A stretch of DNA of 64,000 nt from Haliclona indistincta. Lineage: Eukaryota; Porifera; Demospongiae; Haplosclerida; Chalinidae. The position numbers were made by a program, and so were the translations under genes. The stretch is from positions 13,390,040-13,454,039 of the forward strand of contig OZ024783.1 of the NCBI GenBank assembly GCA_964017065.1. Reading direction: 5' to 3'. The notes beneath the pieces are model-generated. The model worked only from the letters and a program-made list of their open reading frames with translations, was not told the origin of the DNA and searched no databases. Every line of letters begins with the position of its first letter. The stretch's first letter is position 1. Shown one piece after another: positions 1 to 64,000 of the stretch.

Positions 1-233
1 AGTTGTTTACTATCTATACCTCTTCTATTCATCATTGTTGTTAATTCATGATGAAAATGTGCTTTGCAAGTATTTGCACAACTCACATTCAGGTATATAT
101 GCAAACTTTATCATTATGCCGCAAGCACCTGCTTCCATTATAAGTTTAAGTACATAGTAGGTAATTGTTAAGCCATTGTTTGCATAAACAATTCAACTGA
201 AAGAACTATAGGATAGCAAAAGCATATAATAGG
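1..233. other. AT-rich upstream region
   Basis: No gene is seen here. It is AT-rich sequence just upstream of the truncated secreted-protein gene. A TATA-like stretch (catataata, near 225) lies close to the first start codon and could belong to that gene's promoter. Confidence 0.4.
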
Positions 234-779
234 TTGTTGATGCTAAACTGCATGAATGCTAAGGTAGTAATGCATACGTTAGTGTTTCTTCTCTGGTGGA
301 GATGCTGTGTTTCTGCCAGAGAGATTATTGTCTCAGAGAAAGGGAATGACAATCCATCTTGTCTTGAGGAACGCGGTAACTCACTGGTCTCCTGTCAGTC
401 TCTGGTCAAGGTCTCTGAGTATGTGACCAGTCACAAGCTCAACAATGTAACCATCAGGATCAATGACACTAACTACACTCTTCAAGGAGTAGCTAGTTTC
501 AGTGGAGTAGAGAACATTACCATTACTGGAAAGGGTCACTCACTGACACAGATCAATTACAACAGTTTAAACTCCTCTGGAGCAGGAATGGCCTTTGATA
601 ACTCTTCGCATATTATTCTCAAGAGCTTTATGATCTGTGACTGTGGAGCTACAATAACGAATGTTAATAAACATCGCAAACGTTTTACAGGCAATGGCAC
701 GGCCATCCAAATTATTGATTGTTCTCAAGTCACCCGTGAATCTTCTCAATGTTCGAATTACAGTTCGGACAAGATTTAG
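234..779 (+). pseudogene. 5' fragment of secreted, N-glycosylated protein gene
   Basis: The reading frame opens with a hydrophobic segment (about residues 12-28, HTLVFLLWWRCCVSA) that looks like a cleaved signal peptide. The mature part begins REIIVSEKGNDNPSCLEE and has many N-x-S/T sites (NVT, NDT, NYT, NIT, NSS) and short repeated beta-strand-like blocks. That pattern is what I remember of sponge secreted proteins with a right-handed parallel beta-helix (pectin-lyase-like) body, which are usually several hundred residues longer. The frame stops at residue 181, just before a short direct repeat (gaatgattctaaatc, around 800-835), and no continuation is found downstream. I read this as a broken 5' end, probably cut by a rearrangement near 760. 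A first exon of a live gene with distant exons is possible but less likely. The function is unknown. Confidence 0.5.
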
Positions 780-1275
780 ATTTTGTTTTGATCCAAGCGG
801 ATGATTCTAAATCGGCAAGCGAATGATTCTAAATCTTACCATAATTATTGCAGTTCAAGAGATTTTCGGAAGTTCGGAACTCACAATCTCCTATCTTTTA
901 ATTCCAGGAGATAGTCAGGAAGAAGTCTACAAGGGGCTACACCATGCCAGGACAGCTTGCAGAGAACACAGAACGAGAACTGAAGAGAGAGCCATGTTGT
1001 CATCTTTATCCTCCTTCAGAGTAGCACAGCGACAGGTAGGCCGAGGGCAATAGACAATGTCACCCATTCCATCTCGAGAGCACTGGAGTAGGAGACAATC
1101 ATATCGAGCAAACAAATCATCGGGAGCAACTAAATTCTTGACAACAACAGGTGGTAGCAGTTCTGTACAGTCACTGCTCAGACAGTCGATTCGTACAACC
1201 TGACCATCACTGATCTTTGCTGCTATGTGCCCTCACAGAATAGAAACAAGTTCCATTTCTTGCAATACAACACAG

Positions 1276-1352
1276 TGGGTGCTCTGTGGTTCAACTGGTA
1301 GAGTCTTGGGTTTATAACCCGGAGGACACTGGTTAGAGTCCCAGAGCAGGGG
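1276..1352 (+). repeat. tRNA-derived SINE head
   Basis: The segment has a tRNA-like layout. A box A-like stretch (TGGTTCAACTGGTAGAG) is followed about 35 bases later by a box B-like stretch (GGTTAGAGTCC, one mismatch to the consensus). A hairpin with loop TTTATAA sits where an anticodon arm would be. The outer ends pair only in part (TGCTCT with AGAGCA), so it is not a functional tRNA. A purine-rich run and non-tRNA sequence to about 1520 follow, as in a SINE body. Confidence 0.5.
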
Positions 1353-1659
1353 GAAAAAACATCACAAGTACTCCAGCCCACCAGCCCACCTTAGGTGTCC
1401 CTCAATATTAGCTATCAGCTATTGGGATCACCTCACTGCCTGATCAGTGTAAATTATTCTTAAGCACAGAGTTATAGCCCTGATTGAGTAATGAGTATCG
1501 GCCTTGTTTGTACACAGCAAACCACTGAACCACTGATTGCAGACACTTACTGCAACAGCTGAATAAACACTTCAGTGAATACCACTGAAGGTCTAACCAT
1601 AATTATTATGGATCTAACACACCACAGAATTAAGGCATGAGCTGATTATGCTCAGCGGT

Positions 1660-1805
1660 TATTATTACTCTTTGCAACAGCCACAAAAGTGTAAAGCGTG
1701 ATCTGAGCCTTATTTGGATGGCTTATTACATTGCGTAATTCAGAGTGAACACGGTTCATGCTTGCAAGAAGTAGTGAAACCGCAGCACTGAATACTCCAA
1801 TAAAA
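1660..1805. repeat. Dispersed repeat, related copies near 7133 and 41795
   Basis: The phrase gcaacagccacaaaagtg plus about 60 following bases recurs at 7133-7260, inside a NEK10 intron. The end of this copy (cttgcaagaagtagtgaaac) is a diverged version of the right terminal repeat of the element at 41621-41814. It is therefore a dispersed repeat family with at least three members in the window. No coding potential is seen. Confidence 0.5.
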
Positions 1806-3152
1806 TTAATAATAGCCAGACTTGCTATAAGGGTGCTCTTAGCTGGTCCAAGCACAGACGCCTTTAGGCGTAATAATTGACTCCACCTACTTTAGATGTC
1901 ATAAATAGTGTAAAAGTGCTCCAGAAAGCTAGGTCAAACTGAGCTTACCTACAAAGATGACTTTATCTAAAAAACCCACAGTTTTTCTCCCCGCCCTCCT
2001 CACTAAAACATACACTACAGAAAAAAATTTAAAGGGGGTGTCTCTCGTTAACCCGGGATACGAAGAGGCAGAGCCCCTCACCGCTTTCGGCGGGCATTGT
2101 TAAGGCTTCAGGGTACACGGACATGCATACTTTGGCATAGAATATGGTCTAAACTGTGCTGATTGCTCACCTGGTCACCACCAGGTTTTTGTATCAGTCA
2201 CCAGGGCTAATGAAGACCAGAGTTAGCTGGAAAATGACGAGGCCTCAACACTTACATTTGTAAGTGTCAGTTCCGAAGTGGGAGTGGCCAACTTGGAGTT
2301 TAGTACATCATGAGTACATGGTGGTAAACTGTGACATGCCAGGAGAAAACGGTGCTACTTTAGAACAGCTAGCATACAGCACTTTGCAGAAAATTGCAAA
2401 ACAAACTGCCAGTTTAGATCAGAACAAGTCAAATTTCCGACGAAATAAGTCAGTAACTAAAGGGTTCTAAAGGGTTAATGCCTTTTGGTATGTGGTGATG
2501 TTTGCACAAGCATCACATAAATATAATTATTGAATTTATACAAAAAGGCACCTGTCTGTTGAAAAATTTGCATTTAATTTTACAGAAAACACATAATTTG
2601 TTTTTCTTGCTACATAATATGCATGCATGTAGATTAAATATCGATGCAAGAAGATTCCACAAAAATAATTATAATCATTCTAATAATGACCATCTGGAGT
2701 TTTCTGGATAGGTATATGTTTTACTATATTAATTTCGAGTTTTGTTTCCGCTATCAAATTGACCAACGTAGCCTATAGCAGACACCGTCTTGGCAGCGTT
2801 GGATTTGCTGGCAATGTATGTATAACTTATTTCTCGAGGCTATATACTCAGTGTGCTGCTGCTGATGCAGTCTGAAATGGCTCAAAGGTCAAACTACACG
2901 TTGTGTGAAGTGCATTACCTATATGCAAAGGTATACAGTGTCACTGTTTTACCTGCATGCATGCATGTTCCGGGTTCTCCACAGCCCCACCCATTAGCCC
3001 TCCACAGCCCCACCTTGTTTTTGTGGTCTCCTTTCATTGGTTAAATTGAACCTCCTTTGTGTAGATTTGTAAATAGGCAGTACACAATAAATTATCTTTA
3101 CTAATTGCCAAAAAACATGTGAGTAAGTGTAATACTGTACTTTTGTTTATTG
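1806..3152. other. Intergenic region without recognised gene
   Basis: Several short open frames occur here (for example 2264-2470 and 2502-2711), but they show no domain, no splice-phase partner and no codon pattern separating them from background. The sequence is AT-rich with isolated atgcatgc runs. The tail of the minus-strand gene at 3153 lies at the right end. Confidence 0.4.
3145..3150 (-). terminator. Polyadenylation signal
   Basis: On the minus strand AATAAA overlaps the region directly after the stop codon of the 679-aa gene. It is the only canonical signal close by and fits a very short 3' untranslated region. Confidence 0.45.
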
Positions 3153-5192
3153 TTAGCTCTTTATTTCCTTCTTGCATTGACATGGCACTTTGCGGAAATT
3201 ATCCAACATACTAGTGACTTGTTCTAGTGAGCTGTCGGCAGCAACTTCATCGTCAGTGTACGGTGATAATACGAGAGTGGTACCATATCTGTGTGACAGG
3301 TCTTCCAATTGAACGAAAAAGTCTCTAATATGATGGATACGATCAAATTGGAAAGAGTCTACTATTATCTCCTCCGGTCCTCTCCCTTGCTGGCAGAGCA
3401 GAGACAGACAGTGGTTCAGTGCTGGAAAGATGAATTTATCAACCTGGGAATAGAATTCAAGTCGCTTGAGAGCAGTGTTCGAGACGACAAACTTCTCCAA
3501 ATGAACAGATTCGATCGTTCGCATGTTATCAGAGCGGTTAAGGGATCGGTCTTGAGTATAGAAAACAACATGTTCCACCTGAATCGTGATGTCTTCATGA
3601 ACAAGAGCCACATATTGTGTTGCTATTGATAGTTTGTTTAGCTTCAGCTCAAGAAAGTTTAGCAGCCAGGAGTGGATATCACTGCAACACATTCCCAGTT
3701 CAAGACACTTGTACTGTGTATTGGTCTCGGGAAGAGGTTGACTTGGGTAAGAGATGGTACTAGGAGACGCAAGTTTCATTGCCTTTTTGGGTGGACCCTT
3801 AATACCACGCTTCTTCCGTTTCTTCATTTTAGGACTATTTTTATTTTCCTTGTCAATGTCTCCGAAATAGAGTGTCTGCTCATGGGTGGTAGGAGTTGTT
3901 AAGAATGTCTTGATTAGTTCACATGCAGCTTGGAAAGAAGATCGATGGACCTCGAGTGATTCAAACTGAGTCTGTTTCAATAAGTGAGTAAGTGAGAATA
4001 GAACACGATCATAGCAGTGGCTAATGGTGAAATTTTGGTCATCTAGTTCAACGTAGCATAGCGTCTTCATTTCCACTATAGACCGCATAATGCAGGGTAT
4101 ACGATGTTTCATAGATGAGGTTTCTCTACATCTGTTAGGCTGAATAGTCAACGTAAGACTCTCTAGTGCCGGATAAGGGTCAAGTGTGAGAGGAGCATGA
4201 TGCTGATCAGAGCATGATTCACACTTAGTGGTACAAATGAGCTCAGCTATTGCTAACAGAAACATTTCAATTGCTTTTGGAACGCCGGACAATTTGAGGT
4301 GCCTCAGACGAGGCTCATTGCCGGTGACAATGTTGTACAAAGGAACGTAAGGAGCAGCCATGCTCATTAATGAAACACCAAACACGTTATCTGATGTTCC
4401 TAGTTCAAGCACCTCCACTTCACTAAGGAACTCTTGGATAAATGGAACGACAAGCTGCTTATCACTTTTGTTACACCATACCGAGTCGTTAAAAGTGTCA
4501 CAGTCAATCTTCAGCTCATATGGAGCACAACGCACATTGCAGTAGTGAAGAAAAGACCAGGCCAAGAGGGAAATCGAGTCTATGTTAACATCATCACTGC
4601 TTACAGCATTTTTTATCTCGAGAAATTGTTTGAGATGCTTAGGGACAACCAAACCACCTAGTTGCCCAATCATGATCAAAGAAGCTCCCAGAGATTTGAA
4701 CGTCTCAGTCTCACAAATGAATCCAAAAAAATCTAAATCGTTCAACCAATCTTGTGTATAATCCTGTAGGCAACAGGAGATCATTCCCGTTGGTTCCCCG
4801 CGAAAAATCGAATCTAGAAGATCTTCACGAGAGTTATTTTGATACCTCTCTAGATCTATTTCCTCAATATCGCTGAACAAAGCAGTTTCACTAAGATGGA
4901 GGACATCAGCACGTGGGAGACAAATGTAAAGATCACTACGAATCGCACGAGGGAGAAGAGCAAGTGATTCTGCGGGGAACTCATCCACTCGAAGGATGAC
5001 GTGGAGCATACAAATGTCTTGAAGAGAAAGGGGAAGAATTGGCAAGGACGACGGTGGCTCTGGAGCAACGAACCAGTCTGGGTAGGGATAGTTGAACGGA
5101 TCATTATCAAGCGATGAGTGCGACAGTGATGAGGTGGATGATCTGGACGATGAAGACGAGGAGGAAGACATGTCTGATGACTCTGATCTCAC
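3153..5192 (-). CDS. Intronless 679-aa leucine-rich protein, Ser-rich N-terminus
   Basis: This is a single uninterrupted frame of 679 codons among genes that are otherwise cut into many small exons. Residues 1-30 are a Ser run with few other residues. It continues with an acidic, aromatic stretch (NDPFNYPYPDWF), then a Leu-rich helical body with irregular leucine-rich repeats (for example LRHLKLSGVPKAIEMFLLAI near residue 300). A strongly basic patch at about residues 465-480 (KMKKRKKRGIKGPPKKAMK) could be a nuclear localisation signal. There is no signal peptide and no membrane segment. I do not recognise the function. It resembles an expanded family of intronless sponge proteins; an origin by retroposition is inference. 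The first ATG is preceded in frame by no other obvious start. Confidence 0.75.
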   Translation of the reverse strand: MRSESSDMSSSSSSSSRSSTSSLSHSSLDNDPFNYPYPDWFVAPEPPSSLPILPLSLQDICMLHVILRVDEFPAESLALLPRAIRSDLYICLPRADVLHLSETALFSDIEEIDLERYQNNSREDLLDSIFRGEPTGMISCCLQDYTQDWLNDLDFFGFICETETFKSLGASLIMIGQLGGLVVPKHLKQFLEIKNAVSSDDVNIDSISLLAWSFLHYCNVRCAPYELKIDCDTFNDSVWCNKSDKQLVVPFIQEFLSEVEVLELGTSDNVFGVSLMSMAAPYVPLYNIVTGNEPRLRHLKLSGVPKAIEMFLLAIAELICTTKCESCSDQHHAPLTLDPYPALESLTLTIQPNRCRETSSMKHRIPCIMRSIVEMKTLCYVELDDQNFTISHCYDRVLFSLTHLLKQTQFESLEVHRSSFQAACELIKTFLTTPTTHEQTLYFGDIDKENKNSPKMKKRKKRGIKGPPKKAMKLASPSTISYPSQPLPETNTQYKCLELGMCCSDIHSWLLNFLELKLNKLSIATQYVALVHEDITIQVEHVVFYTQDRSLNRSDNMRTIESVHLEKFVVSNTALKRLEFYSQVDKFIFPALNHCLSLLCQQGRGPEEIIVDSFQFDRIHHIRDFFVQLEDLSHRYGTTLVLSPYTDDEVAADSSLEQVTSMLDNFRKVPCQCKKEIKS

Positions 5193-6039
5193 AACAGCTG
5201 GAACTAGAGCACGTGCAGGAGTTTAGGGCGGGGTTACGACTCACGAAGTCGATGACGACTCGAAGCCGTACGTACGATGTACGGTAAAGTAGAATCAGAA
5301 GAATGATTTCTTCAAAATGATGAACACAATGTACATGTAGAAATTCAGAAATCTGTCATTGGCTCACAATGTAAACCAACAAGGTTATAATGCTAACGCG
5401 ATTGTACACCATGCATGCATGCATCTCTACGTCATGGTTGCAGATAGGACTTAATGTGGAGTTTTTGTCAACAACAGCATTGCTGGTTTATATCCACTAA
5501 AGCGCGCAGCCACTGCATGAAGGATTTGCATGGTCTAATATTAGCCTGCAGTCAATCCATGTCACCCTGCATTAGTGAGACGATGTTAGATAGTACATAG
5601 CTAGCAGCTTCACCGTGACCATTGTGGCTTATGAGCAAATTTCCGCATTATTGCCTGATGCATAATGATTCCTTTTTATTCTCATAATGATTGCAGCCTT
5701 GCATTGTCACACACGAGCTAGTTAGCAGTCATGGCTGTTTTAAGGTCCTTCAACACATAAATATTACCGGAAATATCTATACATCTCTTTTATCTGCCGT
5801 TATTATAACAGTCTGATTCTTCATGAATACAGTATATTTTGTGCTATGCACAGAAATAGTTTGCAACAATAATTAGTGTTTAGTCTGAACTATAGCCAAT
5901 TTTTGCTTGTGAGCATTCTTTGATTTATTTCTTCACTACTCTGTGTGTATGCACTTAGTTTATGTCACTGAAATGTATACAATGATGATGATAATTACTC
6001 AATGGTGCCGGGATACTGCTCCAGAACTGCAGCTGGTAT
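5193..6039. other. Intergenic region between 679-aa gene and NEK10 3' end
   Basis: No gene is found. An atgcatgcatgc run lies near 5410. The stretch contains the promoter side of the minus-strand 679-aa gene (right of 5192) and the 3' flank of NEK10. Confidence 0.4.
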
Positions 6040-9000
6040 CTAGATAGTGTCAGTAGTACTGCTGTGTTTTTTGATAAGAGTCTCTACAATTGCCTATAAA
6101 TAAATGAAGAAATAATGTCACATAATAGTATGTGCAAGTTTAAATTTAAATCTAATATGCAGTAACACATTATTTTTGCTATACAATTTATTCTGGTACG
6201 TACAAAAATTAAAAATGCTGTTGTCAATTTAAAAGTTGTCTTACATGAAGTTGTTCGTATGTGATGTGATCAGATGATTCTAGTGTTAGTGATGTAGGTC
6301 CACCCAGAGTGACCACCTCCTGGAGTGCTCGAGACAAGAGGTTAGGACAGTGAGGGAGAACAGACACACTCTCCAATGAGTGGGTTGATAACTGAGGGGT
6401 TAAGAATAAAAATGTTATAGGTCATTATAGGTCATTGTCAATGCAAATTTGCAACTAGCAACAAGTGAGTGGGGTTGAGACACATGTTGCATGCATGAGT
6501 GCATGGATGAGTGAACCATTGATAAGAAGTTCAACTGAAAGCAGGGTTTCACAATGTGCTCATGAACAACCTTGTACTGCTACAATAACTGCAGATTTTT
6601 AACACAGAGAGACTAGTCAGCCTACAATATGCTTACAGACTTGCCCACCTACACATGTATATATCGTATAACATGACTTTTGAGGCATTTATAATTATTT
6701 GCAAATTTGTATTATCCGTACCTTTCTCATCTCTGATTTGAGTAGACCAGCTGCACTGGTGGTTTTAAACAGAGCTCTCTCATACTGTCTGACTATACTA
6801 ACACCAGCACTGGATGAACTGACAGGTAGCTGCAGTATACAATGAAGAAAGTGCTGATCATACACAAGAAACAAAGCAAGCTTAGACAGCAAAAAAAAAT
6901 TTTTGGTGGGACAGCTTCGAAGCTAACCACATATTTTATCTTTTTTTTTTGGTTACGTTGAGGGTCAGTATATAGCCCTGGCCAGATGACCAGGGCTGAT
7001 ATATCATACCACTTACGATATGGAATTTACATCCATGACACTAGTGGGGAAAGCTAGATTGTTGGCATTCCATGTGTCAACAGACTGTTGACATAGCATA
7101 TACATCAGACTATTCTGTTTTTTTACCCTTGCAACAGCCACAAAAGTGCAAAGCATGATCCATGCCTTATTTGGATGGTTTATCACATAGCTATTAGCTA
7201 GCGTGATTCAGATTGATCACGGTTTACGCTGCCTCAACGGTTGCTGCTTTGGATTGACGAATGTGTACATTGTCACAAATTTCTTGTAATTACTGTAAAA
7301 CAAACAGTACAAATACATTAATATGAAGAATTCTCACTGAACACATGATAGCTGCCAAGTATAATCTAACATGCCTCAATAGACGCAATAATTTTGACAA
7401 AAACTCATGTGTAACTTGAGACAACATGAGTCTCAGGGTATTGGAATAACAAGCTGCAAGTATAGATCGAACCTCGATCTATAAAGTGACCATCAGTCCT
7501 CACCTTGGCTAGGTAGACTATCTTGTGTAGCTGTGTGAGCAGCTCACCAACTGGATCACTAACTTCTCTCAAGTGCTTGGAGGAGATACTAACCATACAA
7601 GCTATACACAATGTATAATAAAAATATCATGATCAGAACACACACATCAGGTACATTATGCATTTATAAATTTAAACATAACATGGGACACGAATGCAAC
7701 ATGATACTTACTGGATTGTCTTCTGAACTGGATAGCTGGTGATAGTGACTGAGAGTGTTCGTTCTCATGTCCTCCTGAGCTGGTCGCCCAGTACCTCAGT
7801 TTAGGTCCAGCACTGCCCACTGATCCTCGACTATGCAACTGATAATGAAATGGTGATATTCTTTGGGGAATACCAGCACTTGATGCTTTACGATAGCCCA
7901 GCTTAGCTCCCTCATCCTCAAACACACCGTCTGATAAAGGACTGTATGGAGTCTCAGGATGGATGGAGGGAGAGACAGCCAAATGTGCAGCAGTGAAATC
8001 AGAGGTGGGAGGAGAACCAGGCTCAGAGAGAGATGGAGCTGTGGAGATGCTGTCGTTTGTTACGACAGAGAAGGAGAGTCTCTTCCTAGCACTGCTGGTG
8101 AACTCCATTGATCTACATCGAGTCAACAAGTGCTGATACTTTTGTTCTGAAGTCACAGCATCATGAAGATGCCTATAGAGAAACAATGTTTATCATCATT
8201 CACAATTCACGCAAATAGGATTCCATAACTTTACACAAAAAAATAATTTTTCTGGGAATTATATAAAGCACACATGATTGTACAAACTATCTTCAGTTGT
8301 CTAGTTGCTGACCTTATTCTGCTCTCTCGTTCTCGTGTCAGTCTCTTGTTCAGTCTGTCTCTTTGATGAGCCATGTCATCCATCAGCTCCATCATCTTAC
8401 CAGCTATCATGCTACCAACCTACACCAATAACCATGAGTCAGAATAAACTGTGCACAGCTAGTATTCAGAAAAAATTACTGAGCTGCCAAGACTTAGTGA
8501 CAGGTTCTTAGGAATACAATGTATATCAGCAAAATGATTCTCATACATAATTCATGCACATTAAACATAAATAATCATGAGAATGTCAGCTACTTAGCTA
8601 GCTCATTATGGTCTTGCAGTAGAGCTACTTACTTGAACACTGTCTGGTCTAGTAGTCTTATCATAGGTGAGGCATCTCTCCACTACCTCACCCACTAGTG
8701 ATGAGTATTCTCCACCTGGTGATGATCGCAGCCTGTCATAATCCACCTCAGCTATCTGAAGAAACAATACATAAATTACAGACGAGCTCATGTAATTATA
8801 CTTAATTAACCTACACAGTCATACAATCAATCTGAGACAATAGTCAAACCAGTTTATTTAGCGGCTACTGCTAGCTACAAAGTTAGCAGTTAGCGGTTAC
8901 TGCTAGCTAGCGGTTACTGCTAGCTACACAGCCAGCCAGAACCTGTCTACAGTGGTGTCTGCCATGCTTTTACTCTATTTTGACATACGGTAAATTCAAC

Positions 9001-12000
9001 AATTTCATTACTGTCACAATTTAAACTTAATGAATAAGCTTTATAAACATATAAGTAACTGCCTGTACGTTTAAAAAATTAACTTTAACTGTAGTGAACC
9101 AGTGAATGAACCAACATTTTGTGTGAGTTGCCACAAACACACATTCATTGAGTATGTGTTATGGTGTACCTTAGTGGCTAGTGCTAGTATGTTGTTGTTG
9201 CTGGAGTAGAATGGAGCTTTGAGTGCAGCCATCTCATACAGTATGCATCCTGCTGCCCACACATCAGCCTTCTCATCATATGCCTCGCTCTGAACCAACT
9301 CTGGACTGTATCAATACAAACATTATTCATGCATGAATAAATTCAAATAAAACTGTTACACTTCGACCGTGGTTAATAATTCAACTTTAGTTGTGAGTCA
9401 TTATGCTTGTGTATAATAAAACCCGTCCAGTTTACAATACTTCCAACTAACCAACATGCTTCCACTCACCACCAGTACAGCATAGTGCCCACTGTTGACT
9501 TCATCACACTGAACTCCTTCTTCTGTTTAGCGAGACCAAAGTCAGCTGCAAGAGGCATCAGTATCATAATGCATCGGAAAAAGCATCACACGTCTTACTG
9601 ATAGTGAGCTTGTCCTTGTCTCCAACCATCATGTTAGCTGGTTTGAGGTCACGATGAACAATACGCTTCTCTTTGTGTAAGTACCGAAGAGCTCTAATTA
9701 TCTGGACACAAAAGAAAAGTACAAAATAATTTATCAATCTGTGGAATTCACGTTCATTCCAACATAATTATCAATGCCGAGCATCAATAATAATTGCACT
9801 TTGCAGGGACTAGCTAGTAGCACACAAGTTATTATGTTGACATACTTGTGAGAACAAGTGCCATATCCTGTCCTCTGTGAATCTATGTGTCTTCTCTTTG
9901 AGTGATGTGATGTGTTCACTGAGTGGAGCGCCTTCTAGAAACTCCATCACAATGTAGAGATGACTACCCTCCTAACATAGAGAAATAAACAAAAGACGCC
10001 ACGATAATCAAAGAAGTAGAACAATAATAGTAGGTAAATTGGATCGAAGCAATAAAATTAATCACAATACACATAATAAAGTCTATTCCATTTTCCAATG
10101 TCATACAGCTCAAAATTAAATCTCATCGCAATACAGCACACTTGTACAGCAGTTTCAAGTGATGTGACAATACCCTCTACACAGAGCACTAACTTTAGTA
10201 CCGTATTTATCACACATAAAATTTTAAGGGTATTTCGATCCTTGGTACATCTTACCTGAAAGCACTTGTGATAGCGGACAATGTTAGGATGTGCTAGTTG
10301 TTGCTTTATCATAGCCACCTCACTCATGATGCTGCCTATACTCTCCTCACGGCTGTCCAGTGTCTTGCCCAAGAGAGCGTGACTCGTACTGATCTCCTTC
10401 ATAGCGAACAGACTGCCTATAGCGGACCCTTCCTAGCCTTGTACACGCTCCCATAAGCTCCTGAGCCAAGCAGAGCTATAACCTGGTATCCACCTATAGT
10501 GCACAATTGCTGCTTATGCTGGTTGAATACTGTAATGTTCTTGTGAATAGCAGAAAGCTCCAGTTTTGTTAAACTGTACAAGGTGGTTGCTAGTGATAGA
10601 TACTGTCCCAGGTCATGTACATAGTGTCCGATATCAATGAATTTCTCTAGTATGTCAGTTGAGAAGAGCTGTTTGAAGAGTTGCCGGTTTTGCTCGAGGC
10701 TGAACAAGAATCTCAACGTTCTCAGTGCTTGTTGATGGAGTGGTATCAACCAGGTACAGCCTGTGTCTTGTTGCTCTGTTTGAGGCACGGCCAGCACTGC
10801 TAGTAGGTAGACTCCATTGGTCTTGACAATCTCTACAGCACATGTGTCATTGATTGACAGCCTCGCTAGTAGAGAACAGCATGCACTTAGCAAAGTTGCT
10901 GTCTTCTCTTTGACGCCAGTTTCAGTGTGTTGGGCGAGTAAGAATAGGACCAGTGGAATACCACCAGCTAGCCGGAACTCTTCCAGTAACTCTGAGTCGG
11001 TTAGTAATCGCTCAAGTGAAGCTACAATACGTTGCTGGAGGTGTGCATCTTTGCTCTTGAATAAAGTCAATAGCGAAGACAGTAGATCACTTTCCTTCAG
11101 CTGCTGTTGTGTGACTGGTTGCTGGCTAAGGAGAAGTAGTAAATCACTGGCTAGTTGTTGAGCAGTGATGTCTTGTTGGTGAAGCAAAATTGATACTAAC
11201 ACTTCAGATAAGTTAAGGTCACACACAGCTAGTAGACCTGGTTCAGTCTTGCTGAAATTGATAAGACTTGAGAGTGAAGAGCAGGCTATTGGTAGGTAAG
11301 GAGAGAGGGTAAGCTCAGCGATGCACTCATGTGTGCTGTTGGTCAGTAGGAGAGTGTGAGTGGTTGAGAGGGTCGAGCATTTTTGTGTAATATCTGTGAG
11401 TGGAGTGAGAGATACACACACATAGAAATTTAAGCTGTGCTTGACACCAGGAGCACATCGAGGTTTCTCCAAGGAAGCATGAAAGTAATTATAAACATCA
11501 AATCAAGGAGAACTTCTAATTTTAGTAACCACTAGATATGGAATAACCGAAACTTTTGCATAACACATGCAGGTCACATGATAGTGTCGTGTATTGCACC
11601 CACATGCACCCATCGGTATGCAGGAGAACCCCAAGCAATCAGGAACAATAGCCTAGCCTCAGCAAACTGATTTATGCAACTCACTAAAGACTATGAAATC
11701 TTTCTATGACAGCTAGACACACTGTGCAGTACGTGTATTTGTGTAGATCAAGCACTCACTGGTTAGTTCAGTCAGTAGGTCTTGTACTAGTTCAGTATCA
11801 TCACCGTTGATACTGGTTGTGTACTGTGACGAGATAGACTGGAGCTCCTAGTGAAAGTATCACCAACCATAACATACAGTGTAGCAAGATGATAAATGCA
11901 GGTTTATACAATGTCAAAGTGCTATGTAATGATTTATAGACCTTTAAAGAGTACTATGATAGACAGATCTCTATATCGAATACAGAGAGCATTTGTGAAC

Positions 12001-12581
12001 ACCAACAGTTGAAAATTAAGGCAACAGTTTTGAAGGCACAAGTTGCAAATCAGGTCAAATTGGACATAAAGTACTCACAAGCAACTTGAAAGACAATTTT
12101 ACGTACATGTGAAATGCTGACCTGAGCGACAGTGACAATGTTTCCTGTAGTCTGAGCAAACTCTTTCAGCAGTTTCTCGTCTCTAAGCAGCACTCTTAGG
12201 CATCTCAACACGCCCAGTGAATGCTTCTTGCTGGCCCCACTCCTGAGCCACTTCGTGGAGACCCGACTCTCTTGAAGCTCCACAAGAAGCTGTAGGTACA
12301 AAGTCTTATCGCACAATTCTAACAATTTGCACACCTCTTTAAAAATGTCTCTTTCTCCTCTACTAGTGAAGTCCCTATGACGCTCGTATCGTCTGAAAAA
12401 CCGTTCCAGAAGAACTTGTTCAACTTTATCGCCGTCTCCCTTTTTGTCGCTTCTCGTACCGTTCTGTAAAGGCACAGATCATCTCACACAGCTATGTGGT
12501 GGCATGATAGTCGGTTACCTGGTGCCTGTCGCCTCGTTGTAGGAGAGTTTCGAGCAGCCGTTGTAGCTTTGTCGAAGACAT
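6040..12581 (-). CDS. NEK10: NEK10 ortholog: armadillo repeats plus NIMA-related kinase
   Basis: This is a spliced gene on the minus strand. Exons placed by GT/AG and phase: 12519-12581, 12107-12463 (or ending 12122), 11760-11847, 10256-11393 (one frame break near 10425), 9846-9971, 9599-9701, 9470-9545, 9170-9305, 8633-8755, 8313-8419, 7712-8172, 7504-7601, 6722-6829, 6245-6391, 6040-6093 with stop. The product is about 1,050 residues; human NEK10 has 1,172. The N-terminal half is armadillo-like. The stretch LRTLRFLFSLEQNRQLFKQL and the following FIDIGHYVHDLGQYLS are close to human NEK10. The kinase shows the Gly loop GSGAYGSVYK, the lysine in FAMKE, HRDLKPAN, TDFGLAK, VGTMLYWCPEL and DVWAAGCILYEMAALKAPFY. 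Human NEK10 has HRDLTPNN, so this protein keeps the more usual Lys. The tail keeps VSDPVGELLTQLHKIVYLAK and HITYEQLH. In vertebrates NEK10 acts in ciliated cells and DNA-damage signalling. Confidence 0.93.
8862..8932. repeat. Short tandem repeat in NEK10 intron
   Basis: Units close to gcggttactgctagcta repeat three to four times with small changes. The repeat lies in the NEK10 intron between 8756 and 9169, outside the exons. Confidence 0.6.
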
Positions 12582-12981
12582 CGTCACACCTTGGGCGGGG
12601 CTCAAACCACGCCCAACTTAATTTGGCGCGAAAACTAAAAATGCCCTCATCGATGGTGTAGCACGCAGCTCAAGCCCCTGCTGTTGAATAATTCAAAGAT
12701 TCATGATAAAATATAGTTTAATAAACAATTTCAAGCAACTAGCTCATCGTGTGAGACCACCTGGAGTAGTTAGTGACTGAGTGTACATAATCCAACCATC
12801 ACGTGTTGATAACATGCTTCACAAGTTGGTATGTTGCGGATAAAATGCAATCACAACACTTCATTGATATTTTAGTGTTGTTATAATTATTATTTCGAAA
12901 TGCACAACCTCATATTAAATTCGTCAGACTTCAAGACTTGTGTGTGCTCCTGACTGTATTAACCGAGTGCTGTAGATAGTA
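12582..12981. promoter_or_regulatory. Divergent intergenic region, NEK10 / family A copy 0
   Basis: About 400 bases separate the start codon of NEK10 (minus strand) from the first family A frame (plus strand). A GC-richer patch directly upstream of the NEK10 start (ttgggcggggctcaaaccac, 12591-12610) contains GGGCGGGG, a GC-box-like motif. The rest is AT-rich. Promoter function is inferred from position. Confidence 0.35.
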
Positions 12982-13663
12982 ATGGCTAGGCTGCATTGCT
13001 CATTGATGCTTATCATTCTCATATCAGCTTCTACTGATAGCCGTTTCATTACTGCACATGATTTTGAGGCAGAAAGAGGAGTTTACTTCGGTCAGTGCAA
13101 GCAAATGATACGAAGCGAAGCTTCCAATGGTATGACTGTTCTTATCAGATTAGGAGATGAACTGCACCATACAATGGAAATTGGATCAAGCTGTCTTATT
13201 GGTGTCGGAAATGTTCGATACAGCACTGATGGTCCACTGCCTGACACTGTCAACATCAGTCTTGCTGAAAATTACTTTAACACCACATCACAAAAGGAGG
13301 ACCTGTTGGTCAACACCTGCAGGCAGCTCCAATCAGGCAGCTATGATCTTGAACTGCTGGTCAGTGAGGATGACCTTGGAGTAAAACAACTTTAAATTAA
13401 TAAATTATACCTATGACAGAGATCCCGGTGACATTGAATCTATTTCCACAGAAACTACTGTACCGACAGCAGACGCTGCTGTACCGACAGCTGGTGATTC
13501 ACTTCCACCATATGAAATAGCTGCTATCGTAACACCAATTGCTGCTCTTATTGTTGGTATTCTATTTACCGGTATCGGCATTTATAAAAAATGTAGAAAG
13601 AAAAACCTTGGAGCCAACATGGGGTCCGGCATTACATTCAACAAAAACATGGGGCCTGTTTAA
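12982..13663 (+). pseudogene. Family A membrane protein, copy 0 (broken)
   Basis: It starts with a signal-peptide-like segment (MARLHCSLMLIILISASTDS) and continues with the family A ectodomain (LIRLGDELHHTMEIG, STDGPLPDTVNISL). Compared with the intact copies it lacks about 25 residues after the NYFNTT site. A small deletion after DDLGV then shifts the frame, and a stop follows at 13395. In another frame from about 13422 the missing C-terminal part is still readable: a Thr/Ala-rich stalk, a hydrophobic segment (IAAIVTPIAALIVGILFTGI) and a basic tail ending at 13663. An intron bridging the gap (GTAAAA to CAG) gives the wrong phase. The first ectodomain Cys of the family is replaced by Tyr. It is probably not functional. 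Confidence 0.7.
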
Positions 13664-14058
13664 TCAACATAAATAATAAAGACAAGAAACAGCTTATTGA
13701 CTGAATAAATTTAGAAGTAGATCTGTGCAGTAACATATCTTTGGAAACTATAGTTGTCTATCTGTGATGTGAATTGTGTACTGCCCAATTTGCCTGTTGC
13801 ATTAATAACTGAGTTAATAACCACCTTGTATTCTTGTATTGTTGTCAGTTGGCCTGTTCATCAACAGTTGATGTTAATGAACATTTCCTGGGCTGATATA
13901 ACAGATTATAATAATATTATACAATACATTGGAAGTGCATACAATACAACATTCTTACATATAGTAACGGTCTTATGACTACATAAACCATAATATTTAC
14001 ATTGTTGAGACTGGATTGTATAGACAGTGGATTCTTTCTAGCAGAGTGGTGTGAACTG
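13664..14058 (+). repeat. Upstream block repeated before each family A copy
   Basis: The phrase gttgatgttaatgaacattt and the sequence after it up to the start codon recur before copy 2 (24610-24830) and in fragments before copy 4 (32205-32235 and 32915-33030). It marks the left edge of the duplicated unit and probably contains the family A promoter. No gene is seen in it. Confidence 0.55.
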
Positions 14059-14079
14059 ATGGTGTATAGGCCTGTGCAG

Positions 14080-14796
14080 ATGACTTGGTACCATTCATTG
14101 GTTATCATCATATTTGTATCAGCAACTGTTGGTCGTTTCATTCATACCCATGATTTTGAGGCTGAAAGAGGAACCTGCCTCGGTCACTGTGAGCAGATGA
14201 CACGAACTGCAGCATCCAATGGTCTGACTGTCCTTATCAGATTAGGAGATGAGCTTCACCATACAATGGAAATCAAATCTAACTGTTCAGTCAGTGTTGG
14301 AAATGTCCAATACAGCACTGATGGTCCATTGCCTGACACAGTCAATATCAGTCTTGCTGACACTGAAGTTGGTTACTTTAACACTACATCACGAAAGGGA
14401 GGAGGTGACCTGTGGAATGTCTTCAAAGATTCTGGACCTGTTGGTAAACTTCTGCAGCTCCAATCAGGCACCTATGATCTTGTACTATTTCTCAGTGTGG
14501 ATGACCTTGGAGTTGAAATAGATAAAACTACTTTAGATTTCAACTGTGTTGGGAATCCTGGTCAAATTGAATCTATTGATCCTACCACCACAACAGATAC
14601 TACAGTGACAACAGCTGGACCACTTTCAACCGATGAAATAATTACTATTGTAGGAGTAGCTGCTGCAGTTCTAGGTGCTATGGGTACTATTGGAGGTGTT
14701 GTCATTGCTGCTATCACAGTTTATACGAAGTGCATAAAAACAAACCAATCATCTAGACTTCGAGATCACCAGGAATTCGCCATGTTTCCGCGATGA
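14080..14796 (+). CDS. Family A type I membrane protein, copy 1 (intact)
   Basis: This is a single-exon gene of 238 residues if the internal ATG at 14080 is used; that start puts a hydrophobic signal peptide (MTWYHSLVIIIFVSATVG) at the very N-terminus. An ATG at 14059 would add seven residues. The ectodomain spans about residues 19-175 with four Cys (the pair CLGHC, NCSVS, FNC) and N-glycosylation sites NCS, NIS and NTT. A Thr-rich stalk (TTTTDTTVTT) follows, then a Gly/Ala-rich membrane segment with GxxxG-type spacing (VLGAMGTIGGVVIAAI), and a short basic tail ending FAMFPR. I do not recognise the fold or function. It sits 90 bp upstream of a C1D exon 1 on the same strand, an arrangement repeated in copies 2 and 3. 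Confidence 0.8.
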   Translation: MTWYHSLVIIIFVSATVGRFIHTHDFEAERGTCLGHCEQMTRTAASNGLTVLIRLGDELHHTMEIKSNCSVSVGNVQYSTDGPLPDTVNISLADTEVGYFNTTSRKGGGDLWNVFKDSGPVGKLLQLQSGTYDLVLFLSVDDLGVEIDKTTLDFNCVGNPGQIESIDPTTTTDTTVTTAGPLSTDEIITIVGVAAAVLGAMGTIGGVVIAAITVYTKCIKTNQSSRLRDHQEFAMFPR

Positions 14797-14830
14797 ATTT
14801 TGATTATTGTTTGCACATTTGCAATTTGCT

Positions 14831-14867
14831 CACGTGACTGCACAAAATAGCGGCGCACGTACACGTG
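14831..14867 (+). promoter_or_regulatory. Paired CACGTG boxes upstream of C1D copy 1
   Basis: Two CACGTG palindromes (14831-14836 and 14862-14867) lie between the family A stop codon and the C1D start codon. The first is within CACGTGACTG, which is kept at the same place in copies 2 and 3. CACGTG is the core of E-boxes bound by bHLH-Zip factors of the MYC/USF type; use as such here is inferred. Confidence 0.5.
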
Positions 14868-17159
14868 CACGCTCGTGAACATAATTATGGCGAATGATGA
14901 TGACAATGTTCCCGAGGAAATAGAACAACAGTGCATTGATCTTCACCATGCTATAGCAGCCGTGGATACGGTCATGAAGCCTCTCTTAACAACCAACCGT
15001 GCCGCACTGGGAGAAACGGTTAGCAAGCAATTTGTTCTAGGTATGGTCATAAAATATACCCCGCCTAGTTTGTGTGATGAAGTGCTATAGTGAATTTCAC
15101 GAGGATTTTCATCACTGTTATTAATTTCTAGTACTACAGCCTTCAGCATGTACAACAACTGCAAAGACTGTTGAGTAGCGCCTCCAGGTCTCCAAATCTC
15201 CATGCTAACAATCAGAACAAATAATATTTTAACACTTGAGTTCTACAACTGCATGAGATCTTGATCATCTCAAATCAGACCTTGATTGTTGATAAATAAT
15301 TTTCAGTGCCTGATTAATGTTTCTATGTACATGCGTGTAGTCTGTACACCTCTTCCACTAAGCTACGGATGATGTATATATCGTTACTTTGGTCAACTTT
15401 CTCTGACTATTTAATGTCCTTTGGGCAGAGCAACAAGTACATTCTGCATTTTGTGAAATAATTATGACTAAGGCTACGTTTACACGTAGACGATCAGTCC
15501 AAAAACGGGGAAATGTATAGTGCTTCCAGTCTAAACATTCCAATTTACCACATTTTACCTACATGAAATGTTTTTGCTCATAAAAACTCAACTATGGCTG
15601 TCACAGTTATATGATTTGGTGAGAGAGTTGATACATCCATCTAGAGTATGTATGTATAGTTAGGAACAGATGCCATCATTACCAGAAATAAAGGACATCA
15701 CACGGAATTACGTTTATGCAGAGAACACGATTTACTTGTAATGTAACACAATTAATATAACGGGTTGCTAATGACAACCGCTCCGTTACGTGAAGGTCAC
15801 CTTGGATCATAGTTCACTGTGTGTCTTCTTGCACAGTTTCTACTGGTCCCAGTAGCGTCTGTGGTACTGAAAAAGACTCCTATTGGTGCGCCTTGAACGT
15901 CTGTTTCCTTCGCTCTGAACCACAAAGCCTTGTCGCCGTTCGCTAGCATGGTGCAGGTAGGCAACTTCACAGCTCTACAACGCTTGCAGTAGACGTCCAC
16001 TGTTTCAACACGGTTGTGTATAGCTATGCTAAGAAGCTCAAGCTTATGTATTACCTGTAACAATGTTCTTTTCAGAACAGAAAGTAAGCAGCGCGACGAA
16101 ATCAGAGCTCATAGAGAATGGCGGTCACGGAGTGACTTCTGGCTCCCTCCTGAGCCTTTGCTACACTAGAATTGCCAAGTACTAGCTTCTAGACAGTCTA
16201 AGGATAGTCTGAGATACTAGCGCTACAGTTTAAACTGAATAGACCATGCTCAAACTGTACTAAACGCAACTGCTGTACTTCGTTTCTTCCCGGGCAAAAC
16301 TTGTTTCTTACCTAACTTCACCTCAAAAGTGGAACCTACTTTTTTCTTTGGATTTCAATTTTGAACAAACCATTCAAATCTTCAGACCCTGTTCTATTAG
16401 ACCTGGGGTCGACCAACTCAAAATCGAGTTTAGTTTTTTAGTTACAGTCGCTCAAAAATCGATAAAAATCATATTTTGACATCAGCTAATACATTAGCAA
16501 TTGGGCGATAGTCGCGACTTTGAAGTGTGTTTTGGAACGGACTTTTTTCAACTCTACTGCAACATTTTTAGCTCAATCGATAGCTAATAGGCTGAAGTTT
16601 GCTATCCTGGGTCGACCAAGTGAAAATCTAGTTTGTGGAAGTCAGGACGCCGAGTAGAAGTTCATCTTCCAATGAACACAATACATTAACTAAAGTGAAT
16701 ATACGGACCTAAGATTTGATAGTATATGGAAATTGTAACAGGATGTCGTTATTAGCTGGCAACGTATTTCATCTCGAAGATATCAGCAGTTCAGTGGCAG
16801 TTGTAGGAAACACCAATTATCTTTATTTTTAGACCATAAAAACTGCTATATTATTAGTTAAGAAAAAGACTTGGCAAACAGTTGAGTAACTAGTTCATCT
16901 ATCATATACTGTAAAGTGGGTGCTTGATGTTCATGCAAACTACAGTACGGTCCTAAACAAGGCCAAAATTACACAAAAATCTACAGGTGAGAAAGTTTTT
17001 AGACTCAACAACGCGCAACTTCGAGAGTTAAGAAAAATGCGCTTGCAAGCAGGTAGCCATATGCCTTTACCAACCTCAGCGTTTCAATCGTGACAGTAGC
17101 TTACACTGTACTCGAATACGGCGACCTGATAGTAGCAGCACTCGCCGCTTCTGGTCGTC

Positions 17160-17296
17160 TTTGCTATATCTTATGACGTAGACAATGATGTACGTCAAAT
17201 CATAAATGCAATATACGGATACATTATCCGTATATATCCGTACATTGTCTCTATGACTTGACGTACGTCATTGTCTACGTCATAAGATATAGCAAA
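17160..17296. repeat. Palindrome inside the 6.1-kb element
   Basis: The left arm starts ttgctatatcttatgacgta and the right arm ends with its complement at 17296. The arms are about 42 bp and nearly perfect, around a loop that contains a smaller hairpin (acggatacattatccgta). It could form a cruciform. No gene is linked to it. Confidence 0.75.
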
Positions 17297-17565
17297 TATG
17301 GCATGTGTTCCTAACTATACACACATACTCTAGATGGATGTATCAACTCTCTCACCAAGGCGGCGTTTACACTGAAACGCTTTCCAGGAAACGGAAACAT
17401 TCTTTACGTTTTCACGGGGCGTTTTTACGCGTCTACACCAATCCAGTGCAGCTCAAAAATGATGCAATAGGTAAGGGGAGTGTTCATACACCTGTTATTA
17501 GGCACGTGATAATTGCGTGACTTATAGATAGTGATCACGACACATGCAGCGTTACCGTCTTACCG

Positions 17566-18667
17566 ATGCCTCCCAAGAAGAAGAGCAGCCCCAAGAAGAA
17601 GAACAGTGAGAAGAACAAGACCAAGAAGGAGTATATATGGACTGACGATGAAGCACAGTTGCTGCTCGAGGTGGCACACGACTACAAACTCGAGCATCTT
17701 TCTGAGGGCACAGACTGGGAGTCTGTAAAGACTAAATATGCTGACATACTAGAATTGTTCCGCAAAGAGCTACCAGAAGATGCGGAGCAAGCCAGGTGCC
17801 TCAGTAAAGACTACCCCCACAAGCTTGATGAGCTATCTAAAGAGGTTTTAACATCTAAGATAAAGGCTATTCGAATTAAATTTCGTGAGGTACGCCCTAT
17901 CGCTTGCTAACATTATTTTGTATTAAATCATGTGTTTTGTATAGGCTGTTGACTCGGGAAGGCAGAGTGGTCACGGTAGGGTTGTGTACCTATACTATGA
18001 ACTCTGCATGTGAGAAACTTTGGGGGGGACGGATCAAATCGCAATGGGCATGGAAACGGAGGAGGTAAATGATCAACAGGCATGCAGTGAACAATCAGCA
18101 GATGGCGAATGATCAGCAGGCTGGTGATAGAGAGAAAGTGAGCAGTAATTCTAGTGCAGAAGAGCAATCATCCGACAACACTAGCAGCCAGTGTTCAAGT
18201 AGAGAATCGTCTATTTCATCTGATGATTCATCTAGCCGCAAACGACGAGACAAGCTTAATGAAACTTTGTCAACTTATAAGACCAAGAGAATGAAGAAGA
18301 GACTGTCCAGTGATGTCCAACTAATAGAACTTATACCGAGAAAGAACTTGAGCTCAAGAAACAGATGGCTGATAGATTTGAAGAAATGAGCAAGGACCAT
18401 AGAGAGACAGTTGCACAGCTTACCAACAATCTCGAAACTTAAAGTGACACAATGAGCAGTGCGTTCGCATTGCTACAGCAAACTCTTACACAAAGATCAA
18501 GCCCCATGGTTTCTCCCTACTACCAACAATATGCGTATGCTCCCCCACCATCACCTGGCATGCATGGTCCTTCAAACTATCATCATGCTTCACCTCGGCC
18601 ACCTCCAGTTCATGGTACTACTCAATGTGATTTGGAAGACTATGATGACTACTCACAGCAGTGTTAG
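17566..18667 (+). pseudogene. Harbinger Myb-like DNA-binding partner gene
   Basis: Exon 1 (17566-17888) encodes a Lys-rich start (MPPKKKSSPKKK) and a trihelix/Myb-like segment: WTDDEAQLLLEVAHDYK, then WESVKTKYADILELF and KAIRIKFREV. A GT...TAG intron (17889-17944) joins it to AVDSGRQSGHGRVVYLYYEL. A frame break near 18010 (a few extra bases before EKLWGG) follows, then MGMETEEVND. Further right are Ser-rich and Lys-rich stretches (SSDDSSSRKRRDK at about 18215). In Harbinger elements this protein is thought to help the transposase bind DNA and enter the nucleus. The break or breaks make an intact product unlikely. Confidence 0.7.
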
Positions 18668-18753
18668 TGTAACTGATTTGTTGACAAAATTGTTTCATGC
18701 AATGTATAATCACATGTAATAATCATGGTCAGTATAATTATGTGACATAATCA

Positions 18754-20031
18754 TTATGGATCAAAGTATTTAGTAAGAACCCGTCTGACACGTTTTCCTT
18801 CCACCTCATTGCTTGGTCTAGGTGTGCCTTGGGTAGAAAGCTGTGATCCTTGATCTACTTGTATTGCAGCTCTTACTTGATCATCTGAAATAGATTCCTT
18901 GTTGAGTTCACAAAAATTGTGGAGAATGAAACAAGCATAAATAACGCTAGGCAAATCAAACAAGTTAATGTCCATCTCTCTTCGTAAGGGAGAAAAACGA
19001 GCTTTAAGACGCCAAATGCGCATTCGATGACGTTCCTGGCGCTACAAAGGTTATACCCGAAGTATTGCTCTTGCGCAGTAGATCCACCATTAGCGTACTC
19101 CTTCATGAGGTAAGGAAGTAAAGGATATGCCGAATCACCAAGTATCACAACAGGAATAGGATCTTCACCACTGACAACACTCTTCAAACATCTGGGTATT
19201 GCACCACTTCTTAATTTCTCGTTTAATGTGGAATTGATGAACATCCTGGCGTCGTCGTGGACACTGCCTGGCCATTTCACCACAACGTCCATAAAGTAAC
19301 AGATATAATCACAACATGCCTGAACATCCAATGAAAACCGTCCCTTATGATTAATGAAATAAGTGGCATTATCACTGGGCTGCTTAATATAAATATGGGT
19401 TCCATCCACTGCTCCCAAACACTGTGGGAATTGCCAATGATCAAAGAATTTATCTGTCTTTTCCTTCACTTCTTCTTCAGTAGTTGGTAGACGAAGGAAA
19501 AGAGGGCCCATGTGTTCACATATAGCACAGCAAACTCTCCTCAATACAATAGAAACTGTAGAGCGTGACAACCCAAAAGCATTAGCAGTTTTTCTCATTC
19601 TACCTTCGTCAGCCAGATGACAGTGTCAGAGCTACCTGTCTTTCAACTTCAACTAGAGCTCGTATTCTGGTTGTCTGACGTTCAACATGAGGCCTCAGTG
19701 TGTCACACAATAAAAAGAAAGTGGCTCTTGACATAAAATTTTCTTTCCACTCTCTTCTGGAGGCTCATCATTATCGATGAAGCTCTTCCACCACGACTGC
19801 GTCCTACCTGGCTTGATCGTACTGCATGTTTGCACGTTCCTGCCGGTATATTCTTGGTCTTCTCATGACAAGTTGGCTGGATGAACTTACAAATTCCATG
19901 AATACTTGACGTTCCCTAGCATAGGACAAGTCCGTAAGAAGAAGAATAAATACGTTAACCTGATAAACGACGAGTAAATTTGAAATGAAGAACACTAGGA
20001 AAGCTGCCAATTCGTCCTCCATTTTTGCCAA
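18754..20031 (-). pseudogene. HARBI1-type DDE transposase, frameshifted
   Basis: The longest frame (18873-19598) begins MRKTANAFGLSRSTVS, a helix-turn-helix-like start. It then carries the DDE motifs of the DDE_4 superfamily: GAVDGTHI (first Asp), VHDDARMF, VILGDSAYPLLPYL (second Asp) and NVIECAFGVLK (Glu). After GVLK the frame shifts by one base and continues as ARFSPLRREM and CFILHNFCELN to a stop at 18754. Upstream pieces in other frames (MSRATFFLLCDTLRPHVE near 19740; MAKMEDELAAFLVFF from 20031) show at least two more breaks. The enzyme would cut and join the element ends; this copy is inactive unless the breaks are assembly errors. Confidence 0.8.
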
Positions 20032-20457
20032 CCAAAATCACGTGACAGTTTGCTGATTCACGAGTATCGTTGCCGTTTTCAAGTGTTTACACTGGTCCAA
20101 ACAAGCGTTTTTGCTGCCTCCGTTTTCTAAGTTTCCACTTTGGTGTTCGGATTTAAAGTTCGCGTTTTCATCGCGCGTTTTCACCGTTTTAGTGTAAACG
20201 GGAGGCAAAAACTGAAAGAAAAGTTTGCGTTTTCACGCAGAAACGTTTTAGTGTAAACGCCGCCCAAATCATATAACTGTGACAGCTATAGATAGTTTCG
20301 TGGCAAATGTGTGATGGAATGTTCGCGGCTAATATCGACCCAAAACTGTCGTCAGAATTATGACGTCGCGTGACGCGCATCAATTGGCTGGAGGGATAGA
20401 TTTGTACAGCGCGGTACAGCGTTTAGTGGAAAACGTGCGTTTCTTCAGTGCTGACCA

Positions 20458-21105
20458 ACTTCCATTGGTTAGCCTTATAAAGAGTCGAATATAGTCAACA
20501 ATTGCTGCGTTTTTGGATGCTCTAGTTCAGCAAAGAGGCTGTATGGTAAGTTTTTCAGCTTTCCTTTTCACAATGGCAAGCCAAGGTAGAACTGTGGATA
20601 AATGCTGTACGTCGAGCAGTGCGGAAACCTCGACGTTACTCAAGAATCTGCAGCTTAAACTTTATAGAAATTAATTTTTTAACTTTGAAATACAATTTTG
20701 CAGGCTAATAGACTGGGTAAGCCCCAACATGATTCTAGTCACCCTGACTATGTACCAAGTGTGTTTCCTACTGCTTACAAGAAGGCTATACACAAGGAAC
20801 AGGGTCTGATTTAGATAGATATAATAGACTGTTTAATAGAAGGATGATACGATGTGACCAAGCAGCTAAATCACTCTAATACAGTTCAATCATCTATGGT
20901 GCAATGAAGAGTAAGAAGACGCAAAGAACAGCAGGGACCAGTGGTTGACCAGCAGATTGACGAAGAGCAGGATGAACCAGTAGTAGTTAAGCAGCAGATT
21001 GACGAAGAGCAAAATGAAACAGTAGTAGTTGAGCAGCAGATTGACGAAGAGCAAGATGAACCAACCAAAACACAGTCTATTGGCCTTCAAAATTGTATTT
21101 TATAG
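20458..21105 (+). pseudogene. THAP zinc-finger domain pseudogene
   Basis: From about 20488 the frame reads VNNCCVFGCSSSAKRLYG then FFSFPFHNG, the N-terminal half of a THAP domain (C-x2-4-C). After a one-base shift it continues with LWINAVRRAVRKPRRYSRIC, the central tryptophan and the third Cys; the expected His of the C-x2-H pair is Asn (ICSLNF). After a possible intron ending cag at 20703, HPDYVPSVFPTAYKKA matches the end of THAP domains. A later frame (20935-21105) has three copies of QQIDEEQDEP-like acidic repeats. THAP domains bind DNA and occur in P-element-type transposases and host factors. With a shift and a lost ligand this one is not functional. Confidence 0.7.
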
Positions 21106-21184
21106 TTGAACATTACCTTCATTAAAGTTTAAGCTGCATATTCTTGAGCAACGTCGAGGTTTCCACACTGCTCGACGTACAGAC
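20600..21184. repeat. Inverted repeat made of THAP coding sequence
   Basis: The stretch starting ctgtacgtcgagcagtgcgg (20601 on) is repeated in inverse orientation ending at 21183, over about 70 bp with few mismatches. The left arm is the THAP exon that encodes the tryptophan/Cys part; the right arm is an antisense duplicate of it. It brackets the last THAP exon and the acidic repeats. Confidence 0.65.
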
Positions 21185-22058
21185 TACATCGTTTTTGCTG
21201 TTTACACGGCTCCGTTTTGGCTGTTTTTCCAGCGGAAGCAAATGAAATGTGGTCGTGCCGTTTTCGTGCGAGCATGCTAGCACTCACTCATACGCATGAA
21301 CCAGCAAAGGACACACTATTTACTTTGATAGTTGTCGTTTCAGGGCTCGCGCTAGTATTCTTCTCTGTGAGTATGAAGGCTGAGATGTGCTCTTATAAAA
21401 AGTGTGTATCCGTATTTGGTGTTTACACGAGCTTTTTTCCTGCCTCCGTTTTCCAAGTCTCCACTTAAGTCTCCATTTTTCAGGCGAGTTTTCATCATAT
21501 GCGTGTAAACGAGAGGCATAAACGGAGACAAATGTCTGCGTTTTTGCCCGAAATCGTCTTCATGTAAACGGGGCCTAATTCCTGTTTTGTGTTTTTCCAT
21601 AAATTGGTCGGGTCAAAATTTTGTCGATCAAGATTCCATAACAGCTGGCAGAGACGAGAGGTCAATGATGACGGGATAGTTGTGGCCAGTTACCGGACCC
21701 TATACTTATAGCTTAGCAGAGCTGAAATATTGGGACAAAACTAGTTTGTGTGTGACTGTATAATATTATACTGGGCATGAATGCGGACACATGCTTTGTC
21801 TTTGGTTGCTAGCTGTTTAGTTCTGTATACCAACAATCTCATGCCTGCTTCAGCATTTCTGGCTGTTTGCATGTTTCATTCCATGCAGATGAGCTCAATG
21901 GATGAAGCCTCTTTTTCTATTCTGCTCTGTTACACTATGAATTCATTGTTTTGGGGTAAGTGAGTCTATGTACGTAGCTCCCTCACATGATTTATAGTAC
22001 ACTATCAGTGCCTCATGTGAGCTAGCTTGTTCCTTGATGGAGTCTGTGAGATTACAGA

Positions 22059-22166
22059 CCTTTGCAAGTTGCTTGTCAGCAGAGATTGTGAAATGGGCGG
22101 TGGTCTCTAACAATAATAATGTCAACACCCATTTCACAATTTCTGATGTCAAGCAACTTGCAAAGG
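22059..22166. repeat. Conserved foldback in C1D intron 3 (copy 1)
   Basis: CCTTTGCAAGTTGCTTG near 22058 pairs with CAAGCAACTTGCAAAGG ending at 22166, and GAAATGGG with CCCATTTC further in. The same foldback lies in C1D copy 2 (about 27155-27280) and, shorter, in copy 3 (about 31423-31517). It was therefore present before the duplications and is likely an old miniature transposon. Confidence 0.65.
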
Positions 22167-22194
22167 AAACACGATTTTCGAAACAAGCAACACG

Positions 22195-22423
22195 AAACAC
22201 GATTTTCACCGTTTCCAGGTTCGTCACTTTATTGACCATTTCGAGCAATCTCCTTGCTGCTGTAAGATGGGGCAACGCCAGAAAGCAGATCTAAGTGTCT
22301 TTGGACGTCTAAAATTCATCACCAGGCGAAATATCAGCGTTTAAACGCTAATACATTGTATGTAGCCGCCATTTTGTTTTCTCGTTCATCTCTACATAGG
22401 GAGGCACTACCGTGCCTCCCTAA
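22195..22423 (+). mobile_element. Hairpin-ended repeat, truncated copy
   Basis: About 230 bp are shared with the larger copies at 54025-55248 and 59901-61400 (ttttcaccgtttccaggttc ... tgtatgtagccgccat). It ends in the stem GGGAGGCAC-TACC-GTGCCTCCC (22399-22420) and CTAA (22420-22423), followed by T. A 3' hairpin next to CTRR followed by T is Helitron-like, although the hairpin usually lies about 10 bases further in. Confidence 0.6.
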
Positions 22424-22891
22424 TAGTCCAGACCAGCAACTGCTACAGTAGAATAAGCCGGAATCATGCCAAAGCCGATCGCTATAAACTCGTTTTTTTC
22501 TGCGCCAAATTTCGCGGCGAGCGTGCTAAGGCAAGAAGCGAAGTACTCACCAAACGCTTCCTAAGGATAAACTCTAGGGCGGGATCTATACTGGAAAGAG
22601 CAGCAGCATCTTATTTCCGAAAAATTCCCAATAAATGGCTAAAATGGCGTGTTTCAGCGTCTTCCTTCAGCCATTTATTGGGAATTTTTCGAAAATAAGA
22701 TGCTACTACTCTTTCCAGTATAGATCCCGCCCTAGAGTTTATCCTTAGGAAGCGTTTGGTGAGTACTTCGCTTCTTGCCTTAGTACGCTCGTCGCAAAAT
22801 TTGGCGCAGAAGAAAAACGAGTTATATAGCGATCGGCTTTGGCGTGATTCCGGCTTATTCTACTGTAGCATGCAGTTGTTGGCCTGGACTA
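22424..22891. mobile_element. Long palindromic foldback element
   Basis: Left arm 22424-22640, loop 22641-22668, right arm 22669-22891. The ends are TAGTCCAGACC and GGCCTGGACTA. The arms are over 90% complementary with a few small differences. There is no coding capacity. It lies directly against the hairpin-ended repeat at 22423, so one inserted at the end of the other. Confidence 0.75.
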
Positions 22892-23069
22892 TTTTATACA
22901 TAGATTAGTCGATGGTGCATTCAATAAAACCTATCTTAGCTATATAGCGCTTTTTCTCTCCACACTATGATTTAGTATTATTTTTATGAATATTTAATTA
23001 GGCAAACTGTTAACCATCCCCTTAAACAGGACAGAATTCAAAAGTACATGAAAAGAGCTGCCTTCATCA

Positions 23070-23380
23070 TAGCCTTGCCTCCAGTCCACACCCTTCAGTT
23101 AGTGGCCTGGTAATGACTGTCTGCGCATTCGTTGATTTTCCCAGGAAAACCTGGGAAAACATCGTTGCTATCGTATACGCTACGTATCGCGCCTGTCTGC
23201 TCTTCTTTTGACTTAATACCTGCCTTTCCAACGAGCTGAGACGGCGTACTGTATAGCGCTTACTAATCGATGATATCTGAATTCCCGACATTTTCCCAGG
23301 CTTTTATGGGAAAATCAACGCATGCGCAGACAGTCATTACCTGGCCACTAACTGGAGGGTGTGGACTGGAGGCGAGGCTA
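23070..23380. mobile_element. Long-TIR miniature element in C1D-1 exon 4, 9-bp TSD
   Basis: The ends TAGCCTTGCCTCCAGTCCAC and, inverted, TAGCCTCGCCTCCAGTCCAC begin inverted repeats of about 90 bp. CCTTCATCA (23061-23069) and CCATCATCA (23381-23389) flank it, a 9-bp target duplication with one mismatch. The intact C1D copy has a single uninterrupted site. Long inverted repeats with a 9-bp duplication fit Mutator-like (MULE) elements; hAT with 8 bp is an alternative. Confidence 0.75.
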
Positions 23381-23489
23381 CCATCATCAGTGAGAAGCAG
23401 AAAGGAGGTATAAGATACACGTAAAGTCTGTTCCAATTAACTTATTGTTTTCCAAATTTCATTCCAATAGTTAAAAGACTGAACACTTA

Positions 23490-24096
23490 CAGTGTTCCAC
23501 ACGAAGAGAGTGAATTAATGTTAGGAATGTATGACGTCACGTCAATAGTAACAATACATTTTACCTAACAAAATGGCCGCCAAAAACCTGCTCTCTCGCA
23601 GAGTGAAGTCGCGCTTGTCGCTGTATATGCTTCTAGAGACGCTAGGTGAGATCTACTTTCATGATTAATGTTTTAGCATTGCAGTCATGAAGTCTTAGAG
23701 CTTAACTACCAGTAGAACTGGAATTCCTGTCCCTAACGTTAGGCTCATCGTGAAGGGTCACCTTTTGCTCTCTGCCGCCGATGTAGCACTGATTGGGACC
23801 AATCCTGCTGCCAACAGATAAGCATCCGAGGTGAAAGCTTCAATGCAGCGATAACAGAGCTTAACTACCGGTAGTCCCTGAGATTCGCTCCCTAACGTGT
23901 TTTTCCAATTGGCTGCCTGTCTTTCAAATTTCTGTCACGTGAGTGTCATCTGACAAGAAGCCATATAAAGCATAAGATTCAGTAAGGATAGAGGATCAAA
24001 ATGATATATAAATCATAACTCTAGGACAAATAACTCTAGAGAAATCAAGCAAAATGTCAAACACACAATTATTCCCTCTCTTCGTGTGGAACACTG
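23490..24096. mobile_element. Tc1/mariner-like miniature element in C1D-1 exon 5
   Basis: It begins CAGTGTTCCACACGAAGAGA and ends with the complement of the same sequence. TA flanks both sides (23488-23489 and 24097-24098). Terminal CAGT plus a TA duplication is the Tc1/mariner signature. A 607-bp body without a transposase frame contains an internal imperfect repeat (agagcttaactaccggtagt and a near copy about 160 bp before it). Confidence 0.75.
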
Positions 24097-24160
24097 TATG
24101 CTGCTAAGAGATTTGTCAGAAATTTGCTGTATATATGAAGACAAGCCGTCATCTTCAAAG

Positions 24161-24850
24161 GCTTTCAGCCGTAAACGTCGTAGCTGTCACTATTTGTTTG
24201 TTTAAAAATTATTCAGTTTGTTTTCTTGTAATTGTGATGTGTAGTCCCCACATTGGCATTGTCAGTACCCTCATAAAGTACTCACACAATTTCGACTATG
24301 ATGGGAATGCTGGTAAAATGATGCTACTGTTTTTACCACTACAGGAGGATTCGTAACAACAGTTGCTAGACTATTAGTATGACATAATTATTGTACAAAT
24401 AATATATTTAAAAAATAATTACATGTATAATTAAAACTGACCCATTTATGCTTATCCTGGGAATGTATGCAGAAATACAATGATGTACATGTCACATGAT
24501 GGCTTGTACAGTAGAGGAATGTTAGTAGTCACAGTATAATCATAGTTAAAGGATAGTGTGGAATGTAATGTAAACATGTACTTGCACATAAAATATGCAA
24601 CTATAGTTGTCAGACAGCCTGTTCATCAACAGTTGATGGAAATGAACATTTCCTGGGCTGATATAACAGGTATAATATACAGTATACAATAATACAGGAG
24701 TGCATACAATACAACGTTCATACATAAATGGGTCTTATGACTAGGTAAACCATAATAATTATTAATGTCGAAAGCCGTGACTGGATTGTATAGACAGTTG
24801 ATTTCTTTCTAGCAGAGTGGTGTGAACTGATGGTGTATAGGCCTGTACAG
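24161..24850. other. Spacer between units 1 and 2
   Basis: It holds the decayed 3' flank of C1D copy 1 and, from about 24600, the repeated block that precedes each family A copy. Otherwise AT-rich, with no gene seen. Confidence 0.45.
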
Positions 24851-25570
24851 ATGTCTTGGTATCATTCATTGGTTATCATCATCATATTTGTATCAGCTTC
24901 TACTGATAGCCGTTTCATTACTACCCATGATTTTGAGGCTGAAAGAGGAGTCTGCCTCGGTCACTGTAAGCAGATGACACAAACTGCAGCTTCCAATGGT
25001 CTGACTGTCCTTATCAGATTAGGAGATGAGCTTCACCATACAATGGAAATCAAATCTAACTGTTCAGTCAGTGTTGGAAACGTTCGATACAGCACTGATG
25101 GTCCATTGCCTGACACAGTCAATATCAGTCTTGCTGACACAGAAGTTGGTTACTTTAACACCACATCACGAAAGAGAGAAGGTGACTTGTGGAATGTCTT
25201 CAAAGATTCCGGACCTGTTGGTCAACATCTGCAGCTCCAATCAGGCAGCTATGTTCTTGTACTGTTTCTCAGTGTGGATGACCTTGGAGTCGAAATTGAT
25301 AAAACAACTTTAATCTTCAACTGTGATGGGAATCCTGGTGAAATTGAATCTATTAATCCTACCACCACAGAGACTACAGTGACAACAGATGGATCCCTTT
25401 CAGTTGGTGCTATAGTTGGTATTGTAGCAGCAGTTGCTGCACTTCTAGGTGCTATGGGTGCTATTGGAGGTGTTGTCTTTGCTGCTATCACAATTTATAC
25501 GAAGTGCATAAAAACAAACCAACCATCTAGACTTCGGGATCACCAGGAATTCGCCATGTTTCCGCGATGA
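24851..25570 (+). CDS. Family A type I membrane protein, copy 2 (intact)
   Basis: This is a single exon, 239 residues from the ATG that starts the signal peptide (MSWYHSLVIIIIFVSAS). It is the closest relative of copy 1: same four Cys, same glycosylation sites, same cytoplasmic tail (KCIKTNQPSRLRDHQEF). Differences cluster in the second half of the ectodomain (QHLQLQSGSYVLVLFLS) and in the stalk. The membrane segment is again Gly/Ala-rich (AAVAALLGAMGAIGGVVFAA). The next start codon, of C1D copy 2, is 89 bp downstream. Function unknown; cell-surface location is inferred from signal peptide and membrane segment. Confidence 0.8.
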   Translation: MSWYHSLVIIIIFVSASTDSRFITTHDFEAERGVCLGHCKQMTQTAASNGLTVLIRLGDELHHTMEIKSNCSVSVGNVRYSTDGPLPDTVNISLADTEVGYFNTTSRKREGDLWNVFKDSGPVGQHLQLQSGSYVLVLFLSVDDLGVEIDKTTLIFNCDGNPGEIESINPTTTETTVTTDGSLSVGAIVGIVAAVAALLGAMGAIGGVVFAAITIYTKCIKTNQPSRLRDHQEFAMFPR

Positions 25571-25604
25571 ATTTTGATTATTGTTTGCACATTTGCACTT
25601 TACT

Positions 25605-25635
25605 CACGTGACTGCACAAAATAGCGGCGCACGTG
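25605..25635 (+). promoter_or_regulatory. Paired CACGTG boxes upstream of C1D copy 2
   Basis: CACGTG occurs at 25605-25610 (in CACGTGACTG) and 25630-25635. Position and first-box context match copies 1 and 3. Probably the C1D promoter; this is inferred. Confidence 0.5.
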
Positions 25636-25659
25636 CACGTCGCGCTCGTGAACATAATT

Positions 25660-27828
25660 ATGGCGAATGATGATGACAATGTTCCTGAGGAAATAGAACA
25701 ACAGTGCGTTGATCTTCATCATGCTATAGCAGCCGTGGATACGGTCATGAAGCCTCTCCTAACAACCAACCGTGCCGCACTGGGAGAAACGGTTCAGCAA
25801 GCAATGTGTTCTAGGTGTGGTCATAAAATATCAGTACCGGCGGGGCGCTAGCGGAAATTAATGGGAGGGGACGAGGCTAGCGGGGCGCCCGAGGGCGCCT
25901 AGTTTGTGTGGAGGCAGTGCTAAAGCGAATTTCACGAGGATTTTCATCACTGTTATTTCTATTAAGTCTAGTACTATACAGCCTTCAGTATGTACAGCAA
26001 CTGCATAGACTGTTCAGTAGCGCCTCCAGGTCTTACACTAACAATCGGAACAAACATTTTAACCTGCCTTGCGTTCTGCAACCGAGATCTTGATCATCTC
26101 AATCAGACCTTGATTGTTGATAATGAATTTTCAGTGCCTGATTAATGTTTCGGTGTACATGCATGTAGTCTATAAACCTCTTCCGCTAAGTTACGGATGG
26201 TGTATGTATCGCTACTTTGGTCAACTTTCTCTGACTATTTAATATCCTTTGGGCAGAGCAACAAATACATTCTGCATTTTGTAAAATATGACTAATATAA
26301 CTCCTGCTTTACCATAAGTTGGTCGGCTCAAAATTTTGTCGATCAAGATTCCATAACAGCCGCAGAGACGAGAGATCGATGAATATTTGTCGCCAGTTAC
26401 TAGACCCTATTTATAGCTTAGCGGAGGTGAAATATTGGGACAAAACTAGTTTTGTGTGTGACTGTATAATAATATCAATCTCCTGGGCAAGAATGTGGAT
26501 ACACGCTTTGTCTCTGTATATGCTAGCTGTATAGTTCCGTATACCAACAAGCTCAAGCCTGCTCCAGCATTTCTGACTGTTTGTTTCACTGTACTTGTCT
26601 CCATGCAGATGAGCCCAATGGATGAAGCCTCTCTTTCTCTTCTGCTTTGTTACACTATGAATTCATTGTTTTGGGGTAAGTGAGTCAATGTAGCTCCCTC
26701 ACATTATGATAATATTCTGTTAGTGTACCTGTCCACACAAGGAGTGAATCCTAAAGAACACCACATACGAAGAGAACTAGTGAGTACTGTAATATTCATG
26801 TATTGAAAATTTTACATTTTTCGTAGGTCCTTCAATGTCCGATTAATATTTTTCACTATCAATTTTATTAATAAATTTGTACATGTCATCAAAATACACC
26901 AAAAGTTCATATAAACTTTGTACGTGTGCAAGTATGTTCATGTGATATAAGTCTACTTGTGGTGTGTGGGAACCCTTGATGGTCGCTAGAGTTTTGTCCC
27001 TTCCCATACCGAAGATAGTGATTTTTAGTCAATTATTACTTCCGCCCTCCCTTCTAAATTATGTGTATTTTTCTTGGTCTTTTATTGACATGACTTTTAT
27101 AGTACACTGTCAGTGCCTCCTGTGAGCTAGCTTGTTCCTTGACGGAGTCTGTGAGATTACAGACCTTTGCAAGTTGCTGGACAGCAGAGATTGGGAAATG
27201 GGTGGTGGTCTCTAACAATACATTGCTAATAATGCCAACGGACATTTCACAATTTCTGTTGTCAAGCAACTTGCAAAGGTCTGTATGGCTGAGGTACATG
27301 CTCCAGCGTAGTCAGACCAGACAAACTTTTTTGTGTTCTTTATCACATGACGAGAATCTTTTTCATTGCAATTGAGTATTTTCTTCACTTTCTCGCTGCT
27401 TTCGTCCTTAGACAGGACAGAATTCAAAAGTACATGAAAAGAGCCGCCATCATGCATCAATGAGAAGCAGAAAGGAGGTATGAGATACATGTGTAGTCTG
27501 TTCGAACTTATTGTTTTTCAAATTTCATTCCCATAGTTAAAAGACTTGACACTGATGCTGCTAAGAGATTTGTCAGAAATGCTCTGTATGAAGATAAGCC
27601 GTCATCTTCAAAGGTTGTACCACCGTAAACAGAAATTTTACCACACTATTTGTTTGTCCAAAGTTTAAAATTTAATGTAGTGTTTTTGTGTGTAAGTACT
27701 CTCATAAGCTTCTAGTCACTTTTGATGTTGTTAAAATTTGGTTCCACAGTCACACAGATTTTGTGCTGTGAGCTACAATAGTTTCCTAGGCTCATAATTA
27801 TTCCTTTCTTTTCCTCATGCAGAGCTAG
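25660..27828 (+). pseudogene. C1D: C1D copy 2, frameshifted in exon 4
   Basis: Exons: 25660-25791, 26609-26675, 26724-26779, 27416-27477, 27537-27613, 27823-27828. All junction phases equal those of the intact copy. Exon 4 has four extra bases (ATCATGCATCAATGAG where copy 3 has ATCATCAGTGAG), which shifts the frame and brings a TGA after RAAIMHQ. The product would lose the C-terminal third, including the RFVRNALYEDK part shared with human C1D. A four-base insertion is what a minimal excision footprint or slippage could leave. The other exons are well preserved, so loss looks recent. Confidence 0.8.
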
Positions 27829-27839
27829 CTGACAATTAA

Positions 27840-28417
27840 GGGACTACACGGCGAACTATAGAAACGGCTCGATTTGCGTGCTGTTTTTTCTGGCTCACCA
27901 TCTAGTACTTCACAGCGACTTTACCAACTGCTGGGCGGTCCTAGGGTGGAGCTAGAGGGCCGAGGGACCCAAATGTTTTACGACATAGTTTTTCTTTAAT
28001 TTAAAGGTAGCAACCAGGGTGGGTGGGAGGGGGGAGGGCGGGCAAGCGGAGCGGGTGAACTTTGCCTACCTCTGGCGCCACAAATGACCTTGCTGCGTTC
28101 TTAGCTGACCTCTGTAGCTCAATTCTTGTGCAAACCACGAAACTAATTAAATATTCGCGGCCTTGTGACTGACAGACTGAACACTTTACGCAAAAACGCA
28201 TGCATACGTTTGCTCACCACGAGCCATTCAGTTCACAAATCCATTTTGGTGGGCGTGGCTTGTCCGCTCATTGAATAAAATTTTTACTCTTTCTACAGTG
28301 TTTGCTCCGCCCACAAGCAGATCTGTGAGTTTCTTTGATGATAACTGTCTTTGACCACGCTTTGTTTGCCCGAAGAAACTGAAATTTTCGTCATTCTGAT
28401 GTTCGACATGTAGTCCC
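27840..28417. mobile_element. piggyBac-like miniature element, TTAA target
   Basis: TTAA flanks both ends (27836-27839 and 28418-28421). The terminal repeats are GGGACTACACGGCGAAC and, inverted, GGGACTACATGTCGAAC. The matching place after C1D copy 3 reads gacagttaagcagg, an empty single TTAA site. The 578-bp body has no transposase frame and includes a G-rich tract near 28020. Confidence 0.8.
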
Positions 28418-28794
28418 TTAAGCAGATTCTACAGAAAATTGAAATTTATAATGATTGAAAGCTATTATGAATAATTTATTATGCTATTATGAAATAGCCA
28501 AAAGGCAAACATTTTTTTATTTGTACACAAAATGACGTTGAGTATTTTAAACAAATTAAAGTGACATCAGCCATGTTGTGTTGATAACATTCAACATATT
28601 GGTTGAGTGTTTTCTTTTCACTATCATTTCTGCGTGCTTCATAGGGGGCTAGTATTCTGTGTGTTTGTCATAACAATAAGGAATCACAGCTCTTTTAATT
28701 ATTGACTGTTACGTTACTGCATGGACTTATAAGAAATTGGGCTAAGCTAGTTGTGCATGTAAAGTCTGCTAGCTGTATACTTCAGTCCGTTCGA
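28418..28794. other. Spacer between units 2 and 3
   Basis: An AT-rich spacer that carries the 5' flank of family A copy 3. No gene recognised. Confidence 0.4.
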
Positions 28795-29472
28795 ATGGCT
28801 TGGTTGCATCACTCCCTTGCGATTATCATTCTCATATCAGCTTCTACTGATAGCCGTTTCATTACTACGCATGATTTTGAGGCAGAAAGAGGAGTTTGCT
28901 TTGGTCAGTGCAAGCAAATGATACGAAGTGAAGCATCCGATGGTATGACTTTTCTTATCAGATTGGGAGACGAACTGCACCATACAATGGTAATCGAATC
29001 TAATTGTTCAATTGGAGTCGGAAATGTACGATACAGCACTGATGGTCCATTACCTGACACAGTCAATATCAGTCTTGCTGAGACAGAGGTTGGCTACTTC
29101 AACACCATATCACGAAAAGGAGAAGGTTACTTATGGAATGTCTTCAAAGATTCCGGACCAGTTGGTCAGCATCTGATGCTCCAATCAGGCAGTTATAATC
29201 TTGTACTATCTCTCAGTGTGGATGACCTTGGAGTTGAAATAGATAAAACAACTTTAAATTTTAACTGTGATGAGAATCCTGGTCAAATTGAATTCAATGT
29301 TAATTCTGCTGCAACGCTAGCTACTGTGCCAACTGGTTCATTGCTTTCAGTCGGTGAAATACTTGGAATCGTAACTGCAGTGGCTACTGTTATAGGCACC
29401 ATTGGAGGTATCGTTATTGCTGCTTTAACAGTTTTTGTAAGATACAAAAGACATAATCTATATGCTATATGA
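28795..29472 (+). CDS. Family A type I membrane protein, copy 3 (intact)
   Basis: This is a single exon of 225 residues from MAWLHHSLAIIILISAS, which makes the signal peptide N-terminal; a longer frame from 28702 adds an unlikely hydrophilic leader. The ectodomain keeps four Cys (CFGQC, NCSIG, FNC) and the block STDGPLPDTVNISLAE. The stalk is shorter and richer in Ala/Thr. The membrane segment is IVTAVATVIGTIGGIVIAAL. The cytoplasmic tail (RYKRHNLYAI) is unrelated to that of copies 1 and 2, so ectodomains are conserved while tails differ. C1D copy 3 begins 273 bp downstream. Confidence 0.8.
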   Translation: MAWLHHSLAIIILISASTDSRFITTHDFEAERGVCFGQCKQMIRSEASDGMTFLIRLGDELHHTMVIESNCSIGVGNVRYSTDGPLPDTVNISLAETEVGYFNTISRKGEGYLWNVFKDSGPVGQHLMLQSGSYNLVLSLSVDDLGVEIDKTTLNFNCDENPGQIEFNVNSAATLATVPTGSLLSVGEILGIVTAVATVIGTIGGIVIAALTVFVRYKRHNLYAI

Positions 29473-29709
29473 CATAATAAAAACCTCAGTGTGCTTATAA
29501 ATACTGTGGCAGTAGACCTCATCCATAGCACAGTTTTCAACTAATGCAATGTGCACACACAAATAAATTGCAACATGCAACTTTTAATTTTTCAATTTAT
29601 AACTAGTTCCAAAAACTGCAATTTCAGAAACTTTCGTATACCGGTAATACGCTGTCGCATGTCATGTCTCGTCCCCAGACCACTCCCTTTCCGCTATATA
29701 TATTATGCG

Positions 29710-29730
29710 CACGTGACTGCTGGCCACGTG
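29710..29730 (+). promoter_or_regulatory. Paired CACGTG boxes upstream of C1D copy 3
   Basis: CACGTG occurs at 29710-29715 (CACGTGACTG again) and 29725-29730, 16 bp before the C1D start codon. It is the same pair seen before copies 1 and 2 although the sequence between gene A and C1D differs here. Confidence 0.5.
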
Positions 29731-29745
29731 AATGTGCTTGCCAAC

Positions 29746-31997
29746 ATGGCGAGTGACGATGACAATGTTCCCGAGGAAATAGAACAACAGTGCGTTGATC
29801 TTCATCATGCTGTAGCAGCCGTGGATACGGTCATGAAGCCTCTTCTAACAACCAACCGTGCTGCACTGGGAGAAACGGTTAGCAAGCAAGTTGTTCTAGG
29901 TGTGGTCATATTTAAAGCCCCACCTTCTTTGTATGAGACAGCTAGGCTGATCTTATGTTATTCTACTAAGTCTAGTACCACACCATCAGCATGATACAAT
30001 GCCTTCAGTGCCCAGTTACTTTGGTCAATTTACCTGCTATACATGGTTTCATTGAGGGGTAGGGATGGGCACTCGCCTCCTTGATGAACTAGGCCGTGTT
30101 GCCCCTTGAGTTACAAAAAAAATTAATACCTGTATTATTATAACTCTTAAGTTTTTATCGACCCGCACTTTGCCCTCTCGCAAAAATTTCTATATAAAAC
30201 CATGCGGAGGTCAATGGCTGTTTAATATTCTGGCAGAGCAATAAGTACATTCGTGAAATATGACGTCAGAGCATCTTAATTCCTGCTTTCCTGAGAGTTG
30301 ATCCAATTAATTTTAATTAAAGAAGGCTCAAAATTTAGATTCCACAATAGCTAGCAGTCAGTGATGACAGGGAATTTTCCCAGACTTTACCTTATAGCTT
30401 AAGGGAAGTGAAATATTGGGACAATACTAGTTTTTGTGTGACCATAATTATAATAATAATAATAAAAATTTATCAATCTCCTGGGCATGAATGTTTTGTT
30501 TCTATATGCTAGCTGTCAGCTCCATATACAAGCTCCGTAAACCAACAAGCTCATGCCTGCTCTATGCATTTCTGGCTGTTTGTTTCACTGTACTTGTCTC
30601 CGTGCAGATGACCCCAATGGATGAAGCATCTCTTTCTCTTCTTCTCTGTTATACTATGAATTCATTGTTTTGGGGTGAGTGAGTCAATGTAGCTTCCTCA
30701 CAATAATTATGATAATAATTATTCTAGTGTATCTGTCCACACAAGGAGTGAATCCTAAAGAACACCACATACGAAGAGAACTAGTGAGTACTGTAATATT
30801 CATGTATTGAAAAATCACCTTTTTCGTGGGTCCCTTCGATGTGTGATTAATTTTTTGCACTATCAAATAGTTTTATTTTTGTATGCCATTAAAATACACC
30901 TAAACTTTGTACGTGTGGAAATATGTTCGTGTGATATAAGTCCATATGTTGTGTGGGAACCCTTGATTGTCGCTAGAGTTTGTTCCCTGTTCCCATAGTG
31001 TTTTTTTTTTCGTTATACCTTCAGCCCTCCCATCTAAATTATGTGTATCTTGCTTGGTCTGTTATACCGCGTTCACACTACGCGCTAGAATGGAACTGAA
31101 CCGGGCCGGCCCGGTTGCAAATCTCTGACAGTATGAACGCAACTGAACTGAGCTACAACTGAACTGAACTGCACCATTGCGGCACACCAACCATAGGTGG
31201 GCCGCTTCCAGCACGGTTCGGTTGAGTCAGAACTTTGATCATAAAGTGTGGCACGGTTCGGTTGAGTCAGAACTTTGATCATAAAGTGTGGCACGGTTCA
31301 GTTCGGCCCGGTTTCAACGTGCAGTGTGAACGGGGTATTAGTGACATGACTATTATAGTACACTATCAGTGCCTCCTGTGAGCTAGCTAGATACTATATT
31401 CTGGAGTCTGTGAGATTACAGACCTTTGCTTGTCAGCAGAGATTGTGAAATGGGCGGTGGTCTTATAATTGCGACGCCCATTTCACAATTTCTGTTGTCG
31501 AGCAACTTGCATAGGTCTGTATGGCTGAGGTGCATGCTCCAGCGTAGTCAGACCTCTTTATCACATGACGAGAATCTGTTACATTGCAATGAGTATATTC
31601 TTTCACTTTCTCGCTGCTTTCATCCTTGAACAGGACAGAATTCAAAAGTACATGAAAAGAGCTGCCATCATCAGTGAGAAGCAGAAAGGAGGTATGAGAT
31701 ACATGTGTAGTCTGTTCCAGCTTGTTGTTTTACTAATTTCATTCCCATAGTTAAAAGACTCAACACTGATGCTGCTAAGAGATTTGTCAGAAATGCTCTT
31801 TACGAAGATAAGCCGTCATCTTCAAAGGTTGTACCACCGTAAACATATAGAATTTTAAACAATTTAAAGTTTTAAATTTCATGTAGTGTTTTTGTGTGTA
31901 AGTACAAAATTCAGTTCAACTGTCACACAGATTTTGTCATGTTAGCTACAATAGTTTTCTAGGCTCATATTCGTTTCTTTTCCTCATGCAGAGCTAG
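29746..31997 (+). CDS. C1D: C1D, nuclear exosome cofactor (intact copy)
   Basis: Six exons with closing phases: 29746-29877, 30608-30674, 30728-30783, 31634-31691, 31751-31827, 31992-31997 (last codon plus stop). They give 131 residues; human C1D has 141. Exon 1 carries the first helices (EEIEQQCVDLHHAVAAVDTV), exons 2-3 the core [20 protein letters not shown], near-identical to human [22 protein letters not shown], exon 5 DAAKRFVRNALYEDK. C1D (Sas10/C1D family, yeast Rrp47/Lrp1) binds the exosome-linked nuclease EXOSC10/Rrp6 and structured RNA, working in pre-rRNA 3' processing in the nucleolus. It is the only one of three copies that can make a whole protein. Intron 3 holds a 273-bp transposon (31065-31337) and the shared foldback. 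Confidence 0.92.
31065..31337. mobile_element. PIF/Harbinger-type miniature element, TSD TTA
   Basis: The ends TACCGCGTTCACACTACGCG and, inverted, TACCCCGTTCACACTGCACG are flanked by TTA on both sides (31062-31064 and 31338-31340). C1D copy 2 has the uninterrupted site. Inside, a unit of about 43 bp (gcacggttcggttgagtcag...) is duplicated in tandem at about 31210-31295. Confidence 0.75.
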
Positions 31998-33048
31998 CTG
32001 ACAGTTAAGCAGGTTCTACAGAGACTGAATGCTGAAACTGGGCCGCGTCTCTGACCGCACAGTCACTTCCCAATTCCCTACTCTTTTGTTTGTTGTTTGA
32101 ATAAGAGCCATTGCATTGTAACAACACGTGCAGAACACGCGTTTTTATTAAGACACAAAGTATGCAATGATATTTGCAGTTAGCCTGTCCATCAACATGC
32201 AGTTGATGTAAATGAACATTTCCTGGAACAGGTATTGCATATGTTACGACCCGATTCACAACCTGACCCGTTTCGAAGCCGGCCGCCGGTTTCGAAGCCG
32301 GTTAACCCGATTTACAACCACATAACTCAGTTGACCCGGTTTAAAACCGAACGTTTCAATGCTTCAGGGTGCCCACCTGCATGCTAGATCGACGGAACCT
32401 ACGTAGGAGTGCTGTCGCGGTTATAGCTCACTGCAGTGCGGCGCAGCAAGACTAGAAAGTGTCCCGGAGGCGATTTAGAGCATCATGTGCTACTACCTTC
32501 ATCGACAGGAGCGTCGTTGTAAGTGGTTTAGCAGCACAACACAGCAAGCCTACCTGCTAAATTGACAGGAATGACGTTACGAGTGGTTCAGCAACGCAGC
32601 GCAGCAAGAAATGTTGTGTGCATGCAACAGTTGTTTTAACAATCAAACTCATAGGAACATGTCAGAGCTTCTTATTCAAACGTGACTCCTGTACATGTAC
32701 ATGGAAGCAAATTTAAATAATTGCGATGCAATGTATATGGACACTCAGAGTACACGTTCTGTTTAGTAGTCGAAGTCTATTACACGAGCGCACATAGCAT
32801 TATGCACACTTTGAATCTGGCGCGCAGCTAGCTAACCCGCTTCGAATTAAACCGGTCGACCGGCAGTGCAGTGCATGCAGTGCAGTGCATGCAGAGTGCA
32901 TGCAGTACACGTTCATACATAATTATATAGTAACGGGTCATATGACTAGGAACCAAAATATTATTGTTGAAAGCCGTGACTGGATTGTATAGACAGTGGA
33001 TTCTTTCTAGCAGAGTGGTGTGGACTGTTGGTGTATAGACCTGTGAAG
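31998..33048. repeat. Repetitive spacer after C1D copy 3
   Basis: From about 32160 the block that precedes family A copies begins, but it is split by an insert (about 32240-32890) rich in CCGGTTT/TTCGAAGCCGG motifs. The insert contains two to three imperfect copies of a roughly 60-bp unit (gtggtttagcagcacaacac / gtggttcagcaacgcagcgc) between 32400 and 32610, and a short gcagtgcatgcagtgcat run near 32870. No gene is seen. Confidence 0.5.
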
Positions 33049-33403
33049 ATGTCTTGGTATCATTCATTGGTTATCATCATATTTGTATCAGCTTCTACTG
33101 ATAGCCGTTTCATTCATACTCATGATTTTGAGGCTGAATTGAAGAGGAACCTGCCTCGGTCACTGTATGCAGATGACACGAACTGCAGCTTCCAATGGTC
33201 TGAGTGTTCTTATCAGATTAGGAGATGAACTTCACCATACAATGGAAATCAAATCTAACTGTTCAGTCAGTGTTGGAAATGTTCAATACAGCACTGATGG
33301 TCCATTTCCTGACACAGACTATATCAGTCTTGCTAACACAGAAGTTGAATTGGTTACTTTAATTCCTTTCGAAACAGAACATGGAGCATACAAATATCCT
33401 TGA
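33049..33403 (+). pseudogene. Family A membrane protein, copy 4 (broken)
   Basis: The signal peptide part (MSWYHSLVIIIFVSASTDS) and first ectodomain residues are readable. Five extra bases in the GAEA region then shift the frame to a stop at 33228. The second frame (from 33167) keeps LIRLGDELHHTMEIKSN and a changed STDGPFPDTDYISL, then stops at 33403. The last third, membrane segment and tail are absent; an unrelated repeat follows. No C1D exon follows, so this is the truncated right end of the array. Confidence 0.75.
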
Positions 33404-33439
33404 GAAGTAATGGTACTGTATACGAGATTGGTGAGAAGC

Positions 33440-33775
33440 CCAAAAGACAAGAGGTCGAAGTTCAACTGATCTGGTGTACATGTATTTGTGGGTCAGTGCT
33501 CAGAGTTTCACAAGTTAAGAGATTCAGAAGAAGCGCTAGATTTATTGGTGGAAACAAAGACGGCACAGTGCATGCATGGTATTGAACTGCACTTCACTGA
33601 AAAAGAAAAAAGGACACAAACAAGAAAATATAAAAGATTTCTATCGAAATCAAAAGGATGTAGTGATGAAGAAATCTACTACTGGTCCACAATGTAAACC
33701 AACAAGGAACAAGCATGGAATGGAAACACGATTAACTTGCTAACAGACCATATAGATCCCTACATCAGTGGCTGC
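33440..33775 (+). repeat. Single-arm copy of the palindrome-hairpin element
   Basis: Sequence from about 33550 (ggtggaaacaaagac ... ctacatcagtggctgctg) matches one arm and the adjoining segment of the repeats at 54025-55248 and 59901-61400. The second, inverted arm is missing. A short frame reads IELHFTEKEK here and IELHFTERKK in the copy at 60962, so the segment may derive from a once coding sequence. No intact gene. Confidence 0.6.
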
Positions 33776-34041
33776 TGAGGTTAATTATAAGCTAGTTGCT
33801 GTTGACTGTTTGCATTGTCATGAGTGCATTGTACTGTGTTTAGAGGATCTAGTGTATGTGTATTACAAGCCCTTATCTCATTCCAGTACAGGAACCAGTC
33901 CCCAATCAAGACCAGTAGTCTTCTGACCACAGATTCAAGTGTGTGTGTGTTTATGACCATCAATCACTCAAGTCATTACTAGGTGTGTGATCAGCTGTTA
34001 AGTTTACTTTTAGGAAAGTACTCAACAGACCAACCAGACTA

Positions 34042-35230
34042 GACAGGATCCGGAGTTAGTCCCACTGTGTCATGCGGAGTTGAAGAAGACGGCTCAGAAA
34101 GCTCTTCTTCAGTCATATTTCTCAATCCGTCTTCTTCTTGGTATGCAGCAACACCTTCGAGTTGCATTTCTTGTAGTACGAATCTCGTCAATAACGTGTC
34201 AGTACCCATGCAAACAAGAATCATTATTCTAAGCCTCATAGTACCAATCATACTACTCTGACACATTGTAATGTACTAGCTGCCATAACATGTGAAACAA
34301 CAGATGAGAAACATGCTAGAAAGATAGCACGTCGTTCATGATGTGCTGTCTGTAGTGTGACAACACCATTCAGTATGCAATGAAGAAGAGAGGACAGTAA
34401 CTATAGCTACAGAGAGATGATGATCAGGATGAATTAGTAGAGCAACTGAGCTGACACCGAGTTATAATACTACTCTGATACTCACTGCAGCTAGAGGGAA
34501 GGAGGGAGAGGAGGGAGGGAGAGAGAGAGAGAGAGAGAGAGGAGGGAGAGAGAGGAGGGAGGGAGAGAGAGAGGGAGGGAGAGGAGGGAGGGTGAGGAGG
34601 GAGGAAGAGGAGGGAGGAAGAGGAGGGAGGAAGAGAGGGAGGAAGAGAGGGAGGAAGAGAAGGAGGAAGAAAGGGAGGAAGAGAGTGGGAGAGATAGAGG
34701 GAGGGAGTAAAAGAACAAGAGAGGGGAGCAAGAGAAAGCAGGTAGGTAGTACATTGACATTTGCAATAAATTTTGTGCATGAAAAATTACTTAATGGTTT
34801 TAGAAACCATGGAAATTTTTCGTATTAAAAATTAATTGAAAAGCAGTTGAAAAGCATAGAAATTTTACAAACTGAACATGAAATGTTTTCACACATAATT
34901 AATTAAAAGTTAAAAGTTCTGGTCATAATTAAAAGTTCTGGTCAAGTTTCTACTTTCATGGTTGTTATGGTGATTACAGCCGTTCTTACGAGATATTGTT
35001 CAAGTGTCAATGCAGTACAGTGTGTATGGTTTACCATCAATCTCCAGTGGTTTCCAGGAGCTCATCAGGAGGTGGTGACATGCACTGTTCTCCTGATCAG
35101 TTCTCACCACCAGCCAATGCTCAGCTAGCTCACGTGCGGTCAGTTCATCATCACCGATATAGTACGAGAGACAGGAGGAGATGAGGTTGGTGAGGAGAGG
35201 AGAATGGTAGAGCAGAGGAGGGAGTGGTGT
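34042..35230 (-). CDS. Unresolved spliced exons, unknown protein
   Basis: On the minus strand a good exon lies at 35035-35230 (acceptor TGTCACAG, donor GTAAAC), reading LSYYIGDDELTARELAEHWL and SACHHLLMSSWKPLEID. A second open stretch at about 34263-34349 reads ERRAIFLACFSSVVSHVMAA. A third, 34042-34261, reads TRFVLQEMQLEGVAAYQEED and ends with an acidic, Ser/Pro-rich tail and a stop. The splice joins between them could not be closed, partly because a long GGGAGA repeat lies between. They may be a separate gene or alternative 3' exons of the ankyrin-Roc-COR-Death gene that ends at 35421. Function not recognised. Confidence 0.35.
34495..34702. repeat. GGGAGA / GAGG low-complexity tract
   Basis: About 200 bp of purine-only sequence built from ggga, gaga and ggagga units. 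It creates long spurious frames of Leu-Pro-Ser on the other strand. Confidence 0.9.
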
Positions 35231-35420
35231 CTGTGACAATGATAGACACAACTGACAACAGTATGTACAGTACATGATACACTACAGTACAGTGAGTGAG
35301 TGTATGAACACTACTACACACAACGCAATGTAACTATACTAGTAACACTATACTGAATATGAACAAACAACTCATACACAAACACACACCTAGTATAATG
35401 ATGACACGAGTGATTGATGA

Positions 35421-38400
35421 TTATAGACACACACACTTGCATCTGCATTCAGAGGTCTCCTCCTCCTGGTCTTGATAAGGGACTGGTACCTGTACTGGAA
35501 TGAGAAGGATTGTAAAACACATACAGTATAAGATCCTGCCAACACAGTACTATACACCCATCACAACAGCTGTACTCCAAACACAGTGTCTCACCCACAT
35601 GTATTCATTACCTGATGTAGGTGAGTAAACTGCTCTGACATTACTAGCAACACTGTCCAGTCCCATTTCCCTCAAAGCTGTGATCAGGTCAGTCCAAGAT
35701 GCGTTAGGAAACCTCCTCAACCAAACATCAAACATTTCAGCTTTCATTCTCTCAACTCCGTGCATGTGGTAGGTGACTTCTACTCCTCGTAGTCGACTCA
35801 TTGTGAGACCCAGTTGTCGACCAAGACCATGCCAGTCAGTGACACTGCTGACTGCTTCAAGAAGCAGGTTCACTGAGAGAGGAGAGCCTGAGGAAAAAAA
35901 CAATACTGAACTACATTATTATGAAAAGATTAGAAACTCACCAAGTGTTCCACCACTATGACTAACACCACCAGCAGCAGCTATGGATAGCTGTGTAGCT
36001 GTGTGACAGCTCTCCAGTTCAGTCACCTCCTGTATACAAACAAGCAAAGAGTACTATATCTAGCTACAACACACATAATTATACTTACAGTGAACCAGCA
36101 CTTGTGTTTATTCTCTAAACCAACTGGTCCTCCTCGACAATCTCGTATAGAACAGATCACTTGCTCTGAGAAGCAGCATGCAGGATGAGGGCGTCTACCT
36201 GACTGCACAGCGTGAGGACAGTAGAACCCAAAGTCCCAGTGCACATCTCGAGTGTGAGGATAGAGTGAACCAACTTCACAGAACATTGTCCATAGCTGGC
36301 GACGACACTCCAGGATCAAGCGTGGGTTGATGACGGCATCAGTAAGAATACGAACCTCTATGTGGCTAACCAGACTACGAATCTCAACATGAACCAATCC
36401 ATCGTTTCGAAAATAAAAGCGAATTCGATTCCTAAATCGATTAAGCTCATCCAGTCTCCAATTCTTATCTTGAGAAAATCTGACGACTGCTGCTTGGAAC
36501 TGCCCAAGAGGGACAAAGCCAGTAGCTGGTATGAGGAGGAGAGGAGAATAGAGGAGACCAGAGAGGAGCTTGGGGTCGCTGGACTCTATCGTCACATTGT
36601 GGTCGGGGTAGAGGAGGCACGGCAGGAAGTACACCTCTTCTTCACTAGCAGATTTCACATTCTTGTAGAGGATATAACACGACTCTAGTAGCTCCACAAT
36701 CTCATCAGTCGGGATTCCCGCCTCGTCAGTACAGGATTCACTGCATGCTTTGTTCATCAGACGATGAGAAACCTCTCCCGTGAGTCGCATGTGTTTAGCT
36801 GTCTCTGGTTCCCCTCTAACTGCTCCAAATGCAGACACAAACAGCTCTGCTGGTGGCTTCATAATCAGGTTAACATTCACAATAACACGCTTGCCAATCT
36901 TCTTCAACCGACCATAGTAAAGGATGGTGCCATACTTGTCGTGCAGGTACTGGAGGACACCTTTCTCTCCAAGGAGGCCTTCTCTGGAGATGCCACAATG
37001 CTCAGCTATTACTACACACTCTTCTAGAGAGCACCATCCTGGAGATGGATCGAATCTCAAGCGCAGTATCAGGTGGAGCAATAATGCACCTGTTGGAACC
37101 TTCTGTGGAGTAAACCGCTCGTGGACTATTCTAGTTATCAGTTCACGAAGACCCTCAATATCGCTGGAGTCTGTACTAACATTGTTGAGTGGATGAATGT
37201 ATCTCTTCTCCTCTCCTTGCTTGTTGACTGAGCACAGAACATCTCTCTTCATGAAATAGTCGTCTTGGAAGGATTGCTGAATAGAGCGGTCTAGAGTGAG
37301 AACAGCTGCCTCACTGGTCTTGTCGAGATGAGTGCCAATGAGAATGGCTGCCGGCTTGTGGTCTAGACTAGTCTGGAGTGAAGAGATGCTGCACAGAGCA
37401 CGCTGGATGATCTCTCTGATAGTGTACTCTGACTCATACTGTATTGAATTGGACCCATCAGCTCTGTACACTACTGTGTAGGGGGAGTCTAGATCATGAG
37501 TGACATTGAAGAAAATCATGTTCAGTGCCATGCCGTGCAATAGGAGAGGTAGGATCTCGTGAAACTCTGGCTGGCCACCAATATCGATAAAGTGAAGAAA
37601 AGAAAGAATATCTGTATTCTTGAGGAACTCCTGGATGGTCTCCCAGTCCTCATCTTTGACTAACTTAGTGAGTGCTGTGGCCACTAGCTCATCTCGTGTG
37701 CGATGAGTAAGATTGTCCCAATCCTGTACGAGGGTGGCAGGACCAGGTGAGCTGATGGCAGCAGTGGATGGTCTGGTAGTGGACCTACTGCTGGAGGGTG
37801 CTGCAGGGGAGTTTAGAATACGGCTACACAAAGCACGGCACTGTTCCTCCAGTCCCTGGCTCCTCCACCCTCCCTCAGACAAGAGCACTGATGATCGGTC
37901 AATGTCATGATACAACTGGACAGTAATTGGAGCGTCTATACCGGTACTGGGAACAATCTCGTCTGCTGATATGTGAATGATCTCGTGAGTGAGACGACGT
38001 CGTGCTGTGGTTTTACCGACACGAGATGGTCCAATCATGAAACCCTTGAGTGATCGTACTGGTACACTACCCTGCTGCTGAATGTGTTGCTGTATAATAC
38101 CTCTCTTCACAACACCTACACATCAAGAATACCAGTAATACATCATGTATCACTAACACAATGAAGCTATTTACATGACACTTTGATTGTAAACACAATA
38201 TTAGACCACAAACATATCAACAGCATTATCTATTTAAGAAACAAAATTAATTATTATTTTAAAATAATTATTATTGCAGTGCCAGATCCCAGGTGAGAGA
38301 ATCGGAAACCAATTCCCCCTTCGTGTGTTTTCTTATTCATGGATATTTTTAATAGCCCTTAGATCAAGCTCTGACACTGTTGAACTGTCCTCATTGCTTT

Positions 38401-41400
38401 GCAATGTTTTTGCATTATTATCAAAAATGAGCGTACATTGAGTTCACATTGAAAACATGGCAGTATCACAATGTGTTCAGTCATATCTACATGTTTAGTG
38501 TCAGGAGCTTATCATTCCAAGGAGCGTACAACTTCGAATAGTGTAGTGGTACTAGCACAAATATCTAGACTATAGCAAGCTGTAATATGTTTATATTACA
38601 GCTTGTTATAGTCTAGAAAACGGTTTTTGAACTGGTTTATGTTTTAGTGTAAACAGGCACAGAACTGTTCCAACCTGCTAATGTTAAAGAATCGTTACAG
38701 AAGAAACCGTTCGTGACACTAATCTGGGAATTTAGAACTAAGTATTACATAACGATACACAAGGAAGAGTGAAGATGGCTAGAGTCCGCAAGACTAGAGT
38801 GAAGGACGAAGCGATTGAACTTTGAAGCTAAATAACGTCCAAAGGGTATTTCAGAGGCATTCCCATGGTTATCACTGTTAAAACGGGGGTGTTGTGGTGA
38901 CACTCCATGTTGTGTAGGTACTCGTTTAAAATCGTTGATTCTCAATTTTAAACGAGTACTTACACAACATGGAGTGTCACCACAACACCCCCATTTTAAC
39001 AGAGAGCTGCTGTGTTATAAGTGTGTGAACTGCGTCGTATAAGTTGACTAGCCTACAGCCTGCTTCAAGGACTTCACTAGACTTTGAGAACACTCACTGA
39101 GTGTGCAAAGACTTTGATAGAACAGTTCTTTTGAACAATTTTAAGAACAGTTCTGGAATGGTTTAGTGTGAGTGTAATCACGCTGTTAAAAGTACATTCA
39201 CAATACGCACACTTGATAACATGTGTTACACAATACAGAGTAAAGGATTTGGGATTGTGTTTTGGAAACGTTATGATTGCAATGGGAATGTAATCTGGTG
39301 TGTATCAAGGTTCATAAAGCCTGAGTTTAGCTATAAGCTAAAAATAGATTCATTCAGTACTCATGTATGATAATTCAATCATGATGTTAGTGTGTAGGTA
39401 ACATTGATTCTTACCATGTGATGATGGAGGAGATGTTATTAGTGATAGAGATGGTAATGATGGTGTAGCTAAAGAAACAGAGACTATCATACATGTACAG
39501 TACATGTGTAGCTACAGTAGATAGTGTTGAATGATTGTAGTATCAGAATGGTTACTAGCCTGCTCTGGACCACATGCTCAGTTGTGACTAGCTCAATAAG
39601 CTGCTGACAAGAGGCTCACCATCTATTGCAGGAGGGGCAGACACTGGAAATACAGGGATTCGACTGCTGGATGAGTGAGTGGATTGGTGAGCACCTGAGA
39701 ATAGGAGAATGTATGAAGTGATTTTTGATAAGTATACATGCAAGTTCAGTACATGTGTCAGTACACTTCCCCGATAAATACTTGACCTTCCGTTACTGTA
39801 GCTACATTCTACACTCGTCAGTTCCTGAGTTAGCGATTCTTGAATTTCAACAAAAGCGCATGTTTTAACTGTACAACAATGCTCTGTCATATATCGAGCA
39901 ACAATGAAACGTCAAGCATTTACTGTACATGCAACAATAATTGAACAAGTATAGTACTAACATGTACACTGACCAGTAAGTCCTCTAAGATAGCTTATCA
40001 TGTCTCGTTTTCCATATTGTCTTGCATCATCAAGTGGAGTCTCACCTGACTATAGTGTAACAATAGAATAGTGTGAATCATATGATACACAAACAATTAA
40101 AGTAGTGATGCACTGATACCAGCATCGGTATCGGTATCAATGCTGATATACTCAGTGTATCAGTACTGCATCGGTATGCTTACCATCAAGTTACCGAAAC
40201 ACAATTCAAGATTATGACCATGTAGCTAGAGTAAATTGCTATACTATGTCTTCAAGTTCAATGAATTTATTCAGTCTATCTAGGCTGTGTGCTGTGAGTT
40301 TAATAACCATGGTGTCATTATGCCTCGGTGGGCGGAGCCTCCGGAGGTATACAGTAGTTCATTTGTGTGTCTGTCTGTCATTCCGTCTGCTACTTCAGTA
40401 TCTTAGCGTACGCTGAAAGTTAAGCTTTGGAACTGGCAATGCAAGTATAGAACATGATATTATCTCGCTTTTGAACATGTGAAAGTCGTATATGTAGCTT
40501 TGTTGTAGAGTTATGCTAACCCCGCAATGGATGGCTGCTCGGCTGGCGATCTGGAGTTCTCTGAAGGCACATGTGACTGCCTATAGGAGCTGATAGGACT
40601 ACTGGATGGAAGTGCAGATCTAGGGATTGTGTAAGCAAGCTATGGAGCTGTATCGTTCGTGTACTGTGCCGCGATCGTGTACTAGCAGCTAGCCAAAATA
40701 TTCTTATAGCTACGCCCATTGGGTTGGGCTATATTTATTTAGTGCGCGCACGTGGCTGGCTTTTTCCTTGAGCTTATTGCTGTACAGAAATTATGTACAT
40801 TGAATACATGTAGCTGCTACTACAGTTGCTATTTTGTGTCTTTGTTTATTCCACCGAGGCATCTGCTCCTTTGGTGCTTCATTTTCAATTAGAAATCTAA
40901 AATTCAAGAAATTGGTATCTGTAATCGACAAGCTTATAGATGGAAAGTATCAGTACTCAATATAGTATCGGTAAAAACTGTGCAAATCAAATGGTACATA
41001 ATTGAGTACACTAGCTCTGCACTGAACGACTGCATTCGGATCAGACATTTTTGTCGGAATAATAAAGCTGGTTTGCTGTTCGTTATAGAGACACTAATAG
41101 CTACTCTGAGGGCATACATAGATCAGCTATAGGATTACCACTGTATTACATTAGCTACTATAATCCACCAAAACAAATGTAAGAGTGACAGAACAGCACT
41201 GGTTAGGACACACTCAAATGAACGGTATGACACGTACACATGAATCAATATTGAGATCCTCTATATTAGCTGCTATGACATCATCAAGACAACTATTAGT
41301 GACAGACACAGTGCACGTTATTAGCCTTACATTACATCTGTACACTAGCTAGATTCTATCAGGAAGAATTGCTCACATGACCCCGCCCCCTGTACCACAC

Positions 41401-44400
41401 CCCATGGAAGACAGGATTAATGCTCATAGGCCCAGGACTAATACAGTATTTGATGGTTTTTAAATGTATTACTAGAGACAACAACTGAAAGAGCGATACA
41501 AGGAGAACACAATGAAGAAAACTGAACATACAAAACTGGTCACATGTTACAAAACCTTAAATAAGCAGACAGAGTGAATGAGAAGAGTCAGCATTATACA
41601 CATTAACTACATGTACAGAGGTTTTATTACTTCTTGCAAGAAAGATTTGAGTGCAAAGCGTCACCTTGCAGTCACTAATGTGTCAAGTCACTGGTATTTA
41701 TTCACACAATGGAGCATGATCAAAGACTTAATGACATTTTAACGCATTAGTGCTCCACGCTTCACGGTCTACGCTCTACGGTTTACGCTTTACCCTTGCA
41801 AGAAGTAATAAAACTGCTGTAGTGACTACATAAAGAACAGATTTCACAAAACCCTCGGCGTGTTGCACATTGCAAAGTTAGCGTCTTGGTTACGGTTTGC
41901 AGAAGGAGGTTTGCAGCTAAAGCCAACCTGCTTGCTATTGAAACTGCACTGCTAACCAGAAGACAGCAAAGTGCTGAACCACAGGACAAGGTGTGTCAAG
42001 TGGGCGTGACCGTGAACACTGAGTAAGTAGCCATTGATAGGCTTTTTCTTGACATATCTACGCACCCCTATAGCTGTCCTGAAGTTTAGAATCTACAAGT
42101 ACCTAGATAGTCAACTATGGGCGATTTTGTCGTCAGAGAGGTGCAATATGGCCGTCAAGGTGAGCCAGCTAGCCATAACTCGAGAACGAAAGCACTTTAG
42201 CAAAATCCACGAGTCAAATTGCAAGCCCTTGCGGTGCTAATCATGTCATAACTTTACCAGTGCGTTAAAGTGATCGCTGTTCTCTGCAGCTCGATGCACA
42301 GCGAATTGCAAACCAAGTACCGTAACCTTCGCGCATGCGCCGAGGGTTAATTAAGTGTAAAACATGCAACAGACAACTAAGAATGTTAAGTGCATAGTTC
42401 TGTCCAACAGTATTTGTCATTGACTTATAACATTTTTATTGCGAGAATTGTTGTCTAACTGCGCTGTGAATGTCTTAGATATCACAATCACAAAAATTAG
42501 CACCACAATGAAAATGTGGAAAAATACTATCAATTTTGTCGGTAAATTAAATTCGGTAAAATTATCATAATTTCATGTAGCCTGCAATGTATGAATTAAG
42601 CACTTTAAATTAGTCATTATTGTGTTTCATGAGAACAGCTTTATTCATCAACACAACAATATCAGTATCACTAGACACACATGTACTCACCCTACTGGTT
42701 GCATCAATTGCCGCACCTGAAGCAACAAGCATCTGAGCTACTGCCACATGACCAGACCATGCACAGTAATGAAGTGGTGTCTGATCAAACTATAGAATAA
42801 ACAACAAGTGAAGAACACACGATTATTGAGTGTGAGCTTGTTAGTGGTGTCAAGCACAACACATGGTAACTGGTCTTGTTGGTAATAACATTATACTACA
42901 AATACACACAATAAAACATTCACTAACTAGTGTATTACAGTAACAGACGGTGACTGATATTGTGTGTACCAGTACAGTATGACACATTACAATAGTTTAC
43001 TGACTACAGATAACAGGAAATACTATTATCATTTGACGTGTACCGCAATGGTCTGCTAGTGGACCAGTTAAGGAGCAAGCCAGAGCAAGAGAACAATCAT
43101 TATGATGAGATTACTGTAGCACTGTATATTGTTCATACATATCAATGAGCATGCACATGCACTGCAAGCAAAATGACACTACACATTGTCACACTGACCA
43201 CACCCAGTGTGTGTGTGCATGTGTGTGCGTGTGTGTTACCATACCTTATCACGTGAGTCAACCACTATCCCAGGCTGTGACAGTAAAATGTCAACAACCT
43301 GGGAATAACCATTGAATGAACTAGTATGAAGAGGAGTCCACTGTAAAATAGTAGAGAATAATGACAACAATAACACAGTGAGTGGAAATAAATGAGTACA
43401 TAATAAATATTGTGTTATAAAGTATGAGTCTCCCACTGATCAAACAGTGTCCTCCATGATGTACATGTATCTATCGATGCCTACATCATTCCATTTACTG
43501 CTCCTATGCATGTTCTCACTCACAATGTCTCACATTATACAAAAGAGAGGAATGGAAAGCTCACGACACCACACTATCAAGTAGTGTTCAACTGACATGT
43601 AGTCAACAGTCAAAATGAAACAGCAAAGCACATGTATAAATAGGTTATTATTGGGGCAAGCCTGAGCGAGCCCCACATTGATGGTGATGTGCGTCCCACG
43701 CCGCGGGGAATGTTTGTATATATGTATATGTATGTATCTGGCCGTGTGGTGCGTTTGTCCTCCCTATGTTCTCAAGAAGTCACGTACGCGTAAACGTTGA
43801 TCGCGCCCCATGATGTAATCCTCACGTGGCGCGATACAAACAAGACTGCGCATTGGAGATGCCTGGATCGACTTCTACAAGGTAAGAGTACAGCGGTTTG
43901 CAACGTTCTTGCACCGAGCTGTTCGTCAAACGAAATGCGCATGCGTGACTTTGGTGCTATAGGCGTGTACTACTACTATAAGATCAAAAGCTGTATACAG
44001 GAGCGGTCAGCTTCCTAAATGCTAGTTCCTTTGGATAAAGGCATTTACTGACAGATCCAGTTACACGAAACAGCTGTATATAGTCCGAGACACGGTGGAT
44101 CTGTCCACTCCTACATTTTTAGCAACCTGTATATGCATGCATCCTAAACCTTCCACTTGCCAGACCATTCTCCAACGCATATCTTCACTGTATGCACTGG
44201 TGCGGGAAGGTTCATGCGAAGTTGCCATGCATATGGCTGAGGATCAGAATACTCGCGCGACTATGTGCAATTGCACAACAGTTGTCCACGCATGCGCATG
44301 TCGCTCGACGAACAGCTTGGTGCAAGAACGTTGCAAACCGCCGGCTGTACTGCCAGGAAGCGAAAACGAGCAGCAGAGTCACCTGATCACAGAACTCTAC

Positions 44401-45782
44401 GACTGGAGCGACAACTGGAATACAAGAGCAGAGGGCTTACTGCTGTGCATATGTAGAAAATTGGATTGTTCTTGAATTGTGCAGGACATAAATCAGCTCA
44501 GGCTCGCCCCCAGTATTTTATAAATGTACTAGTATACAGTACATGTACAAGCATGGCACATACTCCATTTAGCCTGACACTGAGACAAAGTCAACTATAG
44601 TTTGACCATTGATGCACTTCTTTGTCAGGTGTAACAACAATGTACGTAGGAATGGGATGATGTATCTAGTAGAAATATCTCGTATGTACAGTACATGTAG
44701 TCAATGATGGACACACTAACAGACATATACAGAACCAAATGCTCAACCACTGACTGTGTGTGGTAGTACATACTGATGTGTGAATCTGTTACTAGTACAC
44801 ATCATGTCATATGACCACTAACAATACTCACATTGTCCCAATCAGGATGACGGCAATTTACATGAGCTCCTCTATCAAGGAGCTCCTTTGCTTTGCTGAC
44901 ATTACCAATAGCACAAGCAGAAAAGAGTTCCTTATTCTGTGAGTAGAACACAACATAATGTAATCAGTATCAGACAATGATTGCTACAGTCTCCATCCTG
45001 AAAGAACTACTGATCCCATACTGAGTGATATGACCACCTCAATATAACTGGCACACAGTGCTCACACACTGACTGACACAGCGGGATAGTATCAGTTTGC
45101 CTACTCCCGTTTGGCCTACTATCGTTTTGCCTATTACGAAGCTCAGGCGTGCTGTTTTGCCTAGTCACGTGCGCAAGCCGCCTTCGGCGGCTTATATTAT
45201 CTACGCGCGCGCGTACAGAATCACTATAAAGGCTTGTTTATAGCACTGGTTGGTCAGCTGGTTCCGGTGGCGCAGCGGTTTAGTGCGGTGGCTTGTAGTG
45301 CAGATGTTCAGGGTTCGATTCCCGCTCAGTACTTATTTTTTTATTTTTTTCCCCAGAAAACTTAACTTTTTTTTAGCTAAGTCGATCGTCGGGACAGCTT
45401 GCAGATCCAGTGAAGGACGAAGGCCCTGTTTAGGACGACCATCTCGACGATCTTTAGCCAGGGCCGAAGGCCCGGTTTAGGACGACCCTCCCGACGATCC
45501 TTAGGCTTATCGAGGGCCGAAGGCCCGGTTTAGGACACCCTCCCGACTTTGCACAGTTAGGAGAAGGTTTTTAGGGTTCAGGGTTTAGTTATATAATTTT
45601 GGTAGGCGAAACAAAACGCCTGAGGCCCTTAGTAGTCAAAATGGGAATAGGCGAACTGGGAGTAGGCGAACCGGTACCAAACCCTGCAGCACCAGAACTA
45701 CATGTGTTGCTTTCTCTCTCACGACTCAATTGTTTAATTGATCACTAACCAATTTTTTCTTACGCTTGCTGAGAGAAGTCAT
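35421..45782 (-). CDS. Ankyrin-Roc-COR-Death (ROCO family) protein
   Basis: Eleven minus-strand exons: 45750-45782, 44832-44936, 43245-43340, 42691-42789, 39974-40049, 39620-39694, 39415-39468, 36089-38115, 35942-36029, 35612-35887, 35421-35494. All phases match and the sum is 3,003 bp, 1,000 residues plus stop. Exons 2-5 encode about four ankyrin repeats, one per exon (WTPLHTSSFNGYSQVVDILL, FDQTPLHYCAWSGHVAVAQM). A Ser/Pro linker follows. The large exon holds a Roc GTPase with P-loop GPSRVGKTT, switch motif DIGGQPEFHE and base-recognition motif GTHLDK, then COR. Exon 10 is a Death domain (WHGLGRQLGLTMSRLRGVEV). The order resembles DAPK1 without its kinase. In the family Roc-COR binds GTP and dimerises; Death domains bind other Death domains. 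No TIR or kinase domain is seen. Confidence 0.85.
38569..38611. repeat. Hairpin in ROCO-gene intron
   Basis: ctatagcaagctgtaatatg is followed by gttt and then the near-complement ending ttatag. It is a stem of about 18 bp with one mismatch. No function inferred. Confidence 0.6.
38872..39003. repeat. Near-perfect palindrome in ROCO-gene intron
   Basis: The left arm begins tgttaaaacgggggtgttgt and the right arm ends with its near-complement (ccccattttaaca) near 39002. The arms are about 58 bp around a short loop (cgttgattctcaa). Only two or three positions differ. Likely a foldback transposon. Confidence 0.75.
40318..40863. mobile_element. TIR element, ends ATGCCTCGGTGG
   Basis: ATGCCTCGGTGG at about 40319-40330 is matched by CCACCGAGGCAT at about 40850-40863. 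The left part continues gaggtatacagtagttcatt and tgtgtgtctgtctgtc. The interior has no transposase. It lies in the 2.6-kb intron between ROCO exons 4 and 5. Confidence 0.55.
41621..41814. mobile_element. Miniature element with perfect 20-bp terminal repeats
   Basis: GTTTTATTACTTCTTGCAAG (41621-41640) is the exact reverse complement of 41795-41814. The 194-bp element has no frame. Diverged halves lie at 49669-49745 (left half), near 53050-53160 (middle) and at 1745-1800 (right end). Confidence 0.75.
43203..43238. repeat. GT dinucleotide microsatellite
   Basis: A gtgtgt run with single interruptions lies just 3' of the donor of ROCO exon 3. Confidence 0.8.
43648..44515. mobile_element. TIR element with internal inverted repeat
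   Basis: The ends TTGGGGCAAGCCTGAGCGAG (from 43651) and, inverted, CTGGGGGCGAGCCTGAGCTG form terminal repeats of about 22 bp. Inside, about 65 bp at 43884-43950 (tacagcggtttgcaacgttc) is repeated in inverse orientation at 44285-44360. Small Arg/Lys-rich frames between 44095 and 44475 overlap the inverted arm in different frames and are probably not genes. It sits in the ROCO intron between exons 2 and 3. Confidence 0.6.
45266..45335 (+). repeat. tRNA-like Pol III promoter unit (SINE head)
   Basis: Box A TGGCGCAGCGG (45268-45278) and box B GGTTCGATTCC (45312-45322) match the Pol III internal promoter consensus exactly and lie at tRNA-like spacing. A loop with TTGTAG would give a UGU (Thr) anticodon. 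The 5' and 3' ends do not pair into an acceptor stem, so it is not scored as a tRNA gene. Confidence 0.65.
45418..45546. repeat. Tandem repeat of about 50 bp
   Basis: Two full units and one partial unit around gaaggcccggtttaggacga and cgacgatccttag. It is GC-rich compared with its surroundings. Confidence 0.7.
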
Positions 45783-46033
45783 GGTAACATGCAGCTAGAG
45801 ATGACGAGAACACAGAAGACTGAGGCCCGAAGAGCGCGGGGTGAGTTCATAGTAAAACAACGGATACGTCCGTATACATAATGGTCTGATCGCGTGATGA
45901 CTAACTACCAGACTCGCTCAGGCTCACGATTCATTGCAGTATTATACTAGAACGAGCTGAGAACGAGTACATTTTAGTTAAATGGAAAACTGAATGTTTC
46001 CAGATGTTATTGCACAATAATCGATATTATAAT

Positions 46034-47158
46034 TCAGTGTGTGTGTGAGGGTTGTAGAGCTACTTGAAAGTGCACTTGTAGTCGTGCAATGTCAGCGTCC
46101 AGGGCAGCTAGATCTCGTCTGAACTCCAGCTCACTACTGGTATAGTGGTAGTCATGGTCTGTGCTGCACTACCCTCTCTATCACTCACTCTCCTTGCTCT
46201 TGTCAGTGTTGACGGCACTGCAGTGCTGTGTTCATCACTCTCTCCATCATTGAAAGATGATTCAATGCTAGTCATGTCAAGCACTTCTTGTTCAGACAAA
46301 GACAGTTTTGGAGAATTTCTTGAATCAGTTACTTGTTTTTCTATTCTTTGTTGGTTTGAATGTAAGAGCATCGTTCGGTTATCACTACTCAGTCTTTGAT
46401 CACTCAGTTCTGTATCTTGTCCGCCATGTTGTAGAGGAACTTGCTCACTTGCTCTGTCTTCTTCGCTATCAGTTCGATTGGTGTTAGATTCCTCCATTTT
46501 GACACTCCCATCACAGGTCACAGTTGAGATGATAGTGTGGTCCTCAGAGGAGAAATCGTTCACGTCTGCTACACCATCATTCCTAGCTTGCTCTCTGGTC
46601 AGCTCTTTTGTCGGTCTACACGTCACAAGAGAAGTGATAATCATATTCAGTGACGTGTGCTGTATCACACAATGTTATTATGAGCTGGTTACAATGAAGA
46701 TCACATGACTAGCTTTACAAGTAGTTCACAATCAGTTTGATATTGTTGTAATAATAATTCTATAGTGTGATACTGTACACACCAGCTCATATAAAGTGTT
46801 TGAGCTAGGAATGTGTTATTATAACTATCTCATTCTGTAGTCAAATACTTTACAATACACTTGAGCCAGCTCACTAATATGTACATGTAAACTATATGAT
46901 AGCATCCTTGTTCCTATGTGGTCAGTCTGGGAATGAGTCTACAGCTGTATGCATGTGTGAGTTCATCTCTCACCGTTCTTCTTCCTTCTCCTGGTCTTGT
47001 TGTATGGTACCTGTGTTCACTAGTTGCTGCATCATAGACAGACAGTGCCTTGGTATGCAGCCACACCCACCAGACATGCTCCCATCCGGTACAGAGAGGG
47101 GTGTTACTTCTATCAATATCTGAGCAAGATACTGTCGAAACCCACTGAGAGAGAGAGC

Positions 47159-47201
<43 letters not shown>

Positions 47202-47315
47202 AAGCGTGCAAATACAGTGCAAAAGTGATTTTTAGTGTGTCTACGAATGGTTGATCATGTGAGGACTTACAAGATCGTCAGAAGCTGTGGAATACAAAGA
47301 AAAACCAGCCGCCAT
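46034..47315 (-). CDS. Small spliced gene, Ser/Glu-rich with C-terminal coiled coil
   Basis: Proposed minus-strand exons: 47271-47315 (MAAGFSLYSTASDDL), about 46974-47144, 46189-46615, 46034-46129. The second exon reads GFRQYLAQILIEVTPLSVPD and SMMQQLVNTGTIQQDQEKEE. The third is acidic and Ser-rich (SSEDHTIISTVTCDG, LSEQEVLDMTSIESSFNDGE). The last ends LEFRRDLAALDADIARLQVH, an alternating charged/leucine pattern typical of a coiled coil. Joins 2-3 and 3-4 close in phase, the last one only by using a weak acceptor. Join 1-2 does not close; a GA microsatellite lies exactly at that acceptor and its length may be wrong. I do not recognise the protein. Confidence 0.5.
47161..47199. repeat. GA dinucleotide microsatellite
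   Basis: An uninterrupted gagaga run of about 36 bp abuts the second exon of the coiled-coil gene (CTCTCT polypyrimidine tract on the minus strand). Confidence 0.9.
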
Positions 47316-48004
47316 CTGTCTGCTGCAACTACAAATCGTTTCCGATGACATCGGGTTAAACTTTGAGCCCCACCTTCTACATGCTGCAGCACGTACGTAC
47401 GTTGCACATGTTGGAGTCAGCTGATAGCTCGCTAGAGGTTGTAAGTTGCAGTGTGCGCTAGTATGCATGTATGCAAGCTGGTGAACTATATCATATGCAT
47501 GATCCATGACCATGGGTCGGATGATGAATCATGCTGGTACAGTGAGGGACTGGTATACATGTAATATTTCGTTGGTCTCTGGTTCCGATCCACAGGCAGA
47601 AGAAGATATTTCTCCATTAATATCTAGCTAGCTACATATCTCTAGCCAGCTCACATGCACAGTCTCTACAATGTAGCTCTAGTGATCGAGGGATGATTAG
47701 CTACTTTATCCGATCGTGTATAGATGAGTGGTCCACTACATTCAGCTGCTGCTGGCTGGCTCATGAAGCTACTATGTGAGCTGCAATCACAACCTACACT
47801 AATACTGTACTATGTGTAGTAAATAATATTTATTTTGTTGAAAAATTCAAACAGATCTTTTGTGTTCATGTAAAAATGAGAATTAGTAGTTGTGTTAGTG
47901 TTGATCAAAGTGTACAGTATGTGACTACAGGATTTAGTGGACGATGGATGAGTCTGAAAATGTTACATTGTGTTTCTCCTCCTGTATGAGAGACACACAC
48001 TCAC
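47316..48004. other. Spacer without recognised gene
   Basis: Upstream region of the minus-strand coiled-coil gene, then AT-rich sequence up to the retrotransposon remnant. No gene or clear repeat is seen. Confidence 0.4.
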
Positions 48005-49435
48005 AATGCATCATGTACTAGGGATGTTGCGTTGTTGACATTGTTGACATTCTTGTATCCATTTCTTGATATCAAGCTCATATCCTGGCCTGTAGAATCT
48101 TTGTTTCACACCTTCGGTTGTTTTCTTTATACCAAGGTGTCCTGAATTGTCATGAAGCTGCTGCAATATGGTTGTTATCACACTGGTAGGAATCACTAGC
48201 TGCGTGTGAGCACATGAGGCAGTTGAAGACTGATAGTGTCGACATAACAGTCCCTTCTGAATGAATGCTTTGCGAAGTCCTGGAGGTACACCTTGTGTTA
48301 ACGGTTTCCCATCTTCGAGTGCCTTGATAATTGGTATAAGCACCTCGTCTGCACGTTGAGCTTTGCTGAGATCTTCTGACTCAATTTCCAGCTGATGTAT
48401 TACTGCAACTGTGTCATCTGTAGGAGGCCTTCTTGAAACACTTTTTCCAATCGCTCTATATGCTCTGTAAAATCTTTGCTGAAAATGACAATGTCATCAA
48501 GGTAGATTAGACATTGGCTCCCTGTCAGCCCGGCAAGAACACATTCCATCAATCTCTAAAACGTTGCTGGTGCGTTAGTCAAACCAAACGGCATGACATT
48601 GAATTCGAAATGGCCGTTGGAATGCGGTCTTCTCTTTGTCATGCTCCTCAATCTCTACTTGCCAATATCCTGATGCGAGATCAAGAGTGGTGAAGTAAGT
48701 ACAACCAGCAAGAGAATCCAGAGTTGCGTCTATCCTTGGGAGAGGATAAGCATTGCGATGAGTTGCTGCATTTAGTTTCCTGTTATCCACACAAAACCGC
48801 CATGATCCATCTTTTTTCTTTACCAAGACGACAGGTGATGACCATGGACTGCTACTCGGTTTCACTACTCCTTGTTCATGCATCTTTGACACCTCTGTAT
48901 AAATTACTTCCTTCAGTGCTTGGGGAACTCTTCTGACTGGTTGTCGTACAGGTAGTCATTCTGTTGTGATTGAGTGTTTCACTATTTGCGTCCGACCCAC
49001 TTGTCCTCCTTTAGGTGTAAATATAGACTAGCGAATTTCTTTAGCAAGTTGGCGAGCTGTGTCTTCTCCAAGGGTGAAAAATTGCTATCATCGAGATTGA
49101 AATCTGGCGCAGGATGATCAGTCTGAGCTTGAACTCCAGGTTGCATATTATCAACTAATAAAACACTGTGCCTTGGAACTGCCTCTCCCAGCCTCATACC
49201 CGTGTAAACAGTTACTGGTGTGGGACTGATATTCATCACCTGTATTACTATTTCCTTTCCAGGGAGCGAGCACTTGACTAAGAGAACGCGCAATGCACAA
49301 ATTCTTGGGCAAAGTACTATTGCTTGGCTCCACCAATGCTTCACTGAACTGGTTTGGTTCTCCTTTCAGTTTTCCACGTATGAGCTGAACAGTGCGTCCC
49401 GGTATGTCCATCTTAGCCGATGCCACAATGGTCAC
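48005..49435 (-). mobile_element. Ty3/gypsy retrotransposon fragment (RT, integrase zinc finger)
   Basis: Reading on the minus strand, a Pro-rich linker region (49435 to about 48985) is followed by reverse transcriptase: VVLVKKKDGSWRFCVDNRKL and YFTTLDLASGYWQVEIEEHD near 48600-48890. After a frame shift comes a YLDD catalytic box near 48510. The last part (48011-48343) has the integrase HHCC finger (HLGIKKTTEGVKQRFYRP, CQQCQQR). RNase H, the integrase core, a capsid gene and long terminal repeats are not found. At least two frame changes occur. It is a decayed fragment. Confidence 0.85.
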
Positions 49436-49668
49436 ACAATGGTAGCCGATGTCATGGTTACACTATACATGTATCAATAAACAGCATCCTGGTGACAGTG
49501 TTATTTTACTGACAAACTATTGTCTGCAAGGCATTGTGTCAATAGTGTGTGCTTCTGTACTTTCTTCAGAACACAAGCAGAAGGTCCACTGCATGGACTG
49601 GAAAATTATTGTTTGAAACCATCTGCAGTTTTGATCAAGAAGTTGTGGTCATTCTACCATTGACATAC

Positions 49669-49745
49669 ATGTACAGAGATTTATTACTTCTTGCAAGGAA
49701 GACTTGAGTATAAAGCGTCACCTTGCAGTCACTGATGTTTTCATT
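49669..49745. repeat. Half copy of the 41621 miniature element
   Basis: tacatgtacagagatttattacttcttgcaagg and the following 40 bp match 41608-41690 with few changes. The match includes about 12 bp left of the perfect 41621 terminal repeat, so the true end of that element may lie further out. Only the left half is present. Confidence 0.6.
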
Positions 49746-49953
49746 GTAGCTGAGCACTAAATTTAACTATTCATTAGCGACAAGAGAGCAAACTTAATGT
49801 CATCAACGAGACACAATGACGAACCAGTTAGTTAGTGACTGACTTATGGGACTCAGGCCGTGCGTAGTCTCATGACATAAATTGCATCAAACACTTTTCC
49901 CAGCATTCTATAGAGTTCATGTTTTGACTAGCTATGTATCATTTTGTGTTCAG

Positions 49954-52900
49954 GTTGGTCAGCATCCGTTCGCCATGATGACAGCAGACCATGATCAAGC
50001 CAGGAAGGAGAGAATAGCATCCACAGCAGCAGATGTTGATGCGGAGGAGGACAGACAGAGACGCTATCGGCACTTCCTCGGGATGGCTAGGACTGAGAAC
50101 TTCTCAGAACTAAACAACTCTATCGAGCAGGTGAGACTCAGCCAGTGTTAGAGTGTAACCCTCCCCTCATCCCTCTATAATGGACACTTACTGAATCCCA
50201 AATAATTATAACCCACATAATGTATAATAAACTCCTGACCAGAGGACACCATCTTTATAATGATATGGAGACTTACTGAATCCCAAATATAACTGACCCA
50301 CATAGTATGTATAATAAACCCCTGACCAGAGGACACCCTCTCTATATAATGGACAATTTGTTGGTCTCAATGGTGTCCACCTTAGAGATGCGCCACTGTA
50401 GCTATACTCGCATAGTCTTGTGTCAATTGCACTGTGTTTAATAGTTGTACAAATTGAAACAAAGTTAAAAAGTCATTGATCCTCATGTATCTTAGTAAAG
50501 ACAAAGTTTTTGATCTGTTGCTTCATGAAACAGAGCTGTAGTTAGATCTTTAGTTACAATTGTCTTCACATAATTGGGCAAAATAAATTTTCGCTAGATT
50601 TTTTGAAGAAATACGGCACACTTATTGTAATTTACATAATATGCATGTGTATATGCTGTACTATGGTGGCATCAATAAAAAGGTAGTCAGCCGATAAGTC
50701 TTTTGTAGTAAATGTAACTATCGTTCTGGTTCATCGTTGGATACAATTGTTGGTTGCTCAGTGCTGTGTGGTAACCACACTCTCTGCTTGACAATAGATG
50801 CAGGTACTGTTGCTAGATACCATTGTAACCACATGTATACACATTGATGAGCTGTAATTGACTGTTATCATGCGTAATTAGCACTGATATGCATCATTAC
50901 TTCCAAGTATCACAGTTCGTGTGTGTGTGCGTGCATCAGTGTGCATCTGTGTGTGCGTGTGTGTGTGTTGTGAGTATGTTATTCTCTGCTATACACAGGT
51001 CAGGATCATCAAGGTAGCCAGATAGTGGTGTACGTGGGGAGGCTGTTCCCAGCTCCACAGTTTGACCTGAATAAGGTACGAAATGTCACCATCACAACTA
51101 TCACCTTAACTACTATCACCTTCACTACTATCACCTTCACTACTATCACGATTATCGCCCTGCTGCCTGCACAGGGCAGTCACTGAACTGCCCTAAAAGG
51201 CGCCATGATGCTGTTGTGCCTTCTCTTTTACTTAACTGAATGTGCTTGCGAAAGTATGCTTGATTTCATGCGACAGACATAGAATCACTATTGGGCTTCA
51301 TACAATATTGTCGTCGTTTGTATTACTTTGTAAAACGTGATTGGGAAAAGACTGACAGTGGAACCTCTCTAAGACCCGACAAAATTGTCCAGTATAGAGA
51401 GTGTGTTCGCTAAGAGGGGTTCCACTGCCTGTAATGATTCACTTTGTCAAGTTATTTCAGCGAAAGCAACAGAGTCTTTGTCATTGCGTAAACCGTTGGT
51501 TAGTCTTTGGTTTGCACTCTTTAGTACAAAGATGAGTTGGTTGTTATACATGAGCTAGCATCTTGTTTTGATAATCTCACAAGTTATCTAATTGTGGTGT
51601 TTATATTAAATTGTGGTTTTTTAAAATTCGATTTAGTATTGCTCGTTCCATAGTACAACTGTTATTATAATTGGTCTACAGGTACAAACGGAATCTAAAG
51701 TCACTGTACATAGTGCATTCAAACTTCTGGTTCAGAGTAAGCACTATATTGACTTCTTTCCTCTTCCTCTGGCTAGCATGCAAGCCACTTTTCCTTACCC
51801 TAGTCACTAGTTCATGTATTAATGAGGTTATGAATGAATCTCGTTATAATGTCTATGAATATCATTTGAATTTGAATTTTTCTATCAACTTCACTAGTTT
51901 TTCTATTAACAGTCCTGTACATTGCTCTCTTCCCCCTCCTCTCTCTCTCTCCTTCCCTCCCATCCCCCTCTCTCTCTCCTTCCCTCCCACCCTCCTCTCT
52001 CTCCCTCCCTCCCTCCCTCAGATGTCAGTGTGGTGGTTCCTAACATTCACTGCTTCAGAGATCAAGGATAAGATACAGCACTTGACCGGTGTAGAGATGC
52101 TGTACGATACTATACCTCCAGACCAAATCACTGTTCCTAAATTTGTGCTTGACTTTGACCAAAAGGTGAGAAAGAATTTTAAAACTATTGTGCACATAAA
52201 CTGGAAACTGCTGTAGATAGAGACAGTTTTTATATGTGAATTTTTGCCTGTCATTTTTGTTGCCAGGACGAACTGATACAGTACATGTATATTGTAGTCA
52301 GGTAGCACGTAGCATGACGTGTAGTATTATATATTTGTTGTAATACTTACGCATGTAGTATCATGTAGGTTGAAGTAACATGCCTGAGCCCCAATTGTTT
52401 TGTGTGAACAGTATTTGTGGCTTTTTCTATGGAATGTGTTCTAGACTGCATTGCAGCTACTTGTAACTGTAAATACTAATACATATAGACTATCCTGCTA
52501 CAGGGCTCTGAACGACTTTTTTTGAAGTTATGAATAATCCGAATTTGCTTTCCATATACATGTGGTTTGCATGTTTAGTTTACCGCTTGTCGTACAAAAA
52601 TGTATTGCTAATTTCCTCATTGATGTTGCTTTGCTAGTTGAAATCTACACGATAAAGGTTAAACACTGTTTGTGAATTGCCATATTTATTTCAGTGCAAA
52701 ATAAGTAATAATTTTATTTTGTTTTTGTCTCCTGTTTGTTTTTTAATGTCGGATTGTGTTGGATTTAGTTGTAGCAAAAAGATCAGAAGCAGCGTCAAGT
52801 AAAAATTGGAGGTTTGGCGTTGAGCATATGTTTCTGAGCAAGAATGTGTCTACAGCTCTTTTATAAAACTCACTTGTTTTGCGTTTGGTGACTGTGACCA

Positions 52901-53685
52901 AGAATTAAAGCATTTACCGAAATTTGGAGGTTTAGTACGCAATTCAGTGTGAAGCCGGAGAATAAAAGACTCTGAAATTTAAAAGAAATACAGTAGCATA
53001 ACATACTGACAATGTACGAAGGGTCAATTCTTGCAATGTGGATTAGATAGTGTAGTCATCACGTTTAGTCACTAATTTGTTAAGTCTCAGCTAGGTATTT
53101 ATTCACACAATCAAAGACTTGGTTCATCATTATCATGCTATGGCTTTATGCCTTCAGCCAATGCCTATTCTTTACCTATAATAAACTACTGTAAAACGTA
53201 TCACAATTTAACTTTGGCTTCTAAAAATTAACACGTTATTCTGTGCACAGCGCCAAAGAAAAATTATTTGAAAACCCACCCCACTTACACAAACCTGTGT
53301 ATAAATGCTGTGTGTAGACATTCATGCTCACCTAAATTTCGTGTATAGCCGTTCCTCGACTTATTAATTATAGTTTCTCTAAAATGATTATGGAGGCTGT
53401 TGCAGTGCTTGTTTTGACCTTGAGATGCTAAACAAAATTTTATGTTACAACCAAATTATAGCCTGATCATACATTTTACAGCTGCATACTATATTATGCG
53501 CCTTGTAGCCTGATCTACACACACAGCTGCATATTTATTATAATATTATGTTTGAATTACAGACATGTGTTTGCATGTGTATATGTATTATGTTAGCCTG
53601 TTTGCTCATTCTCTCATTGCAGGCAAATGGTACCAACTACTATCGTCCTATCCACAAACCCAAGAGCCAAGAGGAGGGACTATAG
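49954..53685 (+). CDS. GDAP2: GDAP2-like CRAL-TRIO gene, 3' exons (incomplete)
   Basis: Exons: 49954-50130, 50999-51075, 51682-51736, 52022-52165, 53623-53685 with stop. The first reads VGQHPFAMMTADHDQARKER and RQRRYRHFLGMARTENFSEL, like the linker after the macro domain in GDAP2. Next, QGSQIVVYVGRLFPAPQFDL, then YKRNLKSLYIVHSNFWFR, WWFLTFTASEIKDKIQHLTG and IPPDQITVPKFVLDFD, which follow the human CRAL-TRIO domain closely (NLKAVYFVHPTFRSK, PEQIDFPPFVLEYD). A tail of about 20 residues ends the protein. Missing: the N-terminal macro domain, a short exon before 50999 (phases 0 and 1 do not meet) and the exon for the middle of the CRAL-TRIO fold between 51075 and 51682. The macro part should lie left of 49954, where the gypsy fragment sits. 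It may be a decaying gene. Confidence 0.7.
51356..51427. repeat. 72-bp miniature inverted-repeat element
   Basis: CAGTGGAACCTCTCTAAGAC at the left and, inverted, CAGTGGAACCCCTCTTAGCG at the right. The CAGTGGAACC end is of Tc1/mariner type. It lies where an exon of the GDAP2-like gene is missing. Confidence 0.6.
51936..52020. repeat. Polypyrimidine CTCC tract before GDAP2-like exon
   Basis: An 85-bp run of ctcc, ctct and ccct units ends exactly at the CAG acceptor of the exon at 52022. Confidence 0.85.
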
Positions 53686-54024
53686 ATACTAGTGACTGGC
53701 GCCTTCTTAATACGAATTCAATGACCTTTGTACTATAAAAATATAGTGTCTGTGCTGTGTGCTATTAATAGTAACAGCAGGTGACTGGTGGTGTTATGTG
53801 CCTATGTGATTGTCTGTGTAAATTCTTATGGCTATTGATAAGTAAACATGTATATACAAGGGCGGGAATCACAGGTTCAGCAAGGTTATACACGTTTGCA
53901 TGACCATAGAAGGCAAGCTATAACTATAATTTGTCTAGTGCATAATATAACTTAATCGGATTCTGCATGTACCACATAATACTGTGCAAAATAATTATAC
54001 TGTCTACGTCGGAAGTTATTTTAC
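53686..54024. other. 3' flank of the GDAP2-like gene
   Basis: AT-rich sequence without recognised features up to the start of the palindrome-hairpin element. Confidence 0.4.
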
Positions 54025-55248
54025 AAGAAAATTAAAAAGATTTCTATCGAAATCAGAAGGATGTAGGGTTGTGAAATCTACCACTGGTCAACAATGTAAA
54101 CTAACAAGGAACAAGCATGGAATGGTAACACGATTGACTTGCTAACAGACCATAGATCCCTACATCAGTGGCTGCTGTAGTTGACTATAGCTAGTTCAAC
54201 TTGTTGCTGTTGACTGACACCTGACGTGCATTCAGCTTGTGACAGCTTATGTACAATGTACAGCCACTGATGTAGGGATCTATGGTCTGTTAGCAAGTCA
54301 ATCGTGTTACCATTCCATGCTTGTTCCTTGTTAGTTTACATTGTTGACCAGTGGTAGATTTCACAACCCTACATCCTTCTGATTTCGATAGAAATCTTTT
54401 TAATTTTCTTGTTTGTGTCCTTTTTTCTTTTTCAGTGAAGTGCAGTTCAATATCATGCAATTACTGTGCCAACTTTGTTTCCACCATTGGTTTGGTTTTC
54501 CTGTTGATGATGGGTTTTCTTTATTATTAACAATTTTAAACTTGTAGCTAAATATTCTTATGCTGTAGATATCAGCTCGCCTACGCATGCATGAATACAG
54601 TGCATACGAGCCCCGCCCACACTTGTTTACAGCGCGCGGTTATAATTTTCTGGCAAGGCAGAATGGTGATTCTGCGCTTGCTAGCTTACCGTTCTTCGAA
54701 GACTCCAGACAAATATGTGTTCTCCGTGATCTATACGGCATGGCGATACTCAAGCTTGTGCTTGGTCACGTGCGCTAACCACAGCTTGGTCACGTGCGTA
54801 TTGCGCAATCATTATTAATGGCGTCTAACACTTAGCTGACAATGGATCACGATCGAGAAATCGCGGAATTTATATCGCCGTTTCGCTAAAAACTAAGTTC
54901 AAAAGGCACATGCCAGGAGAATTTCACGACTGTTCGTGGGTGTTTTGGTCTCGGCACTGCTCACGTAAAGGTGCTAGGCGAGTGGAAAGAAAGAAAGAAA
55001 GAAGAAAACGAAGATGACGAAACTCGATTTTCACCGTTTCCAGGTTCGTCACTTTAGTAACAATCTTGAGCAACCTCCTTGCTACTGTAAGATGGGGCAA
55101 CGCCAGATAGCAGATTTAAGTGTCTTTGGACGTATAAAATTCATCACTAGGCGAAATATCAGCGTTTGAACGCTAATACATTGTATGTAGCCGCCATCTT
55201 GTTTTCTCGTTCAACCCTACATAGGGAGACACTACCGTGTCTCCCTAA
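54025..55248 (+). mobile_element. Palindrome-hairpin element, copy A
   Basis: The left end is a palindrome of two 150-bp arms (54025-54174 and 54261-54410) that appear identical by eye, around an 86-bp centre. Then follow about 600 bp shared in inverse orientation with 59901-61000, and about 230 bp shared with 22195-22423. The right end is the stem GGGAGACAC-TACC-GTGTCTCCC (55224-55245) with CTAA (55245-55248). In the other two copies the stem is GGGAGGCAC/GTGCCTCCC: both sides changed together. Short frames (near 54590-54818 and, in copy B, IELHFTERKK) suggest decayed coding sequence. It could be a Helitron-like or foldback element; no helicase or transposase is seen. Confidence 0.65.
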
Positions 55249-55393
55249 TACGTATAACATTGCACAACTCGGTAGAGCGCGCACCGGCTAGTATAGAAAT
55301 CTCACCTATAGACTAGACTTTAGTATTTTCCACGTGCATTCACGCTGTGTTGGGCTCGAGCAGGCTCTTGGTATTAATATTTGTTCACAAGAT

Positions 55394-58300
55394 ATGGAGT
55401 CTCGGCTAGCTCAGACTTTGCTGGTCAAGATGTTGGGAATGGTGTCCGCGTCTACTCGAGAATCAGTGCTGGATCGTCTGGACGGTGTCAAACCGGACAT
55501 ACCCAGGATGGTCGACTCACGGGAGAGCGACGGCGAGACTAGACGAAGCGAGTCTCCAGCAGTGTCTACATCACCCGAACCTCAACCAGCACAACTGTCA
55601 ATCAGTCTGCCGGAACCGCCTGAATCCGTAATCGTTGAATCTGTCGCGCCGTCTCCAGCTAGCAGCGTGCAGACTAATACTGCTTACACGGCCGATGACT
55701 ACCTGTCAACGTGCAAACTTTACACCCCAGCGAAGAAGCTATTTCGTGTAAATTATTCACCTATACTCATAATCTTGTTCTCACTGCTAGCTTTTTTACA
55801 CCTGCAGCAAGCCTTGAAGAGAGCTGCTCAGGAGTGCATGGTGTGGGGAGTCAAGGTGATGAGAGAGCTCACAAAGGAAGAGCTATGTCATATTCACAAG
55901 GAAGTAAGTGCTATAATTGTGCAAGCATTGGTTTAATATTTTCTGGAACTCTTTATGTTACACAACCATTCTGTGTATGTCACACAACCATTTTGGGTAT
56001 TGTCATTGTGTGCTGTCAGACCTGTATGCTGTTACAAGTTGAGCATGTATATGTTATGGAAAGCCAATAAAATGGTGTAACCAAGCATTGAGAATTCTTT
56101 ATAATTGTCTGCACATGTAAGTATTCATAGTGTGGTGAGCAGGTGTGATAATGTGATTGTAATTATGATACACTATAGAATAGCACTGTATACACTGTTG
56201 TGCCAATGTTATATAATTATTGTGTGGAAGCATGCTGTGAACTACCTTAGCACGAGACTTATGTATGGATTACATAATTTTAGTTCTAAATCACGTGCAT
56301 GCATAGTTGCATGTCATTTTACAGTTAGGATGGGCCCAAGAAAACTTTATTTACCCACATAGGTTTCACCTATTGTTACACTTAGGCCTAACTGGTCCAG
56401 CTTGTTATAGACATGGCTGACACACCCAGTTACGGATTGGTGGTAAACTTATTATAGAAAGACATGACGCATCAATATTCACAATTATTTTAATCATTCG
56501 TCACAGTAATAATTTTTTCCTGTACTGTGCACGAGAGCATGACATTTTTATCAGTATTATGGGTGTGTATAAAAAGCGGCTATTATTTTACTGTCTTATC
56601 ATTCAAAATTGTTGCACATATGATAACTATAATAACTTCTATAATAACTTTGTCACCAATACATAACTGGGTGTGTCAGCCATGTCTGTAACAAGCTGGA
56701 CCATTTCACGGCAAACAGTGCATTTCGTAACTAAGTGCTACAGCAACTATGTCAGTACTACCGCAACAGTTCGCTGTAAACAAGTGCTACATTACACAGT
56801 CTTGTTTTCTTAGACGGTGTCTAATCTTCATGACGTATGCATTCTTTGGTTGTATAGGTTGTGCTTCAGTGCCCACCACTAGCCTCCAAGAAAGCTGAGG
56901 TCACTAAGATCCTTAGACAATCTCTCTCTATGGCAAAGTATAACAAAACTAGAATGGTACTTAAAAAGGTAAATATTTTGTTGTTGTCCTGTAGTTGTAC
57001 AAAATACAGTCATATAATTTATCTGTAGGGTTGTTTCTTGCAGTATTAAATTTTGTTGGAAAAAAATTTGTTTAAAAAGGGCACAATTCAGTATAGGACA
57101 ATAATTTATTTTGTATTTTGTACAGCGATTGTATTCAATCGTTCACACTTTTAAAAATTGTGATATGTTGTATAGATTACTCAAGGCCGCCTCACTTGAA
57201 GTGTAATAGCCTTTGTAAAAACATTTCCTTTGTACCAGAATACCAAGCTGTTGAATAAGTTCATAGACTTTAATGACAAAAATCATTCATCTGTTGTTGT
57301 AGGCATTGTTGCAAAATATTATTTTCAAGGAAATTTGACATGTGCTTATCAAAATTATGAGGCAAATGATAAGCTTGATGACGATACTCACATGTATAAT
57401 AGCTAGTTTTATTATTTGCACAGGAGAAAGTTGAAGGGTCAATAAAAGTCAAGCAAGAAAGGAGAGTACCTAATCTTGAAGTAAGGTTGATATGCTGTTG
57501 TCATAACAAAATTTATTTTAATTACTTCTTTATAGGCTGTTTCATATGTACAACCAATTGGAAGTAACTCAGAAATACTGGTAATGCTATCTACCGTAAA
57601 CGTAGAAATTTTGCCATGTAAAATTTCGTGTTTTTGTTGAGATGAGTAAAAATTGTTTGCTCCAATATAAAATGTATGGGATTACGCCAATTTTTTGCGC
57701 TTTGAGACCGCCCACAAAAAACACAAACATTTTTCAGTTTCTACATTTATGGGATTTATTATTAACTTTTTTACTGCACAATAATATAAAGTCATGTTGT
57801 GCTTCTGATGCAAAGTAGCTTGGCGGCAGCAACCAAAACACGCATCATGAATTTTCTGCGTCCCAAATGTAGCAAAGAAACACCACCAACCAACACATTT
57901 ACATTCAGCCAAGTGCCATTGAGACTCTGCAGGTGTACGTCCCGGTAAGCTAGCGTGGAGAAATGAGCTTGGAAGTCAAAATTCTTTGAGCCATAACTTT
58001 AAAATGGCAACTTTTCTGATGAGATTTCTACTCCTTGTCCGATTATGGTTAATAAAAATATTTTAGTTGCACATCAGTGTGTGTTTCTCTTCTCATTGCA
58101 TGATTGTATTGCATGAAAGATTGATGTCTCACGTAATTCGCTTGAATTTAGAGAAATAATTTTGGCAGCAAATTGATAGCAGTGTGGATTATAACGGCCA
58201 GTCATCGGACATTTGCCGAGCAACTGTTGCTAATGACCGAATGCTATTACAGTGTCCGGACAAATTGTCTGATCAATAAAGAGCCTTGCCCTCATACTAT

Positions 58301-58966
58301 TGTAATGGTGTTCATGAATGCGATTACATGCACACTACTTACAAAGTGTGACCATAGTTACAAGTGTTTACAGACTCTGACTCAGACTAGACCTAGTTAG
58401 TCATAACTCAATACCAGCAGCTAATAACAGCTTTAAAATTTGTCCGATCACTGCCAGTTAATGTCTGATCAACTGTCTTATTGGTCTGACATTTGTCAGA
58501 CCACATTGAAAAATTATAATCTTCACTGGATAGTGACTTTTTTTATACATTCATGAATGTTAAATTAGCTAGAAACTAAATTTATTAGTGTATTGACAAT
58601 AATATTTGGGTAAAATAATATTTTGTGTCCGAAGTTATGTTTGATGAATGATGCTATTAGCGTCATTAAATCAAAATTACCAGGCGCTAGTGGGAGAAGT
58701 CTTCCCACTAGCTCCTATAGGTACGAGGCTAGTAGGATACAACATGTGCAAAATAGTTACATTTATTCACCTTGTCTTGTTGACATAATAAATATTATTG
58801 TTTTTCCTTCTCAGGAATTGTCTAGTGCTGCATCAAATGAAGACACTGAAGTACGGTCATAATTATTATAATGATTGCAATAATTATTGTAGTGTTTTGT
58901 TTTCTATAGATCAATGACAACCTGAACTACTTAGTATATCGTCCTGTACTGCACAGACCTAACTGA
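55394..58966 (+). CDS. Seven-exon gene, 251-aa protein of unknown function
   Basis: Exons: 55394-55747, 55808-55903, 56858-56968, 57424-57480, 57536-57580, 58815-58850, 58910-58966. Every intron is phase 0 and bounded by GT and AG; the sum gives 251 residues. The first exon starts MESRLAQTLLVKMLGMVS and becomes Ser/Pro/Glu-rich (PAVSTSPEPQPAQLSISLPE). The middle is helical and charged: QALKRAAQECMVWGVKVMRE, LTKEELCHIHKEVVLQCPPL, KAEVTKILRQSLSMAKYNKT. The end reads NDNLNYLVYRPVLHRPN. No signal peptide or membrane segment in the spliced form; a hydrophobic stretch seen when exon 1 is read onward belongs to intron 1. I do not recognise it. It lies between two inverted copies of the palindrome-hairpin element. 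Confidence 0.7.
57581..58814. other. Large intron of the 251-aa gene
   Basis: The 1.2-kb intron is much longer than its neighbours. Between about 58195 and 58505 variants of gtctgatc / gtcagac / catttgtc recur, which looks like a decayed repeat. No exon seen. Confidence 0.4.
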
Positions 58967-59488
58967 GATTTGACTAAAGAAAATTAGAACTATATGTGCA
59001 ATTCCTCTTCTCATATGCAGCTATGTCGGCTTGGATTAACTTGTTATGTCAATAATTTTTATTTCCAGCTGCATATTTTGCGCCTTCAATAATTTGAAGT
59101 AATACAGCTCTGTTGTACATCACATACTGGCAACTATAGCCTACGCAATCATGCATACATGAGCTTAGGTTTTCTTTGTCAAAATGCCTCAGTGCATGCG
59201 GACTGATGCATGCATGGTCATACATTGAATTCCAAGCTGGCTATGTATAGGGTTGTGTTAGTCACTTTCATATAAGATATAAGAGAAGCATGCATTTCAT
59301 TGCCCACCAACAAATAATTATATTCATGAACGTCTCAGTAAACAGCTTAGACCACACAACGGTAACGTGGTGGCGTGACCTTTTATGTCTGCTGTCGGGC
59401 CACTGCAACTAACTCATCAGTAGTGCAGGCCAGCCCTATCTACAGTAAGGTATATTTCAATTGTACTTTTGAGTAGAGCCTTCATACT

Positions 59489-62400
59489 ATGGGATCCAAG
59501 GTTTGTTCTATTATAATACATTTGCAATACAGTCATGGCTCGCATAGCGGCTGCGTAACTTGAGTTATTACAGTGTATTATTTATTATCTTACCATAGAA
59601 TCGTGATCTTTGGCTTGCATGCCAACACAATCAATTGGATGTGTTTAGAAAGCTTATTCAAGATTCAGAAGTAGACAAGGATTGGAAGGATGATTCATAT
59701 GTGCGCTGCAGCATCATGACAAACTTTATTACGCCTACTCTTTGCATCCATGTAGGAATGCACTCCTTTGCATATTGCAATAATCTACGGAAATGAACAG
59801 ATAGTTACTGAGCTTCTGCACGAAGGAGCCGATCCAAACACCAATAATGCGGTTAGCATAATGCATCTCCACTATAAGATATCTTAGTAAGCCAATTGTA
59901 TTAGGGAGGCACGGTAGTGCCTCCCTATGTAGGGTTGAACCGGAAAACAAGATGGCAATGTATTAGCGTTCAAACGCTGATATTTCGCCTGGTGATGAAA
60001 AATGTGCGTCAAAGTTGTATGTGCACATCCTCTATACGCCAAAAGACACCTAAATCTGCTCTCTGTCGTTGCCCCATCTTGCAGTAGCAAGGAGAGCGCT
60101 CGAAATTGTTGCTAAAGTGACGAATCTGGAAACTGTGAAAATCGAGTTTCGTCATCTTCGTTTTCTTCTTTCTTTCTTCTTCAGCGCGCCTAGCGCCTTT
60201 ACGCGAGCAATGCCGAGACCAAAACACCCACGAAAATCGTGAAATTCTCCTGGCAGGTGCCTTTTGAACTTTGTTTTTAGCGAAACTGCGATATAAATTC
60301 AGCGATTTATCGATCGTGAACCATTGTCAGCTATAGTCAGGCGTGGCCCGACCCATCGCGTCTACGGATGGGTCAGGAGACACTAGTACTCTGGAATGTG
60401 CATTACGCAATAATTGAGTGATGAATAAAGTTAATCACGTGTCGTTTGGTTAATAACCACGTTGTAATAACTGTTTTCTTTCAGCCTGTCGTAGACTCGT
60501 AGCCCAATTTCCTACATGCCTTGGTGGCTGTTCTTTCAATATCTTCGTCGCTCAATCGCGGTCTTGCTTGAGAGTTTAAGAGTTCTCACGCAGTCACGCC
60601 ACATGTTAGTTAAGTTACCACCCACCCGGACGTGACGCGACCTTTGCTGACCAAGCAGTGGTTAGCGCACGTGACCAAGCACAGCTTGAGCATCGCCACG
60701 CCGTATGGATCTCGGAGAACACATATTTGTCTGGAGACTTCGAAGAACGGTAAGCTCGTGTAGGATCACCATTCTGCGCTTGCCAGATAATTAAAACTGC
60801 CGTACAGGTCCACAAGCAAGTGTGGGCGGGGCTCGTATCCACTGCATGCATGCGTAGGCGAGCTGATAATAATAATTATTTTTAGCTACAAGCACTGGCT
60901 ACAAGTTTAAAACATTATTGTTAATAATAAAAAAGCCATCAGCAAAAGAAAAACTAAACCAATGGTGGAAACAAAGAAACCTCAGTATGTGCATGATATT
61001 GAACTGCACTTCACTGAAAGGAAAAAAGGACACAAACAAGAAATTAAAAAGATTTCTATCGAATCAAAAGGATGTAGGGTTGTGAAATCTACCACTGGTC
61101 CAAAATATAAACTAACAAGGAACAAGCATGGAATGGTAACACGATTGACTTGCTAACAGACCATAGATCCCTACATCAGTGGCTGTCACAAGCTGAAAGC
61201 ACGTTAGGTGTCAGTCAACAGCAATTAGCTGAACTAGCTATAGCCACCACAGCAGCCACTGATGTAGGGATCTATGGTCTGTTAGCAAGTCAATCGTGCT
61301 ACCATTCCATGCTTGTTCCTTGTTAGTTTACATTGTGGACCAGTGGTAGATTTCACAACCCTACATCCTTTTGATTTCGATAGAAATCTTTTTATTTCTT
61401 TATAAATATGCTGCAGTTTTTGTGCAAAAATTAATAATATTAATTTTTATAGAATGGAGCAAGTCCACTGATGACAGCAGCAAGAATGGGAAATGTTGAA
61501 ATGATCAAGCAGCTTCTTGCAAAAAATGCAAGGATTGATGAGCATGGTTATGTATGCTGCATGCCAAGCAAATGCATGCACTTTCATCAATTGTATATAT
61601 TTTGCAGAAGAAATCTACTGCATTACACATGGCTGCTAGACATGCTCATGTTGCTGTACTTAGGATACTGCTAGAAGCACAAGCTAATACCAACTTAAAG
61701 GACGAGGTATTACATTTACATAGCTTGTAACATAATAATAACATACAAGCATAGTAATGATGACTTTACTGAAGCATAACAATATTATAGGATGGAAATA
61801 CCCCTCTTCACTTAGCAGCAATAGAAGGACATCCAACTATTGTCCAACTGTTACTAGCAAGAAATGCAGACACCAGTTTATCAAACATTGTAATAAATAC
61901 TTGTAGCTACACATGTACATGCATAATGTCTTAATGAATACATTTGTATCTAGAAAGGAAAGACAGCTTTAGAAGAAGCCAAAAAGTGCAACCAGCCAAT
62001 AAGTGCACAAATGCTTGAGGCAAAATATGAGGTACACCTCTTAGTATAGTATCTTTCGACATGTCCTGCACATAAATCATTTCGACATAGGAATTTTTAA
62101 CTATGTGTCAGTCTGGAGATTTGAATAAAATACTAGAAGAAGAGCTATGTTCAAAACTTGACATAAACTGGCAAGATAGAGTGGTAAGATTTTATTTTTA
62201 ATTAATGTATAATTATTCTATAGCTGCTGCTTTTAATGCATGGTACCCATACAGGGCTACACTGGAATTCACAGAGCAATCAATTTCCGACAGAAAGAAG
62301 TAGTTAAGCATCTGCTTTCAAGAGGTGCTATTGCAACAATTCCATCAGAGGTTATTTTATACATATTAAAATTATTCATACATATACATAAATCTGATAC

Positions 62401-63864
62401 TTTACACAGTTTGGTGAGACACCACTCATTACTGCTGCAAGGATTGGTGATGCTGCAATAGTGAAGCTTTTACTTGAAGATGAACGAGTCCTCGAGGAGA
62501 TAGATAAGCCAAATGAGGTGATTTGCTTTTTGTATTGTATATAGTTTTATAAATATTCGCAGAGTGGACGTGACACAGCAGTTCATAAAGCTGCTCTTCA
62601 TGATCACATAAAAGTTTTAAGGTGTCTGATTAAAAAGAAGGCTGACTTAAACAAAAAGAACGAAGTGTGTTATTTGATTGCATGGAGCAAGCAATGTATT
62701 AATTTTTATTTCTATTTTTAGCGGGGAAATACACCATTACACTTGGCTTGTAGTGAGGGAAACTCTGATGTTGTAGAACTGCTGATTAATCATGGAACTC
62801 TCATTGATGAAAAAAACAATGTAACAATTATTATTATACATACGCACACATAATTATCACGCACGTTTCTTATAAGGATGGGGAATCACCTATTGACCTT
62901 GCAGTGAAGTGTCATCGTTTTGCTTGTGTTGAAATATTGGAAAGAAAAATCACACACTCACAGGTATAATTTATAATACATAATGTATTGCAAACAGTAA
63001 TCAGGTGGTTACCCATGCACCACCGTAATTCATTGTAGTCACTTCATTGCAATACTGCTGAGCTGTCTGAATCTGAAAGTAAGTTTATTATAATTTATTA
63101 TTTCATAATTTTTGAGTTTACTTATTACATATGTAAATTATTTTTATATTATTTTTATATACTTACACTGTCTGTTGTCTGATTACGCAGCTATACACTA
63201 TCATTTATACTATTAGCATGCATATAAGTGTACAATACGAATGCAAGATTGTAATGCAAATCTGGGTAATGTGTACAGGCTTTAAAATGAAATTGTGGGA
63301 AGCATGCAGAATTGGTGACAGAGACTTCATTGAGAATCTCTCCAATGATTCACTACTCAGCAATGATTTGCTGGAAGATCCAGTAACTATGTCTGTAAGT
63401 ACTATAAACAGGAGGTTTATTAATAATTATTATCTGCTACATGCAGGGACTGCTGTACACTCCCCTTGTTATTGCTGTGCAATACGGACACATGCAGATT
63501 GTCAGTGCACTGTTTGTTGCAAAAAGGAGCAAATCCTAATGCTCCTGCTGAAGTATGTTCTATAGGTATAATGTTAGTTATACTGGTAATATCTGGTCAA
63601 TTTTGATAGAATGGATTGACACCGTTAATGATGGCCTCCATTCAAGGGGATACAGAACTTCTTTGCTTGCTCTTGGAACAGAAAGATATTGATATTAATG
63701 CTGCTGAATCGGAGGTACATGTATGCATGCAAATGTAATTTACAATTGGTAATCCATATATATAGGTTCAAGACACAGCACTACATTTGGCTGTTAAGAA
63801 GGCGTACAAAAAAGTGGTTCAACTATTGATAGAAAACAATGCTGACATTGAAAAAACTGACCAG
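59489..63864 (+). CDS. Multi-ankyrin repeat protein, 5' part (runs off window)
   Basis: It starts MGSK (59489-59500), then exons at 59599, 59756, 61453, 61608, 61791, 61954, 62112, 62255, 62410, 62563, 62722, 62877, 63039, 63279, 63447, 63610 and 63766-63864, the last with a donor, so the gene continues. Most exons are 96-105 bp, all but one junction is phase 0, and most encode one ankyrin repeat (DGNTPLHLAAIEGHPTIVQL, RGNTPLHLACSEGNSDVVEL, CTPLHIAIIYGNEQIVTELL). Exon 63039-63078 and the start of 63279 (MKLWEACRIGDRDFIENLSN) look like a break between two repeat blocks. Exon 63447-63552 is 106 bp with one T too many in CTGTTTG. The intron at 59852-61452 carries the inverted copy of the palindrome-hairpin element. 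Ankyrin stacks bind other proteins; the partner is unknown. Confidence 0.85.
59901..61400 (-). mobile_element. Palindrome-hairpin element, copy B (inverted)
   Basis: This is the reverse of copy A and sits in an ankyrin-gene intron. The hairpin end is at the left: TTAG (59901-59904, complement of CTAA) and stem GGGAGGCAC-GGTA-GTGCCTCCC. The palindrome is at the right, with arms of about 140 bp (61045-61184 and 61255-61395) that differ at a few bases. Copy B has about 250 bp more than copy A between them, including sequence near 60330-60600 absent in A. A frame at 60962-61156 reads HDIELHFTERKKGHKQEIKK and continues into the left arm. Confidence 0.65.
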
Positions 63865-64000
63865 GTGTACAATTTTGTCTGCATGCGTTATATATCATTG
63901 TGCATACAATTGTAATTGGAACTGTACATGGTATTAAAACCTATACTAAGTTGTATAACGTGTATACAGTCATGCTTTTGCATGAGATGTCCCAATAAAT

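Follow-up and report, generated by a model that had tools for sequence, protein, structure and literature searches.

Receptor clusters that turn over by birth and death in tandem, such as those of the KIR, olfactory receptor and NLR genes, consist of head-to-tail copies and contain pseudogenes, chimeric fusions and hitchhiking neighbours. The locus that we describe here, from the sponge Haliclona indistincta, shares these properties, but differs from those clusters in that the head of its receptors is conserved while the tail drifts. The neighbour in question is C1D, which is generally a single-copy gene in most animals; in budding yeast, Rrp47 is not known to be essential. The fission-yeast homologue, Cti1, is described as essential (PMC4812661).

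The window, i.e. the whole stretch of 64,000 nucleotides analysed, corresponds to C1:13390040-13454039, where C1 denotes the window's own contig in a genome of 144 Mb and 46 contigs. Self-BLAST of the window (E ≤ 1e-10) revealed, far above chance, the repeated unit structure that the original prediction had placed at ~12.9-33.4 kb. For example, 13837-15057 matched 24602-25831 at 90.2%, and both 26411-27085 versus 30392-31065 and 27082-27840 versus 31338-32009 aligned at 79.8%; the identity of aligned unit pieces within the array ranged from ~71 to 95%. The predicted gene counts also held within the window, namely five membrane-gene copies (three with an intact ORF) and three C1D copies (one intact), each C1D adjoining a membrane gene (the copies at 14059, 24830 and 28795). 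The array contains the following features, to which the distant fourth C1D is added:

12982..13660, plus strand: membrane copy 1, a pseudogene; its ORF stops at 137 aa and the tail lies in another frame
14059..14796, plus strand: membrane copy 2 (gamma), intact, 245 aa
14887..15018, plus strand: C1D unit 1, exon 1; the gene is broken
15460..21589, no strand: insertion of ~6.1 kb in intron 1 of C1D unit 1, a gap in the alignment to unit 4
17566-18389, plus strand: two small ORFs of a Harbinger-like element, opposite in strand to its DDE_Tnp_4 ORF
18873-19598, minus strand: Harbinger-like DDE_Tnp_4 ORF (E 1.3e-21)
21889-21955, plus strand: C1D unit 1, exon 2
23020-23069, 23377-23487 and 24090-24176, plus strand: C1D unit 1, remnants of exons 4-5, split by insertions
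24830..25570, plus strand: membrane copy 3 (gamma), intact, 246 aa; ectodomain 24908-25348
25660..27627, plus strand: C1D unit 2, exons 25660-25791, 26609-26675, 26724-26779, 27416-27477 and 27537-27627
28795..29472, plus strand: membrane copy 4 (delta), intact, 225 aa; groups with beta in the tree
29746..31841, plus strand: C1D unit 3, exons 29746-29877, 30608-30674, 30728-30783, 31634-31691 and 31751-31841
33049..33362, plus strand: membrane copy 5 (gamma), truncated
C1:13592713-13594563: C1D unit 4, intact, with AG/GT splice sites, ~170 kb past the third copy

Exon 3 of C1D unit 1 was not found. The 15460-21589 insertion holds the Harbinger-like element together with a dispersed repeat of 1.09 kb. 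A different dispersed repeat, ~200-300 bp long (~31058-31349), lies within intron 3 of C1D unit 3; the genome carries dozens of copies of it at ~93-98% identity.

The predicted limits of the array, 12.9 and 33.4 kb, proved too narrow, since repetition runs on both sides within larger duplicated blocks. The array is nested in a tandem segmental duplication of ~300 kb, whose blocks are collinear, arranged head-to-tail and carry several genes each. This was seen by self-BLAST of 13.28-13.48, 13.516-13.53, 13.564-13.571 and 13.580-13.600 Mb; aligned pieces were ~73% to 99% identical, the long ones mostly 84-95%. The stretch on the kinase side has homology in six blocks, at 13.28, 13.32-13.346, the window, 13.52, 13.565 and 13.58 Mb. 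Genes of the block that lie outside the array in the window are:

3153-5222, minus strand: 689-codon ORF without a Pfam match; a 687-codon counterpart lies in the 13.58-Mb block
8606..12478, minus strand: protein-kinase gene, the left neighbour, with armadillo-like repeats and a Ser/Thr kinase domain
36026..38122, minus strand: large ORF in the right part of the block, duplicated; weak Roc-GTPase match under cut-off

With its exon pieces joined by eye, the kinase matched Pkinase at E 1.3e-59, and an ARM match in 10417-11502 stayed under cut-off; we take it to be NEK10-like. Other copies lie at 13.289-13.293, 13.344-13.346, 13.520-13.524, 13.564 (part) and 13.588-13.591 Mb. The kinase, the 689-codon ORF and downstream genes are duplicated in these blocks too, which does not support the proposal that the membrane gene by itself drove the array. 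Further to the right, the window contains a reverse-transcriptase fragment (48578-48955, minus strand; RVT_1 E 2.9e-12) and, by eye, a nearby integrase-like ORF (48011-48493). Between units 2 and 3, window positions ~27835-28421 are 98.6-99.1% identical to two tandem copies on the other strand at C1 13.4687-13.4699 Mb, a match far closer than that of the units to one another; this segment is a recent insertion or transfer.

By genome search, the membrane family was found only at C1 13.29-13.59 Mb, where 21 matches correspond to 15 copies, seven of them intact; two more distant relatives used as queries led to the same cluster only (16 and 12 matches). The blocks at 13.29, 13.52 and 13.565 Mb carry alpha and beta copies together with truncated gamma ones, and some of these are broken. 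Among the copies here, window copy 3 comes closest, at 85% identity, to P0004, a gamma-like protein of 331 aa encoded on a 180,455-base contig. P0004 gave 121 genome matches, its receptor part matching this cluster only and its first part accounting for the remainder, a dispersed repeat. As its first 65 residues derive from this repeat dispersed across the present genome (up to 97% identity), P0004 comes from the same or a very near species, and judging by it the cluster probably shows presence/absence or allelic variation.

A tree of the membrane copies resolved alpha (3), beta (4), delta (1) and gamma (7) subfamilies, with strong support for 7/12 inner branches. In sliding comparisons, copy 1 is 91-98% identical to alpha up to 12,929 and 79-95% to beta from 13,030 onwards, and its body groups with beta in the tree; by this profile, copy 1 is an alpha upstream region fused to a beta body, with the switch near 12,930-13,030. 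Copy 5 and its right flank are 88.6-91.4% identical to a truncated gamma and flank in three other blocks, and its likeness to other gammas stops within ~10 bp of the break in the 13.29, 13.52 and 13.565 Mb blocks. These matches and the shared break make copy 5 an older resident of the block that predates the array in the window. The delta copy differs from the gammas with a dS of 0.49-0.59, as against 0.10-0.17 among the C1D copies, and unequal exchange is the simplest cause for such a partner beside a C1D much closer to the other C1D copies. Gene conversion may have contributed as well: one stretch of gamma copy 3 is 94-97% identical to beta, yet 92-93% to the other gammas. No homologous locus, and hence no outgroup synteny, was confirmed in viral and other genome contigs.

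The original prediction had called the membrane family unknown; its ectodomain, however, has a CBM6/35-like fold. The ectodomain of copy 3 (24908-25348) was modelled as a β jelly roll of the CBM6/35/36 type, and CBM6, CBM35 and CBM36 modules were 9-19% identical to it among the matches listed. In contrast to those modules, the receptor is probably membrane-anchored and has no catalytic domain; Cry-toxin domains and a laminin domain also match the fold, which by itself need not imply sugar binding. Pfam CBM_6 did not match the single-domain members scanned at its curated cut-off, and P0031, which carries the precomputed annotation PF03422, scored 25.9 bits against a cut-off of 28.9. We therefore label the family CBM6/35-like and do not file it under Pfam CBM_6, of which a PF03422 profile search found 0 genes in this genome. 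No Pfam family was convincing for the membrane protein as such, and PDB searches by sequence gave nothing solid. One member matches ECSCR (E 5.3e-5); Podoplanin and CD99L2 were rejected, their matches being confined to the Thr-rich and transmembrane part and under cut-off in copy 3. Nearly invariant in the family are Trp121, FEAE (35-38) and Asp157 (copy 3 numbering; Asp157 is invariant in one alignment), candidates for the cleft aromatic and calcium-site residues of the CBM fold. Three further proteins of 616-672 aa, P0043, P0044 and P0045, combine a PL4 domain-III-like stretch (under cut-off) with the jelly roll, and this architecture falls outside the receptor family.

Hydropathy exceeds 1.6 near the C-terminus in all seven intact ORFs. 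The N-terminal stretch reaches 1.6 in one of the seven, yet it is helical in the structure model. Towards the C-terminus, the full-length model has two helices of low confidence (192-208 and 212-229), which makes a single pass through the membrane likely rather than certain. The protein is most likely a cell-surface lectin for a conserved sugar, glycan binding being read from the fold.

Whole-gene dN/dS was 0.46-0.71 in gamma pairs and 0.17 in the beta pair. Region-wise pN/pS, determined for 6 of 21 possible pairs, was 0.17-0.40 in the head (the ectodomain) in every pair examined (p from 0.04 to 5e-10), and positive selection on the ectodomain was not seen in these pairs. For the stalk, the beta pair gave 0 and the other five 0.76-0.95. 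Transmembrane values ran from 0 to undefined; only the gamma-delta ratio of 0.44 was significant (p 0.03), and it points to constraint. The three gamma pairs, whose transmembrane ratios exceeded 1 or were undefined, were not significant (p 0.13-0.31). Likewise, none of the tail values (0.52 to 4.6 or undefined) was significant, including those above 1 or undefined in two gamma pairs (p 0.10 and 0.33), gamma-delta (1.09) and beta (p 1). With the head conserved and stalk and tail drifting, a common ligand for all copies is probable, and what sets them apart would probably be their dosage, expression or coupling. The delta head is ~80-90% identical to gamma and 80-96% to beta with flanks at background, so gene conversion besides selection may keep the head similar, which would affect the estimate of constraint.

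C1D unit 3 is intact, its introns having GT donors and AG acceptors, and resembles C1D/Rrp47 in its five exons, in its length of 134 aa and in its match to PF04000 (Sas10/Utp3/C1D; 53.4 bits, cut-off 30, residues 18-94); it differs from the usual situation in being one of four copies in tandem-duplicated blocks, two of them intact. Its size and a stretch of 20 residues fit, we presume, the C1D subfamily, and in the nuclear exosome its protein would be expected to assist Rrp6. No credible relatives were found in the PDB by sequence. The claim of a single intact C1D fails outside the window, where unit 4 is identical to unit 3 at 132/134 residues. At the protein level, the window and 13592713-13594561 were the only places in the genome where C1D exons turned up, the one further match, on C9, being dismissed as chance (E 3.99). 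A PF04000 search of the genome detected one other Sas10-family locus, on C2, and missed C1D itself, probably because the exons are too short for that search. Unit 4 sits at the end of its block; in the following 5.4 kb, nothing aligned with 13.28-13.48 Mb over ≥ 150 bp (E ≤ 1e-20).

Units 3 and 4 differ by two nonsynonymous and eight synonymous changes (Fisher p 1.3e-4; dN 0.006, dS 0.096). Unit 2 has a 4-bp insertion in exon 4 (27416-27477) that shifts the frame, and an altered intron-1 donor (GTTCAG instead of GTTAGC). Its branch carries two nonsynonymous versus seven synonymous changes (exons 1, 2, 3 and 5; 114 codons; Fisher p = 6e-4), which dates the end of constraint on this copy to the recent past. 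The frame ends at residue 100, past the stretch matched by PF04000 (18-94). According to PMC4812661, the Sas10/C1D domain suffices for Rrp47 function in vivo, and the shortened unit-2 protein could thus in principle act if spliced. Over the 66 codons of exons 1-2, unit 1 departs from the other units by 4-7 nonsynonymous and 3-8 synonymous changes, as would fit a loss of constraint.

How the receptor and C1D genes are linked bears on two further readings. A co-transcribed, dicistronic functional pair would fit the short distances from receptor stop to C1D ATG (90, 89, 273 and 73 bp in units 1, 2, 3 and 4), which are free of AATAAA/ATTAAA in 3/4 units. We nevertheless consider it very unlikely: the 273-bp gap of unit 3 contains two such signals, a CACGTG box stands directly upstream of the C1D ATG in 4/4 units, as expected of a promoter of its own, and only 4 of the 15 receptor copies precede a C1D, the partner being gamma in units 1, 2 and 4 and delta in unit 3. 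C1D is probably expressed from its own compact promoter. Selection for C1D dosage with the receptor as passenger could draw on the near-identity of the two intact copies and on the recent constraint on unit 2. It is unlikely, as half of the C1D copies are broken and the blocks at 13.29, 13.52 and 13.565 Mb retain receptors, with no C1D exons found there; membrane copy number therefore does not require C1D. The same facts split the earlier suggestion that C1D was carried along and then lost: two broken copies out of three in the window and the three blocks without a C1D found support it, whereas the late constraint on unit 2 and the preserved pair speak against it. The history of C1D is either loss from three blocks or gain in two.

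That an assembler set haplotypes of one locus end to end is hardly credible. Assemblies do fail in tandem arrays, and P0004 implies that haplotypes or individuals probably differ in copies. However, unit pieces are only ~71-95% identical, each C1D has different insertions, the membrane subfamilies differ between units, and five copies, four in the window and the one at 13.294 Mb, have identical protein counterparts encoded on one or several contigs of ≤ 314,887 bases, not on this 19.2-Mb contig; divergence and distinct insertions argue against the arrangement. An allorecognition or arms-race cluster would also present type I membrane genes in tandem, pseudogenes and a chimeric copy among them, and possibly copy differences between assemblies, but the ectodomain is under purifying, not diversifying, selection among the paralogues tested, and this reading is unlikely. 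We regard as probable a birth-and-death cluster of lectin-like receptors shaped by unequal crossing-over, with C1D as a mere neighbour. Block structure, the fusion pseudogene at 12982, four C1D genes (two intact) and constraint on head and C1D are observed here. Under the birth-and-death reading, a block would comprise the kinase gene, then the lectin-like type I receptor genes and, in some blocks, C1D, and unequal crossing-over between paralogues would yield repeated head-to-tail block copies. The receptor would begin with an N-terminal signal and continue, outside the cell, with a single CBM6/CBM35-like jelly roll on a Thr-rich stalk, followed by a membrane anchor and a short tail. At the cell surface it would bind a conserved glycan of microbial or self origin. 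C1D would be its physical neighbour rather than functional partner; at least one C1D copy would have to survive, and two do.

Literature searches found no paper on CBM6-type lectins of sponges or on tandem-duplicated transmembrane allorecognition genes in sponges or Amphimedon, and no related paper on CBM6 plus transmembrane proteins in Porifera (one unrelated, bacterial) or on C1D tandem duplication or gene families in sponges; for carbohydrate-binding-module transmembrane expansions in Amphimedon queenslandica, none fitted by title among the matches listed. The kind of locus is ordinary and known, and the receptor family is the new part. Collectively, the original prediction was right in what it observed, understated the extent and was half right in its interpretation. 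A bolder reading, rather improbable at present, would make the family undescribed membrane-anchored CBM6/35-type lectins acting as glycan sensors, in which unequal exchange and conversion between tandem copies join exchangeable stalks and tails to a constant head, turning the same ligand into different outputs; the family would have relatives in other, probably sponge, species and a related domain in at least one EukProt protein, and the linked C1D would add a measurable extra dose of exosome cofactor. For the family, an 'unknown membrane family' becomes a testable candidate lectin receptor with a contrast in selection between head and tail, and the locus illustrates the duplication of a housekeeping gene along with its neighbours, with two intact C1D copies and a third recently out of frame.
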